DNA from: Bacteroidales bacterium
GTDB taxonomy: Bacteria; Bacteroidota; Bacteroidia; Bacteroidales; UBA932
Direction of reading: 5' to 3'
Assembly (NCBI GenBank): GCA_016284265.1
Contig: JAEEOM010000053.1
Coordinates: 1-45,520, forward strand
DNA: 45,520 nt
The position numbers and the translations under genes are program-made. How positions within the stretch are numbered: the stretch's first letter is position 1; each line of letters starts with the position of its first letter. The notes under the pieces are model-generated. The model was not told the origin of the DNA, ran no database searches, and saw only the letters and a list, made by a program, of their open reading frames with translations. Shown here one piece after another: positions 1 through 45,520 of this stretch.

Positions 1-3000
1 GAGAGGCCCAGGTCAACTACCGTCGGAAGCGGTGCGGCCGGTTGAATCCGGTCAGCATAGCTACTCCAGTACTGAGCTGTCTTATAAGCATCGAGGGAAG
101 CTGAGGGGACATAGATCGGACAGTCGTTCGTACTACTGAACATGTTATTGTGTCCTGTCGGAGGTGTAGTCGCTTTTACTGTAATTTCTGAAAGAGCAGG
201 ACAATAATTCACAGCCCTCCAATCAAGAGAACTCAATGATTGAGGTAACGTGACACTAAGTAGTTGCGTGGACCCGATGACAAAACGCTCAATCCGAGTC
301 ACGCCTTCTGGAACCGAATAGGAGGTCAATCCGGCAGGAGCAAAGGCCACCATTTTGCCATTGACTACCAGTGCCCGTCCATCATCCGTTGCGAACTTCC
401 CAGTAAAAGACTCCAAATCATTGCAAAGGAAAAAAGACTGGCCATCAATACTGGTGACGCTTTGAGGAATATCCACGGTTGTCAGACCGGTGCCCGAGAA
501 GGCGGCCCCACAAATTGAAAGCAATCCGTCAGGGAGAGTGACGTCTGTCAAAGCTGAAAAGTCGTTGAAAGTGTAGTACTCAATCGTTTTTACACCATCT
601 GGGATAGCATAGGACGTCAGTCCGGCAGGGGCAAAGGCCTTCAACGTATCACTAGATACGATGGCACGACCGTCTGAGGTGGCATATTTTGAAGAAATGG
701 AACGGAGATTATGGCAATTGGTAAATGTGCCATAACCGAATCTGTCCACGCTCTCGGGAATGCTGATAGTGACAAGTCGGGATGCATCCCAAAACGCATA
801 CGTATCCAGAATAGTAACTGGCCCACTGAACGTTATGACACCCTTCCCATTCTCATAGGTATTCGAAGTGATTGTGACATCGCCGAAGACATCCGTATGC
901 TCCGGCTCCAGGACAGCACCGTCGGTAGTCGTATACCAGATTTCATTGGTAGCCGGCCCGGAACCGATATACACGATTTCGGTACCGCTGTCTTTCTCCA
1001 ACGTTTCGATTCCCTGACCGGTAGCTAAATAAAGCGTAGCCAGATTAGAATTGTTCCGACAATCCAAACTGCTTAGCGAAGTATTGTTACTCACATCCAA
1101 GCTTGTCAGATGATTGTCACCGCAAGACAAATACGTCAACGATGTGTTCTTGCTCACATCCAGGCCCGTCAGTTGATTGGAAAAACAATACAATTCCATC
1201 AATGCACTATTATTACTCACATCCAGGCTCGTCAATTGATTGCAATGGCATTCCAAATGAGTCAACGATGTGTTCTTACTTACATCCAGACTCGTAAGTT
1301 GATTAAAACCGCACCACAATGTTTGTAGTGCCGTGTTTTTGCTCACATCCAGGCTCGTAAGAGTAAGACTACAGCAATCCAAATAAGTCAACTCCGTGTT
1401 GCCGGACAAATCCAAAGATGTCAACGAGGCGAATATCTCCTCGCCAGCTTCATTATAAAAATGCATTACACCATCAATTGTCCGGCCGTTGTCCCAGTTG
1501 AGGCTGCATGTCAAAGACTGCAGATTCTTGAAATACTCGATACCAGTCATTGAAGCGACCAGTTCCGGATTGACTGTCATGATTGTGACCGCACTGCACT
1601 CCTCTGCAGAAAGCACACCGTTTTTGTCGGTATCGAAGTTTTCAAAAACGTATGCCCTGAAATGTTCGTCAGGGAAGTCAGTCGCTACGGCACCCGAGGG
1701 CATCGCGGTGATCCGGTCGGCATATTGGCTCCAGCCTTCGGCCGCTTTATAGGTATCCACGGAAGAAGCCGGCACATAAATCGGGCAGTTGTTGGTGTTG
1801 GTGAATACAGCATTAGGCATAGACCAAGTCTGGAGAGTGGGAGGCGTAGTTGCCAAAACACTTATGGTTGTCAAAGAGTTACAACTATTGAAAGCAGTCT
1901 CGCCAATCATGGTGACACTTTCAGGAATCGAGATGGTATTCAGCGTCGTGCAATAAGAGAAAACACCCCATGGAATATAGGTAACACTCGACGGAATGGT
2001 GTACCCGGTCAAACCAGCAGGAGCAAAACCTACAACAACGCCACCGACAACCAGACAACGATGGTCGTCACTTGCGAATTGTCCATTGAATTCCCGCAAG
2101 GAAGAACACTGAGAAAAAACCCCGCTCCCGATACTGTTCACATTCTGCGGGATCGTAATCGATTCCAGCGCGCCACAACGGATAAATGCGCCATCTCCAA
2201 TACTTCGGAGGCTCTCCGGAAGAGAAATGGCCGTCAGCGAGCAACCTTCAAAAGCATTGATTCCTATGCTGGTCACACCGGATGGAATCGTAACCGACTG
2301 GATTGTGGAGTAGCAGGAAAAAGCATAATTACCGATGCTTGTCACGCCGTCGGGAACCGTGAAATCTGTCACTCCGGCCGCGGCTATGGTAATGAGCGTA
2401 CCATCTTTGATCAGGTACTTGTGGTCACTGCTGGCATACGCTCCCTGGAACGCCTTGACGGATGTGAGGTCCAGAAATGCGGCATCTCCAATCTCGGTCA
2501 CATTATCGGGAATCGTTACGTAGGTCAGCTTTTCACATGATGTGAAAGCATACGCTCCAATGCAGGTCAGGGTCGAAGGAAGGGTGATAGAGATCATATC
2601 GGAGCAATGAGAGAAAGCCCAGTCACCCAGCGTTGTCAATCCCTCCGGAAGTGTGGCAGAAGTGAGAGATGAAAGCTCAAAGGAAGCTCCACCGATTGTC
2701 TTTACAGGACCACTGAATTTAAGGACGCCCTTGCCGTCCACATAGGTATTTGAAACGACTGTCACATCGCCAAAGGAAGCCATACTGCTTAAAGTAACAA
2801 GATTCCCATTGCTTGTCGTGTACCAGATCTCATCGGCACCTTGTACGACTTCCTGATCTTCTTCCCACTCATATACCACATTCGACGCGACCGGCGACTC
2901 CAGCGTCGCCACCACCTGGTCCGGCGCCAAGATAATCTCCTCGATCGGGTTGTCCGTGCAGATCAGCGTCTGAAGGTTCGGGTTGTTCGACACGTCGATC

Positions 3001-4184
3001 TCCTCCAGCCTGTTCCCCGAGCAGTCCAGCTCCCACAGATGCACGTTCTTGCTCACGTCGATCCGCTCCAGCATGCCGCCATACGTCTCATTGCTCCGGC
3101 TGCTCTTCGTCTGCATCAGACTGCCGCGGCATGTCAGCTGCTCCAGGCTCGCGAAAAACTCGATCCCCTTGATCGAACGGATGTTGTCCGTGCTCACATT
3201 CACCACCTTGATGTTCTCCACTTCAGCTCCCGTCACCACGCCGTCATGATTGCTGTCGTAATTCGACAAACAGAACGCTTCGAAGTTGTCGTCATCGAAC
3301 TCAATCCCCACGTTGTCATAGTTCGGCTCCACCTTCAGCTCTTTCATCCAGTCAAGCGTGTTCCGTGTCACCGTATAGCTCTTTGTCGTCTTCTTCGTGT
3401 ATACCCCGCCCATGTCGTCCACCACCGTGATCTCGAAGCCGCCAGCCATCGTCACCGGCGGTACTACCAGCCAGAACTCCGTGTAGCTCGTCTCGCTCCT
3501 ACCCAACTTCACCGCAGGGTCGCACACCAGCGATATCGCGTCCGTCCCGCTCCCATCCACCGTCACCTCCGGCAAACCGCCAAGCGGCATCGTGATGCTC
3601 GCCTCACCCGCAATCTTCTCCCCGCCATTCGACTTCAACGTGATCCGGCGAACCGATATGTTGTCGCCGTACAAACGCAGCGACAGGTACCCACCCACGT
3701 TCTTGAATGCAAGGAAATTGTCCCCAGTCACCGCCACCATCGTGTTCGCCCCGATACCGAACGAATGCGCCTTGTACGCCTGCTCAGCAGGAAGCACCGT
3801 CGTCAGCACTCCCGCCGTCGACAACGCAGTCTCCGCCTTGTACGGATACACCGCGTACACGTTCTCCATTTCCGCTCCCGGCTCACCTTCTCCCACCGGC
3901 TCGAAACCGCCGGCCGTGTCGCCGTCGTCCCCTTCAAACGCAAACTGCCAGTTGTATGTACTCTGGTTGAAAATCGAGATCCGGTCGTCCGCGTTCCACA
4001 GCACCTTCATGCTCTCGTCCGCGTACACCTTCGTTTCCGGCGTCGTACATTCTTCCACGGCAGCCTGGAACACCACCTTCGCGCCGGGGGCTCCCGATCG
4101 CATCTTGCCGAACTGCTGATCGATCTCTGTCGTGCAGGAGGCCACCAGCAACAGCAGCGTTGCCAGCAATAATAGTTTTTTCAT
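1..4184 (-). CDS. BspA-like leucine-rich-repeat surface lipoprotein, C-terminus cut by window edge
   Basis: The frame is open from the ATG at 4184 to the window edge (1394 codons visible). It starts with a lipoprotein signal (MKKLLLLATLLLLVASC, lipobox VASC), so it is probably anchored in the outer membrane and exposed at the surface. Order of parts: fimbrillin-like domain (about residues 30-285, with KVLWNADDRISIF and NVGGYLSLRLYG); an EF-hand-like loop DSNHDGVVTGAE (about 307); short LRRs of the LDVSNN type (about 380-405); an EIWYTT linker module (about 450-490); BspA/LRR_5 repeats (about 490-800); a second EF-hand-like loop DTDKNGVLSAEE (about 850); at least six LTSLDVSKN repeats of about 21 residues (920-1050); a second EIWYTT module; and a second LRR_5 block (1120-1365). 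The last residues read VDLGL. BspA-type repeats are known in adhesion to host proteins; adhesion here is inference. G+C drops downstream of about 2870. Confidence 0.9.
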   Translation of the reverse strand, partial: MKKLLLLATLLLLVASCTTEIDQQFGKMRSGAPGAKVVFQAAVEECTTPETKVYADESMKVLWNADDRISIFNQSTYNWQFAFEGDDGDTAGGFEPVGEGEPGAEMENVYAVYPYKAETALSTAGVLTTVLPAEQAYKAHSFGIGANTMVAVTGDNFLAFKNVGGYLSLRLYGDNISVRRITLKSNGGEKIAGEASITMPLGGLPEVTVDGSGTDAISLVCDPAVKLGRSETSYTEFWLVVPPVTMAGGFEITVVDDMGGVYTKKTTKSYTVTRNTLDWMKELKVEPNYDNVGIEFDDDNFEAFCLSNYDSNHDGVVTGAEVENIKVVNVSTDNIRSIKGIEFFASLEQLTCRGSLMQTKSSRSNETYGGMLERIDVSKNVHLWELDCSGNRLEEIDVSNNPNLQTLICTDNPIEEIILAPDQVVATLESPVASNVVYEWEEDQEVVQGADEIWYTTSNGNLVTLSSMASFGDVTVVSNTYVDGKGVLKFSGPVKTIGGASFELSSLTSATLPEGLTTLGDWAFSHCSDMISITLPSTLTCIGAYAFTSCEKLTYVTIPDNVTEIGDAAFLDLTSVKAFQGAYASSDHKYLIKDGTLITIAAAGVTDFTVPDGVTSIGNYAFSCYSTIQSVTIPSGVTSIGINAFEGCSLTAISLPESLRSIGDGAFIRCGALESITIPQNVNSIGSGVFSQCSSLREFNGQFASDDHRCLVVGGVVVGFAPAGLTGYTIPSSVTYIPWGVFSYCTTLNTISIPESVTMIGETAFNSCNSLTTISVLATTPPTLQTWSMPNAVFTNTNNCPIYVPASSVDTYKAAEGWSQYADRITAMPSGAVATDFPDEHFRAYVFENFDTDKNGVLSAEECSAVTIMTVNPELVASMTGIEYFKNLQSLTCSLNWDNGRTIDGVMHFYNEAGEEIFASLTSLDLSGNTELTYLDCCSLTLTSLDVSKNTALQTLWCGFNQLTSLDVSKNTSLTHLECHCNQLTSLDVSNNSALMELYCFSNQLTGLDVSKNTSLTYLSCGDNHLTSLDVSNNTSLSSLDCRNNSNLATLYLATGQGIETLEKDSGTEIVYIGSGPATNEIWYTTTDGAVLEPEHTDVFGDVTITSNTYENGKGVITFSGPVTILDTYAFWDASRLVTISIPESVDRFGYGTFTNCHNLRSISSKYATSDGRAIVSSDTLKAFAPAGLTSYAIPDGVKTIEYYTFNDFSALTDVTLPDGLLSICGAAFSGTGLTTVDIPQSVTSIDGQSFFLCNDLESFTGKFATDDGRALVVNGKMVAFAPAGLTSYSVPEGVTRIERFVIGSTQLLSVTLPQSLSSLDWRAVNYCPALSEITVKATTPPTGHNNMFSSTNDCPIYVPSASLDAYKTAQYWSSYADRIQPAAPLPTVVDLGL

Positions 4185-4209
4185 GGTTATTCTGTTGTAA
4201 GGTTCGTTA

Positions 4210-5070
4210 TTACTCCATCACGACCTCCAGGGGGTTCATCCAGTCGAGTTGGCTGCGAACCACCGTAAAGCTCTTGCCCGTCGTCACCGTGAACTGATTG
4301 CCCTCGCTGTCCATCACCATCACCGTGAAGCCCTTCGTAAACGTCACAGGCGGCACCACGAACCAGAAGTCCGTGTACTGCTCAGCAGTCGCACCGAGTT
4401 CTACGGCAGGTTCGCACACCAGCGATATCTCGCCAGTCGCCGTATTATCCATCGTCGTAACCGGTGTTCCGCCGACAGACATCGCAACAGTTGCCTTGCC
4501 GGCGATCGGCTCTCCGCTGTTGCCCTGCAGTATAATCTGGCTTACCGACACGCCCTTGCCATACAGACGCAAGGACAAGTAGCCGCCCACATTCTTGAAC
4601 AACAACATTTTATCCTCCGATGCAGCCACCATCGTGTTCGCGCCCACACCGAATGAATTTGCCTTCCACGTCTGTTCCGCAGGCAGCGTTACCGTGAAAT
4701 ACGTACCGTCATTGTTCAACTTATTTTTCTTATTGTACGGATAGATGGCAAAATAATAATTCACATTATTGCCGGTAATGAAACCCGATGCAGGGATCTT
4801 CTCAAACTCGCCGGACGCGTCCCCGTCATTTCCAAGAAACTTGTACTGGTAATTGTACGTCGTCTTGTCGAACATCGAAATCCGGTCGTCCGCATTCCAC
4901 AGAACCTTGAGGCCCGTATCCGCATATACCTTTGTCATGGGCTGGTCACAGCCCTCGACCGCAGCATAAATTCTGGAACTTGCCTCTGCAGACTCAGTCA
5001 CCGGCTCCAACTGCGCCGTGCAGGAAACCAACGCAATGGCCAAAAAGAGGGAAAAAAAGCTTCTTTTCAT
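4210..5070 (-). CDS. fimbrillin-like lipoprotein, paralogue of the neighbouring BspA N-terminus
   Basis: This encodes 286 aa with a lipoprotein signal (MKRSFFSLFLAIALVSC, lipobox ALVSC). The body matches, motif for motif, the first 285 residues of the large LRR protein 25 bp downstream: VLWNADDRIS, TTYNYQ, a YAIYPY-type segment, LPAEQ, SFG(V/I)GANTMVA, KNVGGYLSLRLYG, ISLVC(E/D)PAV, VVPPVT and a terminal LDWM. It therefore holds just the fimbrillin-like beta domain, without EF-hand or LRR parts. The family is common in Bacteroidales as secreted lipoproteins or pilus-related subunits, but no pilus genes are visible here. Both genes probably form one transcript from the promoter at 5116-5147. 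Fold family is fairly sure, function unknown. Confidence 0.88.
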   Translation of the reverse strand: MKRSFFSLFLAIALVSCTAQLEPVTESAEASSRIYAAVEGCDQPMTKVYADTGLKVLWNADDRISMFDKTTYNYQYKFLGNDGDASGEFEKIPASGFITGNNVNYYFAIYPYNKKNKLNNDGTYFTVTLPAEQTWKANSFGVGANTMVAASEDKMLLFKNVGGYLSLRLYGKGVSVSQIILQGNSGEPIAGKATVAMSVGGTPVTTMDNTATGEISLVCEPAVELGATAEQYTDFWFVVPPVTFTKGFTVMVMDSEGNQFTVTTGKSFTVVRSQLDWMNPLEVVME

Positions 5071-5115
5071 AAAAACACAAAAATATTAAACATAAATAGT
5101 TTCATCACTGAACAT

Positions 5116-5147
5116 CAAAATTACTCTTTTCACGGAATAATCGCAAA
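5116..5147 (-). promoter_or_regulatory. Bacteroidota-type promoter for the surface lipoprotein pair
   Basis: Read on the minus strand, TTTG (5144-5147) is followed after 20 nt by TAATTTTG (5116-5123). This matches the Bacteroidota -33/-7 pattern TTTG-N19-21-TAnnTTTG and is the best two-box promoter in the window. It predicts a leader of about 40 nt before the ATG at 5070. Confidence 0.6.
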
Positions 5148-5153
5148 TCTTTT

Positions 5154-5161
5154 TATCTTTG
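5154..5161 (+). promoter_or_regulatory. -7 promoter box for the cysteate-synthase-like gene
   Basis: TATCTTTG matches TAnnTTTG; a second possible box, TATATTTG, overlaps downstream at 5162-5169. No good -33 TTTG is present. Transcription from here starts near 5167, so the TTG at 5167 cannot be the start codon, and ATG 5191 is preferred over ATG 5176. Confidence 0.5.
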
Positions 5162-5190
5162 TATATTTGAAAATAATGAATCGAAAAAAC

Positions 5191-6477
5191 ATGAAAGATT
5201 TTCAACCTACCCGATACCATTTGGAGACGGTGGCCACAGGACGCCGTTTTGAAGATAGCGGATGGGCGCTGGCAGACCCTCAGTGCAAGGAGCCGTCGCT
5301 GGTGCGCGCCATTTATGAAAAGAAACAGATTGAATTCGGTCCGGACGATTGGGGCATCTACCAGTTCGCCGACTGGATGCCGATCCGGCGGACGCTGAAA
5401 GGTTCCGCCGCTACCATGACCTATAAGAGCGAGAAACTGGCGGCCCGGCTGGGCCTGCCCAATCTCCATATTGCTTTCTCAGGATACTGGCCGGAGAAGG
5501 GCGGTGCCATGACCACCTGCTCGTTCAAGGAAACGGAAGCCTACAGCGTATGTGCGCGTATTCCTGACGGGGAAAAACGGGTGCTGGTGGTCGCTTCCGC
5601 CGGCAACACGGCACGCGCTTTTGCCAAAGTCTGTTCGGAGAACAATATCCCGTTGCTGCTCAGCGTGCCGGAAGAGAACATCGGTGCGCTCTGGTTTGAG
5701 AAGCCGCTCAACGATTGCGTGAAACTCATCTGCTCGCCGAAGGGTACCGACTATTTCGATGCCATCGCCCTGAGCGACGCGGCCTGCACCTCGCCCCTGT
5801 TCTTTGCCGAAGGCGGAGCGAAGAATGTCGCACGGCGCGACGGCATGGCCACCACCGTCCTGTCAGCCGCGAAAGCCATCGGTCAGATTCCCGATGCCTA
5901 TTTCCAGGCCATCGGCTCCGGCACCGGCACCATCGCTGCCTGGGAGGCAAATCTCCGCCTGATCGAGGACGGCCGCTTCGGCAGCCACAAGATGAAACTC
6001 TTCCCATCGCAGAATGTGCCCTTCCTTCCGATGTTCGATGCATGGAAAGCCGGTAGCCGCGCCCTCCTGCCGATGGACGACGAGGATGCCCGCAAAAAAG
6101 CGCTGATGATCGACGCCAAGGTGCTCTCCAACCGGCGGCCGCCGTACAGCCTGCGGGGTGGTCTCTACGATGCCTTGTGCGATGCCGGCGGCGACATGGA
6201 ATGTGCCACCAACGATGACATCGCCGCCATGAAGCAGCTCTTCCTCGAGACCGAAGGCATCGATATCCACGAGGCCGCGGCTGTCGCTCTGAAGGGCATG
6301 ATCAACGCTTTCGAGGCCGGCAAACTGCCTCGCGATGCCACGGCAATGCTGAACATTACCGGTGGCGGCCAGGCCCGCTTCCAGCGGGAACACGCCTGTC
6401 ATTACCTGAAGCCCAGCCTGATCGGCAACGCATCCGACCCGGGCATTGTCGAAAAAATAGAAAACCTGTTCCAATAA
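5191..6477 (+). CDS. cysteate synthase-like PLP enzyme (threonine synthase superfamily)
   Basis: 428 aa. Cysteate synthase makes L-cysteate from O-phosphoserine and sulfite; in methanogens it serves coenzyme M synthesis, and in Bacteroidota cysteate is the head-group precursor of sulfonolipids such as capnine. Visible family marks: TYKSEKLAARLGL, FSGYWPEKG, the PLP-lysine motif TCSFKETEAY (Lys113 from this start), VVASAGNTARAFAK, EGGAKNVARRDGM, the phosphate-binding-like run GSGTGTIAAWEA, VLSNRRPPYS, LRGGLYDAL and LNITGGG. These fit the cysteate synthase branch as I remember it better than ordinary ThrC, which has SFKDR and a longer chain. Start chosen after the -7 box; ATG 5176 is possible. 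The GH89 gene follows after 8 nt, so they are probably co-transcribed. Ordinary threonine synthase is the main alternative, judged less likely. Confidence 0.8.
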   Translation: MKDFQPTRYHLETVATGRRFEDSGWALADPQCKEPSLVRAIYEKKQIEFGPDDWGIYQFADWMPIRRTLKGSAATMTYKSEKLAARLGLPNLHIAFSGYWPEKGGAMTTCSFKETEAYSVCARIPDGEKRVLVVASAGNTARAFAKVCSENNIPLLLSVPEENIGALWFEKPLNDCVKLICSPKGTDYFDAIALSDAACTSPLFFAEGGAKNVARRDGMATTVLSAAKAIGQIPDAYFQAIGSGTGTIAAWEANLRLIEDGRFGSHKMKLFPSQNVPFLPMFDAWKAGSRALLPMDDEDARKKALMIDAKVLSNRRPPYSLRGGLYDALCDAGGDMECATNDDIAAMKQLFLETEGIDIHEAAAVALKGMINAFEAGKLPRDATAMLNITGGGQARFQREHACHYLKPSLIGNASDPGIVEKIENLFQ

Positions 6478-6485
6478 ACCCTTCT

Positions 6486-8696
6486 ATGAAACGCTTCCTC
6501 CTCCTTGCCCTGGCCATCTTCACGCTGACCGTGGCCGGTTGCGGTACGACGCCCCGGGACGACAGCCCCGACGCAGTTGCTGCCCGCGCATTGGCCACAC
6601 GCATCATCCCCGGTCAGGCCGGACATTTCGTCTTCGAAACCCTGCCGGCCGACACGGCTGACTTCTTTACACTCCGGCAGGAAGGCCGCAAAATAGTCAT
6701 CGGCGGCAACAACGCCAACTCCATGGCCGTCGGCCTCAACTACTACCTGAAGTATTACTGCCACACGAACATCGGCTGGTTCGCCTGGGACAAGGGCCCC
6801 CTGCCCAAAGCCCTGCCGCGCGTGGAAACTCCGGTACGGATTGATGCCCGCGTGCCTGAACGCTTCTTCCTCAACTACTGCACGTACGGCTACACCATGC
6901 CTTGGTGGGGCTGGAAAGAGTGGGAGCATTTCATCGACTGGATGGCCTTGAACGGCATCAACTTGCCGCTCGCCATCACGGGCCAGGAATCCATCTGGTA
7001 TCAAGTGTGGACAGAACTCGGTCTGGGCGATGAAGAGGTCCGCAGCTACTTCACGGGTCCGGCCCATCTGCCGTGGCACCGGATGCTGAACATCGACCGC
7101 TGGGGCGGCCCGCTGCCGAAATCCTGGTTGGAAGGACAGGAAGCCCTGCAAAAGCAGATCGTAGCCCGCGAACGCGAGTTGAACATGAAGCCCGTGCTCC
7201 CGGCTTTTGCCGGACACGTCCCTCCTGAACTCAGCCGCATCTATCCCGATGCCAAGATCGAGCGGATGAGCGACTGGGCCGGCTTTGCCCTGGAAGATTA
7301 TCCCTGGTTCCTCGATCCGGAAGACAACCTGTTCCCTGTAATCCAGAAAAAATTCCTTGACAAGGAGATCGAGATCTACGGCACCGACCATATCTACGGC
7401 ATCGACATCTTTAACGAGATGATTCCCAAGAGCTGGGAGCCCGACTACCTGGCCGGCGTGAGCAAGGGCGTTTATGAGTCACTCGCAACCGCCGACCCCG
7501 CCGCCACCTGGCTCCAGATGACCTGGCTCTTCTACAACGAACGCCGCTACTGGTTCGAGGGCGACAGTGATGCCCGCGTGAAGGCATTCCTTACCTCCTA
7601 CCCTGCCGAGAAATCGATCCTGCTCGACTACTATTGCGAGCGGATGGAGGTCTGGCGCAAAACGCAGAGCTATTACAGCATTCCGTTCATTTGGTGCTAT
7701 CTGGGCAACTTCGGCGGCAACACCTTCCTGGCCGGCAACATCCAGGAGATCGCCGGGCTGATCGAGGGCACCTTCGCCGAGGCCGGGCCTTCCTTCAAGG
7801 GCCTGGGGTCCACGCTGGAGGGCTTCGACTGCAACCCGTTCATGTACCAGTTCGTCTTTGAGAAGGCGTGGAATTTCCCGCAACATCAGGACCTTGACAT
7901 CTGGGGTGCCGAACTGTCCCGGATGCGTGCAGGCGTGGACAACGAAGACGCCCGGGAGGCTTGGGAGGAACTCTTTAAAGAGATTTACATCCAGCGCTCC
8001 GTGCCTGGCCACAGCCCGATCATGAACCTGCGGCCTTCGTTCAGCCGGTCCAGTTCCTACCACTCCAGCGTGAAGTTCAATTACGAAAATGAGAAACTAC
8101 ACGAGGTAATCGTCCACCTGCTGGCCGCCGGAGGCAAAGGTCCGTCCTATGAATTTGACCTGGTCAACCTCACGCGACAATATCTGAGCAACCAGTTCGA
8201 ACAGCTCTTCGCCGACTACAAAACGGCTTATGAGCAAGGTGACACCGAAACCATGAAAGCCCGTCAGACGGAGATGCTCGCCACTTTCGACACCCTCGAC
8301 GAACTGCTGGGCTCGCAAGCTTATTTTCTGGTCGGAAAATGGATCGCGGACGCCCGTGCCTGGGGTGCTACGCCGGCTGAGGCCGACTACTTCGAGTCCA
8401 ATGCCCGCAACCTGCTCACCAGCTGGGGCGACCGCGGCAACCTGCTGACCGACTACGCCGACCGTTCCTGGGCCGGCCTGGTAGGTACCTACTACAAGGG
8501 CCGGTGGGAACTCTTCTTCCAGGCCGTTGATGAGGCAATCGCCGCCGGAGAAAAACTGGAAGGCGCCCGCTACGACAAGCTGCTGGAAAAGATGAAGGAC
8601 TTTGAATACGCCTGGTGGGCTGAACGTCCCGGCCAGTTCGCCGCCACGCCGGCCGGCGACCCGGTCGCGCTGGTGCGGAAGATTATGGAGCCCTGA
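6486..8696 (+). CDS. alpha-N-acetylglucosaminidase, family GH89, lipoprotein
   Basis: 736 aa, homologous to human NAGLU and to clostridial GH89 enzymes, which remove terminal alpha-linked GlcNAc from heparan sulfate or from class III mucin glycans. The N-terminus is a lipoprotein signal (MKRFLLLALAIFTLTVAGC), so the enzyme sits on the cell envelope. Motifs: LNYYLKYYCH in the N-terminal domain, then RFFLNYCTYGYTMPWWGW, WMALNGINLPLA, LPAFAGHVP, DIFNEM with the likely acid/base Glu311, and TLEGFDCNP with the likely nucleophile Glu445. These positions are close to human Glu316 and Glu446. An all-helical C-terminal domain follows. Length is normal. Start is the only ATG next to the signal peptide. 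Points to a gut, mucin- or glycosaminoglycan-feeding lifestyle (inference). Confidence 0.93.
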   Translation: MKRFLLLALAIFTLTVAGCGTTPRDDSPDAVAARALATRIIPGQAGHFVFETLPADTADFFTLRQEGRKIVIGGNNANSMAVGLNYYLKYYCHTNIGWFAWDKGPLPKALPRVETPVRIDARVPERFFLNYCTYGYTMPWWGWKEWEHFIDWMALNGINLPLAITGQESIWYQVWTELGLGDEEVRSYFTGPAHLPWHRMLNIDRWGGPLPKSWLEGQEALQKQIVARERELNMKPVLPAFAGHVPPELSRIYPDAKIERMSDWAGFALEDYPWFLDPEDNLFPVIQKKFLDKEIEIYGTDHIYGIDIFNEMIPKSWEPDYLAGVSKGVYESLATADPAATWLQMTWLFYNERRYWFEGDSDARVKAFLTSYPAEKSILLDYYCERMEVWRKTQSYYSIPFIWCYLGNFGGNTFLAGNIQEIAGLIEGTFAEAGPSFKGLGSTLEGFDCNPFMYQFVFEKAWNFPQHQDLDIWGAELSRMRAGVDNEDAREAWEELFKEIYIQRSVPGHSPIMNLRPSFSRSSSYHSSVKFNYENEKLHEVIVHLLAAGGKGPSYEFDLVNLTRQYLSNQFEQLFADYKTAYEQGDTETMKARQTEMLATFDTLDELLGSQAYFLVGKWIADARAWGATPAEADYFESNARNLLTSWGDRGNLLTDYADRSWAGLVGTYYKGRWELFFQAVDEAIAAGEKLEGARYDKLLEKMKDFEYAWWAERPGQFAATPAGDPVALVRKIMEP

Positions 8697-8719
8697 TTCC
8701 GGCGACGGCTTTTGGGGTG

Positions 8720-8785
8720 GCAGATATTCGACTGATTATCTGCGGTTTACACGAAATCGCTTGCGCAAAAATACACAAGCGATTT
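8720..8785. terminator. inverted repeats between convergent genes, probable bidirectional terminator
   Basis: Between the ends of the GH89 gene and folC lie two stems: GCAGATA/TATCTGC (8720-8726 and 8737-8743) and a perfect 10-bp stem AAATCGCTTG/CAAGCGATTT (8754-8763 and 8776-8785). No strong U-tract follows, so the terminator role rests on position. Confidence 0.45.
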
Positions 8786-8807
8786 ATATCATTTCGCTGG
8801 CTATCAG

Positions 8808-10187
8808 CTAGTTATCCGCCACTAAGGGCGGAAGGACTTCACAGACCACGAAGTTGCTACCGCCGATGAAGATCAGATCCCGCGCGCCGGCGAGGGATTC
8901 TGCGGTCTGGAGGGCCTCCGGGACGCTGAAGGCGACGCGGCCGTTCAAGCCGCAGTCGGCCATTGCGTTGGCTAAATCGACGGCCGGCAGGGCGCGAGGG
9001 CTGGAGGCCTGCGTCCAGATGTAATGGACATTGCGCGGCAGCAGCGGAGCAATGGCGTCGATGTCTTTCTCCCGCGCGAGTCCCAGAATGAAAAAGACAT
9101 TTTCGTAGTCGCAGGAGATGCGGTCCACCTGCTCGGCCACCCAGCGGAGGCCGTGGGCATTGTGACCTGTGTCGCAGATGATCTGCGCCTTCCCGGCGGC
9201 CGGGTCGGCCGCGCGGAGCGTCTCCCAGCGGCCGTGCAGGCCGGTCCGGCGGGCCGCCTGGCGAACGCCGCTGCGGAAGGCCGCCAGATTCAGGCCGAGC
9301 ATCGGCTGCAGGACACCGACGGCGGCCGAAAGCGTGCAAAGATTGCGCTGCTGATAGTCGCCCGGCAGATCGAGATCGGCAACAGCAAGGCCAAGACAAT
9401 CAGGCGTATCCTGAGCGAAGACCAGGGCAGATGTATGAGATCCCCGGGCAAGTCGGGGGTGACGGGAACCGTCATTCCCGGCCTGACCAACTCCGTCATT
9501 CCCGGCCTGACCGAGAATCTCGAGGCCGCAGGCAGCGGCCTTCGCCTCAAATACCGGCCGTGTCTCGGGCAGATATTCCCCGATGACTGCCGGCACGCAC
9601 GGCTTGATGATGCCGGCTTTCTCCCCCGCGATGGCCTCGAGCGTATAGCCCAGATGTTCGCAATGCTCCAGGCCGATATTGGTAATGATGCTCAGGATGG
9701 GCGTAATGACGTTGGTCGAGTCGAGCCGGCCGCCGAGGCCGGTTTCAATGACGGCGATGTCCACCGTTTCGGCTGCAAAAAAGTCGAAGGCCATCCCGGT
9801 CGTGATTTCGAAAAAAGACGGCTTTTCTGCCTCGAAGAAGCCTTGCCAGTGGTCGAGGAAAGCCTCGACAAACTCCTTCGGGACCATCCGGAAGGAATCC
9901 CCTTCCACGATCTTCATCCGCTCCCGGAAATCCACCAGATGCGGCGAGGTATAAAGACCCACTTTCAACCCACAAGCCGCCAGGCCTGCCGCAAGCATAT
10001 GACTTGTCGAGCCTTTTCCGTTGGTCCCGGCAATATGCACGGAGCGGAATTTCCGATGCGGATGACCGAGCCCCTCATCGAACGCCTCCATCGTCTCAAT
10101 CCCCGGCTTGTAGGCCACCTTCCCCACCTTCTGGTAGGACGGGAACTGGTTGAACAGCCAATTGATCTTTTCTTCGTATGTCTTCAT
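8808..10187 (-). CDS. folC: folylpolyglutamate/dihydrofolate synthase with in-frame repeat insertion
   Basis: 459 aa. FolC is a cytoplasmic ATP-dependent ligase that adds glutamate to folates and, in bifunctional forms, to dihydropteroate. Seen: the P-loop AGTNGKGSTSHML (GTNGKGST, residues 54-61), LYTSPHLVDFRERM, AVIETGLGGRLDSTNV, ITNIGLEHCEHLG, GEKAGIIKP, and in the C-terminal domain GLHGRWE and DTGHNAHGLRW. The usual length is about 420-435 aa. The excess is largely explained by residues of about 226-251, where two GQAGNDG heptads are encoded by tandem copies of a dispersed nucleotide repeat; the frame stays open through it. It lies in a linker ahead of the C-terminal ligase domain, so the enzyme may remain active (inference). 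Start at ATG 10187 gives the normal family N-terminus. No clear promoter was seen. Confidence 0.92.
   Translation of the reverse strand: MKTYEEKINWLFNQFPSYQKVGKVAYKPGIETMEAFDEGLGHPHRKFRSVHIAGTNGKGSTSHMLAAGLAACGLKVGLYTSPHLVDFRERMKIVEGDSFRMVPKEFVEAFLDHWQGFFEAEKPSFFEITTGMAFDFFAAETVDIAVIETGLGGRLDSTNVITPILSIITNIGLEHCEHLGYTLEAIAGEKAGIIKPCVPAVIGEYLPETRPVFEAKAAACGLEILGQAGNDGVGQAGNDGSRHPRLARGSHTSALVFAQDTPDCLGLAVADLDLPGDYQQRNLCTLSAAVGVLQPMLGLNLAAFRSGVRQAARRTGLHGRWETLRAADPAAGKAQIICDTGHNAHGLRWVAEQVDRISCDYENVFFILGLAREKDIDAIAPLLPRNVHYIWTQASSPRALPAVDLANAMADCGLNGRVAFSVPEALQTAESLAGARDLIFIGGSNFVVCEVLPPLVADN
9437..9512. repeat. tandem palindromic repeat inserted in folC frame
   Basis: On the plus strand there are two identical 20-mers, CCGTCATTCCCGGCCTGACC, at 9469-9488 and 9493-9512 (period 24). 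They are preceded at 9437-9465 by a diverged unit starting GAGATCCCCGGGCAAG and ending GTGACGG. The same unit family is seen at 16176-16250 and 36693-36721. In the folC frame each copy reads GQAGNDG. Confidence 0.85.
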
Positions 10188-10241
10188 GGTTCAACATTTT
10201 TTGCGCTGCAACGGACGCACCTGAATGACAGCTACTTACGT

Positions 10242-10276
10242 AATGTGATCCCCCTCGTTTTGAGGGGGATCACATT
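10242..10276. terminator. perfect 15-bp hairpin between pgm and folC
   Basis: AATGTGATCCCCCTC (10242-10256) pairs perfectly with 10262-10276 across a 5-nt loop GTTTT. It lies about 70 nt downstream of the phosphohexomutase stop and upstream of folC. A U-tract is missing, so it is either a terminator of Bacteroidota style or another palindromic repeat. The rest of 10188-10343 shows no gene and no clear promoter. Confidence 0.5.
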
Positions 10277-10343
10277 TCATAAAACACTGACAATCAAATG
10301 CGTACATTGCAGGCGTTTTTCAAGCCCGGAGGCAAGAGAGCCG

Positions 10344-11996
10344 CTAAGCGGAGAACTGTTCGCGCAGGGCGGCGTTGCGGGCGTCGGCGTTGGCACCGCA
10401 GGCGCTGAAGTAGAACTTGATCTTCGGCTCGGTACCGGAAGGACGAACCGTCACCTTGCAACCGTCTTCGCTGAAGAACTGCAGGACGTTCGACTTCGGA
10501 AGACCCGTCTTGTCGGGTTCGTTGTAATCGATGACTTTCACCACCGGCGAGCCGGCCAGCTCCTTGGGCGGCGTGGCGCGGAAGTCCACCATCATCTGCT
10601 GGATCTGTTCGATGCCGTCCTTGCCTTTCTTCGTGACGGAAATCAGGCTTTCCTTGTAGTAGCCATATTCGGCATAGATCTCCTGCAGATAGCCATAGAG
10701 CGTCTGGCCGCGGTCGGCCAGCCAGGCAGCGCATTCGCAAAGGGTGCAGCAGGTGATCACGGAGTCTTTGTCACGCACGAAACTGCCCACGTTGAAACCG
10801 TTGCTCTCCTCGCCGCCGCAGATGAAAGTCTTCTGGCCTTCAAACCGATGCTGGAGTTCTGCGATATACTTGAAACCGGTCAGGACATCGAATGACTCGA
10901 CGCCGTATTTGGCGCAGATCTTCTTCAGCAGGTCGGTCGTGACGATGGTCTTGACAAAGAACTGCTTGCCGTCAAGTTTGCCCAGTTCATGCCAGCGCGT
11001 CAGGAGGTAGCTTGTGACGAGCGTGGCAATCTGGTTGCCGGTCAGCAGAATCAGTTGGCCTTCGTTGTTCCGGATGGCACATCCTACGCGGTCGGCATCC
11101 GGGTCAGTACCCAGCGCGATATCGGCTCCGACTTCATCGGCACGCTCCATGACCATGCGCATGGCCGTAGGTTCCTCCGGATTCGGTGAAACGACGGTCG
11201 GGAAGTTGCCGTCACTCACGTCCTGGTCGTCCACATGATAGACATTCGTGAAGCCGGCCTGCTTGAGTCCGGCAGGGACCAGTCGGACACCGGTGCCGTG
11301 AAGCGGCGTGTAAGCGATCTTGATGTCGCGGTGCCGTGCAATGCTGTCGGGCGAGAGGAGCAGTGAGAGCTGGCTGTCGAGGAACGCCTTGTCCACCTCA
11401 GCGCCGATACCCTGCGGATAGGCATTCTCGTCAATTTTGACCTGATCCATCGATGTGATCTTGTTCACTTCGGCAATGATATTCTTGTCGTGCGGTGCGA
11501 TGATCTGGGCGCCGTCCTCCCAGAACACTTTATAACCGTTGTATTCCTTGGGATTGTGCGAGGCAGTGATCATGATGCCCGCCTTGCATTTCAGGTAGCG
11601 GATGGCAAAGCTGAGTTCCGGCGTGGGGCGGATGTTGTCGAAAATGAAAACATCGATACCGTTGGCCATCAGCACGGCGGCCGAAACCCGGGCAAAAAGC
11701 TGGCTGTTGTTGCGGCTGTCGTAGGAGATGACGGCAGATATCTTCTCACCCGTGAAATTCTTCTTGAGATAATTGGCCAGTCCCTGCGTGGCCATTGAGA
11801 CGGTGTAGCGGTTCATGCGGTTGGTGCCCGCGCCCATGACGCCGCGCAAGCCGCCCGTGCCGAACTCGAGGGTGCGGTAGAAAGCATCTTCCAAAGCTTT
11901 CGGATCGCCTTTCATCATTTCCAGCACTTCCCGCTGGGTTTCCAGATCGTAACTGTTGCTGAGCCAAGTTTTGGCCACGTCGAGATAGTTTGCCAT
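10344..11996 (-). CDS. phosphoglucomutase/phosphomannomutase-type phosphohexomutase
   Basis: 550 aa of the alpha-D-phosphohexomutase superfamily, cytoplasmic, interconverting hexose-1- and hexose-6-phosphates for glycogen, nucleotide-sugar and glycolytic use. Domain marks in order: FGTGGLRG near residue 47, the phosphoserine loop TASHNPKEYN (Ser146), the metal loop TDPDADRVG, the sugar-specificity loop GGEESNGF, and the phosphate-binding loop RPSGTEPKIKFY near the C-terminus. The length and GGEESNGF resemble the long PgcA-like phosphoglucomutase group, so glucose specificity is likely. ATG 11996 is preceded by a -7 box at 12017-12024. It is divergent from the methyltransferase gene. Confidence 0.93.
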   Translation of the reverse strand: MANYLDVAKTWLSNSYDLETQREVLEMMKGDPKALEDAFYRTLEFGTGGLRGVMGAGTNRMNRYTVSMATQGLANYLKKNFTGEKISAVISYDSRNNSQLFARVSAAVLMANGIDVFIFDNIRPTPELSFAIRYLKCKAGIMITASHNPKEYNGYKVFWEDGAQIIAPHDKNIIAEVNKITSMDQVKIDENAYPQGIGAEVDKAFLDSQLSLLLSPDSIARHRDIKIAYTPLHGTGVRLVPAGLKQAGFTNVYHVDDQDVSDGNFPTVVSPNPEEPTAMRMVMERADEVGADIALGTDPDADRVGCAIRNNEGQLILLTGNQIATLVTSYLLTRWHELGKLDGKQFFVKTIVTTDLLKKICAKYGVESFDVLTGFKYIAELQHRFEGQKTFICGGEESNGFNVGSFVRDKDSVITCCTLCECAAWLADRGQTLYGYLQEIYAEYGYYKESLISVTKKGKDGIEQIQQMMVDFRATPPKELAGSPVVKVIDYNEPDKTGLPKSNVLQFFSEDGCKVTVRPSGTEPKIKFYFSACGANADARNAALREQFSA

Positions 11997-12016
11997 AGAT
12001 TTGAACGTTTAACTTT

Positions 12017-12024
12017 CAAAGATA
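12017..12024 (-). promoter_or_regulatory. -7 box for the phosphohexomutase gene
   Basis: Minus-strand TATCTTTG fits TAnnTTTG, about 20 nt before the start codon at 11996. No -33 TTTG at the right distance. Confidence 0.45.
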
Positions 12025-12046
12025 GGAAAAAAAGTGGTAAAAGTGT

Positions 12047-12054
12047 TATATTTG
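12047..12054 (+). promoter_or_regulatory. -7 box immediately before the methyltransferase start
   Basis: TATATTTG fits TAnnTTTG. The ATG at 12062 begins only 7 nt after the box, so the transcript may be leaderless or nearly so. Confidence 0.45.
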
Positions 12055-12061
12055 TAGAGTT

Positions 12062-13228
12062 ATGTCGGAAGAAAAATACATCCTTTTCCTGCAGGAACAC
12101 GAGAACGACGACCCGGAAAGGTTGTTGCTGTCCGCGGCCCGCTGGCCCGGAATCGACGTGCGTCGCGCAGCCCGGAATATCCAGGCGCGCCGGAAGATGC
12201 GGGAAAAGGTTCCTTTCTGGCATGCGCATCCGAAACTCGAGTATCCCGGTTCGCTTCCGCTGGAGCAGTGCAGCTCTGAAATCACGGCCCGCTACAAACA
12301 GGATTTCGTCCCCAATGGAAGTCGTGTCGCAGACCTGACGGGCGGGCTCGGCGTGGACAGTTGGGCACTGGCGCAGCGGGCTTCGGAAATGCATTATTGC
12401 GAGCGGAATCCGGAATTGTGTGCAGCAGCCCGGCATAATTTCGCGGTCCTTGATGTCCCAATCCAGGTGCATGAAGGCGACGGCCTGGCCTGGCTGCGCG
12501 AGATGCCCGGACGTTTTGACCTGATCTACCTGGATCCGGCCCGGCGCGACCGGACGGCCCGGCGGGTGTACGACATCGCCGATTGCGAACCCGATCTGCT
12601 GGCCGTCAAAACAGACTTGCTAAACAGGGCCGGCCGTGTGCTGGCCAAGATTTCCCCGATGGCCGATATCTCCCGCACCTTGGGGCAATTCCCCGAAACC
12701 CGGGCATTGCACGTAGTCACAGTGGGCGGTGAGGTCAAAGAGTTGCTTCTGCTGCTAGAACCAGGACCTTCTCCCACTGAACCGTTGCTCGTGGCCGTCG
12801 ACGGCCCGCACCGGCTGGCCTTCCGCCCTTCCGAAGAGCCGGCCGCTGCCGTACACTACACGGAAAGCATCGGCCGCTATCTTTTCCAGCCTTCGAAAGC
12901 CTTGCTCAAGGCAGGCGCCTTCCGCTTGCTCTCCGAACGTTTCGGTATAGCCAAACTGGCGCCGAGCACCCATCTATATACCTCCGACGAAACGGTGCCG
13001 GAATTCCCCGGAAAGCGGTTTACCGTGGAAGCGGTTTTCGACTGGAACAAGGCTTCGATCCGCCTGCTTCAGGAACGGTTCGACCGGCTGGAGTTGACTG
13101 CGCTGAACTTTCCGCTCGGCACCGAAGCGCTCCGCGCCCGCCTGGGCATCGCCGCCGGCGGCGACCGCCATCTCTTCGCCGCCACCCTGTCAGACAAGAG
13201 AAAACAATTGATACTTTGCCAACCATGA
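12062..13228 (+). CDS. class I SAM-dependent methyltransferase with THUMP-like C-terminal domain
   Basis: 388 aa, soluble. Helical N-terminal region (about 1-85), then a Rossmann-type methyltransferase core with motif I VADLTGGLGVDSWALA (about residues 94-109), an acidic turn YCERNPELC and the motif DLIYLDPARRD, which resembles the catalytic DPPY/DPAR motif of nucleic-acid methylases. The C-terminal part (about 290-388, with HLYTSDE and GKRFTVEAVFDWN) resembles the THUMP-like domain found with such enzymes in Bacteroidota. An RNA target is likely but not shown. The next gene overlaps by ATGA, so the two are translationally coupled. Confidence 0.8.
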   Translation: MSEEKYILFLQEHENDDPERLLLSAARWPGIDVRRAARNIQARRKMREKVPFWHAHPKLEYPGSLPLEQCSSEITARYKQDFVPNGSRVADLTGGLGVDSWALAQRASEMHYCERNPELCAAARHNFAVLDVPIQVHEGDGLAWLREMPGRFDLIYLDPARRDRTARRVYDIADCEPDLLAVKTDLLNRAGRVLAKISPMADISRTLGQFPETRALHVVTVGGEVKELLLLLEPGPSPTEPLLVAVDGPHRLAFRPSEEPAAAVHYTESIGRYLFQPSKALLKAGAFRLLSERFGIAKLAPSTHLYTSDETVPEFPGKRFTVEAVFDWNKASIRLLQERFDRLELTALNFPLGTEALRARLGIAAGGDRHLFAATLSDKRKQLILCQP

Positions 13229-14373
13229 GAGAGAACTACACCGAGATCGAAGAGCTGTACGACCTGCGGCAGCTGCTTTCCCAGACCGAGAACATCCGGC
13301 ACTACGCCTTCCAGGCGGTCAACTTCGAGAAGTGCGGATTTCCCGTCGAGAACTACCGATTCGAGGACTGCCTGTTCATGGGCTGTCACATCCCGCCGCG
13401 GATGTACTATGCCATGGACGAGAACTGCATCGTCTTTCCGCGCGTAAAGATGCCCTACAAGGTCTTCCCGAACAAGTTGTATGACGCACAGTCGCTATAC
13501 CTGCACTACAAGCCCGGCTTCCACGAGACTTTTTACACATGTTACGACACGATCTGCTACGAGCGATTCATGGCGCTGGGCAAAGAAACTAACGACATCA
13601 AGGAAACGCTCTGCCGCACACTCCACGATCACTCGATCTCCAATGCCCTCGACCAGTTTATCCGGCAATACGATGAGAAAGATATCGTAGCCGTCATGGG
13701 CGGCCATGCCGTCAAGCGGACTGACGCGTCTTACCGACAGATCGTGGAGATCAGCAAGCGGCTCACCGAGATCGGCAAGCTGATGGTCAGCGGCGGTGGC
13801 CCCGGCGCTATGGAAGCCGTCCACCTGGGCGCGTGGATGGCCGGACGCGACGAGGCGGAAGTGGCCGACGCCCTCGAAATAATCAGTGTTTCGCCCACCT
13901 TCCGCGATCCGGGCTGGCTCACGCATGCCTTCGAGGTAATGGAGAAGTACCCGCACGACGGACAGTACCACAGCCTCGGCATCCCTACCTGGTTCTACGG
14001 CCACGAGCCTGCCACACCGTTCGCCACGGAGATCGCCAAATATTTCGACAACAGCATTCGCGAGAATTATATCATCTCTATCCCCAAAGGAGGCATCATC
14101 TACACGCCGGGCAGCGCCGGCACGTTCCAGGAAATCTTCCAGGATGCCGCGCAGAACCACTATGAGACCTTGGGTTACGCCAGCCCGATGGTTTTCCTGG
14201 GCACACAATACTACACTGAAGAGACGCCCATCTATCCGCTGTTGGAGGACCTGCAGGCGCGGGGAAAATACAAGAACCTGCTGCTTAAAATCACCGACAG
14301 CACCGCCGATGTCATCCGTTATCTGATGGATTTCCACCGCCCGTACCATCCCTGGTCCGGCGACATTGCCTAG
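13225..14373 (+). CDS. LOG-family Rossmann-fold nucleotide-binding protein
   Basis: 382 aa. The C-terminal two thirds hold the LOG/TIGR00730-type fold: AVMGGHAVKRTD, VSGGGPGAMEAVHLGAWMAG (from about residue 188) and PGSAGTFQEIFQDAAQNHYE (from about 295), the last a variant of the PGGxGTxxE motif of cytokinin-activating phosphoribohydrolases. The N-terminal 150 residues (FQAVNFEKCGF, FEDCLFMGC) slightly resemble pentapeptide repeats and belong to this longer subfamily. Nucleotide 5'-monophosphate hydrolysis is possible; the true substrate is unknown. The TTG at 13216 is in frame, but ATG 13225, overlapping the upstream stop as ATGA, is the better start. The ABC exporter begins 7 nt after the stop. 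Confidence 0.85.
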   Translation: MRENYTEIEELYDLRQLLSQTENIRHYAFQAVNFEKCGFPVENYRFEDCLFMGCHIPPRMYYAMDENCIVFPRVKMPYKVFPNKLYDAQSLYLHYKPGFHETFYTCYDTICYERFMALGKETNDIKETLCRTLHDHSISNALDQFIRQYDEKDIVAVMGGHAVKRTDASYRQIVEISKRLTEIGKLMVSGGGPGAMEAVHLGAWMAGRDEAEVADALEIISVSPTFRDPGWLTHAFEVMEKYPHDGQYHSLGIPTWFYGHEPATPFATEIAKYFDNSIRENYIISIPKGGIIYTPGSAGTFQEIFQDAAQNHYETLGYASPMVFLGTQYYTEETPIYPLLEDLQARGKYKNLLLKITDSTADVIRYLMDFHRPYHPWSGDIA

Positions 14374-14380
14374 ACAAAGT

Positions 14381-16177
14381 ATGAACCTTTTCCAACTCTT
14401 CAAGAACATACGGCCCTTTGTCAAGCCATATCGCTGGCTGGTTGTCATCACCCTCATCCTGACGCTGGTGGGGTCCCTGATGGCCCAGGTCAACGCCATC
14501 GTACTCGACCGTACTGTCGACGCCATCAACGCCCTGATCGGCACCGATTTCACCTGGCCGCAGGCCGCCCGCATCATGACCATCATCTCCATCGTCCTGC
14601 TGGGCAAGGAGATCCTGTCAGCCCTGATTACCTTCGCGCAGAACTACTACGGCGAGCGGATGCGCATCTTCGTGTCGCGCGACCTCTCGCAGGCCGTGGT
14701 CGAGAAGGTGCTGACGTTCCGGATGGCCTATTTCAACAGCGACGAGAACGCCACCGGCAAGGTGCAGGCGCGTATCGACCAGGGTGTCAGCAGCCTGTCG
14801 CGAACGGTGCAGAATTTCTTCATCGACCTGTTGCCCCTGTTTTCCACCGCCATCCTGGCCTTGATCCTGATGTTTGCCGCCAACGTGTACGTGGGTCTCG
14901 TCGCCCTGGGCATCGTCCCGGTCTATTTCTGGATCACGTACCGGCAGGCCCGGCGTCTGAAGGGCTGGCGGCGCGAGATGCGCGGCCATCTGGAAGCCAA
15001 GAGCCAGGGCATCAAGAACATCATCGATTCGATCAACGTCATCAAGAGTTTCAACCGCGAGAAGATCGAGGCGGGCAAGCAGCTCGACATCCAGAACCAG
15101 GTGACGGAGAACCAGATGAAGACCCGTAAAGTCGCCTTTTATTACAATGGCCTGAAAAGCTTCGTGCGGCAGGTCGGTACGGTGCTGGTCATCATCCTGA
15201 CGGCTTATCTGGTCTTGAAGGAGTATCCCGGCATGACGATCGGTAAGATCATGTACCACGTCATGCTCTTCAGCAACGTCATCGCCCCGATCACACAGCT
15301 GCAGCGCATCTTCGACGATGTGAACGACGCGCTGATCTACGCCGAGGGCTTCTTCGGCATCCTGAACTCCGAGAAGGAAGTCGAGCCTACGGGCGAATAC
15401 AAGCCCGAGAAGATCCACGGCAAGTTCGAACTCCAGCACGTGGACTTCACCTATCCCAACGGCAACCAGGCGCTCTTCGACGTGAACATGACCATCGAGC
15501 CGGGCAAGATTACGGCGCTGGTGGGCCTCTCGGGCGCCGGCAAGAGCACCATCGTGAACCTGCTCGACAAGTTCTACGAGCCGCAGACCGGCCGCATCCT
15601 GCTCGACGGGGTGGACCTCCGCGAGTACGACACGAAGTACCTGCGCGACAACATCGGCCTGGTGCTGCAGAAAAACCATATCTTCGACGGGACCATCGAG
15701 GAGAACATCCTCTACGGCAATCCGAACGCCACGCACGAGGAGGTGGTGGAGGCGGCCAGGAAGTCGTTCCTCTACGACCAGATCATGGAACTGCCGAAGA
15801 AGTTCGAGAACAAGGCTTCCGACCTCTCAGGCGGCCAGCAGCAACGCGTGGCCATCGCCCGCATGTTCCTCAAGAATCCGCCCATCATCTTCCTCGACGA
15901 GCCCACGGCCAGTCTCGACGCCATTGCCACCGAGCAGATCAAGAACAGCATCGACGCCATCAAGAAAGACCGCACGGTGATCATCATCTCGCACAGCATC
16001 TCCCAGATCATCGACAGCGAGATGGTCTATGCCCTGAAGACCGGCCGCGTGGAAGAATCGGGCCATCCCGACGAAGTTTACAAGAAAGGCGGTATCTACA
16101 AGGATATCATCGACGCTTCGGCGCGCAGCCTCAACATCCAGAAAATCGCCCGGACCATCGAGGGTTCGGGCGATTGA
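14381..16177 (+). CDS. ABC exporter half-transporter (TMD-NBD fusion)
   Basis: 598 aa, inner membrane. The N-terminal half has about six membrane helices (e.g. WLVVITLILTLVGSLMA, FSTAILALILMFAANVYVG, VLVIILTAYLVL). The nucleotide-binding half has the Walker A GLSGAGKST (382-390), Q-loop VLQKNHIFDGTIEENILYG, signature LSGGQQQR, Walker B IIFLDEPTASLD and H-loop IIISHS, all intact. This is the MsbA/lipid-and-multidrug exporter type; the substrate cannot be told, and one other half or a homodimer is needed. Start ATG 14381 lies 7 nt after the LOG gene; an in-frame TTG at 14366 would overlap it and is less likely. The stop TGA overlaps the first bases of the repeat at 16176. Confidence 0.92.
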   Translation: MNLFQLFKNIRPFVKPYRWLVVITLILTLVGSLMAQVNAIVLDRTVDAINALIGTDFTWPQAARIMTIISIVLLGKEILSALITFAQNYYGERMRIFVSRDLSQAVVEKVLTFRMAYFNSDENATGKVQARIDQGVSSLSRTVQNFFIDLLPLFSTAILALILMFAANVYVGLVALGIVPVYFWITYRQARRLKGWRREMRGHLEAKSQGIKNIIDSINVIKSFNREKIEAGKQLDIQNQVTENQMKTRKVAFYYNGLKSFVRQVGTVLVIILTAYLVLKEYPGMTIGKIMYHVMLFSNVIAPITQLQRIFDDVNDALIYAEGFFGILNSEKEVEPTGEYKPEKIHGKFELQHVDFTYPNGNQALFDVNMTIEPGKITALVGLSGAGKSTIVNLLDKFYEPQTGRILLDGVDLREYDTKYLRDNIGLVLQKNHIFDGTIEENILYGNPNATHEEVVEAARKSFLYDQIMELPKKFENKASDLSGGQQQRVAIARMFLKNPPIIFLDEPTASLDAIATEQIKNSIDAIKKDRTVIIISHSISQIIDSEMVYALKTGRVEESGHPDEVYKKGGIYKDIIDASARSLNIQKIARTIEGSGD

Positions 16178-16250
16178 GATGCCCGGTCAAGCCGGGCATG
16201 ACGGAAAGGTCAAGCCGGGCATGACGGAAAGGTCAGGCCGAAGGCATGAC
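16176..16250. repeat. three tandem palindromic units in convergent intergenic gap
   Basis: After a leading GAGATGCCC come units starting GGTCAAGCCGGGCATGACGG at 16185 and 16208 (identical, period 23) and a diverged third, GGTCAGGCCGAAGGCATGAC, at 16231. Each contains a GCC(C)GG/CCGGGC palindrome. It fills the 82-bp gap between the ABC exporter and the S9 peptidase genes, and may act as a bidirectional terminator. Same family as 9437-9512 and 36693-36721. Confidence 0.9.
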
Positions 16251-16259
16251 ACAGGGGAA

Positions 16260-18368
16260 CTATTTCTTCTTGAAATAATCGAAGAGGACGTCCGGCAGGG
16301 GCTGCTCCAATAAATAGCGATACCAGAACTTGTAGTCCTGGAGAGAGGAGTGCATCCCCTGGTCGCCCCGGTAGCCATGCATGCCGTCGGGGTAGATCAT
16401 CAGTTCAAAGTCCTTGTGATCCTTCTCCAGCCGGTCGATCAGTTGGAGGGAATTCTGGAAGTGGACGTTGTCGTCACCTGTGCCATGGGTGATGCGGAGC
16501 ATGTTGGTGGCATCACCGCGATAAGGGCCGACCCGGTCGATGACGCGGGATTTCGCATAGCCTTCGGGATTGTCCTGCGGGCGGTCCATGTAGCGTTCCC
16601 CGTAGTGGGTGTCGTACAGTTCCCAGTCATAGACGCCGCCACCTGCGATGCCGTACTGGAAATGTTCGTTGCCTTCCGTGACGCAGAGCGTGGTCATCGT
16701 GCCTCCGAACGAGAATCCTTCGACGCCGATCTTGTTTTCATTGACAAAAGGCATCTTGCGGAAATGGTCGATGCCGTCGCAGAAATCCTGAAGTTCCAGT
16801 ACGCCCAAATAGCGGTACATCGCCTCTACGCCTTTCTTGCCATAGTGGCCGCCAGCGCGGTTGTCGAGCGTAACCTGAACCACACCATGGTTGGCCCACC
16901 ACTGGCTGGCCATCGAAAGGCCACGCCAGCCTTCCCGGACCTGCGGATTGTCGGGTCCGCCATAGATATTGACTTTCACGGGATAGCGTTTGTTCTTGTC
17001 GAAATCGACCGGCCAGGTCACCGCAGCGGGGATTTTCACGCCGTCGCGCATGGTGACATACACCACTTCCGGCAAGGCAATGGCGTAGTCGTCGAACTTC
17101 TCCCCTTTCGAATCATAGACTACGCGGACATGCTTGGCGGGATCCACATCGCCCTTGGCCGGCACCGTGATATAGACCAGTTGCGTCGGGGTACGGTAGT
17201 TCGAGAGCAGTGCGGCCACAGCCTTGCCATCTTCCGAGATCTGCACGCCCGCGAAATTGTACGGGCCGTAAGAGAGACGCTGCACCGTCTTTTCACGCAA
17301 GTCCAGCCGGTAGATATCCACACGCGTGGTCGCTTGGCGCTTCGCCGTAAAGAAGAGCTGCTTCTTGTCCACCTTCAGCAGAGAAATGCTCCAGTTGTGT
17401 CCGGCGGTCAGCTGCTCGAACGTCTTTCCGTCGTACGACAGGAAATAGATCTGCTGCCAGCCCGTGAAATCCCGGACGATATAAACGCCTTCCTTCGTAA
17501 AGAGCATGTTGTCCATCCAGTCGATCCAGGAATCCTGGTGTTCCTGGTACACCAGCACCTTGGCGCCGGTCTGCGGCGTCACGGAATAGAGACGGAAATT
17601 ATCTTGCGCCCGATCCATCCAGCTGACCATCAGTTGCTTGCCATCACCACTCCAGAACGGTGTGCCGAAATACTGGTCCTCTTTCGGATCAAAATCAGCC
17701 CAGACGGTCTCCCCGCCCGCAACCGAGACGAAGCCCAGCTTCACTTCGGGATTCGGATCGCCCGTCTTGGGATAGCGCGTCTGGTTGAGCGAGCCATGCT
17801 TGCCTTTGGGCGAATAGATGGGGAACATCGGCACCTGGGAATTGTCGAACCGGTAATAGGCGATCACCTTGCTGTCGGGAGACCACCAGAAAGCCCGGTA
17901 CATCGACGGACGGCCGAAGATCTCCTCATAATAGACCCAGGAGGCATAGCCGTTCAGAATCAGGTCGCTGCCATCATACGTATGCCGCACGATATGGCGG
18001 GAATGGACATCGATGGAATACAGGTCGTTGCCCAACGTGTATGCAATCTTCGTCGAGTCGGGCGACCAGGTGGGATTGACCCAGCCCGGCACCAGGTTCT
18101 CCATGTTCGCGGCTTTGAGGCGCGGTTTCTGCGGAACGGGCGCCGCCACGCCTGTCTTGGGTGACCAGGCAAAACGGTCGCGGCCCACGGAATAAATCAG
18201 GGCCCCGTCGTCCGTGATTTCCATCGGGAACGGGGCTTGCTTGACAATCCCTGCGGGGAAAGCGTTCAACAATTCCGCTTCAGTAAAGCGTTTTCCGGAA
18301 AGGGCACTTTGGCCCTGAACCGACAACACCGGCAGGAGCGCCAGTGCGACGAGCAGGATGCGTTTCAT
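16260..18368 (-). CDS. dipeptidyl peptidase IV-type S9 serine peptidase
   Basis: 702 aa with a Sec signal (MKRILLVALALLPVLSVQGQS), so it is periplasmic or surface-located. The N-terminal part is a beta-propeller of the DPPIV_N kind (WSPDSTKIAYTLGNDLY, FWWSPDSKVIAYYRFD), followed by an alpha/beta hydrolase domain. Catalytic triad visible: nucleophile in GFSFGG (Ser553), Asp632 in GTGDDNVHFQ, and His664 in DGMHGY. The family cleaves X-Pro or X-Ala dipeptides from peptide N-termini; in gut and oral Bacteroidales it supports peptide use. An upstream extension of the frame to 18764 overlaps the next gene and lacks a signal, so ATG 18368 is used. The zinc peptidase gene ends 8 nt upstream. Confidence 0.93.
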   Translation of the reverse strand: MKRILLVALALLPVLSVQGQSALSGKRFTEAELLNAFPAGIVKQAPFPMEITDDGALIYSVGRDRFAWSPKTGVAAPVPQKPRLKAANMENLVPGWVNPTWSPDSTKIAYTLGNDLYSIDVHSRHIVRHTYDGSDLILNGYASWVYYEEIFGRPSMYRAFWWSPDSKVIAYYRFDNSQVPMFPIYSPKGKHGSLNQTRYPKTGDPNPEVKLGFVSVAGGETVWADFDPKEDQYFGTPFWSGDGKQLMVSWMDRAQDNFRLYSVTPQTGAKVLVYQEHQDSWIDWMDNMLFTKEGVYIVRDFTGWQQIYFLSYDGKTFEQLTAGHNWSISLLKVDKKQLFFTAKRQATTRVDIYRLDLREKTVQRLSYGPYNFAGVQISEDGKAVAALLSNYRTPTQLVYITVPAKGDVDPAKHVRVVYDSKGEKFDDYAIALPEVVYVTMRDGVKIPAAVTWPVDFDKNKRYPVKVNIYGGPDNPQVREGWRGLSMASQWWANHGVVQVTLDNRAGGHYGKKGVEAMYRYLGVLELQDFCDGIDHFRKMPFVNENKIGVEGFSFGGTMTTLCVTEGNEHFQYGIAGGGVYDWELYDTHYGERYMDRPQDNPEGYAKSRVIDRVGPYRGDATNMLRITHGTGDDNVHFQNSLQLIDRLEKDHKDFELMIYPDGMHGYRGDQGMHSSLQDYKFWYRYLLEQPLPDVLFDYFKKK

Positions 18369-18376
18369 GAGGATGC

Positions 18377-19048
18377 TTATTTTCTTCCGGTAAAAATGGA
18401 CAGATAATAGATGAGCGTCGCCAGCGAACTGAGTGCCCCCACCACATACGTGTATGCCGCAGCCCGGAGAGCGCCGCGGGCTTCTTCCTCGTTCGACGGA
18501 TCGATGATGTCGGTCCGGCTGAGCCAGGCGAGCGCCCGACGGCTCGCGTCGATTTCGACGGGAAGCGTGACGAAACTGAAGAGCGTGGAGAAAGCGAACA
18601 TCGCGATGCCCAGCCACATGATCTGCGGGAAAATGTTGATCAGCAACATGCCGCCCAACAACACGAAAGGAACGAGCCGGGAAGTGATTGACACCACAGG
18701 GACAAGGGCCGAACGGACCTTCACCGGGAAATAGCCCTGGGCATGCTGCACCGCATGACCGCACTCATGGGCCGCCACGGCCGCCGCCGCCACGCTGGTC
18801 TCGCCATAGACTGCCTGACTGAGGTTGACCGTCTTGTTGGTCGGGTTGAAATTATCGGTCAGCTGTCCCGGCGTGGAAGTGACCTTCACGTCATGAATGC
18901 CATGTTCCGCGAGCATCCGGACAGCCACTTCCCGTCCGGTCATACCGCCCAACAGCGGCACTTCCGATGCCTGCCGGAATTTTTTCTGAAAAGAGGCCTG
19001 CACCACATAACTGAGCACGGCAACTCCAATGAATAGGATCCAGTACAT
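18377..19048 (-). CDS. membrane zinc metallopeptidase (YugP-like, Zn_peptidase_2)
   Basis: 223 aa. One N-terminal helix (YWILFIGVAVLSYVVQASF), then a cytoplasm- or periplasm-facing peptidase segment with the zinc motif AAHECGHAVQHAQGY (HExxH variant HECGH), two central helices (LVPFVLLGGMLLINIF, IMWLGIAMFAFSTLFSFV), the conserved LPVEIDASRRAL and a last helix near the C-terminus. This is the full length of the family, whose physiological substrate is poorly known; a role in membrane protein quality control is only inference. It lies upstream of and close to the S9 peptidase gene, probably one transcript. A weak -7-like TATCTTTA lies at 19076-19083. Confidence 0.88.
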   Translation of the reverse strand: MYWILFIGVAVLSYVVQASFQKKFRQASEVPLLGGMTGREVAVRMLAEHGIHDVKVTSTPGQLTDNFNPTNKTVNLSQAVYGETSVAAAAVAAHECGHAVQHAQGYFPVKVRSALVPVVSITSRLVPFVLLGGMLLINIFPQIMWLGIAMFAFSTLFSFVTLPVEIDASRRALAWLSRTDIIDPSNEEEARGALRAAAYTYVVGALSSLATLIYYLSIFTGRK

Positions 19049-19110
19049 ATTTCTTACTATCTTGGCTTATCTGCGTAAAGATAGTGAAAAAATCATTCGC
19101 TTATTTGTCT

Positions 19111-19286
19111 CTTGCCCGATTTCTGTCGGACTCGTCCAAACATGCCTCATAGCGGGCAAGGTCTCATTTGAGGCCCGATACCTTGCCCGCCCAAATGGCC
19201 TCCCAAGGCTATCTGGGGCAGATTGCCAGGGCAAGGTCCGCCTTCTGAAATGAGATCTTGCCCGGAACGCCCCGGGGATCTTGCCC
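19111..19286. repeat. intergenic array of six CTTGCCC/GGGCAAG cores
   Basis: This 247-bp gap between the zinc peptidase and helicase genes has no gene. CTTGCCC occurs at 19111, 19182, 19257 and 19280, and its complement GGGCAAG at 19154 and 19229. GCGGGCAAGGT (19152-19162) pairs perfectly with 19180-19190, and the 16-mer GGGCAAGGTCTCATTT (19154-19169) pairs 15 of 16 with 19248-19263. It could fold in alternative ways, end the upstream transcript, or be a mobile palindrome cluster. Confidence 0.75.
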
Positions 19287-19295
19287 CGAAACGCC

Positions 19296-20708
19296 CTAGT
19301 GGAAGAACTCATCCTTGAAATTGACGAAGTAAACCTTTTCCACGCCGCGGGTGATGGCGGTATAGAGCCATTTGAGGTCGTCCAAGGTCAATTCTTTCCA
19401 GAACGGGTTGTCGATGAAGACGCAACGCCACTGGCCGCCTTGGGATTTGTGGCCGGTGATAGCGGTGGCGTATTTGATCTGAAGGGCGTTGTAATACGGG
19501 TCCTCACGCACCTTTTCGTAGCGCTTCCGTGCGTTGCGGATGTCGGCATAATCGGCGCTGACGCCTTCCCAGAGTGCGCGCTGCTGTTCTGCCGACAAAG
19601 AAGGCTGCTCGGAGTCCAGCGTGTCGAGGATGACCTTTGCCCGGACCTCTACGTCGTTGTAATCGGGAAAGGCCAGAACGGCGTCGGCGAAATGAAGGCC
19701 ATAGCGTTCTTCGTGGTGTGAGAGGCGCACGAGTTGCGCCACATCGCCGTTGGCGATGAAATCCATCTCCGGGATATCTTCCAGGAACTGGTAGCAATTC
19801 TTGACCACCATCAGTTTGTCATCACGCGTAAGCCGCTCTTCCCGGTAGAGCACCGCACTGCGGATGCCCGCATTGTAGCGGTTGGCCCGTTTGTTCGAAC
19901 GGCAGAGGACCACGATGTCGTCAAGACCGTAGCGGCCGACGGCGTCGCCGATCTTCTCGATCAGCTCGCCGCCACCAATGCGCTCCACATCGTCGAATCC
20001 GGCCAACTGCAGTTTCGGTGTCGCAGGAACGCCCGATTCGATGATCCGTCGGACGAGCGTGGCGTTGGTCAGGATACCCGATTCGGCGGCCTGGCGGACA
20101 ACGGTCGTCAGCTCGGCCGTCATCAGCGTGCCGTAGTGGCTCAACCATCCCTCATCGAGAGCCGGGCTGCGGTCGAGGCCGACCGGAGGAAGCTGTCCCC
20201 GGTCGCCGATAATGATGAGCTTGTCGTCCACGCCGCTGCGGACGAAACGGACCAGATCGTCGAGCAGGTCGCCGGAGCCGAACACGCTCGCGCCGGAGCC
20301 CGTCTCGACCGAAATGAGCGAGGCCTCATCCACAATGAAAAAGGTATCTTTGGCTTTGTTGAAATCGAGCTGGAATTCCCCCACCCCGTCGTGTACGCTT
20401 TTCTGCCGATAGATGTGCTTGTGGATGGTATAGGCCTTCTCCCCGGTGAATCCGGAAAGAACCTTGGCGGCCCGGCCCGTCGGCGCCAGCAACACGTAGC
20501 GGTATTTGAGTTCTTTCAAAGTCCGCACGAACGCGGCGACAGCCGAGGTCTTGCCGGTGCCGGCATAGCCGCTCACCAACAGCAGGTCGCAAGTATCGTA
20601 CTGCACGGCAAATGCGGCCAGCGTGTCAAACAGACGCTCCTGGCAGGGCGTAGGTGGATAACCCAGATGGTGCCGGAGCCGGTCGGAAAAGAATTGTGCG
20701 ACCCCCAT
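19296..20708 (-). CDS. RecD-like AAA ATPase/superfamily 1 DNA helicase
   Basis: 470 aa, cytoplasmic. Walker A SGYAGTGKTSAV is near residue 45; APTGRAAKVL follows as motif Ia; IVDEASLIS is motif II; GDRGQLPPV is motif III; the C-terminal UvrD_C_2-type part has ATAITGHKSQGGQW (motif V) and LYTAITRGVEKVYFV (motif VI). This is the short RecD2-like/ExoDNase V alpha-like helicase type seen in Bacteroidota, without RecB or RecC partners nearby. A DNA repair role is inference. Its ATG overlaps the TrkH stop as TGATG, so it is translationally coupled; longer readings of the frame up to 21449 run antisense-free but inside trkH and are rejected. Confidence 0.88.
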   Translation of the reverse strand: MGVAQFFSDRLRHHLGYPPTPCQERLFDTLAAFAVQYDTCDLLLVSGYAGTGKTSAVAAFVRTLKELKYRYVLLAPTGRAAKVLSGFTGEKAYTIHKHIYRQKSVHDGVGEFQLDFNKAKDTFFIVDEASLISVETGSGASVFGSGDLLDDLVRFVRSGVDDKLIIIGDRGQLPPVGLDRSPALDEGWLSHYGTLMTAELTTVVRQAAESGILTNATLVRRIIESGVPATPKLQLAGFDDVERIGGGELIEKIGDAVGRYGLDDIVVLCRSNKRANRYNAGIRSAVLYREERLTRDDKLMVVKNCYQFLEDIPEMDFIANGDVAQLVRLSHHEERYGLHFADAVLAFPDYNDVEVRAKVILDTLDSEQPSLSAEQQRALWEGVSADYADIRNARKRYEKVREDPYYNALQIKYATAITGHKSQGGQWRCVFIDNPFWKELTLDDLKWLYTAITRGVEKVYFVNFKDEFFH

Positions 20709-22159
20709 CAGGCTCTCTTGCGATAGAGGATGAACACCAGCAGGATGGAGTAGATGCCCAGACGGCCGATGATCATCTGGATGCCCATCAGCACCTTGGC
20801 GAGTTCCGGCGCCGCGGCAAAGTTGTCCATCGAGGAGCCGAAGGTGCCGAAGCAGGGACCGACATTGCTCATCATCGACACCGAGGCGCTGACGGAAGTG
20901 AGCAGGTCGAGGCCGAAGGCCGCATAGACGACGGCCATCACCAGGGTGATGATCAGATAAAGCAGCACGTAGAGCGAAACACTGTTGATCATGTCGCGGT
21001 CGATGGCCTGGCCGTCTGCCTTGACCTGCACCACAGCATTGGGATAAGCGATTCTGATGAGCTGGGCCCGGGCCGCCTTGACGGTAAGGTACACGCGGTC
21101 TGACCGAAGGCCGGAGGTTGTGGAACCCGAGCAGCCGCACTGGATGGCCGCATAAATCAGTATGAGGATCGAAAATACCGGCCAGACATTGGTGTCGGTC
21201 GAGCCGAATCCGGTCGTAGAAATGGTCGATACCACCGTAAAGAAACTGTGGCGTAAAGCTTCCCAGACATTCGGAATCGTACCGCTGAACACCAGGTTTC
21301 CTGCCACCAGCAGGCCTGCAATCAGGATTGTAATCAGATAGAACTGTGTGATGGGGTTCTTCAGCACCTTGAACGACCGGGTGGCGAAGGAGGCGTAGAT
21401 CAGGCCGAAATGGAGGCTCGCCACAATCATGAAGAAGATCAGGATCCACTCGATCAGCGGAGAGTCAAAGGCGGCGATCGAAGCATTGCGGGTGCTGAAA
21501 CCGCCCGTGGCCGTGACACTCAAGGCATGGTTGGCCGCATCGAAGAGCGGCATACCGGCCAGCAGCAGCGAAATGAAGGAGCAGATGGTAATGCCCACAT
21601 ACACCGACACCACTACGTGGATGAACTTGTTCGACTTGTACTGGTAATTGTTCTTCGAGATGTCCTCGACGTCCATCTTGCTCATTTTGAAGCGGACTGT
21701 ACCGAACGAAGGGAGAATCATCATGATGAAGACCACCACGCCCAAGCCGCCGATATAGTGGGTGGATGAACGCCAGAACAGCAGTCCCTTGGGCAAGGCC
21801 TCGATATCCCGCAGGATGGTAGCACCGGTGGTCGTGATACCCGAGGCGCTCTCGAACCAAGCGTTGACCAGCGTGAACTCGCCGCCCCAGAGCACATACG
21901 GAAGCATCGAGAAGATGCAGCTCAGAAACCAGGCGATGAGCAGGATTGCAAGACCTTCCTTCGTATTGATGTCTTTGTGACGGCGCACAAAGATCAGCGG
22001 AAAAACGCCGACCATCAGGGTCAGAATGCCGCTGAGCAGCAACGGTGAGAACGACGGATCGAATCCGTCGAGCGCCGCTACAAGCGCCGACAGGAACATA
22101 AACACCGCGCAGCAGATCAGTGCGATGCCTACATTCCGCGAGATGACGCCCATATTCAT
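20708..22159 (-). CDS. trkH: Trk-type potassium transporter membrane subunit
   Basis: 483 aa, inner membrane, about ten or more helices. The four selectivity-filter-like loops are recognisable: SASGITTTGAT, SVTATGGFSTRN, STISTTGFGSTD and SMMSNVGPCFG. Also QCGCSGSTTSGLRSDR, typical of TrkH. It takes up K+ together with the cytoplasmic NAD-binding subunit TrkA, which is not in this window. ATG 22159 overlaps the stop of the HAMP gene by ATGA; a second ATG at 22153 is possible. Length is normal. Confidence 0.93.
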   Translation of the reverse strand: MNMGVISRNVGIALICCAVFMFLSALVAALDGFDPSFSPLLLSGILTLMVGVFPLIFVRRHKDINTKEGLAILLIAWFLSCIFSMLPYVLWGGEFTLVNAWFESASGITTTGATILRDIEALPKGLLFWRSSTHYIGGLGVVVFIMMILPSFGTVRFKMSKMDVEDISKNNYQYKSNKFIHVVVSVYVGITICSFISLLLAGMPLFDAANHALSVTATGGFSTRNASIAAFDSPLIEWILIFFMIVASLHFGLIYASFATRSFKVLKNPITQFYLITILIAGLLVAGNLVFSGTIPNVWEALRHSFFTVVSTISTTGFGSTDTNVWPVFSILILIYAAIQCGCSGSTTSGLRSDRVYLTVKAARAQLIRIAYPNAVVQVKADGQAIDRDMINSVSLYVLLYLIITLVMAVVYAAFGLDLLTSVSASVSMMSNVGPCFGTFGSSMDNFAAAPELAKVLMGIQMIIGRLGIYSILLVFILYRKRA

Positions 22160-22953
22160 CGTTCGAGTTCCCGTTTGTAAACCTGATTCTGCTCGACGAT
22201 GTCCCCTACCGCTTCATTGAGCTCCTCGAGTTCATCGTCGTTATCGAGCTTGACACCATAGTCCCGGCCATGATACCGATATCCCTTGATGCCTGCCGTC
22301 ACCTTGAGGAGCGGGTTGATGAGGTAGTAGTTCAGATAATAGTTGAACAGCAACACCATGATCATGCCCACCAGCACCGACACCAGACCGGGCATCAGGC
22401 TGCGGTAGGTGCCTTCCCGGATATCCTGCGAACTCTCGATCAAGGCATCCTGGCAGATGGACGTCAGATGCATCATGTAGCCGCGGAATTTCAGGTACAC
22501 CGGTTGCAGGCGGTTGAAGAACCAATGCTGCCGCTCTGTATAGTCGTTTTCCCACATCTTGTCCGCCTCGGAGACCACCTGCATATAGGCTGCGTAAGCA
22601 TAGAGTACCGAGTCGGCGGCCGCCCTTTCTTCGGTCGTGACGAAACTGCGGCTCAGGTTCTCGAAGGAGGAGACCAATTCCTCCTCGCGGGAAATCGAGA
22701 TGCCTTCGGGACGGGCTTCGTTGTCGAGCACCAGGCCGTTCATCAGGCTGATGTTGTATTGTTCAGACACCGAAAGCAACTCGCGCGCCGCGTTGATACT
22801 TCGGATATTGTCGGCAATCACGCCCGACACGTAGCGGTTCATCTTGGTGAACTCGAAGATGGAGATCAGGCTGGAGAAGAACAATATGATCGCCAGCACG
22901 ATGCAGCCGAGCAGCACCTTCCGCTTGATTCCCAATTTCTTAAATCTCAACAT
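22156..22953 (-). CDS. membrane sensor-like protein with HAMP domain and no output domain
   Basis: 265 aa. Helix 1 (VLLGCIVLAIILFFSSLISIF, about 13-33), a mostly helical periplasmic region of about 145 residues (NIRSINAARELLSVSEQYN, as in four-helix-bundle MCP-type sensors), helix 2 (LMPGLVSVLVGMIMVLLFNYYLN), then a HAMP-like segment (LINPLLKVTAGIKGYRYHG, DELEELNEAV) ending in a short coiled coil. No histidine kinase, cyclase or methyl-accepting part follows. It starts inside the dapF end (7-nt overlap) and ends inside the trkH start. Function unknown; a partner kinase elsewhere or regulation of TrkH are guesses. Confidence 0.8.
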   Translation of the reverse strand: MLRFKKLGIKRKVLLGCIVLAIILFFSSLISIFEFTKMNRYVSGVIADNIRSINAARELLSVSEQYNISLMNGLVLDNEARPEGISISREEELVSSFENLSRSFVTTEERAAADSVLYAYAAYMQVVSEADKMWENDYTERQHWFFNRLQPVYLKFRGYMMHLTSICQDALIESSQDIREGTYRSLMPGLVSVLVGMIMVLLFNYYLNYYLINPLLKVTAGIKGYRYHGRDYGVKLDNDDELEELNEAVGDIVEQNQVYKRELER

Positions 22954-23762
22954 AGCTCTATATCGGTTTCAAATACCCGGGTGGCGGGACCGGTCAGCCA
23001 CACGTCGTGGAAAGAACCGTCCGGTGCGACGACGAAATCGACCGCAAGTTCCCCGCCCAGGGCCCGGACGACAAATTTAATGCGTTCCGCGCCATTTTCG
23101 ACCATTCGGGTGAAACATTTTTCTCCATGCAGGTACGAAGCCAGGGCCGAAGCCGTCGCGCCGGTGCCGCAGGCCCAGGTTTCCGCCTCCACGCCGCGTT
23201 CGTAAGTCCGCACCGCCAGATGGTCGGGGGCCGGCTCGACAAAGTTGACATTGGCTCCTCGCGGAAACCGCTTGTCCCAACGCAGCCGCTTTCCCTCCTG
23301 ATCCACCGGAAAGTCAGCCAATCCCTTCACCCATTGCACAAAATGGGTGGAACCCGTCTCGAGCAGCCAGCCGTCGGGATAGCGGACCGGTGGCGCCGCA
23401 TCGATCATCTTGAGCCGGACAATGCTGCAATCACCCTGCTGCGACAGCAGCTGAGCACTGTGCGGGCCGTCACAAGCCTGGAACTCGAAGCGCTTGAGTC
23501 CCATCAGGGCGGCGAAAGCCACCAGGCAGCGGCCGCCGTTGCCGCACATCGTCCCTTCCGGACCGTCGGCGTTGTAATAATGCATCTCAAAATCGGCCAC
23601 GTCGCTCGAACAGAGCGTCATCAGCCCATCGGCGCCGACGCCGAAACGACGGTCGCAGAGCCGGTTGACCTGACGGGGCGTCAGGTCGTATTTCCCCGTA
23701 CGGTTGTCGAGGATGACAAAGTCGTTGCCGGCTCCCTGGTATTTATATACGTGCAGTTTCAT
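22947..23762 (-). CDS. dapF: diaminopimelate epimerase
   Basis: 271 aa, cytoplasmic, converts LL- to meso-diaminopimelate for lysine and peptidoglycan. Seen: KYQGAGNDFVILDN at the N-terminus, FGVGADGLM, the first catalytic cysteine in MCGNGGRC and the second in WACGTGATASALA, and GANVNFV between them. Start ATG 23762 gives the standard family start (MKLHVYKYQGAGNDF) and overlaps the lpxB end by 20 nt; a longer reading from 23795 is not needed. Part of the compact surE-lpxB-dapF operon. Confidence 0.95.
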   Translation of the reverse strand: MKLHVYKYQGAGNDFVILDNRTGKYDLTPRQVNRLCDRRFGVGADGLMTLCSSDVADFEMHYYNADGPEGTMCGNGGRCLVAFAALMGLKRFEFQACDGPHSAQLLSQQGDCSIVRLKMIDAAPPVRYPDGWLLETGSTHFVQWVKGLADFPVDQEGKRLRWDKRFPRGANVNFVEPAPDHLAVRTYERGVEAETWACGTGATASALASYLHGEKCFTRMVENGAERIKFVVRALGGELAVDFVVAPDGSFHDVWLTGPATRVFETDIELC

Positions 23763-24855
23763 GGTATATGTCTTGGGCTGCGCGTTCCGAAGCACCCGTT
23801 CCGCCCAGCCTGTTTTTCAATTCCTGATAATCGGCCGCCAGCTGTGCCCGGCAGGCGCCGTCCAACAACAGTCGTTCCAGTTCTTCCTTGATATGTCCCG
23901 GAGAGGCCTGATCCTGAAGCAATTCGCGAAAAATAGGGCGATCCAGTGTCAAGTTGGCCAAACTGATATACGGGACCTTCACCGTCAATCGGGCCAGGGT
24001 GAAGCTTACCGCATCAGCGCCATAACAGACCACTTGCGGCGTGCCGAGCAGCGCCGCTTCGAGCGATGCCGTGCCTGAACTGATGACGGCTGCGTCGGCC
24101 TGATGCAGGATATCCCGCGTCCGGCCCGGAATCAACTCGATGCGGGAGCCTTCCGGCAGATATTGCCGGTACGTCGCCAACTCAAGCGACGGCGCACACG
24201 CCACCACCAGCCGGTAATCAGCCAAGCGCGGATCGGCATTGAGCTGGCGTTCCAGTGCCACGAAACGGGGCATGAGGAACTTCAGTTCGAACGCCCGGCT
24301 TCCGGCCAGGAGCGCAATCATCTTTCCCTCGCCCACGGGGCGGAATTCGGTCTGTGCGATACTGTCCACCAGCGGATTTCCGAAATAGCGAGGTTCGAGG
24401 CCATGGGCGCGGAACCAGTCCAGTTCAAAAGGAAAAATGCTGTACAGGACATCCACGTCGCGGCGCAGGTTCTTTACCCGCCAGGCCCGGTGCGCCCATA
24501 CCTTGGGAGCGATATACCAGAAGACCTTGAATCCCTGCCTATGTGCAAAACGAGCAATCCGCAGATTGAAACCCGGATAATCGACCAGAATCACTGCGTC
24601 GGGCTTCCACGCCAGCAGGTCCTGCTTGCAGAAGGAGAGCCGGCCCAGGATCTGCCGGGCTTTGCCCAGCACTTCCTTGGGACCCATCACAGCCGTTTCG
24701 CGATAATGCCGCACCTGCGTGCCGCCGACCGCCGCCATGGCGTCACCGCCCCAGAATCGGAGGTCACAGCCGGGATCCTGCGCCCGCAGCCCGCGCATCA
24801 GGTTCGATGCGTGCAGGTCGCCCGAGGCCTCCCCGGCTATGAGGTAATATTTCAT
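23743..24855 (-). CDS. lpxB: lipid-A-disaccharide synthase
   Basis: 370 aa, peripheral inner-membrane glycosyltransferase (GT19) that joins UDP-diacylglucosamine and lipid X in lipid A synthesis, showing an LPS-bearing organism. Seen: IAGEASGDLHASNLM at the N-terminus, FWGGDAM, VDYPGFNLRIA, WYIAPKVWAHR and YFGNPLVDSI, then LAGSRAFELKFLMP and SSGTASLEAALLGTPQVV in the nucleotide-binding half. Length is normal. Start ATG 24855 overlaps the surE stop by ATGA. Confidence 0.95.
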   Translation of the reverse strand: MKYYLIAGEASGDLHASNLMRGLRAQDPGCDLRFWGGDAMAAVGGTQVRHYRETAVMGPKEVLGKARQILGRLSFCKQDLLAWKPDAVILVDYPGFNLRIARFAHRQGFKVFWYIAPKVWAHRAWRVKNLRRDVDVLYSIFPFELDWFRAHGLEPRYFGNPLVDSIAQTEFRPVGEGKMIALLAGSRAFELKFLMPRFVALERQLNADPRLADYRLVVACAPSLELATYRQYLPEGSRIELIPGRTRDILHQADAAVISSGTASLEAALLGTPQVVCYGADAVSFTLARLTVKVPYISLANLTLDRPIFRELLQDQASPGHIKEELERLLLDGACRAQLAADYQELKNRLGGTGASERAAQDIYHETARI

Positions 24856-25658
24856 CGGTCCAGTTTCCAGTTTTCCCGAAGCCTTTCCAGTTCTTCGTAA
24901 TCCGTGGTATCAATCCGGTGCGGGACAATCGTCACATACCCGGAATTGACCAGATTATGGTCGGCATCCGCCGCACCGATGGCCTCCTGGTCTTCGAACT
25001 CGCCTACCATCCAGAAATAATGCTTGCCCCGAAGGGTGACGCGATGGTCGAACTCCTTGACCCAGCGCCCGGCGCCCTGGCGGGCCATCCGGATGCCGCG
25101 AATCTGGTCTTTGGGGATGTCCGGGACATTGACGTTCAGGTAGATGCCACGCTTGATTCCGTCGGCCAGCACCCAGTCGATCACCTGACGGCCATAGAAA
25201 AGGGTTCCCTCGAAATCGGGGTTGTCGGCGTGGGTATTGATGGAAAGACCCACGGAAGGGATGTCATAGAGTGTTCCTTCGACCGCAGCGCCCAACGTCC
25301 CACTATAAATGGACGCCGCCGAAGCGTTGGAGCCATGGTTGATCCCCGACACCAGCAGGTCGGGCAGCCTGCCCTCGTGCAGGTAGAGATTGATGCCCAA
25401 CTTCGCGCAGTCGGCCGGAGTCCCGGTCAGCGTATAGACCCGCAGCGAACCGAGCGTCTCAGAGGCCGGCTGCGTTTCCGGCTGTTCGATCATCAGCGGT
25501 TTATCGAGCGTGAGTGAAACCGACTTGCCGGACTGCGGCTCACGGGGAGCGACGACCGTCACGTTGCCGTAACTGCGGAGCATCAGCGCAAGCACGTGGA
25601 TGCCCCGGGCCTGATAGCCGTCGTCGTTGGTAACCAGTATCTCCAGGGGTTTTTTCAT
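24852..25658 (-). CDS. surE: 5'/3'-nucleotidase SurE
   Basis: 268 aa, metal-dependent nucleoside monophosphate phosphatase, cytoplasmic, tied to stationary-phase survival in E. coli. Seen: ILVTNDDGYQARGI with the metal-binding Asp pair (12-13), VVAPREPQSGKSVSLTL, SGINHGSNASAASIYSGTLGAA, and LNVNVPDIP. Start ATG 25658 fits the family; the frame could be extended to 25694 but this would pass the -7 box. First gene of a six-gene operon. The surE-lpxB pairing is common in Bacteroidota. Confidence 0.94.
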   Translation of the reverse strand: MKKPLEILVTNDDGYQARGIHVLALMLRSYGNVTVVAPREPQSGKSVSLTLDKPLMIEQPETQPASETLGSLRVYTLTGTPADCAKLGINLYLHEGRLPDLLVSGINHGSNASAASIYSGTLGAAVEGTLYDIPSVGLSINTHADNPDFEGTLFYGRQVIDWVLADGIKRGIYLNVNVPDIPKDQIRGIRMARQGAGRWVKEFDHRVTLRGKHYFWMVGEFEDQEAIGAADADHNLVNSGYVTIVPHRIDTTDYEELERLRENWKLDR

Positions 25659-25675
25659 TTTTTTTCTTTGAACTA

Positions 25676-25683
25676 CAAAGATA
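25676..25683 (-). promoter_or_regulatory. -7 box for the surE operon
   Basis: Minus-strand TATCTTTG fits TAnnTTTG and lies 17 nt before ATG 25658. No -33 TTTG at standard distance. It excludes the longer surE reading from 25694. Confidence 0.5.
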
Positions 25684-25706
25684 GGAATAATCACAAAAAA
25701 TATTAC

Positions 25707-25714
25707 TACATTTG
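25707..25714 (+). promoter_or_regulatory. -7 box for gap
   Basis: TACATTTG fits TAnnTTTG and predicts a leader of about 36 nt before ATG 25757, ending in an A-rich stretch (AGCAAA) instead of a Shine-Dalgarno sequence. Confidence 0.5.
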
Positions 25715-25723
25715 CACGTTTGA

Positions 25724-26755
<1,032 letters not shown>

Positions 26756-26775
26756 TCCGGCGACAGTGCTTTTTA

Positions 26776-26807
26776 AAAACGCAGAGTCAACGCTCTGCGT
26801 TTTTTTT
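26776..26807 (+). terminator. rho-independent terminator of gap
   Basis: AAAACGCAGAG (26776-26786), loop TCAACG, complement to 26803, then a run of T to 26807. Stem of 11 bp plus U-tract, 20 nt after the gap stop. The clearest intrinsic terminator in the window. Confidence 0.85.
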
Positions 26808-26809
26808 GT

Positions 26810-26817
26810 TATATTTG
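26810..26817 (+). promoter_or_regulatory. -7 box for the 5'-nucleotidase-type gene
   Basis: TATATTTG fits TAnnTTTG, directly after the gap terminator and 18 nt before ATG 26836. Confidence 0.5.
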
Positions 26818-26835
26818 TCCAACAAACTGTCAGTT

Positions 26836-28452
26836 ATGAAAAGATTGCTCCTTCCCCTCCTGCTGGCTGCCGTCTGCGCCTGCTCCCCGAAATCCGTACC
26901 GGCCGGCAGCTCCGCCAAAGCCGATACCGATATCGTGATTCTCTATGACAACGACGTCCACTGCTCCGTGGACGGCTATGCCGAGATGGCAGCGCTCAAG
27001 GCCGAAAAACGCAAACACACCCCCTACGTTACCCTGGTCTCAGCCGGCGACTACGTACAGGGCGGATCGCTTGGAGCAGCCTCGAAGGGCGGATATATCG
27101 TTGACATCATGAACGCCGTCGGCTACGACTTCGTCACCCTCGGAAACCACGAGTTCGATTATGCGATTCCCCGGCTCAAGGAGCTGACCCAAATGCTCAA
27201 GGCTACGGTCCTCTGCTGCAACCTGATCGACCTCAAGGCCGACCAGCGCATGTACAAACCCTACGAGATCGTAAATTACGGCGGAACGAAGGTGGCTTTC
27301 ATCGGCGGCGCCACGCCCTACAGTTTCAATTCGTCCACACCTGCTTATTTCCAGGACGAAAAAGGGAACTATGTCTATTCCCTCAGCGCCGACACCTACT
27401 ATGATACCTTCCAGAATTTCGTGAACGACGCCCGGGCCCTCGGGGCTGACTATGTGGTAGCAATCACGCATCTGGGCGACGACGTAGACTATGACCCGAT
27501 CAACTCACAGTCGCTGGCTGCCAACACCTATGACATCGATGTCATTCTCGACGGTCACTCCCACAGCCTGGTCCCCCAGCGCATTCTGAAAAACAAAGTG
27601 GGTCGTGACGTGCTCTATTCCCAGACCGGCGCCCACTTCGACAACATCGGCGTCCTGACCATCACACCCGACGGAAAGGTCTCGACCGAGCTGGTTTCCG
27701 TCAAGGCTTATGGGAAGAAGGATCCGGCTGTCCAGGCGGTCATCGACCAGAAGAAACAAGCTTACGCCGCGCTGGGCGCCCGCAAGATCGGCCATTCTGA
27801 GATCAAACTGCCGGCCAAGAATGAAGACGGCGACTGGTTGGTACGCAAATACGAAACTTCGCTCGGTGACCTGTGTGCCGACGCGTTCCGCATCACGCTC
27901 GGTACGGATATCGCCATGGTGGGCGGCGGCTCACTCCGCGCGAACCTGCCGGCAGGCGACCTCCGATACGACGACATTTTCAACGTTTTCCCCTTCAATA
28001 ATTCAGCTTGCACGGCATCCCTCACGGGCCAGCAGATTCTGGATGTACTGGAATTTGGCGTAGGCGCCTGGCCGACCGACTTCGGCGGTTTCCTCCACGT
28101 CTCGGGCCTCACCTACGAATTCGACCCGTCGATTGAAAGCCCGGTGGTCTATGACGTCAACAAGGCTTTCGTCCGCATCGATGCCGGGCCGCGCCGCATC
28201 TTCAATGTCCGTGTTCTTGATCCGGAAACCGGCAATTACGAGCCGCTCGATCCGACGCGCACCTACACGGTCGGCGGCACGACTTATCTGCTGCGGGACG
28301 CTGGCGACGGCTACGAGATGCTGAAAGGTCTCGGCCACGACACGGGAACGCCCGACCTGGACTTGCTGGAAAAATACATCGTCGACCATCTGAAAGGCGA
28401 CATCCGTATGTCCGAATACGGCGAATCCCAGCAGCGTATCAAACAGAAATAA
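26836..28452 (+). CDS. UshA-type 5'-nucleotidase/metallophosphatase lipoprotein
   Basis: 538 aa with a lipoprotein signal (MKRLLLPLLLAAVCAC), envelope-located. N-terminal calcineurin-like phosphoesterase: ILYDNDVHCSVDG (first metal motif, NDVH), SAGDYVQGG (GD), TLGNHEFDY (GNHE), AITHLGDD (H) and DGHSHS (GHxH). C-terminal 5'-nucleotidase domain: SLGDLCADAFR, MVGGGSLRANLPAGD, FNVFPFNNSAC. It probably removes phosphate from external nucleotides; other phosphorylated substrates are possible. The frame is open back to 26704 inside gap, but ATG 26836 gives the signal peptide. Its 3' side faces trmD across a large palindrome. Confidence 0.92.
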   Translation: MKRLLLPLLLAAVCACSPKSVPAGSSAKADTDIVILYDNDVHCSVDGYAEMAALKAEKRKHTPYVTLVSAGDYVQGGSLGAASKGGYIVDIMNAVGYDFVTLGNHEFDYAIPRLKELTQMLKATVLCCNLIDLKADQRMYKPYEIVNYGGTKVAFIGGATPYSFNSSTPAYFQDEKGNYVYSLSADTYYDTFQNFVNDARALGADYVVAITHLGDDVDYDPINSQSLAANTYDIDVILDGHSHSLVPQRILKNKVGRDVLYSQTGAHFDNIGVLTITPDGKVSTELVSVKAYGKKDPAVQAVIDQKKQAYAALGARKIGHSEIKLPAKNEDGDWLVRKYETSLGDLCADAFRITLGTDIAMVGGGSLRANLPAGDLRYDDIFNVFPFNNSACTASLTGQQILDVLEFGVGAWPTDFGGFLHVSGLTYEFDPSIESPVVYDVNKAFVRIDAGPRRIFNVRVLDPETGNYEPLDPTRTYTVGGTTYLLRDAGDGYEMLKGLGHDTGTPDLDLLEKYIVDHLKGDIRMSEYGESQQRIKQK

Positions 28453-28463
28453 TCCAACGAACG

Positions 28464-28603
28464 GCGAGCTCCGCGTGCAGGAGGTACGAGCGGAAAAACC
28501 ATGGCCGCCCGTGGCCATGTGAACGGGAGGGGCCCAAGCTTGCTTGGGAGGGATGAAGCGAAGCGGAAGTTTTTCCGCCGTACCTCCTGCACGCGGAGCT
28601 CGC
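28464..28603. repeat. 140-bp structured palindrome between convergent genes
   Basis: Outer arms 28464-28499 and 28569-28603 pair over 35 bp with one bulged A (28489). Inside lie two further perfect stems: CATGGCC/GGCCATG (28500-28506, 28513-28519) and CCCAAGC/GCTTGGG (28533-28539, 28542-28548). The predicted form is a cruciform with two side hairpins. No reading frame. It may terminate both flanking genes, or be a MITE-like or REP-like mobile element. Confidence 0.9.
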
Positions 28604-28611
28604 GCCAGCGT

Positions 28612-29286
28612 CTATTTCAATAGATTGGGGCGGAGGAGTTTGGTGCGGGCGAGGGCTTGTTCGTCCTGCCAGGCCGCGATTTTCTTCGGATCTCCCGAGA
28701 GCAGCACGTCAGGGACTTTCCAGCCGTTGAATTCGGCCGGACGGGTATAGACGGGCGGTGCGAGCAGACCGTCCTGGAACGAATCGGAGAGCGCCGACGT
28801 CTCGTCGCCGAGTGCGCCCGGCAGCAGCCGGACGACCGCGTCGGTCAGGATGGCGGCGGGCAGTTCGCCGCCGCTGAGCACATAGTCACCCACTGTGATT
28901 TCCCGCGTGATCAGATGTTCCCGGATGCGATGGTCGATTCCCTTGTAGTGGCCGCAGAGAATCATCAGGTTTTCTTTGCATGAGAGTTCGTTGGCCACCT
29001 GCTGTGTCAGATACTCCCCGTCGGGCGAAGTGAAGATGATCTCGTCGTAATCGCGTTCCGCCTTCAGCTTCTCCATCAGCGTATAGACCGGCTCGATCAT
29101 CATCACCATGCCGGCGTCGCCGCCGAAACTGTAATCATCCACCTGCCGGTACCGTCCTTTGCCGTATTCACGCAGGTTGTGGACATGGATTTCAACGAGC
29201 CCTTTGTCTTGGGCCCGTTTGACGATGGAATAGCCGAGCGGGCTCTCCAGCAGCTCCGGTACGACTGTCAGGATATCGATTCTCAT
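28612..29286 (-). CDS. trmD: tRNA (guanine-37-N1) methyltransferase
   Basis: 224 aa, SPOUT-class methyltransferase forming m1G37 in tRNA, which prevents +1 frameshifts. Seen: [30 protein letters not shown], the knot residues [34 protein letters not shown] and [16 protein letters not shown]. Slightly short of the E. coli protein but typical for Bacteroidota. ATG 29286 gives the family N-terminus; the frame open to 29514 would run antisense into the DUF349 gene and is rejected. Confidence 0.95.
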
Positions 29287-29294
29287 AAGCAGTG

Positions 29295-29302
29295 CAAAAT
29301 TA
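29295..29302 (-). promoter_or_regulatory. possible -7 box for trmD
   Basis: Minus-strand TAATTTTG fits TAnnTTTG. Its distance of 8 nt to ATG 29286 implies an almost leaderless transcript, so it is uncertain. Confidence 0.3.
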
Positions 29303-29324
29303 GCGATTATTTCCAAAAAAAGAC

Positions 29325-29332
29325 TATATTTG
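29325..29332 (+). promoter_or_regulatory. -7 box for the DUF349-yidC operon
   Basis: TATATTTG fits TAnnTTTG; leader of about 20 nt to ATG 29360. It shows that in-frame starts before 29333 are not used. Confidence 0.5.
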
Positions 29333-29359
29333 CAAGCTACAACTAAAAGTGTAAAAGTC

Positions 29360-31180
29360 ATGAGTGAAGATCTTAACCCGGTTGTCCCCATCGAGGAACA
29401 GCCTGTAGAAATCCAGGAAGAGCCCAAGGAGGAAATCGACAAAACCGATTTTTCGAACAAAGGCCTCAAAGAAATCGTCGATACATTCAAGGAATTGCTC
29501 GACGGCGAGAACATGCAGCAGCTCTACAAGCATGCCGAAGCCCTGAAGGCGGCATTCTACAAGAATCTGCGCAAAGAAAAAATCGCTTCGGGTCTTGTGC
29601 AGCCTGCCGAGACCGCCGCGACGGAAACTCCCGCCCCCGAGACCGAGACGCCTGCTGAAGAAGAGGCGCCGGAAGAGGAGACTGTCTCCTACAATCCTTT
29701 CGCCGAGATCGAACGCGGTTTCAAGGATCTTTACAGCCAGTATAAAGTCCGGCGTGCCGCCTTCACGCAGGAACTCGAGAAGCAGAAAGAAGAGAATTAC
29801 CAGACCAAACTCGCCCTGATCGACGAGCTCAAGGCCCTGGTCGAGGCCAGCGAGGACCTCAAGGAGACCTTCCCCAAGTTCCGCGACATCCAGAGCCGCT
29901 GGCGTGCTGCAGGCCCCGTGCCGCAAGCCCGCGTCAAGAACCTCTACGACACCTATCAGCACTATGTCGAACTCTTCTACGACTATGTGAAGATCAACAA
30001 GGAGTTCCGTGACCTCGACTTCAAGAAGAACCTTGAGGCGAAGGAGAAACTCTGCGAGCGGGCTGAAGCCCTCGCCGAAGAGGAAGATGTGGTGGGCGCC
30101 TTCCGGACCCTCCAGAAACTGCATGAGCAGTGGAAGGAACTCGGCCCGGTAAGCAAGGAATTCCGCGAATCCATCTGGGAGCGCTTCCGCGCTGCCACCG
30201 CAGTCATCAACAAGAAGCATCAGGCTTTCTTCGAGAGCCAGAAAGGCAGCCAGAAAGAGAATTTCGAGGCCAAATCGGCCCTCTGCGAAAAGGTAGAGGA
30301 AATCGCCAAGGCCGAAATCACCGATTCGACCGCCTGGAACAAACTGACCAAGGAAATCGAGGCCATCCAGAAGGAATGGAAGAAGATCGGTTTCGCCTCC
30401 AAGAAAGAGAACCAGAAAGTTTACGACCGCTTCCGCGCCGCCTGCGACGCCTTCTTCGCCCGCAAACGCGACTACTATGCCGGTTTCAAGACCCAGATGC
30501 AGGACAACCTGACCCGCAAGGTCGAACTCTGCGAAAAGGCCGAAGCGTTGAAAGACAGCACCGACTGGAAGAAAGCCTCCGAGGATTTTATCGAACTCCA
30601 GCGCCAGTGGAAAGAGATCGGACCTGTTTCCCGCAAGAAATCCGAGCAGGTGTGGAAGCGCTTCCGCGCCGCCTGCGACGCCTTCTTCAACAACCGCGAC
30701 AAGAATGCCGGCGGACAGAACAGCGAACAGGCCGCCAACCTTGAGAAGAAACGCCAGCTGATCGACGAGGTCCGCAACTTCGTCGTGGAAGAGCGTGAAG
30801 ACGCCCGCGAGGCGCTGCGTTCCTTCCAGGAGCGCTGGAATGCCATCGGATTCGTGCCGTTCAAGGAAAAGACCCGTATCCAGGATGCGTTCCGCAAAGC
30901 CCTGAACGAGAAGTTCGCCGAGTTCCGCGATGGCGGCAGCCGCTTCGTCGGCAAGGCCGAACGCGCCGTCCGCAGTGAACGCGACCGCCTCGTCCAGCGT
31001 TTCATGAAGAAGGAGCAGGAGATCGCCACCTGGGAAAACAACATGGGCTTCTTCTCCCAGTCGAAGAACGCCGAGGCCTTGCTCGAGGAACTGAACAAGA
31101 AGATTGACATCGCACGGCAGGAACTTGCCCAGCTCGAAGAGGAAATCAAGGAATTCGACCGCCAGCACGAGCAAGAGTAA
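29360..31180 (+). CDS. DUF349 repeat protein
   Basis: 606 aa, no signal peptide or membrane helix, highly charged and mostly helical. Five DUF349-like units share the pattern QxxWxxxGPV...W.RFRAA.DAFF; they start near residues 174, 253, 336, 413 and 489 (for example [15 protein letters not shown] and [15 protein letters not shown]). An acidic, Pro/Glu-rich low-complexity linker lies around 85-110, and the C-terminus is coiled coil ([18 protein letters not shown]). DUF349 proteins are of unknown molecular function; long coiled forms are common in Bacteroidota. First gene of an operon with yidC 12 nt downstream. Confidence 0.85.
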
Positions 31181-31192
31181 TCCGACGAGGAG

Positions 31193-33055
31193 ATGAAGGA
31201 AAATAGAAGCAGCCTTGTCGGGTTCGCCCTGATCGGCGTTATCTTGTTGTTGTTCAGCTGGTACAACACCAAGCAATTTGAAAAGAGACAGCAGGAGGCC
31301 ATGGTCCGCGACTCGCTGGCCACGGCAGCCGCCATCCAGCGTGGCGAGATTCCGGCTGACACCCTCTCCGCAGAAGACGCCCTTCCTGCCGAAGAGCAGC
31401 CCGAAGCGGAAGAATACCGCCAGCATTACCTGCAGGAAGCCAGCCGGGCCGAAACCGACTATTACACCCTGGAGAACGACAAGGTCCGGGTCCGCATCAG
31501 TTCGAAAGGCGCTCAGCCCTACGAAGTCCTGGTCAAGGACTATTTCACGTATGACAGTGCCGCCTTGTTCCTGGTCCGCCCCGACAAGAGTCTGTTCGAC
31601 CTGGAGTTGAACACCGACCAGTGGCTCAATACCAGCGACCTGCATTTCCGTCCGACGGAGCAGACTGACAGCACGCTCACCCTGCGCCTGCAGTTTGAAG
31701 ACCACTCCTGGATCGACGCGGTCTACTCGCTGGCTGCCGACAGCTATATGCTGGGCTACCAGCTCCATTTCGTGGGAATGGACCAGGTGCTCGACCGCCA
31801 TACCGCCCAGATGACCCTGAAGTGGGTACTCGACGTGCCCCGGCTCGAGAAAGGCTACCAGAACGAACGCAACTATTCTGGCGTAGCCTATAAGTATCTG
31901 GCAAACAACGAAGTCAAGACGCTCGGCAAGCGCCGCGACACCGCGGAGGAGAGTTTCAGCTCCTCGCTCCGCTGGATTGGCTTCCAGCAGCAGTTCTTCT
32001 CTGCGATCCTCGTGTCCGAAAACGGTTTTCCGGCCGGCAAACTGGTCAACCGCTTCTATCCGGAAGGCCAGGAAGACGGCAGTTTGATGCAGTCGGGCGC
32101 CGAGATGGCCGTGGCCTTGGACTCGCGAAACGCCGACTTCACGATTCCCCTTCAGTTCTATTTTGGACCGAACCACTTCTACACGCTCAAGAGTTACGAC
32201 GAGGGGTTCGAGAAGATCATTCCCCTGGGCGGACGGGTTATCGGCACCATCAGCCGCTACATCATCATCCCGACCTTCAACTGGATGAGCCGTTTCATCC
32301 GCAGTTACGGCCTGATTATCCTGCTGCTGACCATCATGATCAAGCTCGTGATCTCGCCGCTTACCTGGAAGTCCTATTCTTCTTCGGCCAAGATGCGGGT
32401 ACTCAAGCCCGAGATTGACAAGATCAACGAGAAGTATCCCAAGCAGGAAGATGCGATGAAGAAGCAGCAGGCCACCATGGACCTTTACAAGCGGGCCGGC
32501 GTGAGCATGTGGGGCGGTTGTCTCCCCATCCTGCTCCAGTTCCCGATCCTGTGGGCGATGTTCCGCTTCTTCCCGGCCTCCATCGAGCTGCGTCAGCAGG
32601 GTTTTCTTTGGTGCCACGACCTGAGCGCCTACGACTCGATCCTCGACTTCGGCTTCAAGATTCCGCTCTACGGCGACCACATGTCGCTCTTCGCCCTGCT
32701 GATGGGTGTTTCGATGTGGGGCTATTCCAAGATGACGATGTCGCAGCAGCCCAGTACCCAGACCATGCCGGGCATGGAATTCATGCAGGTATGGCTCATG
32801 CCGATCATGATGGTGTTCATCTGCAACAACCTGTCGGCCGGTCTGAGCTACTACTATCTGCTCTCCAACATCATCACCATCGGACAGAACTGGGCCATCC
32901 GCAAATGGTTCGTGGATGAGGACAAGATCTACGAGAACCTGAAGAAGAAGGCCAATTCCAAGGAACCGCCGAAGAAATCGAAATTCCGGCAACGCCTTGA
33001 CGAAGCCTACAAGGCCCAGCAGGAACAGTTGAAACAGCAGAACAAGAGGAGATAG
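31193..33055 (+). CDS. yidC: membrane protein insertase YidC
   Basis: 620 aa. It inserts and folds inner-membrane proteins, alone or with SecYEG. N-terminal helix SLVGFALIGVILLLFSWYN, then a variable Glu-rich stretch, the periplasmic beta domain (about 85-350, with YTLENDKVRVRISSKGAQ), and the conserved C-terminal core from about 369 (SYGLIILLLTIMIKLVISPLT, GGCLPILLQFPILWAMFRF, MPIMMVFICNNLSAGLSYYYL). The tail is basic and charged, as in family members that touch ribosomes. Length is usual for Bacteroidota. It is followed by the YggS-type gene after 3 nt. Confidence 0.95.
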   Translation: MKENRSSLVGFALIGVILLLFSWYNTKQFEKRQQEAMVRDSLATAAAIQRGEIPADTLSAEDALPAEEQPEAEEYRQHYLQEASRAETDYYTLENDKVRVRISSKGAQPYEVLVKDYFTYDSAALFLVRPDKSLFDLELNTDQWLNTSDLHFRPTEQTDSTLTLRLQFEDHSWIDAVYSLAADSYMLGYQLHFVGMDQVLDRHTAQMTLKWVLDVPRLEKGYQNERNYSGVAYKYLANNEVKTLGKRRDTAEESFSSSLRWIGFQQQFFSAILVSENGFPAGKLVNRFYPEGQEDGSLMQSGAEMAVALDSRNADFTIPLQFYFGPNHFYTLKSYDEGFEKIIPLGGRVIGTISRYIIIPTFNWMSRFIRSYGLIILLLTIMIKLVISPLTWKSYSSSAKMRVLKPEIDKINEKYPKQEDAMKKQQATMDLYKRAGVSMWGGCLPILLQFPILWAMFRFFPASIELRQQGFLWCHDLSAYDSILDFGFKIPLYGDHMSLFALLMGVSMWGYSKMTMSQQPSTQTMPGMEFMQVWLMPIMMVFICNNLSAGLSYYYLLSNIITIGQNWAIRKWFVDEDKIYENLKKKANSKEPPKKSKFRQRLDEAYKAQQEQLKQQNKRR

Positions 33056-33058
33056 GCC

Positions 33059-33706
33059 ATGTCCATCGCATCCGCCATCCAACAATTGAGAAACGAACTG
33101 CCATCAACCGTCCAGTTGGTGGCAGTTTCCAAATTCAAGCCCGTTTCCGACATTCTCGAGGCATACCGGGCCGGCCAGCGGGCCTTCGGCGAAAACCGGC
33201 CGCAGGAATTGGCCGCCAAAGCCCGGGAGCTGCCCGCCGACATCCAGTGGCACTTCATCGGCCACCTGCAGACCAACAAGGTCAAGATGGTCGTTCCCTA
33301 TGCCACGCTGATCCATTCAGTCGATTCTGAGCGCCTGCTCGCCGAAATCGACAAGACCGCCCGCAACCTGGGCCGGACCGTGGATATCCTGCTGGAAATA
33401 CACATCGCCGAAGAGGCCACCAAGCAGGGACTTTCCCCCGATGAGGCCGAGTCACTGGCCGGACGAATGGCCGAGTTCCCGAATGTCCGCCTGCGCGGCG
33501 TCATGGGAATGGCTACTTTCACCGATGATACCGATCAGGTCCGGCGCGAATTCCGCGTGCTGAAAGCCCTTTCCGGGCGACTGTCAACCCGCTTCCCCGA
33601 CTGCGACCAGATTTCGATGGGCATGTCGGAAGACTGGCCGGTCGCTGTCGAGGAAGGCACGACAATTGTTAGGATTGGAACATTCATTTTTGGCAAAAGA
33701 AATTGA
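33059..33706 (+). CDS. YggS-family PLP-binding protein
   Basis: 215 aa, single-domain TIM-barrel PLP protein of the COG0325 family, which maintains PLP homeostasis and has no established catalytic activity. Seen: VAVSKFKP with the PLP lysine Lys25, AFGENRPQEL, WHFIGHLQTNKVK, IHSVDSERL, LRGVMGMATF, ISMGMSEDWPVAVEEGTTIVRIGTFIFG. All family hallmarks are present. Starts 3 nt after yidC, so in the same transcript. Confidence 0.94.
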   Translation: MSIASAIQQLRNELPSTVQLVAVSKFKPVSDILEAYRAGQRAFGENRPQELAAKARELPADIQWHFIGHLQTNKVKMVVPYATLIHSVDSERLLAEIDKTARNLGRTVDILLEIHIAEEATKQGLSPDEAESLAGRMAEFPNVRLRGVMGMATFTDDTDQVRREFRVLKALSGRLSTRFPDCDQISMGMSEDWPVAVEEGTTIVRIGTFIFGKRN

Positions 33707-33711
33707 AGCAT

Positions 33712-34449
33712 ATGAAAAAGTTTATCTTCATTCTCCTGACGGTTCTTGCAGCCGTCGCCTGCCGTAAGGTATCGCTGGAAGATCGGATTGGCCAGATTGC
33801 CAAGTACAGCACCAAAAATCCCGACACCTACCTTGAGAATCTGCAGCGGCACGAAGCGGAAAAGCGCATCGACTATCTCACGCTGACGCTGGCAAAAGAG
33901 CTCAAGGCTGAGGACATTTGGTCGCTGGAAAGCGCAGGAGGCAGTTCGCTGGTCGCCGAGTTTCCCGGCAAATCGAAGAAACAGACCCAGTTCTCCCTGC
34001 TCACCGCCTCGCTTGAGGATCCCGAAGCCTGTGCCGTGGTCCTGGGCGCGCTTAAAACACTCAAAGACCTGAAAATCAAGCCCAAAGAAACCATACGTGC
34101 CCTCTTCTACAATCCTGTGGTAGATACGGCCGGCCTAAACGGGCTGAGCACCGTGTACATGGAACTCTATGAATCCGGGGAACTGGTTACCTTTGAACTC
34201 GAAGTCTCTTCCCGCGATACACTTCCGGTCCATACCTTCCGCATTGAAGAGAAACCGGCGTTTGCAGAGAAAATCGTAGAAGTGATTCCGCCCTACCTGG
34301 CTCCGCTGGGTGAATTCCGCTTTGAACGTGGTAAATATCCGAACAAGGAGTGGCCGGTAAAAGCTTCCGTTTACCGCTATCAACTCGATCCGGCAGACAT
34401 CGCCAAAGAGTCGGCCGTCGTGGCCGCCTTCGCCTATCTGGTCAACTAG
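33712..34449 (+). CDS. lipoprotein resembling a catalytically dead M28 peptidase
   Basis: 245 aa with a lipoprotein signal (MKKFIFILLTVLAAVAC). I do not recognise it as a characterised protein. The middle (SLVAEFPGKSKKQTQFSLLT, about 80-100; ACAVVLGALKTLKDLKIKPK, about 108-130; ETIRALFYNPV) follows the order of an M28 aminopeptidase core (NVIAxxxG, HxDS, GxxVLLExARxL, RTIRFxxxxxEE), but the metal-binding His, second Asp and Glu pair are not there. This is inference from pattern, to be tested by structure prediction. Start ATG 33712 lies 5 nt after the YggS-type gene. Its stop shares the palindrome CTAG with the stop of tamL on the other strand. Confidence 0.7.
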   Translation: MKKFIFILLTVLAAVACRKVSLEDRIGQIAKYSTKNPDTYLENLQRHEAEKRIDYLTLTLAKELKAEDIWSLESAGGSSLVAEFPGKSKKQTQFSLLTASLEDPEACAVVLGALKTLKDLKIKPKETIRALFYNPVVDTAGLNGLSTVYMELYESGELVTFELEVSSRDTLPVHTFRIEEKPAFAEKIVEVIPPYLAPLGEFRFERGKYPNKEWPVKASVYRYQLDPADIAKESAVVAAFAYLVN

Positions 34450-36668
34450 AACGGATAACCGATACCGAAGTGGAGGGCACTGCCCCCCGTAAACCAATCA
34501 TTGATTCCCTTCCATTCCTGTACACTCGGATCGTAGAGCTGCAGGCCGAGGTCGAATCGCACCAGAATCAAGCCGAAATCGAGGCGCAGGCCGAATCCCC
34601 AGTCCAGGGCCATGCTCCGCGCCAGATCACTGAATGAGAAGAGGCTCCGTGGATCTCGCGAAACCCCGTCCAGATCGGCGCGGGCGATATTCCACACATT
34701 ACCAGCCTCCAGGAAAAGTGCTCCCTGAAGTTTCGACAGGATGGGGAAACGGAATTCGGCATCTGCCTCCAGGTGCATGTCGCCCGACTGATTGATAATC
34801 TTGAAGCTGGTATCGCGCGGTGCCATGCCCGGGCCCACTGCCCGTGCCCGCCAGCCACGCATACTGCCTGCCCCGCCGGCATAGAAGAGCTTCTCAAAAG
34901 GAAGGGAGATGGAGTTTCCATAAGAAACGCCCAATCCAGCCAAACCACGCAAAGCCAACGCGAACTGGTTTTCCTTTCCCAGCCGGAGTGTCTCCACGAC
35001 CTGGAGTTCTCCCCGCACATACTGGGAATATGGAAGGCCGAAAATGGTCCGATCCTTGGATCCACGCCCCTCCGATTTCAGGAGGTTACTGACCAGATTG
35101 GCCATATTGCCCGACACATCGAACTGAAAGCGGGTATAAAAGTAGGTGGTCTTCGGATTCACCGTGGCATTGGTGGTATAATAGAACATGCCTCCGCCAC
35201 CCAGGTCGAGGTGGCTTCGGAAGGAATTCTTCAGATAGGGGTCAGCAATTCCTCCGTAAAAATCTTCTTCAATGCGCGACGTCTGTACCGCGCTCAACTG
35301 GATGGGATAGATCTGGTAAAAGAAATGCTTGTCCACGTTCCAGCTGAAACCATAAGTGCCTGTGACGACATTCCGGGTATATTCCGGACGGTCCTGGAAA
35401 CTGTAGGAGAAATTGACATCCATCTGCGGAAGGTTAAGCCGGGGCATCTTCCAGACAAAGGCGGGGTACCACGGGATGCGCAATCCTGTCGAAACGGAAA
35501 ACTCGTTGGCACGCACCGGGGCGCTGAGCATGAACTGGAAGTTGCCGCGGAAGCCCAGCGAGAAAACCTCTCCCCCGCCGAAAAGGTTCTTGTGACTGTA
35601 GGACAGGGATGGTGTCACGCCGAAAAGCCCGGTGGAATTGAAGGAACCTTCAAGATTGACCTTCACGGACTGGAGACGGGCCTGCTGCAGCAGGATACGG
35701 CAATCTACCGCTGTCGAATCAGCCTCATTTTCCCGGAGCATCATGTTGACGCTGCTGAAGAGCGGAATACTGGCAAAGCGGTCATAGGTCCGGTTGATGC
35801 GCTCTTCACTGTAAGGTTCTCCAGGCGTGAGCTGGTTCAAGTTATGCAGGAAGTTCTGGCGGACGTGCATGCCCGGCTGCGGGATCAGGGCCACATTGCC
35901 AATCTTGTACTTTCGATGTTCCCGGGCGGACTCCTCGCTTTCGTTGCGGGTGTAGTTCTCGATGGCCATGATCAGGGACGCTGTGTCACGGACTGTGGAG
36001 GTATCGGCGTAGAAAAAGAAATAGTTCTTGGAGAACCCCCAATAACCGTTGTTCCGGAAATGCCGGGCCAGCCGTTCGCTCTCTCTTTCAAGGGATACTT
36101 CTGCCAGCGGATCTCCGGGACGAACCGTGAAATGGGCAGAATCAGCCGCCATCAGGGCAGCCAGTGCGGTATCGCGGACCCGGTAGGTGATGTCGGAGAT
36201 CGGGAAGCGCTTGCCCAGCGTCACATCGTACTGCACCTTGGCGATCTTCTTGCGGATTTTGGCGGAAGGCTCGATGGAGGAATCGTACCAGCCGTCGTAC
36301 TTCAAGTGGTCGAGCATACTCGTAACGGACTCTTCCACCAGCCCTTCATCAAACAGGACCGGTGGCTGCCCGACTTTCTGACAGAAGCGGTCCCATCCCC
36401 CGCCCTTCCCGTTCTGCCAGTTATAGACATAGAGCAGCGGGCTCACCATCCCCAGGAAGCCGCTGTTGGGCTTTTGCTTGATATAGGGTTCCAACGAGGA
36501 GGCATTGTATGGGTCGTCTTTTCTGGCCCCTGCGACAATGGTAACTTTATTGTCGGCCAACCGGGCTTCATCATCGGCCAGGACACGCGTGGTCGAGCAA
36601 CCGGCCAGCCCCAGTCCCGAAAGGACGGCCAGCAGCAGAAGTCCGATCCACGTTGTTGTCTTTGTCAT
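34446..36668 (-). CDS. tamL: TamL-type BamA-family outer-membrane lipoprotein
   Basis: 740 aa. N-terminus is a lipoprotein signal (TWIGLLLLAVLSGLGLAGC), which marks TamL, the Bacteroidota lipoprotein form of TamA, over BamA itself. POTRA-like region follows (about 40-330: LADNKVTIVAG, FPISDITYRVRDT, RNNGYWGFSKNYFFFYAD, FASIPLFSSVNMML), then a beta-barrel with the Omp85 motif GGAGSMRGWRARAVGPG and a final aromatic, GIGYPF. It probably works with a TamB protein, not in the window, in outer-membrane assembly. An in-frame TTG at 36677 is rejected because it lies inside the -7 box. Convergent with the upstream-numbered lipoprotein gene, 4-nt overlap at the ends. Confidence 0.88.
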   Translation of the reverse strand: MTKTTTWIGLLLLAVLSGLGLAGCSTTRVLADDEARLADNKVTIVAGARKDDPYNASSLEPYIKQKPNSGFLGMVSPLLYVYNWQNGKGGGWDRFCQKVGQPPVLFDEGLVEESVTSMLDHLKYDGWYDSSIEPSAKIRKKIAKVQYDVTLGKRFPISDITYRVRDTALAALMAADSAHFTVRPGDPLAEVSLERESERLARHFRNNGYWGFSKNYFFFYADTSTVRDTASLIMAIENYTRNESEESAREHRKYKIGNVALIPQPGMHVRQNFLHNLNQLTPGEPYSEERINRTYDRFASIPLFSSVNMMLRENEADSTAVDCRILLQQARLQSVKVNLEGSFNSTGLFGVTPSLSYSHKNLFGGGEVFSLGFRGNFQFMLSAPVRANEFSVSTGLRIPWYPAFVWKMPRLNLPQMDVNFSYSFQDRPEYTRNVVTGTYGFSWNVDKHFFYQIYPIQLSAVQTSRIEEDFYGGIADPYLKNSFRSHLDLGGGGMFYYTTNATVNPKTTYFYTRFQFDVSGNMANLVSNLLKSEGRGSKDRTIFGLPYSQYVRGELQVVETLRLGKENQFALALRGLAGLGVSYGNSISLPFEKLFYAGGAGSMRGWRARAVGPGMAPRDTSFKIINQSGDMHLEADAEFRFPILSKLQGALFLEAGNVWNIARADLDGVSRDPRSLFSFSDLARSMALDWGFGLRLDFGLILVRFDLGLQLYDPSVQEWKGINDWFTGGSALHFGIGYPF

Positions 36669-36674
36669 AACTGA

Positions 36675-36682
36675 CAAATATA
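36675..36682 (-). promoter_or_regulatory. -7 box for tamL
   Basis: Minus-strand TATATTTG fits TAnnTTTG and ends 6 nt before ATG 36668, so the mRNA would be leaderless or nearly so. The region where a -33 box should be is occupied by the repeat at 36693-36721. Confidence 0.45.
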
Positions 36683-36692
36683 CAAAAAAATT

Positions 36693-36721
36693 CCGTCATC
36701 TCCGGTTTGACCGGGCATCTC
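36693..36721. repeat. palindromic unit at the trmH-family 3' end
   Basis: A 29-nt copy of the GAGATGCCCGGTCAA...ATGACGG unit on the minus strand, differing from 16176-16204 at three positions. It supplies the last codons (DARSNRR) and the stop TGA of the TrmH-family gene and abuts the tamL promoter. Confidence 0.85.
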
Positions 36722-37481
36722 TTCTCCGGAATTCGGCGCAGGTGATGGCGGCAGCTACGGCCACATTGAGGGATTCGCTGGTGTGGGCCTCCGGCGGGAA
36801 CGGCGGGATAAAAAGTTTCCGGGTAACGACGGAGGCCACTTCGGGCGAGATGCCGTTGGCTTCGGAGCCCATGACAACGATGCCGCCCCGGGTCAAGGGC
36901 GCCTCATAGATATTGTCCCCTTCCAAGAAAGTCCCATATACAACCATAGCCTGACGCTCCGTTGCGCTCTGGTATTTCGTTCCGCTCGCAGAAAAAATGC
37001 TCGCGTCCCGAAATACCACCCGCTCCACTTCGCTCTTTAAATCACAATAGTGCACGCGGACACGGAAGATGGCACCCATCGTAGCTTGCACGACTTTCGG
37101 GTTGTACAGTTCGACGGTGTCGTCGGAAGCCAGAATCTGCCGGATGCCGAACCAGTCGGCAATCCGCAGGATCGTACCCAGATTCCCGGGGTCACGAATG
37201 CCGTCAAGTGCGAGGACCAGTTCGTCGGGAGCGATGACGGGCGCTGCAGGAGCGGGGCGGCGGACGACAGCCAGGGCCGGTGACGGATGGGTCAGCTGGC
37301 TGATGCGGGCCATTGTCTCCTCGCCGATCTCCTCGACCCGGAAATGCCGGACAACTTCAAAACCAGACTGAAGCGCCTCTTCCACCAGTTTTTCGCCTTC
37401 AACGACAAAAAGGCCCCGCTCATCCCGGAACTTTTTCTGTCCCAGTGCCTTGATTTCCTTAATCTCGTTCTTCGACAGCAT
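36696..37481 (-). CDS. TrmH/SpoU-family RNA 2'-O-methyltransferase with in-frame insertion
   Basis: 261 aa. N-terminal RNA-binding part (SKNEIKEIKALGQKKFR, FVVEGEKLVEEAL), then the SPOUT core: motif 1 LDGIRDPGNLGTILRIADWF, motif 2 IVVMGSEANGIS, motif 3 PFPPEAHTSESLNVAVAAAI. It methylates ribose of a tRNA or rRNA nucleotide; the target is unknown. Two oddities: residues of about 149-176 (VVFRDASIFSASGTKYQ) between HYCDL and VVYGTFLEG are encoded by a hairpin element, and the basic tail RRDARSNRR is encoded by a dispersed repeat. Start ATG 37481 (MLSKNEIKEI) is family-like; the frame to 37538 would overlap rfbB. It is 13 nt from the rfbB stop. Confidence 0.88.
   Translation of the reverse strand: MLSKNEIKEIKALGQKKFRDERGLFVVEGEKLVEEALQSGFEVVRHFRVEEIGEETMARISQLTHPSPALAVVRRPAPAAPVIAPDELVLALDGIRDPGNLGTILRIADWFGIRQILASDDTVELYNPKVVQATMGAIFRVRVHYCDLKSEVERVVFRDASIFSASGTKYQSATERQAMVVYGTFLEGDNIYEAPLTRGGIVVMGSEANGISPEVASVVTRKLFIPPFPPEAHTSESLNVAVAAAITCAEFRRRDARSNRR
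36955..37036. repeat. hairpin element with flanking direct repeats inside the trmH-family gene
   Basis: TGGTATTTCG (36970-36979) pairs perfectly with CGAAATACCA (37009-37018). Outside it lie direct repeats of 16 nt, CGCTCCGTTGCGCTCT (36955-36970) and CGCTCCACTTCGCTCT (37021-37036), matching at 13 of 16. The reading frame crosses it without a stop. Confidence 0.75.
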
Positions 37482-37494
37482 GATCGATGACAGG

Positions 37495-38742
37495 TTATCG
37501 ATTCCTGTACATATCTTCGTAATATTTCTGGTAATCACCGGAAGTTACGTTGTCCATCCAGGCCTGGTTGTCGAGATACCAGCGGACGGTCCGTTCGATG
37601 CCTTCTTCGAATTGGAGAGAGGGTTCCCAGCCGAGTTCGTGCTGCAGTTTTGAAGAATCGATGGCATACCGGAGGTCATGGCCGGCGCGGTCGGTTACAT
37701 AGGTGATCAGAGAGTCGCTCGTGCCTTCCGGGTTGCCCAGCAGGCGGTCCACTGTTTTGATGAGCACTTTGATCAGGTCGATGTTCTTCCACTCGTTGAA
37801 CCCGCCGATGTTGTAGGTCTCGGCCACTTTCCCTTCGTGGAAAATCAGGTCGATGGCCCGGGCATGGTCTTCCACATAAAGCCAATCGCGCACGTTCTCG
37901 CCTTTTCCATACACCGGGAGGGGCTTGCCGTGGCGGATATTGTTGATGAACAACGGAATCAGTTTTTCGGGGAACTGATACGGGCCGTAGTTGTTCGAAC
38001 AGTTGGTCACGACAACGGGCAGGCCGTAGGTATCATGGTAGGCACGCACAAAGTGGTCGCTCGATGCCTTGGCGGCGCTATAAGGGCTGTGCGGCTGGTA
38101 TTTGAGGTCTTCGGTGAAGAACTTCGTGCCATAGGCCAGGTGATGTTTCCCGCTCGATGCCTTCGTCGTGAACGGCGGCTCCACGCCTTCCGGATCGGTG
38201 ATCTCCAGAGCGCCATAGACTTCATCCGTCGAGATATGATAGAACCTGCACGCAATGGATTCCGTTGCCGGAGAGTCACCTTCACATCCGCTACGGCTAC
38301 CCGCACAGGCCTCCCCGCAAAAACTCCGTGAAGGGGACTCTCCGGCAGCGGAGTCTGAGGCCACGGGAAGGCGATAGGCGTGTGGCTGCCAGTAGCGGCG
38401 GGCGGCCTCCAGCAAAGTGAGGGTACCCATCACATTGGTCTTGGCAAAAGTGAACGGATCCTTGATCGAGCGGTCCACGTGGCTTTCTGCCGCCAGGTGA
38501 ATCACCCCATCCACCTTTTCATCCTGCATCAACTTCGATACACGCTCGAAATCACAGATGTCCATCTTGACGAACTGATAGTTGGGCTTGTCTTCAATGT
38601 CCTTGAGGTTCGCCAGATTGCCCGCATAGGTGAGTTTGTCGAGGTTGATGATCCTGTATTCCGGATACTTGTTCACAAATAAGCGGACGACGTGCGATCC
38701 GATGAATCCGGCGCCGCCGGTGATGACGATGGTGCGTTTCAT
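37495..38742 (-). CDS. rfbB: dTDP-glucose 4,6-dehydratase with in-frame insertion
   Basis: 415 aa, extended short-chain dehydrogenase; second step of dTDP-rhamnose synthesis for surface polysaccharide. Seen: VITGGAGFIGSHVVR (NAD), NLDKLTYAGNL, HLAAESHVDRSI, ISTDEVYG, the catalytic YSAAKASSDH, NNYGPYQFPEKLIPL, DWLYVEDHARAI. The family is usually 350-380 aa; the surplus is the stretch between LLEAARRYW and RFYHISTDE, about residues 120-165 (GESPSRSFCGEACAG and others), encoded by a hairpin element. It lies in a surface loop that varies in length in known enzymes, so activity may survive (inference). No other rml genes in the window. The TrmH-family gene follows 13 nt downstream. Confidence 0.93.
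   Translation of the reverse strand: MKRTIVITGGAGFIGSHVVRLFVNKYPEYRIINLDKLTYAGNLANLKDIEDKPNYQFVKMDICDFERVSKLMQDEKVDGVIHLAAESHVDRSIKDPFTFAKTNVMGTLTLLEAARRYWQPHAYRLPVASDSAAGESPSRSFCGEACAGSRSGCEGDSPATESIACRFYHISTDEVYGALEITDPEGVEPPFTTKASSGKHHLAYGTKFFTEDLKYQPHSPYSAAKASSDHFVRAYHDTYGLPVVVTNCSNNYGPYQFPEKLIPLFINNIRHGKPLPVYGKGENVRDWLYVEDHARAIDLIFHEGKVAETYNIGGFNEWKNIDLIKVLIKTVDRLLGNPEGTSDSLITYVTDRAGHDLRYAIDSSKLQHELGWEPSLQFEEGIERTVRWYLDNQAWMDNVTSGDYQKYYEDMYRNR
38258..38355. repeat. 98-bp hairpin element inside rfbB
   Basis: Arms 38258-38285 and 38328-38355 (28 nt each) are inverted repeats with three mismatches; the core TGCCGGAGAGTC is perfect. Loop of 42 nt contains CCGCAAAAACTCC (38315-38327), similar to the GCGGAAAAAC part of the palindrome at 28490-28499. 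The rfbB frame passes through it with no stop. Confidence 0.85.
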
Positions 38743-38772
38743 AAGTTTCTTCGCTGGTGAAAGTTCAGTTTA

Positions 38773-38780
38773 CAAATTTA
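38773..38780 (-). promoter_or_regulatory. -7 box for rfbB
   Basis: Minus-strand TAAATTTG fits TAnnTTTG; leader about 25 nt to ATG 38742. Nothing else is seen in the 57-bp gap to the GH13 gene. Confidence 0.4.
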
Positions 38781-38799
38781 AGCATTTTTCCTTGCGACA

Positions 38800-40305
38800 C
38801 TACCGCGACACGTCAAGGCGCATGTAGTCGTGGGCGGCGACATGGAAATGGACGAGATGTCCGGTCGGAGCCGGACATGCGGGAATATCAGCGTGCAGCG
38901 GAACGCCGAAATAATGGTACGCCTCGCGAGGAATGAAGACATCGACATCGACCGGATGGTCGGCGAAGTTGGCCACGATGGCCATGACGCTGCCGGCATA
39001 GCCGCGCATCCAGGCAAACTGGCGGGCGGCATCGAAATGGTCGGAGGTCGGATTGACGTACATCAGGTCGAAGGTCTTTCCTTTGGAAAAAATGGCGTCG
39101 CCGGTGGCAATCCGAAGCAGACGGCAATATTCCTTATAGACGACTGTTTCCTCGACCGTGAGCCGGTCTGAAAGGAAGCGGCGCACGGACGGAACAGCGC
39201 AATAATCAAAGATGGAAGTACGGCCGTCCACGCCGCTGAAACCTTCGGCTTCCATACCCCGCTCACCGAACTCCTGCCCGAAGTAGAGCAGGAACGAAGC
39301 CGTGTTGAAGAGCAACGAAACGGCCAGGGCCGGGAAGGCGGCCTTGCCGCTGCCGGCAAAGAAATCGGAAGCCACGCGCTGCTCGTCGTGGTTCTCCAGG
39401 AAATTGAGCATCCGGGGCTGCAGGTCGCCCAGAAACTGCCACTCCTGCGTGAGGCAGGAAGCGGGCCGTTCACCCCGCACCACGCCGCGCAATGCATCGT
39501 AAAACCCGGACTTGTCGTAGAGCAGGTCGAAACCGGCGTCCGCATATTTCCGGTAATTCTCCTTGCCATACACTTCAGCGACAAAGAACAAGTCGGGCCG
39601 GTCGGTGCGAAGTGCCCGGAAAGCCCAGTCGAAGAATTCGGCGGGCACCAGTTCCACCATGTCACAGCGGAAGCCATCCACGCCTTTCCCGACCCAGAAT
39701 TTGAGGACAGCAAGCATCTTGCTCCAGGTGCTGCGCTGCTCATAGTTGAGTTTGACCGTGTCATACCAGTCGGTCACGGACGGCCAGGCATGAAAAACGT
39801 TGTTTCCCGTCGCCAAAGCAGGATTCTCCACGTAGGAACTATGGAGCGACTCAGGCAGATGCAGCGGCTCTCCCAGCGGATAGAAGTTCTCTGGCGTGAA
39901 ATAGCTGTGGTACTGGCGGAACACGTGGTTGGGAATGAAGTCGAGGATGACTTTCATTCCGGCCCGGTGCGTCCGTTCCACCAACGCTTCAAATTCGGCC
40001 ATCCGGTTGTCGAAATTGACGGCCAGGGCGGGATCGACGTCAAACCAGTTACGGATGGCGTAGGGCGAACCGGCCTCGCCCTTGACCAGCGAGGGGTCGC
40101 AGTCCGGAAGGGTCCGGAAATGGGTACGGGTCGCGTGTGAGATGACACCGGTGTACCACACGGCGCCGACGGAGAGCTTCTTGAGTTTGAGCAGCATCTC
40201 GTCGGTGATGTCGTTGAACTTGCCCGACCCGTTTTTGGCATAAGAGCCTCCGGGAACGCACGTCCGGTTCCCGAAGGCTCTCAAGAGCAACTGATAGATG
40301 ATCAC
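38800..40305 (-). CDS. cytoplasmic GH13 alpha-amylase-family glycosidase
   Basis: 501 aa, no signal peptide. GH13 barrel motifs: MKVILDFIPNHV (region I), GVDGFRCDMVEL with nucleophile Asp215 (region II), LFFVAEVYG with acid/base Glu244 (region III) and FLENHDEQR with Asp307 (region IV). A short beta C-terminal domain ends the protein. It probably acts on alpha-glucan or maltodextrin inside the cell; exact specificity is unknown. The start is GTG 40305, 1 nt after the stop of the phosphofructokinase gene; no ATG lies nearby and MIIYQLLLRAFG begins the barrel directly. Probably co-transcribed with the phosphofructokinase gene. Confidence 0.88.
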   Translation of the reverse strand: MIIYQLLLRAFGNRTCVPGGSYAKNGSGKFNDITDEMLLKLKKLSVGAVWYTGVISHATRTHFRTLPDCDPSLVKGEAGSPYAIRNWFDVDPALAVNFDNRMAEFEALVERTHRAGMKVILDFIPNHVFRQYHSYFTPENFYPLGEPLHLPESLHSSYVENPALATGNNVFHAWPSVTDWYDTVKLNYEQRSTWSKMLAVLKFWVGKGVDGFRCDMVELVPAEFFDWAFRALRTDRPDLFFVAEVYGKENYRKYADAGFDLLYDKSGFYDALRGVVRGERPASCLTQEWQFLGDLQPRMLNFLENHDEQRVASDFFAGSGKAAFPALAVSLLFNTASFLLYFGQEFGERGMEAEGFSGVDGRTSIFDYCAVPSVRRFLSDRLTVEETVVYKEYCRLLRIATGDAIFSKGKTFDLMYVNPTSDHFDAARQFAWMRGYAGSVMAIVANFADHPVDVDVFIPREAYHYFGVPLHADIPACPAPTGHLVHFHVAAHDYMRLDVSR

Positions 40306-40306
40306 G

Positions 40307-41548
40307 CTAGTCTCTCTCCCAGTTCAGGATCTTGTAGAAGTCGTATTCTTCAGGATTGGGAACATACTGCCGGGCGCCTTCATAGTCGCGCGGGGTAATG
40401 TAGTTGAGCAGGTGTTTGTAAACCACCTGGGCCTGGTCGCCGTCGATGTCCACGAGCCGCGGCGGGATCTTGCCCGTCTCGGGATCCTGCAGTTCTTCGA
40501 GATAGAGCGGACGGATGGTGCCGATCTGGTCGACGAACACCATGCAGCCAGTCTCGCCCTTCTTGAAAAGTTCATATACGCCGGCACCGAGCTGTGAGCA
40601 GTAGAAGAGGTCGTAGGCGATGGGCTGCTGGCAGCGGATATCGTAGCCGATCTCCACCGGGCGCGTCTTGATCTTCAAACCCAGCTCCTTGAGCTTGATC
40701 TCGAGCATGTCGTTGAACAACTGAGCCTTGGAGATCTTGCCAAGTTCCGGATGACCGTGGTCGTCATAGGTAAACTTGATGCCGGTCTCCTTGAGCTGCT
40801 CGTCGCTGAGCATGTGGAACACACCCTCAGATACGATGATACCACCGTAGGCAATGCCACGCAGTCTGCGTTTGATGATGGCGCTGATGGAGAGACGGAG
40901 GATCTTGTCAACGGTAATCTCGGTCTTGTTGAACATCTCGGGGATGATGATCATCGGGTAGTGGCACGAAGCGCCGATACCCATAGCCAGGTGGCCGGCA
41001 CTGCGGCCCATGGCGGACACGATGAACCAGTTTCCGGAGGTGCGGGCGTCCTCGTACACGGTCGTCGCGATACGGGTGCCTTCCGCTTTGGCAGAGTTGT
41101 AACCGAAGGTCGGGGCGTTCATCGGCAGCGGGAGGTCGTTGTCGATGGTCTTGGGCACATGGATGTTCTGGACGGGATATTTCTTCTCGCGCAGGAATTT
41201 TCCGATACGGTTGGCCGTCGAGGCCGTATCATCGCCGCCGATGGTGACCAGCAGACGGATGTTGTTCTCCTGGAAGAATTTCAGATTGAAATAGCGGTCA
41301 AAATCTTCCTGGGTCGGCTTGTAACGGCTCATCTGCAAGTAGGAGCCGCCGCGGTTGAAGATAGCGTCCGCCAGCGCGAAGTTGAATTCGATGAAGTTCG
41401 GGGATGCGGAGAAAAGGCCGGAATAGCCGCCATGCAGGCCGAGTACGCGGTAACCTTCCGCCATGAAAGCCTTTGCGATCGTCCCTTCCACGGTATTGAT
41501 GCCGGGAGCCGGGCCGCCGCCCGCCAAAATAACAATAGATTCCTTCAT
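40307..41548 (-). CDS. PPi-type 6-phosphofructokinase
   Basis: 413 aa, cytoplasmic. It phosphorylates fructose 6-phosphate. Seen: VILAGGGPAPGINTV, TIGGDDTAST and PKTIDNDLPLP, then MGRSAGHLAMGIG and RPVEIGYDIRCQQP. ATP-dependent enzymes carry GGDGS and PGTIDND; the Asp in GGDD and the Lys in PKTIDND are the marks of PPi-dependent enzymes, so PPi is the likely donor (established for the family, not tested here). Start ATG 41548 (MKESIVILAGGGP); the longer frame to 41590 overlaps the -7 box. It has a leader of about 33 nt. Confidence 0.93.
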   Translation of the reverse strand: MKESIVILAGGGPAPGINTVEGTIAKAFMAEGYRVLGLHGGYSGLFSASPNFIEFNFALADAIFNRGGSYLQMSRYKPTQEDFDRYFNLKFFQENNIRLLVTIGGDDTASTANRIGKFLREKKYPVQNIHVPKTIDNDLPLPMNAPTFGYNSAKAEGTRIATTVYEDARTSGNWFIVSAMGRSAGHLAMGIGASCHYPMIIIPEMFNKTEITVDKILRLSISAIIKRRLRGIAYGGIIVSEGVFHMLSDEQLKETGIKFTYDDHGHPELGKISKAQLFNDMLEIKLKELGLKIKTRPVEIGYDIRCQQPIAYDLFYCSQLGAGVYELFKKGETGCMVFVDQIGTIRPLYLEELQDPETGKIPPRLVDIDGDQAQVVYKHLLNYITPRDYEGARQYVPNPEEYDFYKILNWERD

Positions 41549-41587
41549 AATGGTATGATGTAAATTATCTCGCAGTTTTTGACCTCG

Positions 41588-41595
41588 CAAAGATA
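41588..41595 (-). promoter_or_regulatory. -7 box for the phosphofructokinase gene
   Basis: Minus-strand TATCTTTG fits TAnnTTTG, 39 nt before ATG 41548. Divergent from the ligA promoter. Confidence 0.5.
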
Positions 41596-41617
41596 TGCTT
41601 TTTTGACAAAATATCGC

Positions 41618-41625
41618 TATTTTTG
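41618..41625 (+). promoter_or_regulatory. -7 box for ligA
   Basis: TATTTTTG fits TAnnTTTG. ATG 41633 lies only 7 nt after it, ATG 41648 22 nt after it; the latter is preferred as start. Confidence 0.45.
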
Positions 41626-41647
41626 TAGTTTAATGCAGGATTATACC

Positions 41648-43675
41648 ATGACAAAGATCGGCAAGGCGGCGGCACAGGAAAGGATCGCGTTCCTGAAACG
41701 GGAACTCGAACGGCACAATTACAACTATTATGTGCTCAACCAGCCCGCTATCACGGATTTCGAATTCGACTTGTTGATGAGTGAACTGCAGGGACTTGAG
41801 AAGCTATACCCCGAATTCGCCACGGAAGACAGCCCCACCCGTCACGTCGGCAGCGACCTGTCCGCCGCAGCGGGAACCGACTTCGTCCAAGTCCCCCACC
41901 GCTATCCGATGCTCTCGCTGGGAAACACCTACGCCAAGGAAGAACTCTACGAATTCGACAACCGGATCCGCAAGACCACCGACGCGCCTTTTACTTATTC
42001 CTGCGAACTCAAGTTCGACGGCACGGCCATCTGCCTGACCTACCGCCACGGCCGTTTGCTCCGTGCCCTGACACGCGGCGACGGTACCAAGGGCGATGAC
42101 GTCACCCGCAACGTCGTGAACATCGCGGCCATTCCCCGCATCCTCCACGGCGAAGACATCCCGGAGGAGTTCGAGATCCGGGGCGAAATCTACATGCCTT
42201 TCGCGGCATTCGACCGCCTCAACGCCGAACGAACCGAAGCAGAACTGGAGCCTTTCGCCAACCCGCGCAATGCCGCCTCGGGCAGCCTGAAGCTCCAGAA
42301 TCCGGAAGAGATGCGCATGCGCGGTCTCGACTGCGTACTATACCATGTGCTCGGCGAAAACCTGCCGTTCAAAACCCATATCGAAGCCCTCGAAGCCGCG
42401 CGCCGCTGGGGGCTTCCTGTTTCAGAATACAGCCTCCACGCCCAGAATATCGAGGAAGCCGTCGCTTACATCGACGCCTGGGACACGCGACGCAAGACCC
42501 TTCCCTTCGCCACCGACGGCATTGTCATCAAGGTCAACGAACTTGACCTGCAGCGCCAGCTCGGCTTCACGGCCAAGTCGCCCCGCTGGGCCACGGCCTG
42601 GAAATTCAAGCCTGAGCAGGCCCTCACCCCGCTCCTGTCGGTCGATTACCAGGTGGGCCGTACCGGTGCCGTCACGCCCGTAGCCAATCTGGAACCCGTC
42701 CTGCTGTCGGGTACCGTCGTCAAGCGAGCCTCGCTCCACAATAAAGACCAGATGGACTTGCTCGACATTCACATCGGAGACTATGTCTATGTGGAAAAGG
42801 GCGGTGAAATCATCCCGAAGATTACCGGCGTGGAACTGTCGAAGCGGCCTGAAGGAGCCGTCCGTCCGGCCTTCCCTGTCTGCTGCCCCGACTGCGGCAC
42901 TCCGCTCGTGCGCGACGAAGACGAGGCCCGGCACTACTGTCCCAACCGGGAGTCCTGTCCGGTTCAGATCAAAGGCCGCTTCGTCCACTTTGCCGGACGC
43001 AAGGCCATGGACATCCTGGCCGGCGACGCCACCATCGAGGCGCTCTACAACCAGGGGTTCATCCATACCCTGCCCGACCTTTACACGCTGACCCGCGAAC
43101 AGCTGGTCTCGCTCGACGGCTGGCAGGAGAAGTCGGCCGACAACTTCCTCGCCAGTCTGGAAGCCAGCCGGAAAGTACCGTTTGAGCGCGTGCTCTACGC
43201 GCTGGGCATCCGGCATGTCGGCGAACAGACCGCCAAGACGCTCGCCCGCCATTTCGGTTCCATCGATGCCCTGGCAGCTGCCTCACACGAAGAACTGACG
43301 CAAGTCGAGGACATCGGCAGCATCGTCGCCGACTCGATCCAGGCCTGGTTTGCCTCCGAAGCGGGTCGGGAAACGGTCCGTCGCCTGCGCGAGGCCGGCT
43401 TGCAGATGGCCGTCGCCGACGAGGCCCGGCTACGGCTCTCCGAAACGCTGGCCGGCAAGACGATCGTCATCTCGGGCAATTTCTCCATCTCCCGGGAAGC
43501 GATGAAAGAACTCATCGAAGCACACGGCGGCAAGAACGCCGGTTCGGTAAGCGGAAAAACCGCCTGGCTGCTTGCCGGAGAAAAAGCCGGACCCGAAAAA
43601 TTGAAGAAAGCGGAGAAACTGGGAATCCCGGTGCTTTCCGAAACGGATTTCTACCAACTCATCGGTAAGGAGTAA
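41648..43675 (+). CDS. ligA: NAD-dependent DNA ligase
   Basis: 675 aa, the essential bacterial ligase sealing nicks in replication and repair. Seen in order: Ia domain (AQERIAFLKRELERHNYNYY), adenylation domain with CELKFDGTAI (Lys122), TRGDGTKGDDVTRN, NPRNAASGSLK, TDGIVIKVN and FKP; OB fold with VGRTGAVTPVANLEPV; Cys4 zinc finger CCPDCGTP...CPNRESCP; helix-hairpin-helix region ALGIRHVGEQTAKTLARHFG; and a C-terminal BRCT domain (AGKTIVISGNFSISREAMKE). Length is normal. Start ATG 41648 or 41633. The yihY gene follows after 3 nt. Confidence 0.97.
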   Translation: MTKIGKAAAQERIAFLKRELERHNYNYYVLNQPAITDFEFDLLMSELQGLEKLYPEFATEDSPTRHVGSDLSAAAGTDFVQVPHRYPMLSLGNTYAKEELYEFDNRIRKTTDAPFTYSCELKFDGTAICLTYRHGRLLRALTRGDGTKGDDVTRNVVNIAAIPRILHGEDIPEEFEIRGEIYMPFAAFDRLNAERTEAELEPFANPRNAASGSLKLQNPEEMRMRGLDCVLYHVLGENLPFKTHIEALEAARRWGLPVSEYSLHAQNIEEAVAYIDAWDTRRKTLPFATDGIVIKVNELDLQRQLGFTAKSPRWATAWKFKPEQALTPLLSVDYQVGRTGAVTPVANLEPVLLSGTVVKRASLHNKDQMDLLDIHIGDYVYVEKGGEIIPKITGVELSKRPEGAVRPAFPVCCPDCGTPLVRDEDEARHYCPNRESCPVQIKGRFVHFAGRKAMDILAGDATIEALYNQGFIHTLPDLYTLTREQLVSLDGWQEKSADNFLASLEASRKVPFERVLYALGIRHVGEQTAKTLARHFGSIDALAAASHEELTQVEDIGSIVADSIQAWFASEAGRETVRRLREAGLQMAVADEARLRLSETLAGKTIVISGNFSISREAMKELIEAHGGKNAGSVSGKTAWLLAGEKAGPEKLKKAEKLGIPVLSETDFYQLIGKE

Positions 43676-43678
43676 GCG

Positions 43679-44677
43679 ATGCGACTGTTCCTGGCCAGAA
43701 TCAAGGATTTCATCCGGAGGCTCGTCAAGTTCCTGACGCGCGACATCTGGGCGCTCGATTTCAGCGAATTGAGCAACGCCCGCAAGCGTCTGTTCCGGAG
43801 CATCCAGGCGTTCATCCTGACCGCCAAGGGATTCGCAAGCGAGCGGGTCGGCCGGGAAGCGGTCGCCCTGAGCCAGTTCACGATGATGGCCTTCATCCCG
43901 ATGATCGCCGTCATCCTCTTTGTCTCGCATGGCTTCGGTCTGGACCGCCTGCTGTCCCAGACCCTGATGGAATCGTTCCCCACCAGTACGCAGCTCATCC
44001 AGGTCATCATGGACTACGCACTGAACATCGTCAAGGCCACTGAAAGCGGCGTATTCGGCTGGATTTCCTTTTTGAGTTTCGTGTGGACGATTGTTTGGCT
44101 GATGATCAACGTCGAACTCGCCTTCAACCGCATCTGGGAGGTGAAAGAGCCCCGGAAGGCGTGGAAACGGGCCACGGTTTACATTGCCATCATGCTCCTG
44201 ACGCCCTTCCTGCTGCTCCTGCTCTTCTCCGGCTGGGCTTGGTACGCCCGCTTCATCGGACTGCTGAAAGGACACTTGGGCGCGTTCAGTTTCATCACGA
44301 CCAATATGTTCTGGCTCGCCTTCTACGGAATCGTCGTGCTGGCCCTCTCGGTCATGTACAAGTTCATTCCCCACGCAAAAGTCCGCTACGGTTCGGCACT
44401 CAAAGCGGCCCTGATCGTCGGTGTAAGTTTCGTGGGTATCCAATATCTATACATGGGCACCCAGTTGATGGTGACCCGCTTGGGCGCCGTGTACGGGGCG
44501 CTGGCCTTCATTCCCCTCTTCCTGATCTGGCTCAACCTCTGCTGGCAGGTCATCCTCTTCGGCGCAGAGCTGACGCGGGGATACACCCTGGTGGACTACC
44601 GGGAGGTCGAGGAACGCGGGCTCAATGAACGAAAACATGGAAACTATGTTTACAGAAGAAGATTATCGACTGATTGA
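43679..44677 (+). CDS. yihY: YihY/BrkB-family inner-membrane protein
   Basis: 332 aa with six predicted membrane helices: MMAFIPMIAVILFVSHGFG, WISFLSFVWTIVWLMINV, VYIAIMLLTPFLLLLLFSGW, MFWLAFYGIVVLALSVMY, AALIVGVSFVGIQYLY and LAFIPLFLIWLNLCWQVILFG. Motifs typical of the family: FNRIWEV, PHAKVRYGSAL and LGAVYGALAFIPLFLIW. The family was once wrongly called RNase BN; its true function is unknown. The 3' end overlaps the RelA/SpoT start by up to 53 nt. Confidence 0.9.
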   Translation: MRLFLARIKDFIRRLVKFLTRDIWALDFSELSNARKRLFRSIQAFILTAKGFASERVGREAVALSQFTMMAFIPMIAVILFVSHGFGLDRLLSQTLMESFPTSTQLIQVIMDYALNIVKATESGVFGWISFLSFVWTIVWLMINVELAFNRIWEVKEPRKAWKRATVYIAIMLLTPFLLLLLFSGWAWYARFIGLLKGHLGAFSFITTNMFWLAFYGIVVLALSVMYKFIPHAKVRYGSALKAALIVGVSFVGIQYLYMGTQLMVTRLGAVYGALAFIPLFLIWLNLCWQVILFGAELTRGYTLVDYREVEERGLNERKHGNYVYRRRLSTD

Positions 44678-45520
44678 ACGGGAATTCGCCGGACTCCGGG
44701 AATCCAGCCGGAGGCGGTGCGCCGATGAGGAACAGTTCCAACTGGTCCTCAAGGCGTTCGAATTCGCCAATGAAGCGCATAAAGGCGTCCGTCGCCGGTC
44801 GGGCGAGCCCTATATCCTGCACCCGATCGCCGTGGCCAAGATCGTGGTCGACGAAATCGGGCTGGGCTGCAAGTCGATCTGCGCCGCCCTGCTCCACGAT
44901 GTGGTGGAAGACACCGATTTCACGGTCGAGGACATCCAGCGTCTCTTCGGCGACAAGATTGCTTCGCTGGTCGACGGCCTGACCAAGATCAAAACCGCGC
45001 TGGACAACGACAACAAGAATAAGAACCAGGCGAACCGCGTGAGTCTCCAGGCCGAAAATTTCCGCCGGATCCTGGTCACCCTCAACGACGACGTGCGCAT
45101 CGTGCTCATCAAACTGGCCGACCGGCTGCACAACGTGCGCACCATCCAGTTCATGCCAGAATACAAGCGCGACAAGATCCTCAGCGAGACCATGTATCTC
45201 TTCATCCCGCTCGCCCACCGGCTCGGCCTCTACAGCATCAAGTCGGAGATGGAGAACATCTGGCTCAAGTACCGTGAACCCGTCGCCTACAACTCCATCG
45301 AGCGGCAGTTGGGCAAGATCATGGAGGAACGCGGCTCGCTGATCGACAACTTCATCGAACCGATCCGCGCGGAACTTGACAAGGCCGGCTACAAATATAC
45401 CCTGCTCAAACGGCTCAAGACTCCCTACTCCATCTGGAAGAAGATGACGACCAAGAACATCCCGTTCGAGCAGATCTACGACATCTACGCCATCCGCATC
45501 ATCTTCGAATCCCGGCCCGG
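44625..45520 (+). CDS. RelA/SpoT-family (p)ppGpp synthetase/hydrolase, 3' end outside window
   Basis: 298 complete codons visible. Controls the stringent response by making or hydrolysing (p)ppGpp. The HD hydrolase domain is intact: RRRSGEPYILHPIAVA, LLHDVVEDTDFT with His91-Asp92, LVDGLTKI, RILVTLNDDVRIVLIKLADR and HRLGLYSIKSEMEN. The beginning of the synthetase domain follows (LLKRLKTPYSIWKKM, IYDIYAIRIIF); whether it is active cannot be judged here. In-frame ATGs at 44625, 44637 and 44646 all lie inside yihY; 44625 is taken as the longest. The overlap suggests co-transcription of ligA, yihY and this gene. Confidence 0.92.
   Translation, partial: MNENMETMFTEEDYRLIEREFAGLRESSRRRCADEEQFQLVLKAFEFANEAHKGVRRRSGEPYILHPIAVAKIVVDEIGLGCKSICAALLHDVVEDTDFTVEDIQRLFGDKIASLVDGLTKIKTALDNDNKNKNQANRVSLQAENFRRILVTLNDDVRIVLIKLADRLHNVRTIQFMPEYKRDKILSETMYLFIPLAHRLGLYSIKSEMENIWLKYREPVAYNSIERQLGKIMEERGSLIDNFIEPIRAELDKAGYKYTLLKRLKTPYSIWKKMTTKNIPFEQIYDIYAIRIIFESRP

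Follow-up and report, generated by a model that had tools for sequence, protein, structure and literature searches.

CGTC-tagged palindromic repeats dispersed through genes and intergenic gaps in a genus of Bacteroidales

Short palindromes carrying a CGTC tag were assembled by Di Nocera, De Gregorio and Rocco in 2013 into the CGTC-REP super-family, which comprises families CGTC-1 to CGTC-4 and for which Bacteroidetes is listed among five host phyla (PMC3733652). As characterized there, the elements have a CGTC (or TGTC/CCTC) tag, an 8- to 9-bp stem starting with AT, a 4- to 5-nt loop and a 3-nt tail; RPE-4 and RPE-6 of R. conorii are equated with CGTC-4 and CGTC-1, respectively, and dRS3 with CGTC-1. 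The same text reports a survey in which no CGTC-flanked transposase was found and describes a dedicated transposase as lacking. GTAG-REPs and REPINs, which occur with TnpA-REP (RAYT), share with the repeat described here a short tagged hairpin, dispersal, genome-particular sequence families and reported frame-keeping insertions (PMC6006769), but their tag is GTAG or GTGG rather than CGTC, and we found no flanking transposase for ours.

The window analyzed is a 45,520-nt stretch of a Bacteroidales genome here called G000, and other G numbers denote genomes of the same genus. A first-pass annotation had noted one palindrome family at three loci of the window, and all three were found to carry a 27-nt unit, CGTC + ATGCCCGG-CTTGA-CCGGGCAT + CT, made up of the unpaired CGTC tag, then a hairpin whose 8-bp stem encloses the 5-nt loop CTTGA, and finally CT as a short tail (Table 1). 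The 20-mer noted earlier is merely the 5′ part of this unit. Five core matches with at most 3 mismatches were present in the window against 0.04 expected, with a maximum of 1 in any of 100 shuffles. Two folC units have an exact 20-mer in common, and next to them lies a diverged unit on the opposite strand. The term "near-identical" is generous, as the core copies at 9469/9493 differ from the 16-kb copies at 2 of 19 bases and the 36.7-kb copy differs by 3. The tandem array noted at 16 kb with period 23 consists of one full unit, an exact half-unit at a 23-bp step and a diverged half-unit. The placement in a coding region, an intergenic gap and a gene end was correct, the loci being folC, the ABC/DPP gap and the 3′ end of the SpoU methylase ORF. 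The folC frame is open across its three units (about 28 codons, amino acids 223-251); the last base of the 16177..16203 unit is the final base of the ABC transporter stop codon; and the reverse strand of the 36694..36720 unit supplies the last codons and stop of the methylase ORF. One or two stem pairs are lost in three of the four full units of the window, and much of the family may therefore be decaying.

Table 1. Repeat units and adjoining genes in the window
Feature	Position	Strand	Remark
folC	8808..10187	-	Mur ligase middle + C domains
Diverged full unit CGTCACCCCCGACTTGCCCGGGGATCT	9438..9464	-	6/8 stem pairs; within folC
5′ half-unit	9470..9493	+	24-bp step to next unit; within folC
Full unit CGTCATTCCCGGCCTGACCGAGAATCT	9494..9520	+	7/8 stem pairs; within folC
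ABC transporter gene	14366..16177	+	3′ end at array
Full consensus unit CGTCATGCCCGGCTTGACCGGGCATCT	16177..16203	-	8/8 stem pairs
5′ half-unit, exact	16204..16226	-	23-bp step
Third half-unit, diverged	16227..16250	-	
DPP IV-like S9 peptidase	16260..18764	-	convergent with ABC transporter; ends beside array
Single diverged unit	36694..36720	+	6/8 stem pairs
SpoU rRNA methylase ORF	36696..37538	-	3′ end overlaps unit

In a scan of 247 units, column conservation outside the 27 nt was weak. The tag was CGTC in 223 units, TGTC in 9 and CCTC in 4, in a scan that itself required TCAT. The tail was CT plus a variable base, most commonly CTC (140/247, with CCA in 1/247), a figure that is partly ascertained because up to 109 of the scanned loci were fetched with the exact 27-mer; CT also predominates after G000 units selected by the 5′ 20-mer. 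The consensus hairpin has a predicted fold of -9.9 kcal/mol (z -5). Moreover, among 63 distinct sequences from the matches listed, 320 of 378 cells in six unconstrained stem columns were Watson-Crick paired, compared with a mean of 182 and a maximum of 212 in 2000 shuffles that ignore relatedness. The dominant stem was ATGCCCGG in G007 and G000, ATTCCCGG in G036 and ATGCCGGG in G004. We conclude that the hairpin is kept by covariation while the stem sequence changes between genomes.

The unpaired CGTC tag, the 8-bp stem starting with AT, the 5-nt loop, the short tail, the intragenic units and, for the enzyme families covered here, the lack of a linked transposase are all common to this unit and the CGTC-REPs as described in PMC3733652. 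By tag, stem, loop and intragenic habit, the Bacteroidales unit is a CGTC-REP, a kind already reported at the phylum level, and the earlier statement that no description exists in this lineage was too strong. A literature search, conducted largely on records without full texts, found no report of such repeats in Bacteroidales. Differences concern the tail, CT(C) here but mostly CCA there, and the arrangement of copies. Same-strand half-unit arrays are common in our genomes, whereas, according to that source, HT dimers are negligible and elements are seldom grouped save in Neisseria and Wolbachia; close full-unit pairs mostly have their tags inside (4/5 pairs in the G000 stretches; 13/21 among the 80 GTDB loci listed), whereas HH pairs, with tags outside, prevail there. 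Compared by that paper's descriptions, RPE-4 and RPE-6 of Rickettsia are also CGTC palindromes within conserved genes but belong to another phylum with another host life style, and the Bacteroidales copy number, unlike theirs, can be traced over 40 species of one genus. Neisseria dRS3, again by description, is likewise a short CGTC palindrome with clustered copies.

Arrays were found to be built from repeats of the unit's 5′ half, with spacers particular to each array. Counted by hand after removal of arrays listed on both strands, the distinct steps were 24 bp (18 cases), 23 bp (4), 21 bp (1) and 26 bp (1). All steps were multiples of 3 in 7/7 arrays inside recognized genes, hand-classed as FolC, four in two prmC copies, GH43 and UxaA-like, versus 4/9 of the others (Fisher p = 0.034), and a RluD-like array of three 24-bp steps was excluded from this comparison as unclear. 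At each of the two PrmC sites, the arrays of relatives differ by exactly 24 bp. A period of 24 rather than 23 fits reading-frame selection in genes. Because the arrays look like local half-unit duplications, they point to local expansion, and the proposal that tandem growth reflects active copying holds for expansion but not for transposition.

The genome-wide count called for by the annotation returned 96 matches to its core in G000 at up to 3 mismatches, compared with 2 for a reversed control. We define a strict copy by the stem-blind pattern GTCAT-N6-CTTGA-N6-ATCT, of which G000 has 37. Strict copies ranged from 0 to 80 per genome across 40 genomes of the genus and were present in 24 of them (controls, 0), and of 294 further genomes sampled from the order, 24 had copies (25/295 with G000); controls there were 0 except for three genomes with 1 each. 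G034 has zero strict copies despite its place inside the copy-rich FolC clade, which counts against a parasitic CGTC-REP explanation. Separately, a scan of viral contigs fixed just 14 bases, and its matches are mostly chance; 21 matches, in 19 of the 120 stretches, had at least 5/6 stem pairs.

Filled and empty sites were compared among relatives. At FolC the unit is carried in frame at 3 of 30 loci (G000, G036 and G007), different inserts occur in G015 and G018, and the remaining 25 rows have none. PrmC has two in-frame hot spots, each with 7 clear cases by eye among 31 sequences, one of these cases being partial, and the ABC/DPP gap is filled in G000 and G001 and empty in G004 and G033. Within G000, units lie in 14 genes that either have Pfam or orthologue support to each side of the unit or have the unit within a domain; hosts of in-frame units include FolC, PrmC, IleRS and MutS2, and the units in the 14 genes are read in different frames. 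UvrB and polyprenyl synthetase were dropped because the unit in each precedes the probable start codon, and RluD-like, AddB-like, OstA-like, MqnC-like, GDSL/SASA and RapZ-like ORFs, with one-sided support, were kept outside the 14; in a Pfam search, 8 of 30 unit-bearing ORFs had no match. G004 and contig C2 of G033, the closest pair that could be used, differ at one site, in a permease-like gene that carries the unit in G033 and a different CGTC-type repeat in G004; a second candidate was dropped as lying in another repeat. Thus, copy number varies among relatives and sites are polymorphic at FolC, PrmC and the ABC/DPP gap; copies were neither few nor fixed at the same sites across the order, and the suggested dispersal and copying to new sites stood. 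The comparisons, drawn from one genome per species, support the placement of copies at new sites in the past.

Flanking direct repeats of 149 single units were about as frequent as in shuffles, and a general target-site duplication, as in MITEs, was not detected. The G007 folC copy has an exact 7-bp flanking repeat, where 0.44 repeats of such length are expected by chance in the set; a mechanism without duplication does not predict it.

We consider it probable that the units are non-autonomous CGTC-tagged REPs mobilized in trans, with arrays formed by slippage and with frame-keeping survivors. An enzyme acting in trans would recognize tag and hairpin in single-stranded DNA and copy the unit elsewhere, much as TnpA-REP/RAYT may do for GTAG-REPs, and polymerase slippage at the hairpin would tandemly duplicate the tag, 5′ arm and loop. 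In coding sequence, the survivors would be frame-keeping, stop-free events in loops or linkers. Most simply, the elements are parasitic.

One candidate for the mobilizing enzyme is a Y1 (IS200-like) protein encoded by an unlinked gene, as in classical REP/RAYT systems, and GTAG-REPs are proposed to move in this way. Consistent with such an enzyme, Y1-type genes are widespread in the genus (27/40 genomes by PF01797 and 29/40 by a G007 protein query), and a comparison made genome by genome found a PF01797 match in every genome with at least 8 strict copies save G000. G000 itself, despite its 37 copies, had zero PF01797 matches and solely divergent Y1-like proteins; a protein with an HVH motif by eye adjoins a unit-bearing prmC on its contig C105, but that contig may be foreign. 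No linked RAYT/Y1 gene, for which the annotation had proposed a check, was found; a unit was present at just 1 of the 30 Y1 loci listed, with about 1.5 kb scanned on each side. Moreover, homologues of the G007 protein with at least 66% identity also occur in G034, which lacks strict copies, whereas G026 (45 copies) and G032 (30 copies) have merely ~42% identical homologues, and the 2013 survey was likewise without a CGTC-flanked transposase. We therefore regard mobilization by a Y1 protein as unlikely. IS110 (PF02371) was also set aside, being present in 3/40 genus genomes and absent from G000, and the match in G022, which has 10 strict copies, is a 79-aa frame. The best 25 clusters of recurrent neighbor genes at the 80 GTDB loci listed included none transposase-like by eye, and the top clusters were seen at 3 loci. 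No associated transposase was found among the families covered, namely, Y1, IS110 and recurrent neighbors.

Alternatively, the units could be functional RNA or DNA elements, such as terminators, mRNA 3′ stabilizers or gyrase/protein sites, selected at gene ends. In favor of this, the hairpin is strong, stop codons are overlapped at two of the window's three loci (in one case between convergent genes), and a T-run follows a few units (2 of the 25 strict ones in the G000 stretches). However, no T-run is conserved after the unit, the window has no Rfam match, stems vary genome by genome, units lie inside the 14 conserved genes in different frames, and of the 29 genomes of this genus in the tree, 14 have 0 to 5 strict copies, all of which make function improbable as the cause. 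Another possibility is that the copies are old and vertically inherited and have spread solely through recombination or gene conversion, slippage making the arrays. This would account for the 24-bp steps that separate PrmC arrays, and recent exchange of the prmC region appears to have taken place between G036, G033 and contig C105. Flanks of single units, however, have little sequence in common and sites such as folC are empty in most relatives, which requires that little beyond the unit itself was inserted, and recombination as the sole route is highly improbable. Non-autonomous REPs mobilized in trans remain our preferred explanation. A further reading is conceivable though doubtful, namely, that an unrecognized single-stranded DNA enzyme, neither linked RAYT nor IS110, reads CGTCAT-hairpin-ATCT whatever the stem, is active now in one rumen Bacteroidales clade and, through abortive copying, itself gives rise to the 23/24-nt half-unit arrays.

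The finding is of interest because 40 species genomes of one genus hold 0 to 80 strict copies with genome-specific stems, and the presence of a mobilizer is thus testable by comparing gene content between copy-rich and copy-poor sisters. If the unrecognized-enzyme reading is true, the genus would be a natural copy-number series in which to find the long-sought CGTC mobilizer. In-gene units call for caution in the annotation of uncultured gut bacteria, and natural in-frame insertions in conserved enzymes offer a gauge of tolerated linker change.

A scan of the window confirmed the proposal of the first-pass annotation that palindromes at three loci belong to a single repeat family. The core sequence proposed there matched five times in the window against 0.04 expected, and it covers only the 5′ portion of the full 27-nt unit, CGTC-ATGCCCGG-CTTGA-CCGGGCAT-CT, which consists of a tag, an 8-bp stem with a 5-nt loop, and a tail; columns outside the unit carried little information. 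The consensus unit folded as single-stranded DNA at −9.9 kcal/mol (z −5), and the stem pairs kept by the four full units of the window were 8/8 in one, 7/8 in one, and 6/8 in two. Among 63 distinct sequences from the matches listed in the genus and order scans, 320 of 378 free stem cells were Watson-Crick paired, a count inflated by relatedness of the sequences, whereas the count averaged 182 and never exceeded 212 when the 3′ arms were shuffled 2,000 times. Because pairing exceeded the shuffled maximum, we conclude that the hairpin is a conserved feature with a stem sequence that varies by genome. The window also contained other repeats, and part of one arm of the 34-nt inverted repeat was similar to the flank of arrays on contig C81.

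Unit loci and other repeats in the window
Feature	Position	Context
Unit locus	9438-9520	inside folC
Unit locus	16177-16250	gap between ABC transporter and DPP-like genes
Unit locus	36694-36720	end of SpoU methylase ORF
Imperfect inverted repeat, two 51-nt arms (76%)	10206-10312	just past folC start
34-nt inverted repeat (88%), 72-nt center	28464-28603	
28-nt inverted repeat (89%), 42-nt center	38258-38355	
63-bp tandem repeats	1059-1373	

The genome containing the window (G000; 2.4 Mb in 206 contigs, 88% complete) held 96 matches to the core at up to 3 mismatches, and the reversed pattern matched twice. A first, loose search of relatives found a match in 42 of 61 genomes, with more than 10 only within the same genus; one genome of another family held 10 variant copies. 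When a stem-blind pattern was used, in which tag, loop, and tail were fixed and six stem positions per side were free, strict copies were present in 24 of 40 genus genomes, with no control matches. Numbers ranged from 80 (G023), 73 (G007), 45 (G026), 38 (G015), and 37 (G000) down to 0, and are approximate because genomes are incomplete and contig C105 of G000 and part of G033 are possibly misbinned. In a tree of FolC from 29 of the 40 genomes (the copy-rich G026 and G008 being among the 11 left out), a branch with support of 1.000 divided 14 genomes with 0 to 5 strict copies from a clade of 15 with 0 to 80, every member of which had at least 4 except G034. Across the order, at least one strict match occurred in 25 of 295 genomes, G000 included; eight of the others had 6 to 30 and sixteen had 1 to 3. 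Other stems, including ATTGCGGG, ATCCCGCA, and ATGGCGGG, occurred in these genomes, and the reversed control gave one match each in three genomes. The exact 27-mer was found in at least 109 stretches of GTDB species genomes, and the 80 listed were titled Bacteroidales, Bacteroidia, or, once, Rikenellaceae, any animal named being a ruminant. Separately, of 120 viral stretches (IMG/VR, L404-L506), 19 contained a total of 21 matches to the tag-loop-tail frame in which 5 or all 6 stem pairs were intact, and phages or proviruses may, on this sequence resemblance, carry such units.

Comparison of orthologous loci indicated filled and empty sites. Among 30 aligned FolC loci, three units were present in G000 (residues 223 to 251), a single in-frame unit occupied the same place in G036 and G007, G015 and G018 had other inserts, and the site was empty in the remaining 25. 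We note that the inserts in G015 (L082) and G018 (L085) lie at that same site and that inverted repeats are apparent in them. PrmC had two insertion places, one in which the unit, translated RHARLDRAS, precedes the motif ALDELATGRPLQY and one in which the unit, translated VMPGLTGHL, follows IIDDLY. Seven clear cases per place were counted by eye among 31 sequences, one of which was partial and lacked both places; some others had degenerate or unrelated inserts, and the remaining sites were empty. Four genomes, in which the aligned ABC transporter gene stops no more than 160 bp from the end of the DPP-like gene, allowed comparison of the gap separating the two, which leaves out G023 (partial ABC alignment) and genomes with a different neighbor or one beyond the sequence analyzed: G000 had an array, G001 had one unit with a different stem, and G004 and G033 had a short gap without a unit. 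A clean nucleotide-level insertion was not found, no genome pair being close enough. In a permease-like gene, the same place takes different palindromes, namely, a unit in G033 and a different CGTC-type repeat, GTCATYCTGAGCGNAGCGAAGRATCT, arranged in tandem in G004 (L377:4302-4445, L383:11220-11282).

Units also resided within genes. Pfam analysis of 30 unit-bearing ORFs of G000, plus FolC and the C105 PrmC, with the C28 PrmC placed by alignment, indicated 14 genes in which the unit lies within a domain or is flanked on each side by sequence with Pfam or orthologue support: FolC, two prmC copies, MutS2, a GH43 enzyme, a RimO/MiaB-like enzyme, an Exo_endo_phos_3 protein, a HemN-like protein, an ABC-F protein, CutC, IleRS, a MacB-like permease, a FAD-oxidase/CCG protein, and an altronate-dehydratase-like protein. 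The unit peptides EMPGQAGHD, VMPGLTGHL, and RHSRLDRES differ, and thus different reading frames are in use. Elsewhere, GTDB loci L203, L234, L269, L214, L209, L218, and L251 had units in putative UvrA, DNA ligase LigA, AroB, and U32 peptidase ORFs, named by eye; repair genes are likewise mentioned in the available text on CGTC repeats (PMC3733652).

In tandem arrays, the repeated part was the tag, 5′ arm, and loop, spacers varied between arrays, and a matching 3′ arm was as a rule found in the last unit only. With classes assigned by hand, steps were divisible by three in 7 of 7 arrays inside recognized genes versus 4 of 9 other arrays (Fisher P = 0.034), and the periods of 24 in folC and 23 in the intergenic array reported earlier were consistent with frame-keeping steps in recognized genes. 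When prmC on C105 was compared with its counterparts in G036 and G033, both arrays differed by exactly 24 bp. We infer hairpin slippage. Over the aligned region, the C105 copy was 92 to 94% like those of G036 and G033, which were 99% alike, and other compared loci of the three genomes were approximately 80 to 86% alike; G033 contig C2 resembled G004, with 97% identity in one 5.1-kb stretch. From these similarities, C105 and the G033 contigs probably represent mixed bins or recent exchange. The unit-bearing prmC of C105 adjoins an HVH-motif protein (SNHVHFII, by eye; L052:1831-2811) without a Pfam match.

CGTC repeats are defined by the tag, an 8- to 9-bp stem starting AT, and a 4- to 5-nt loop, include Rickettsia RPE-4 and RPE-6 as two families, have Bacteroidetes among five host phyla, and are described, in the text available, without a linked transposase (Di Nocera et al., 2013; PMC3733652). 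The present family agrees with that portion of the description in tag, stem, loop, phylum, and the absence of a detected linked transposase but differs in its CT tail (mostly CCA there), its common same-strand half-unit arrays, and its close pairs, in which tags lay inside for 13 of 21 pairs from the 80 listed GTDB loci and for 4 of 5 pairs from G000. An in-frame insertion habit is already known, since the accessible part of a HuH survey reports REPs in frame within tnpA-REP genes (PMC6006769). The RepRanger text, as far as available, counts REPs by a broad definition, mentions neither "transposase" nor "RAYT," and includes three Bacteroidota genomes, two Flavobacterium and one Thermoflavifilum (PMC12306157), and a Porphyromonas gingivalis paper covers MITEs and, by its own account in the part available, left short repeats unannotated (PMC5771137). 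No prior report of CGTC repeats in Bacteroidales or of a CGTC mobilizer was found among titles and abstract openings of open-licence PMC articles.

A linked RAYT transposase, raised in the first-pass annotation, was not borne out: the profile PF01797 had no match in G000 and matched in 27 of 40 genus genomes, and a unit lay within approximately 1.5 kb on either side at just 1 of 30 PF01797 loci scanned for CGTC hairpins. Homologues at least 66% identical to a Y1-type protein of G007 were not distributed in accordance with copy number, IS110 was nearly absent from the genus genomes, and no transposase-like gene was seen by inspection beside exact units in the best 25 gene clusters of the 80 listed GTDB loci. 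General target duplication was not detected among 149 single units, except that an exact 7-bp repeat flanks the G007 folC unit. We infer that the units are mobilized in trans.
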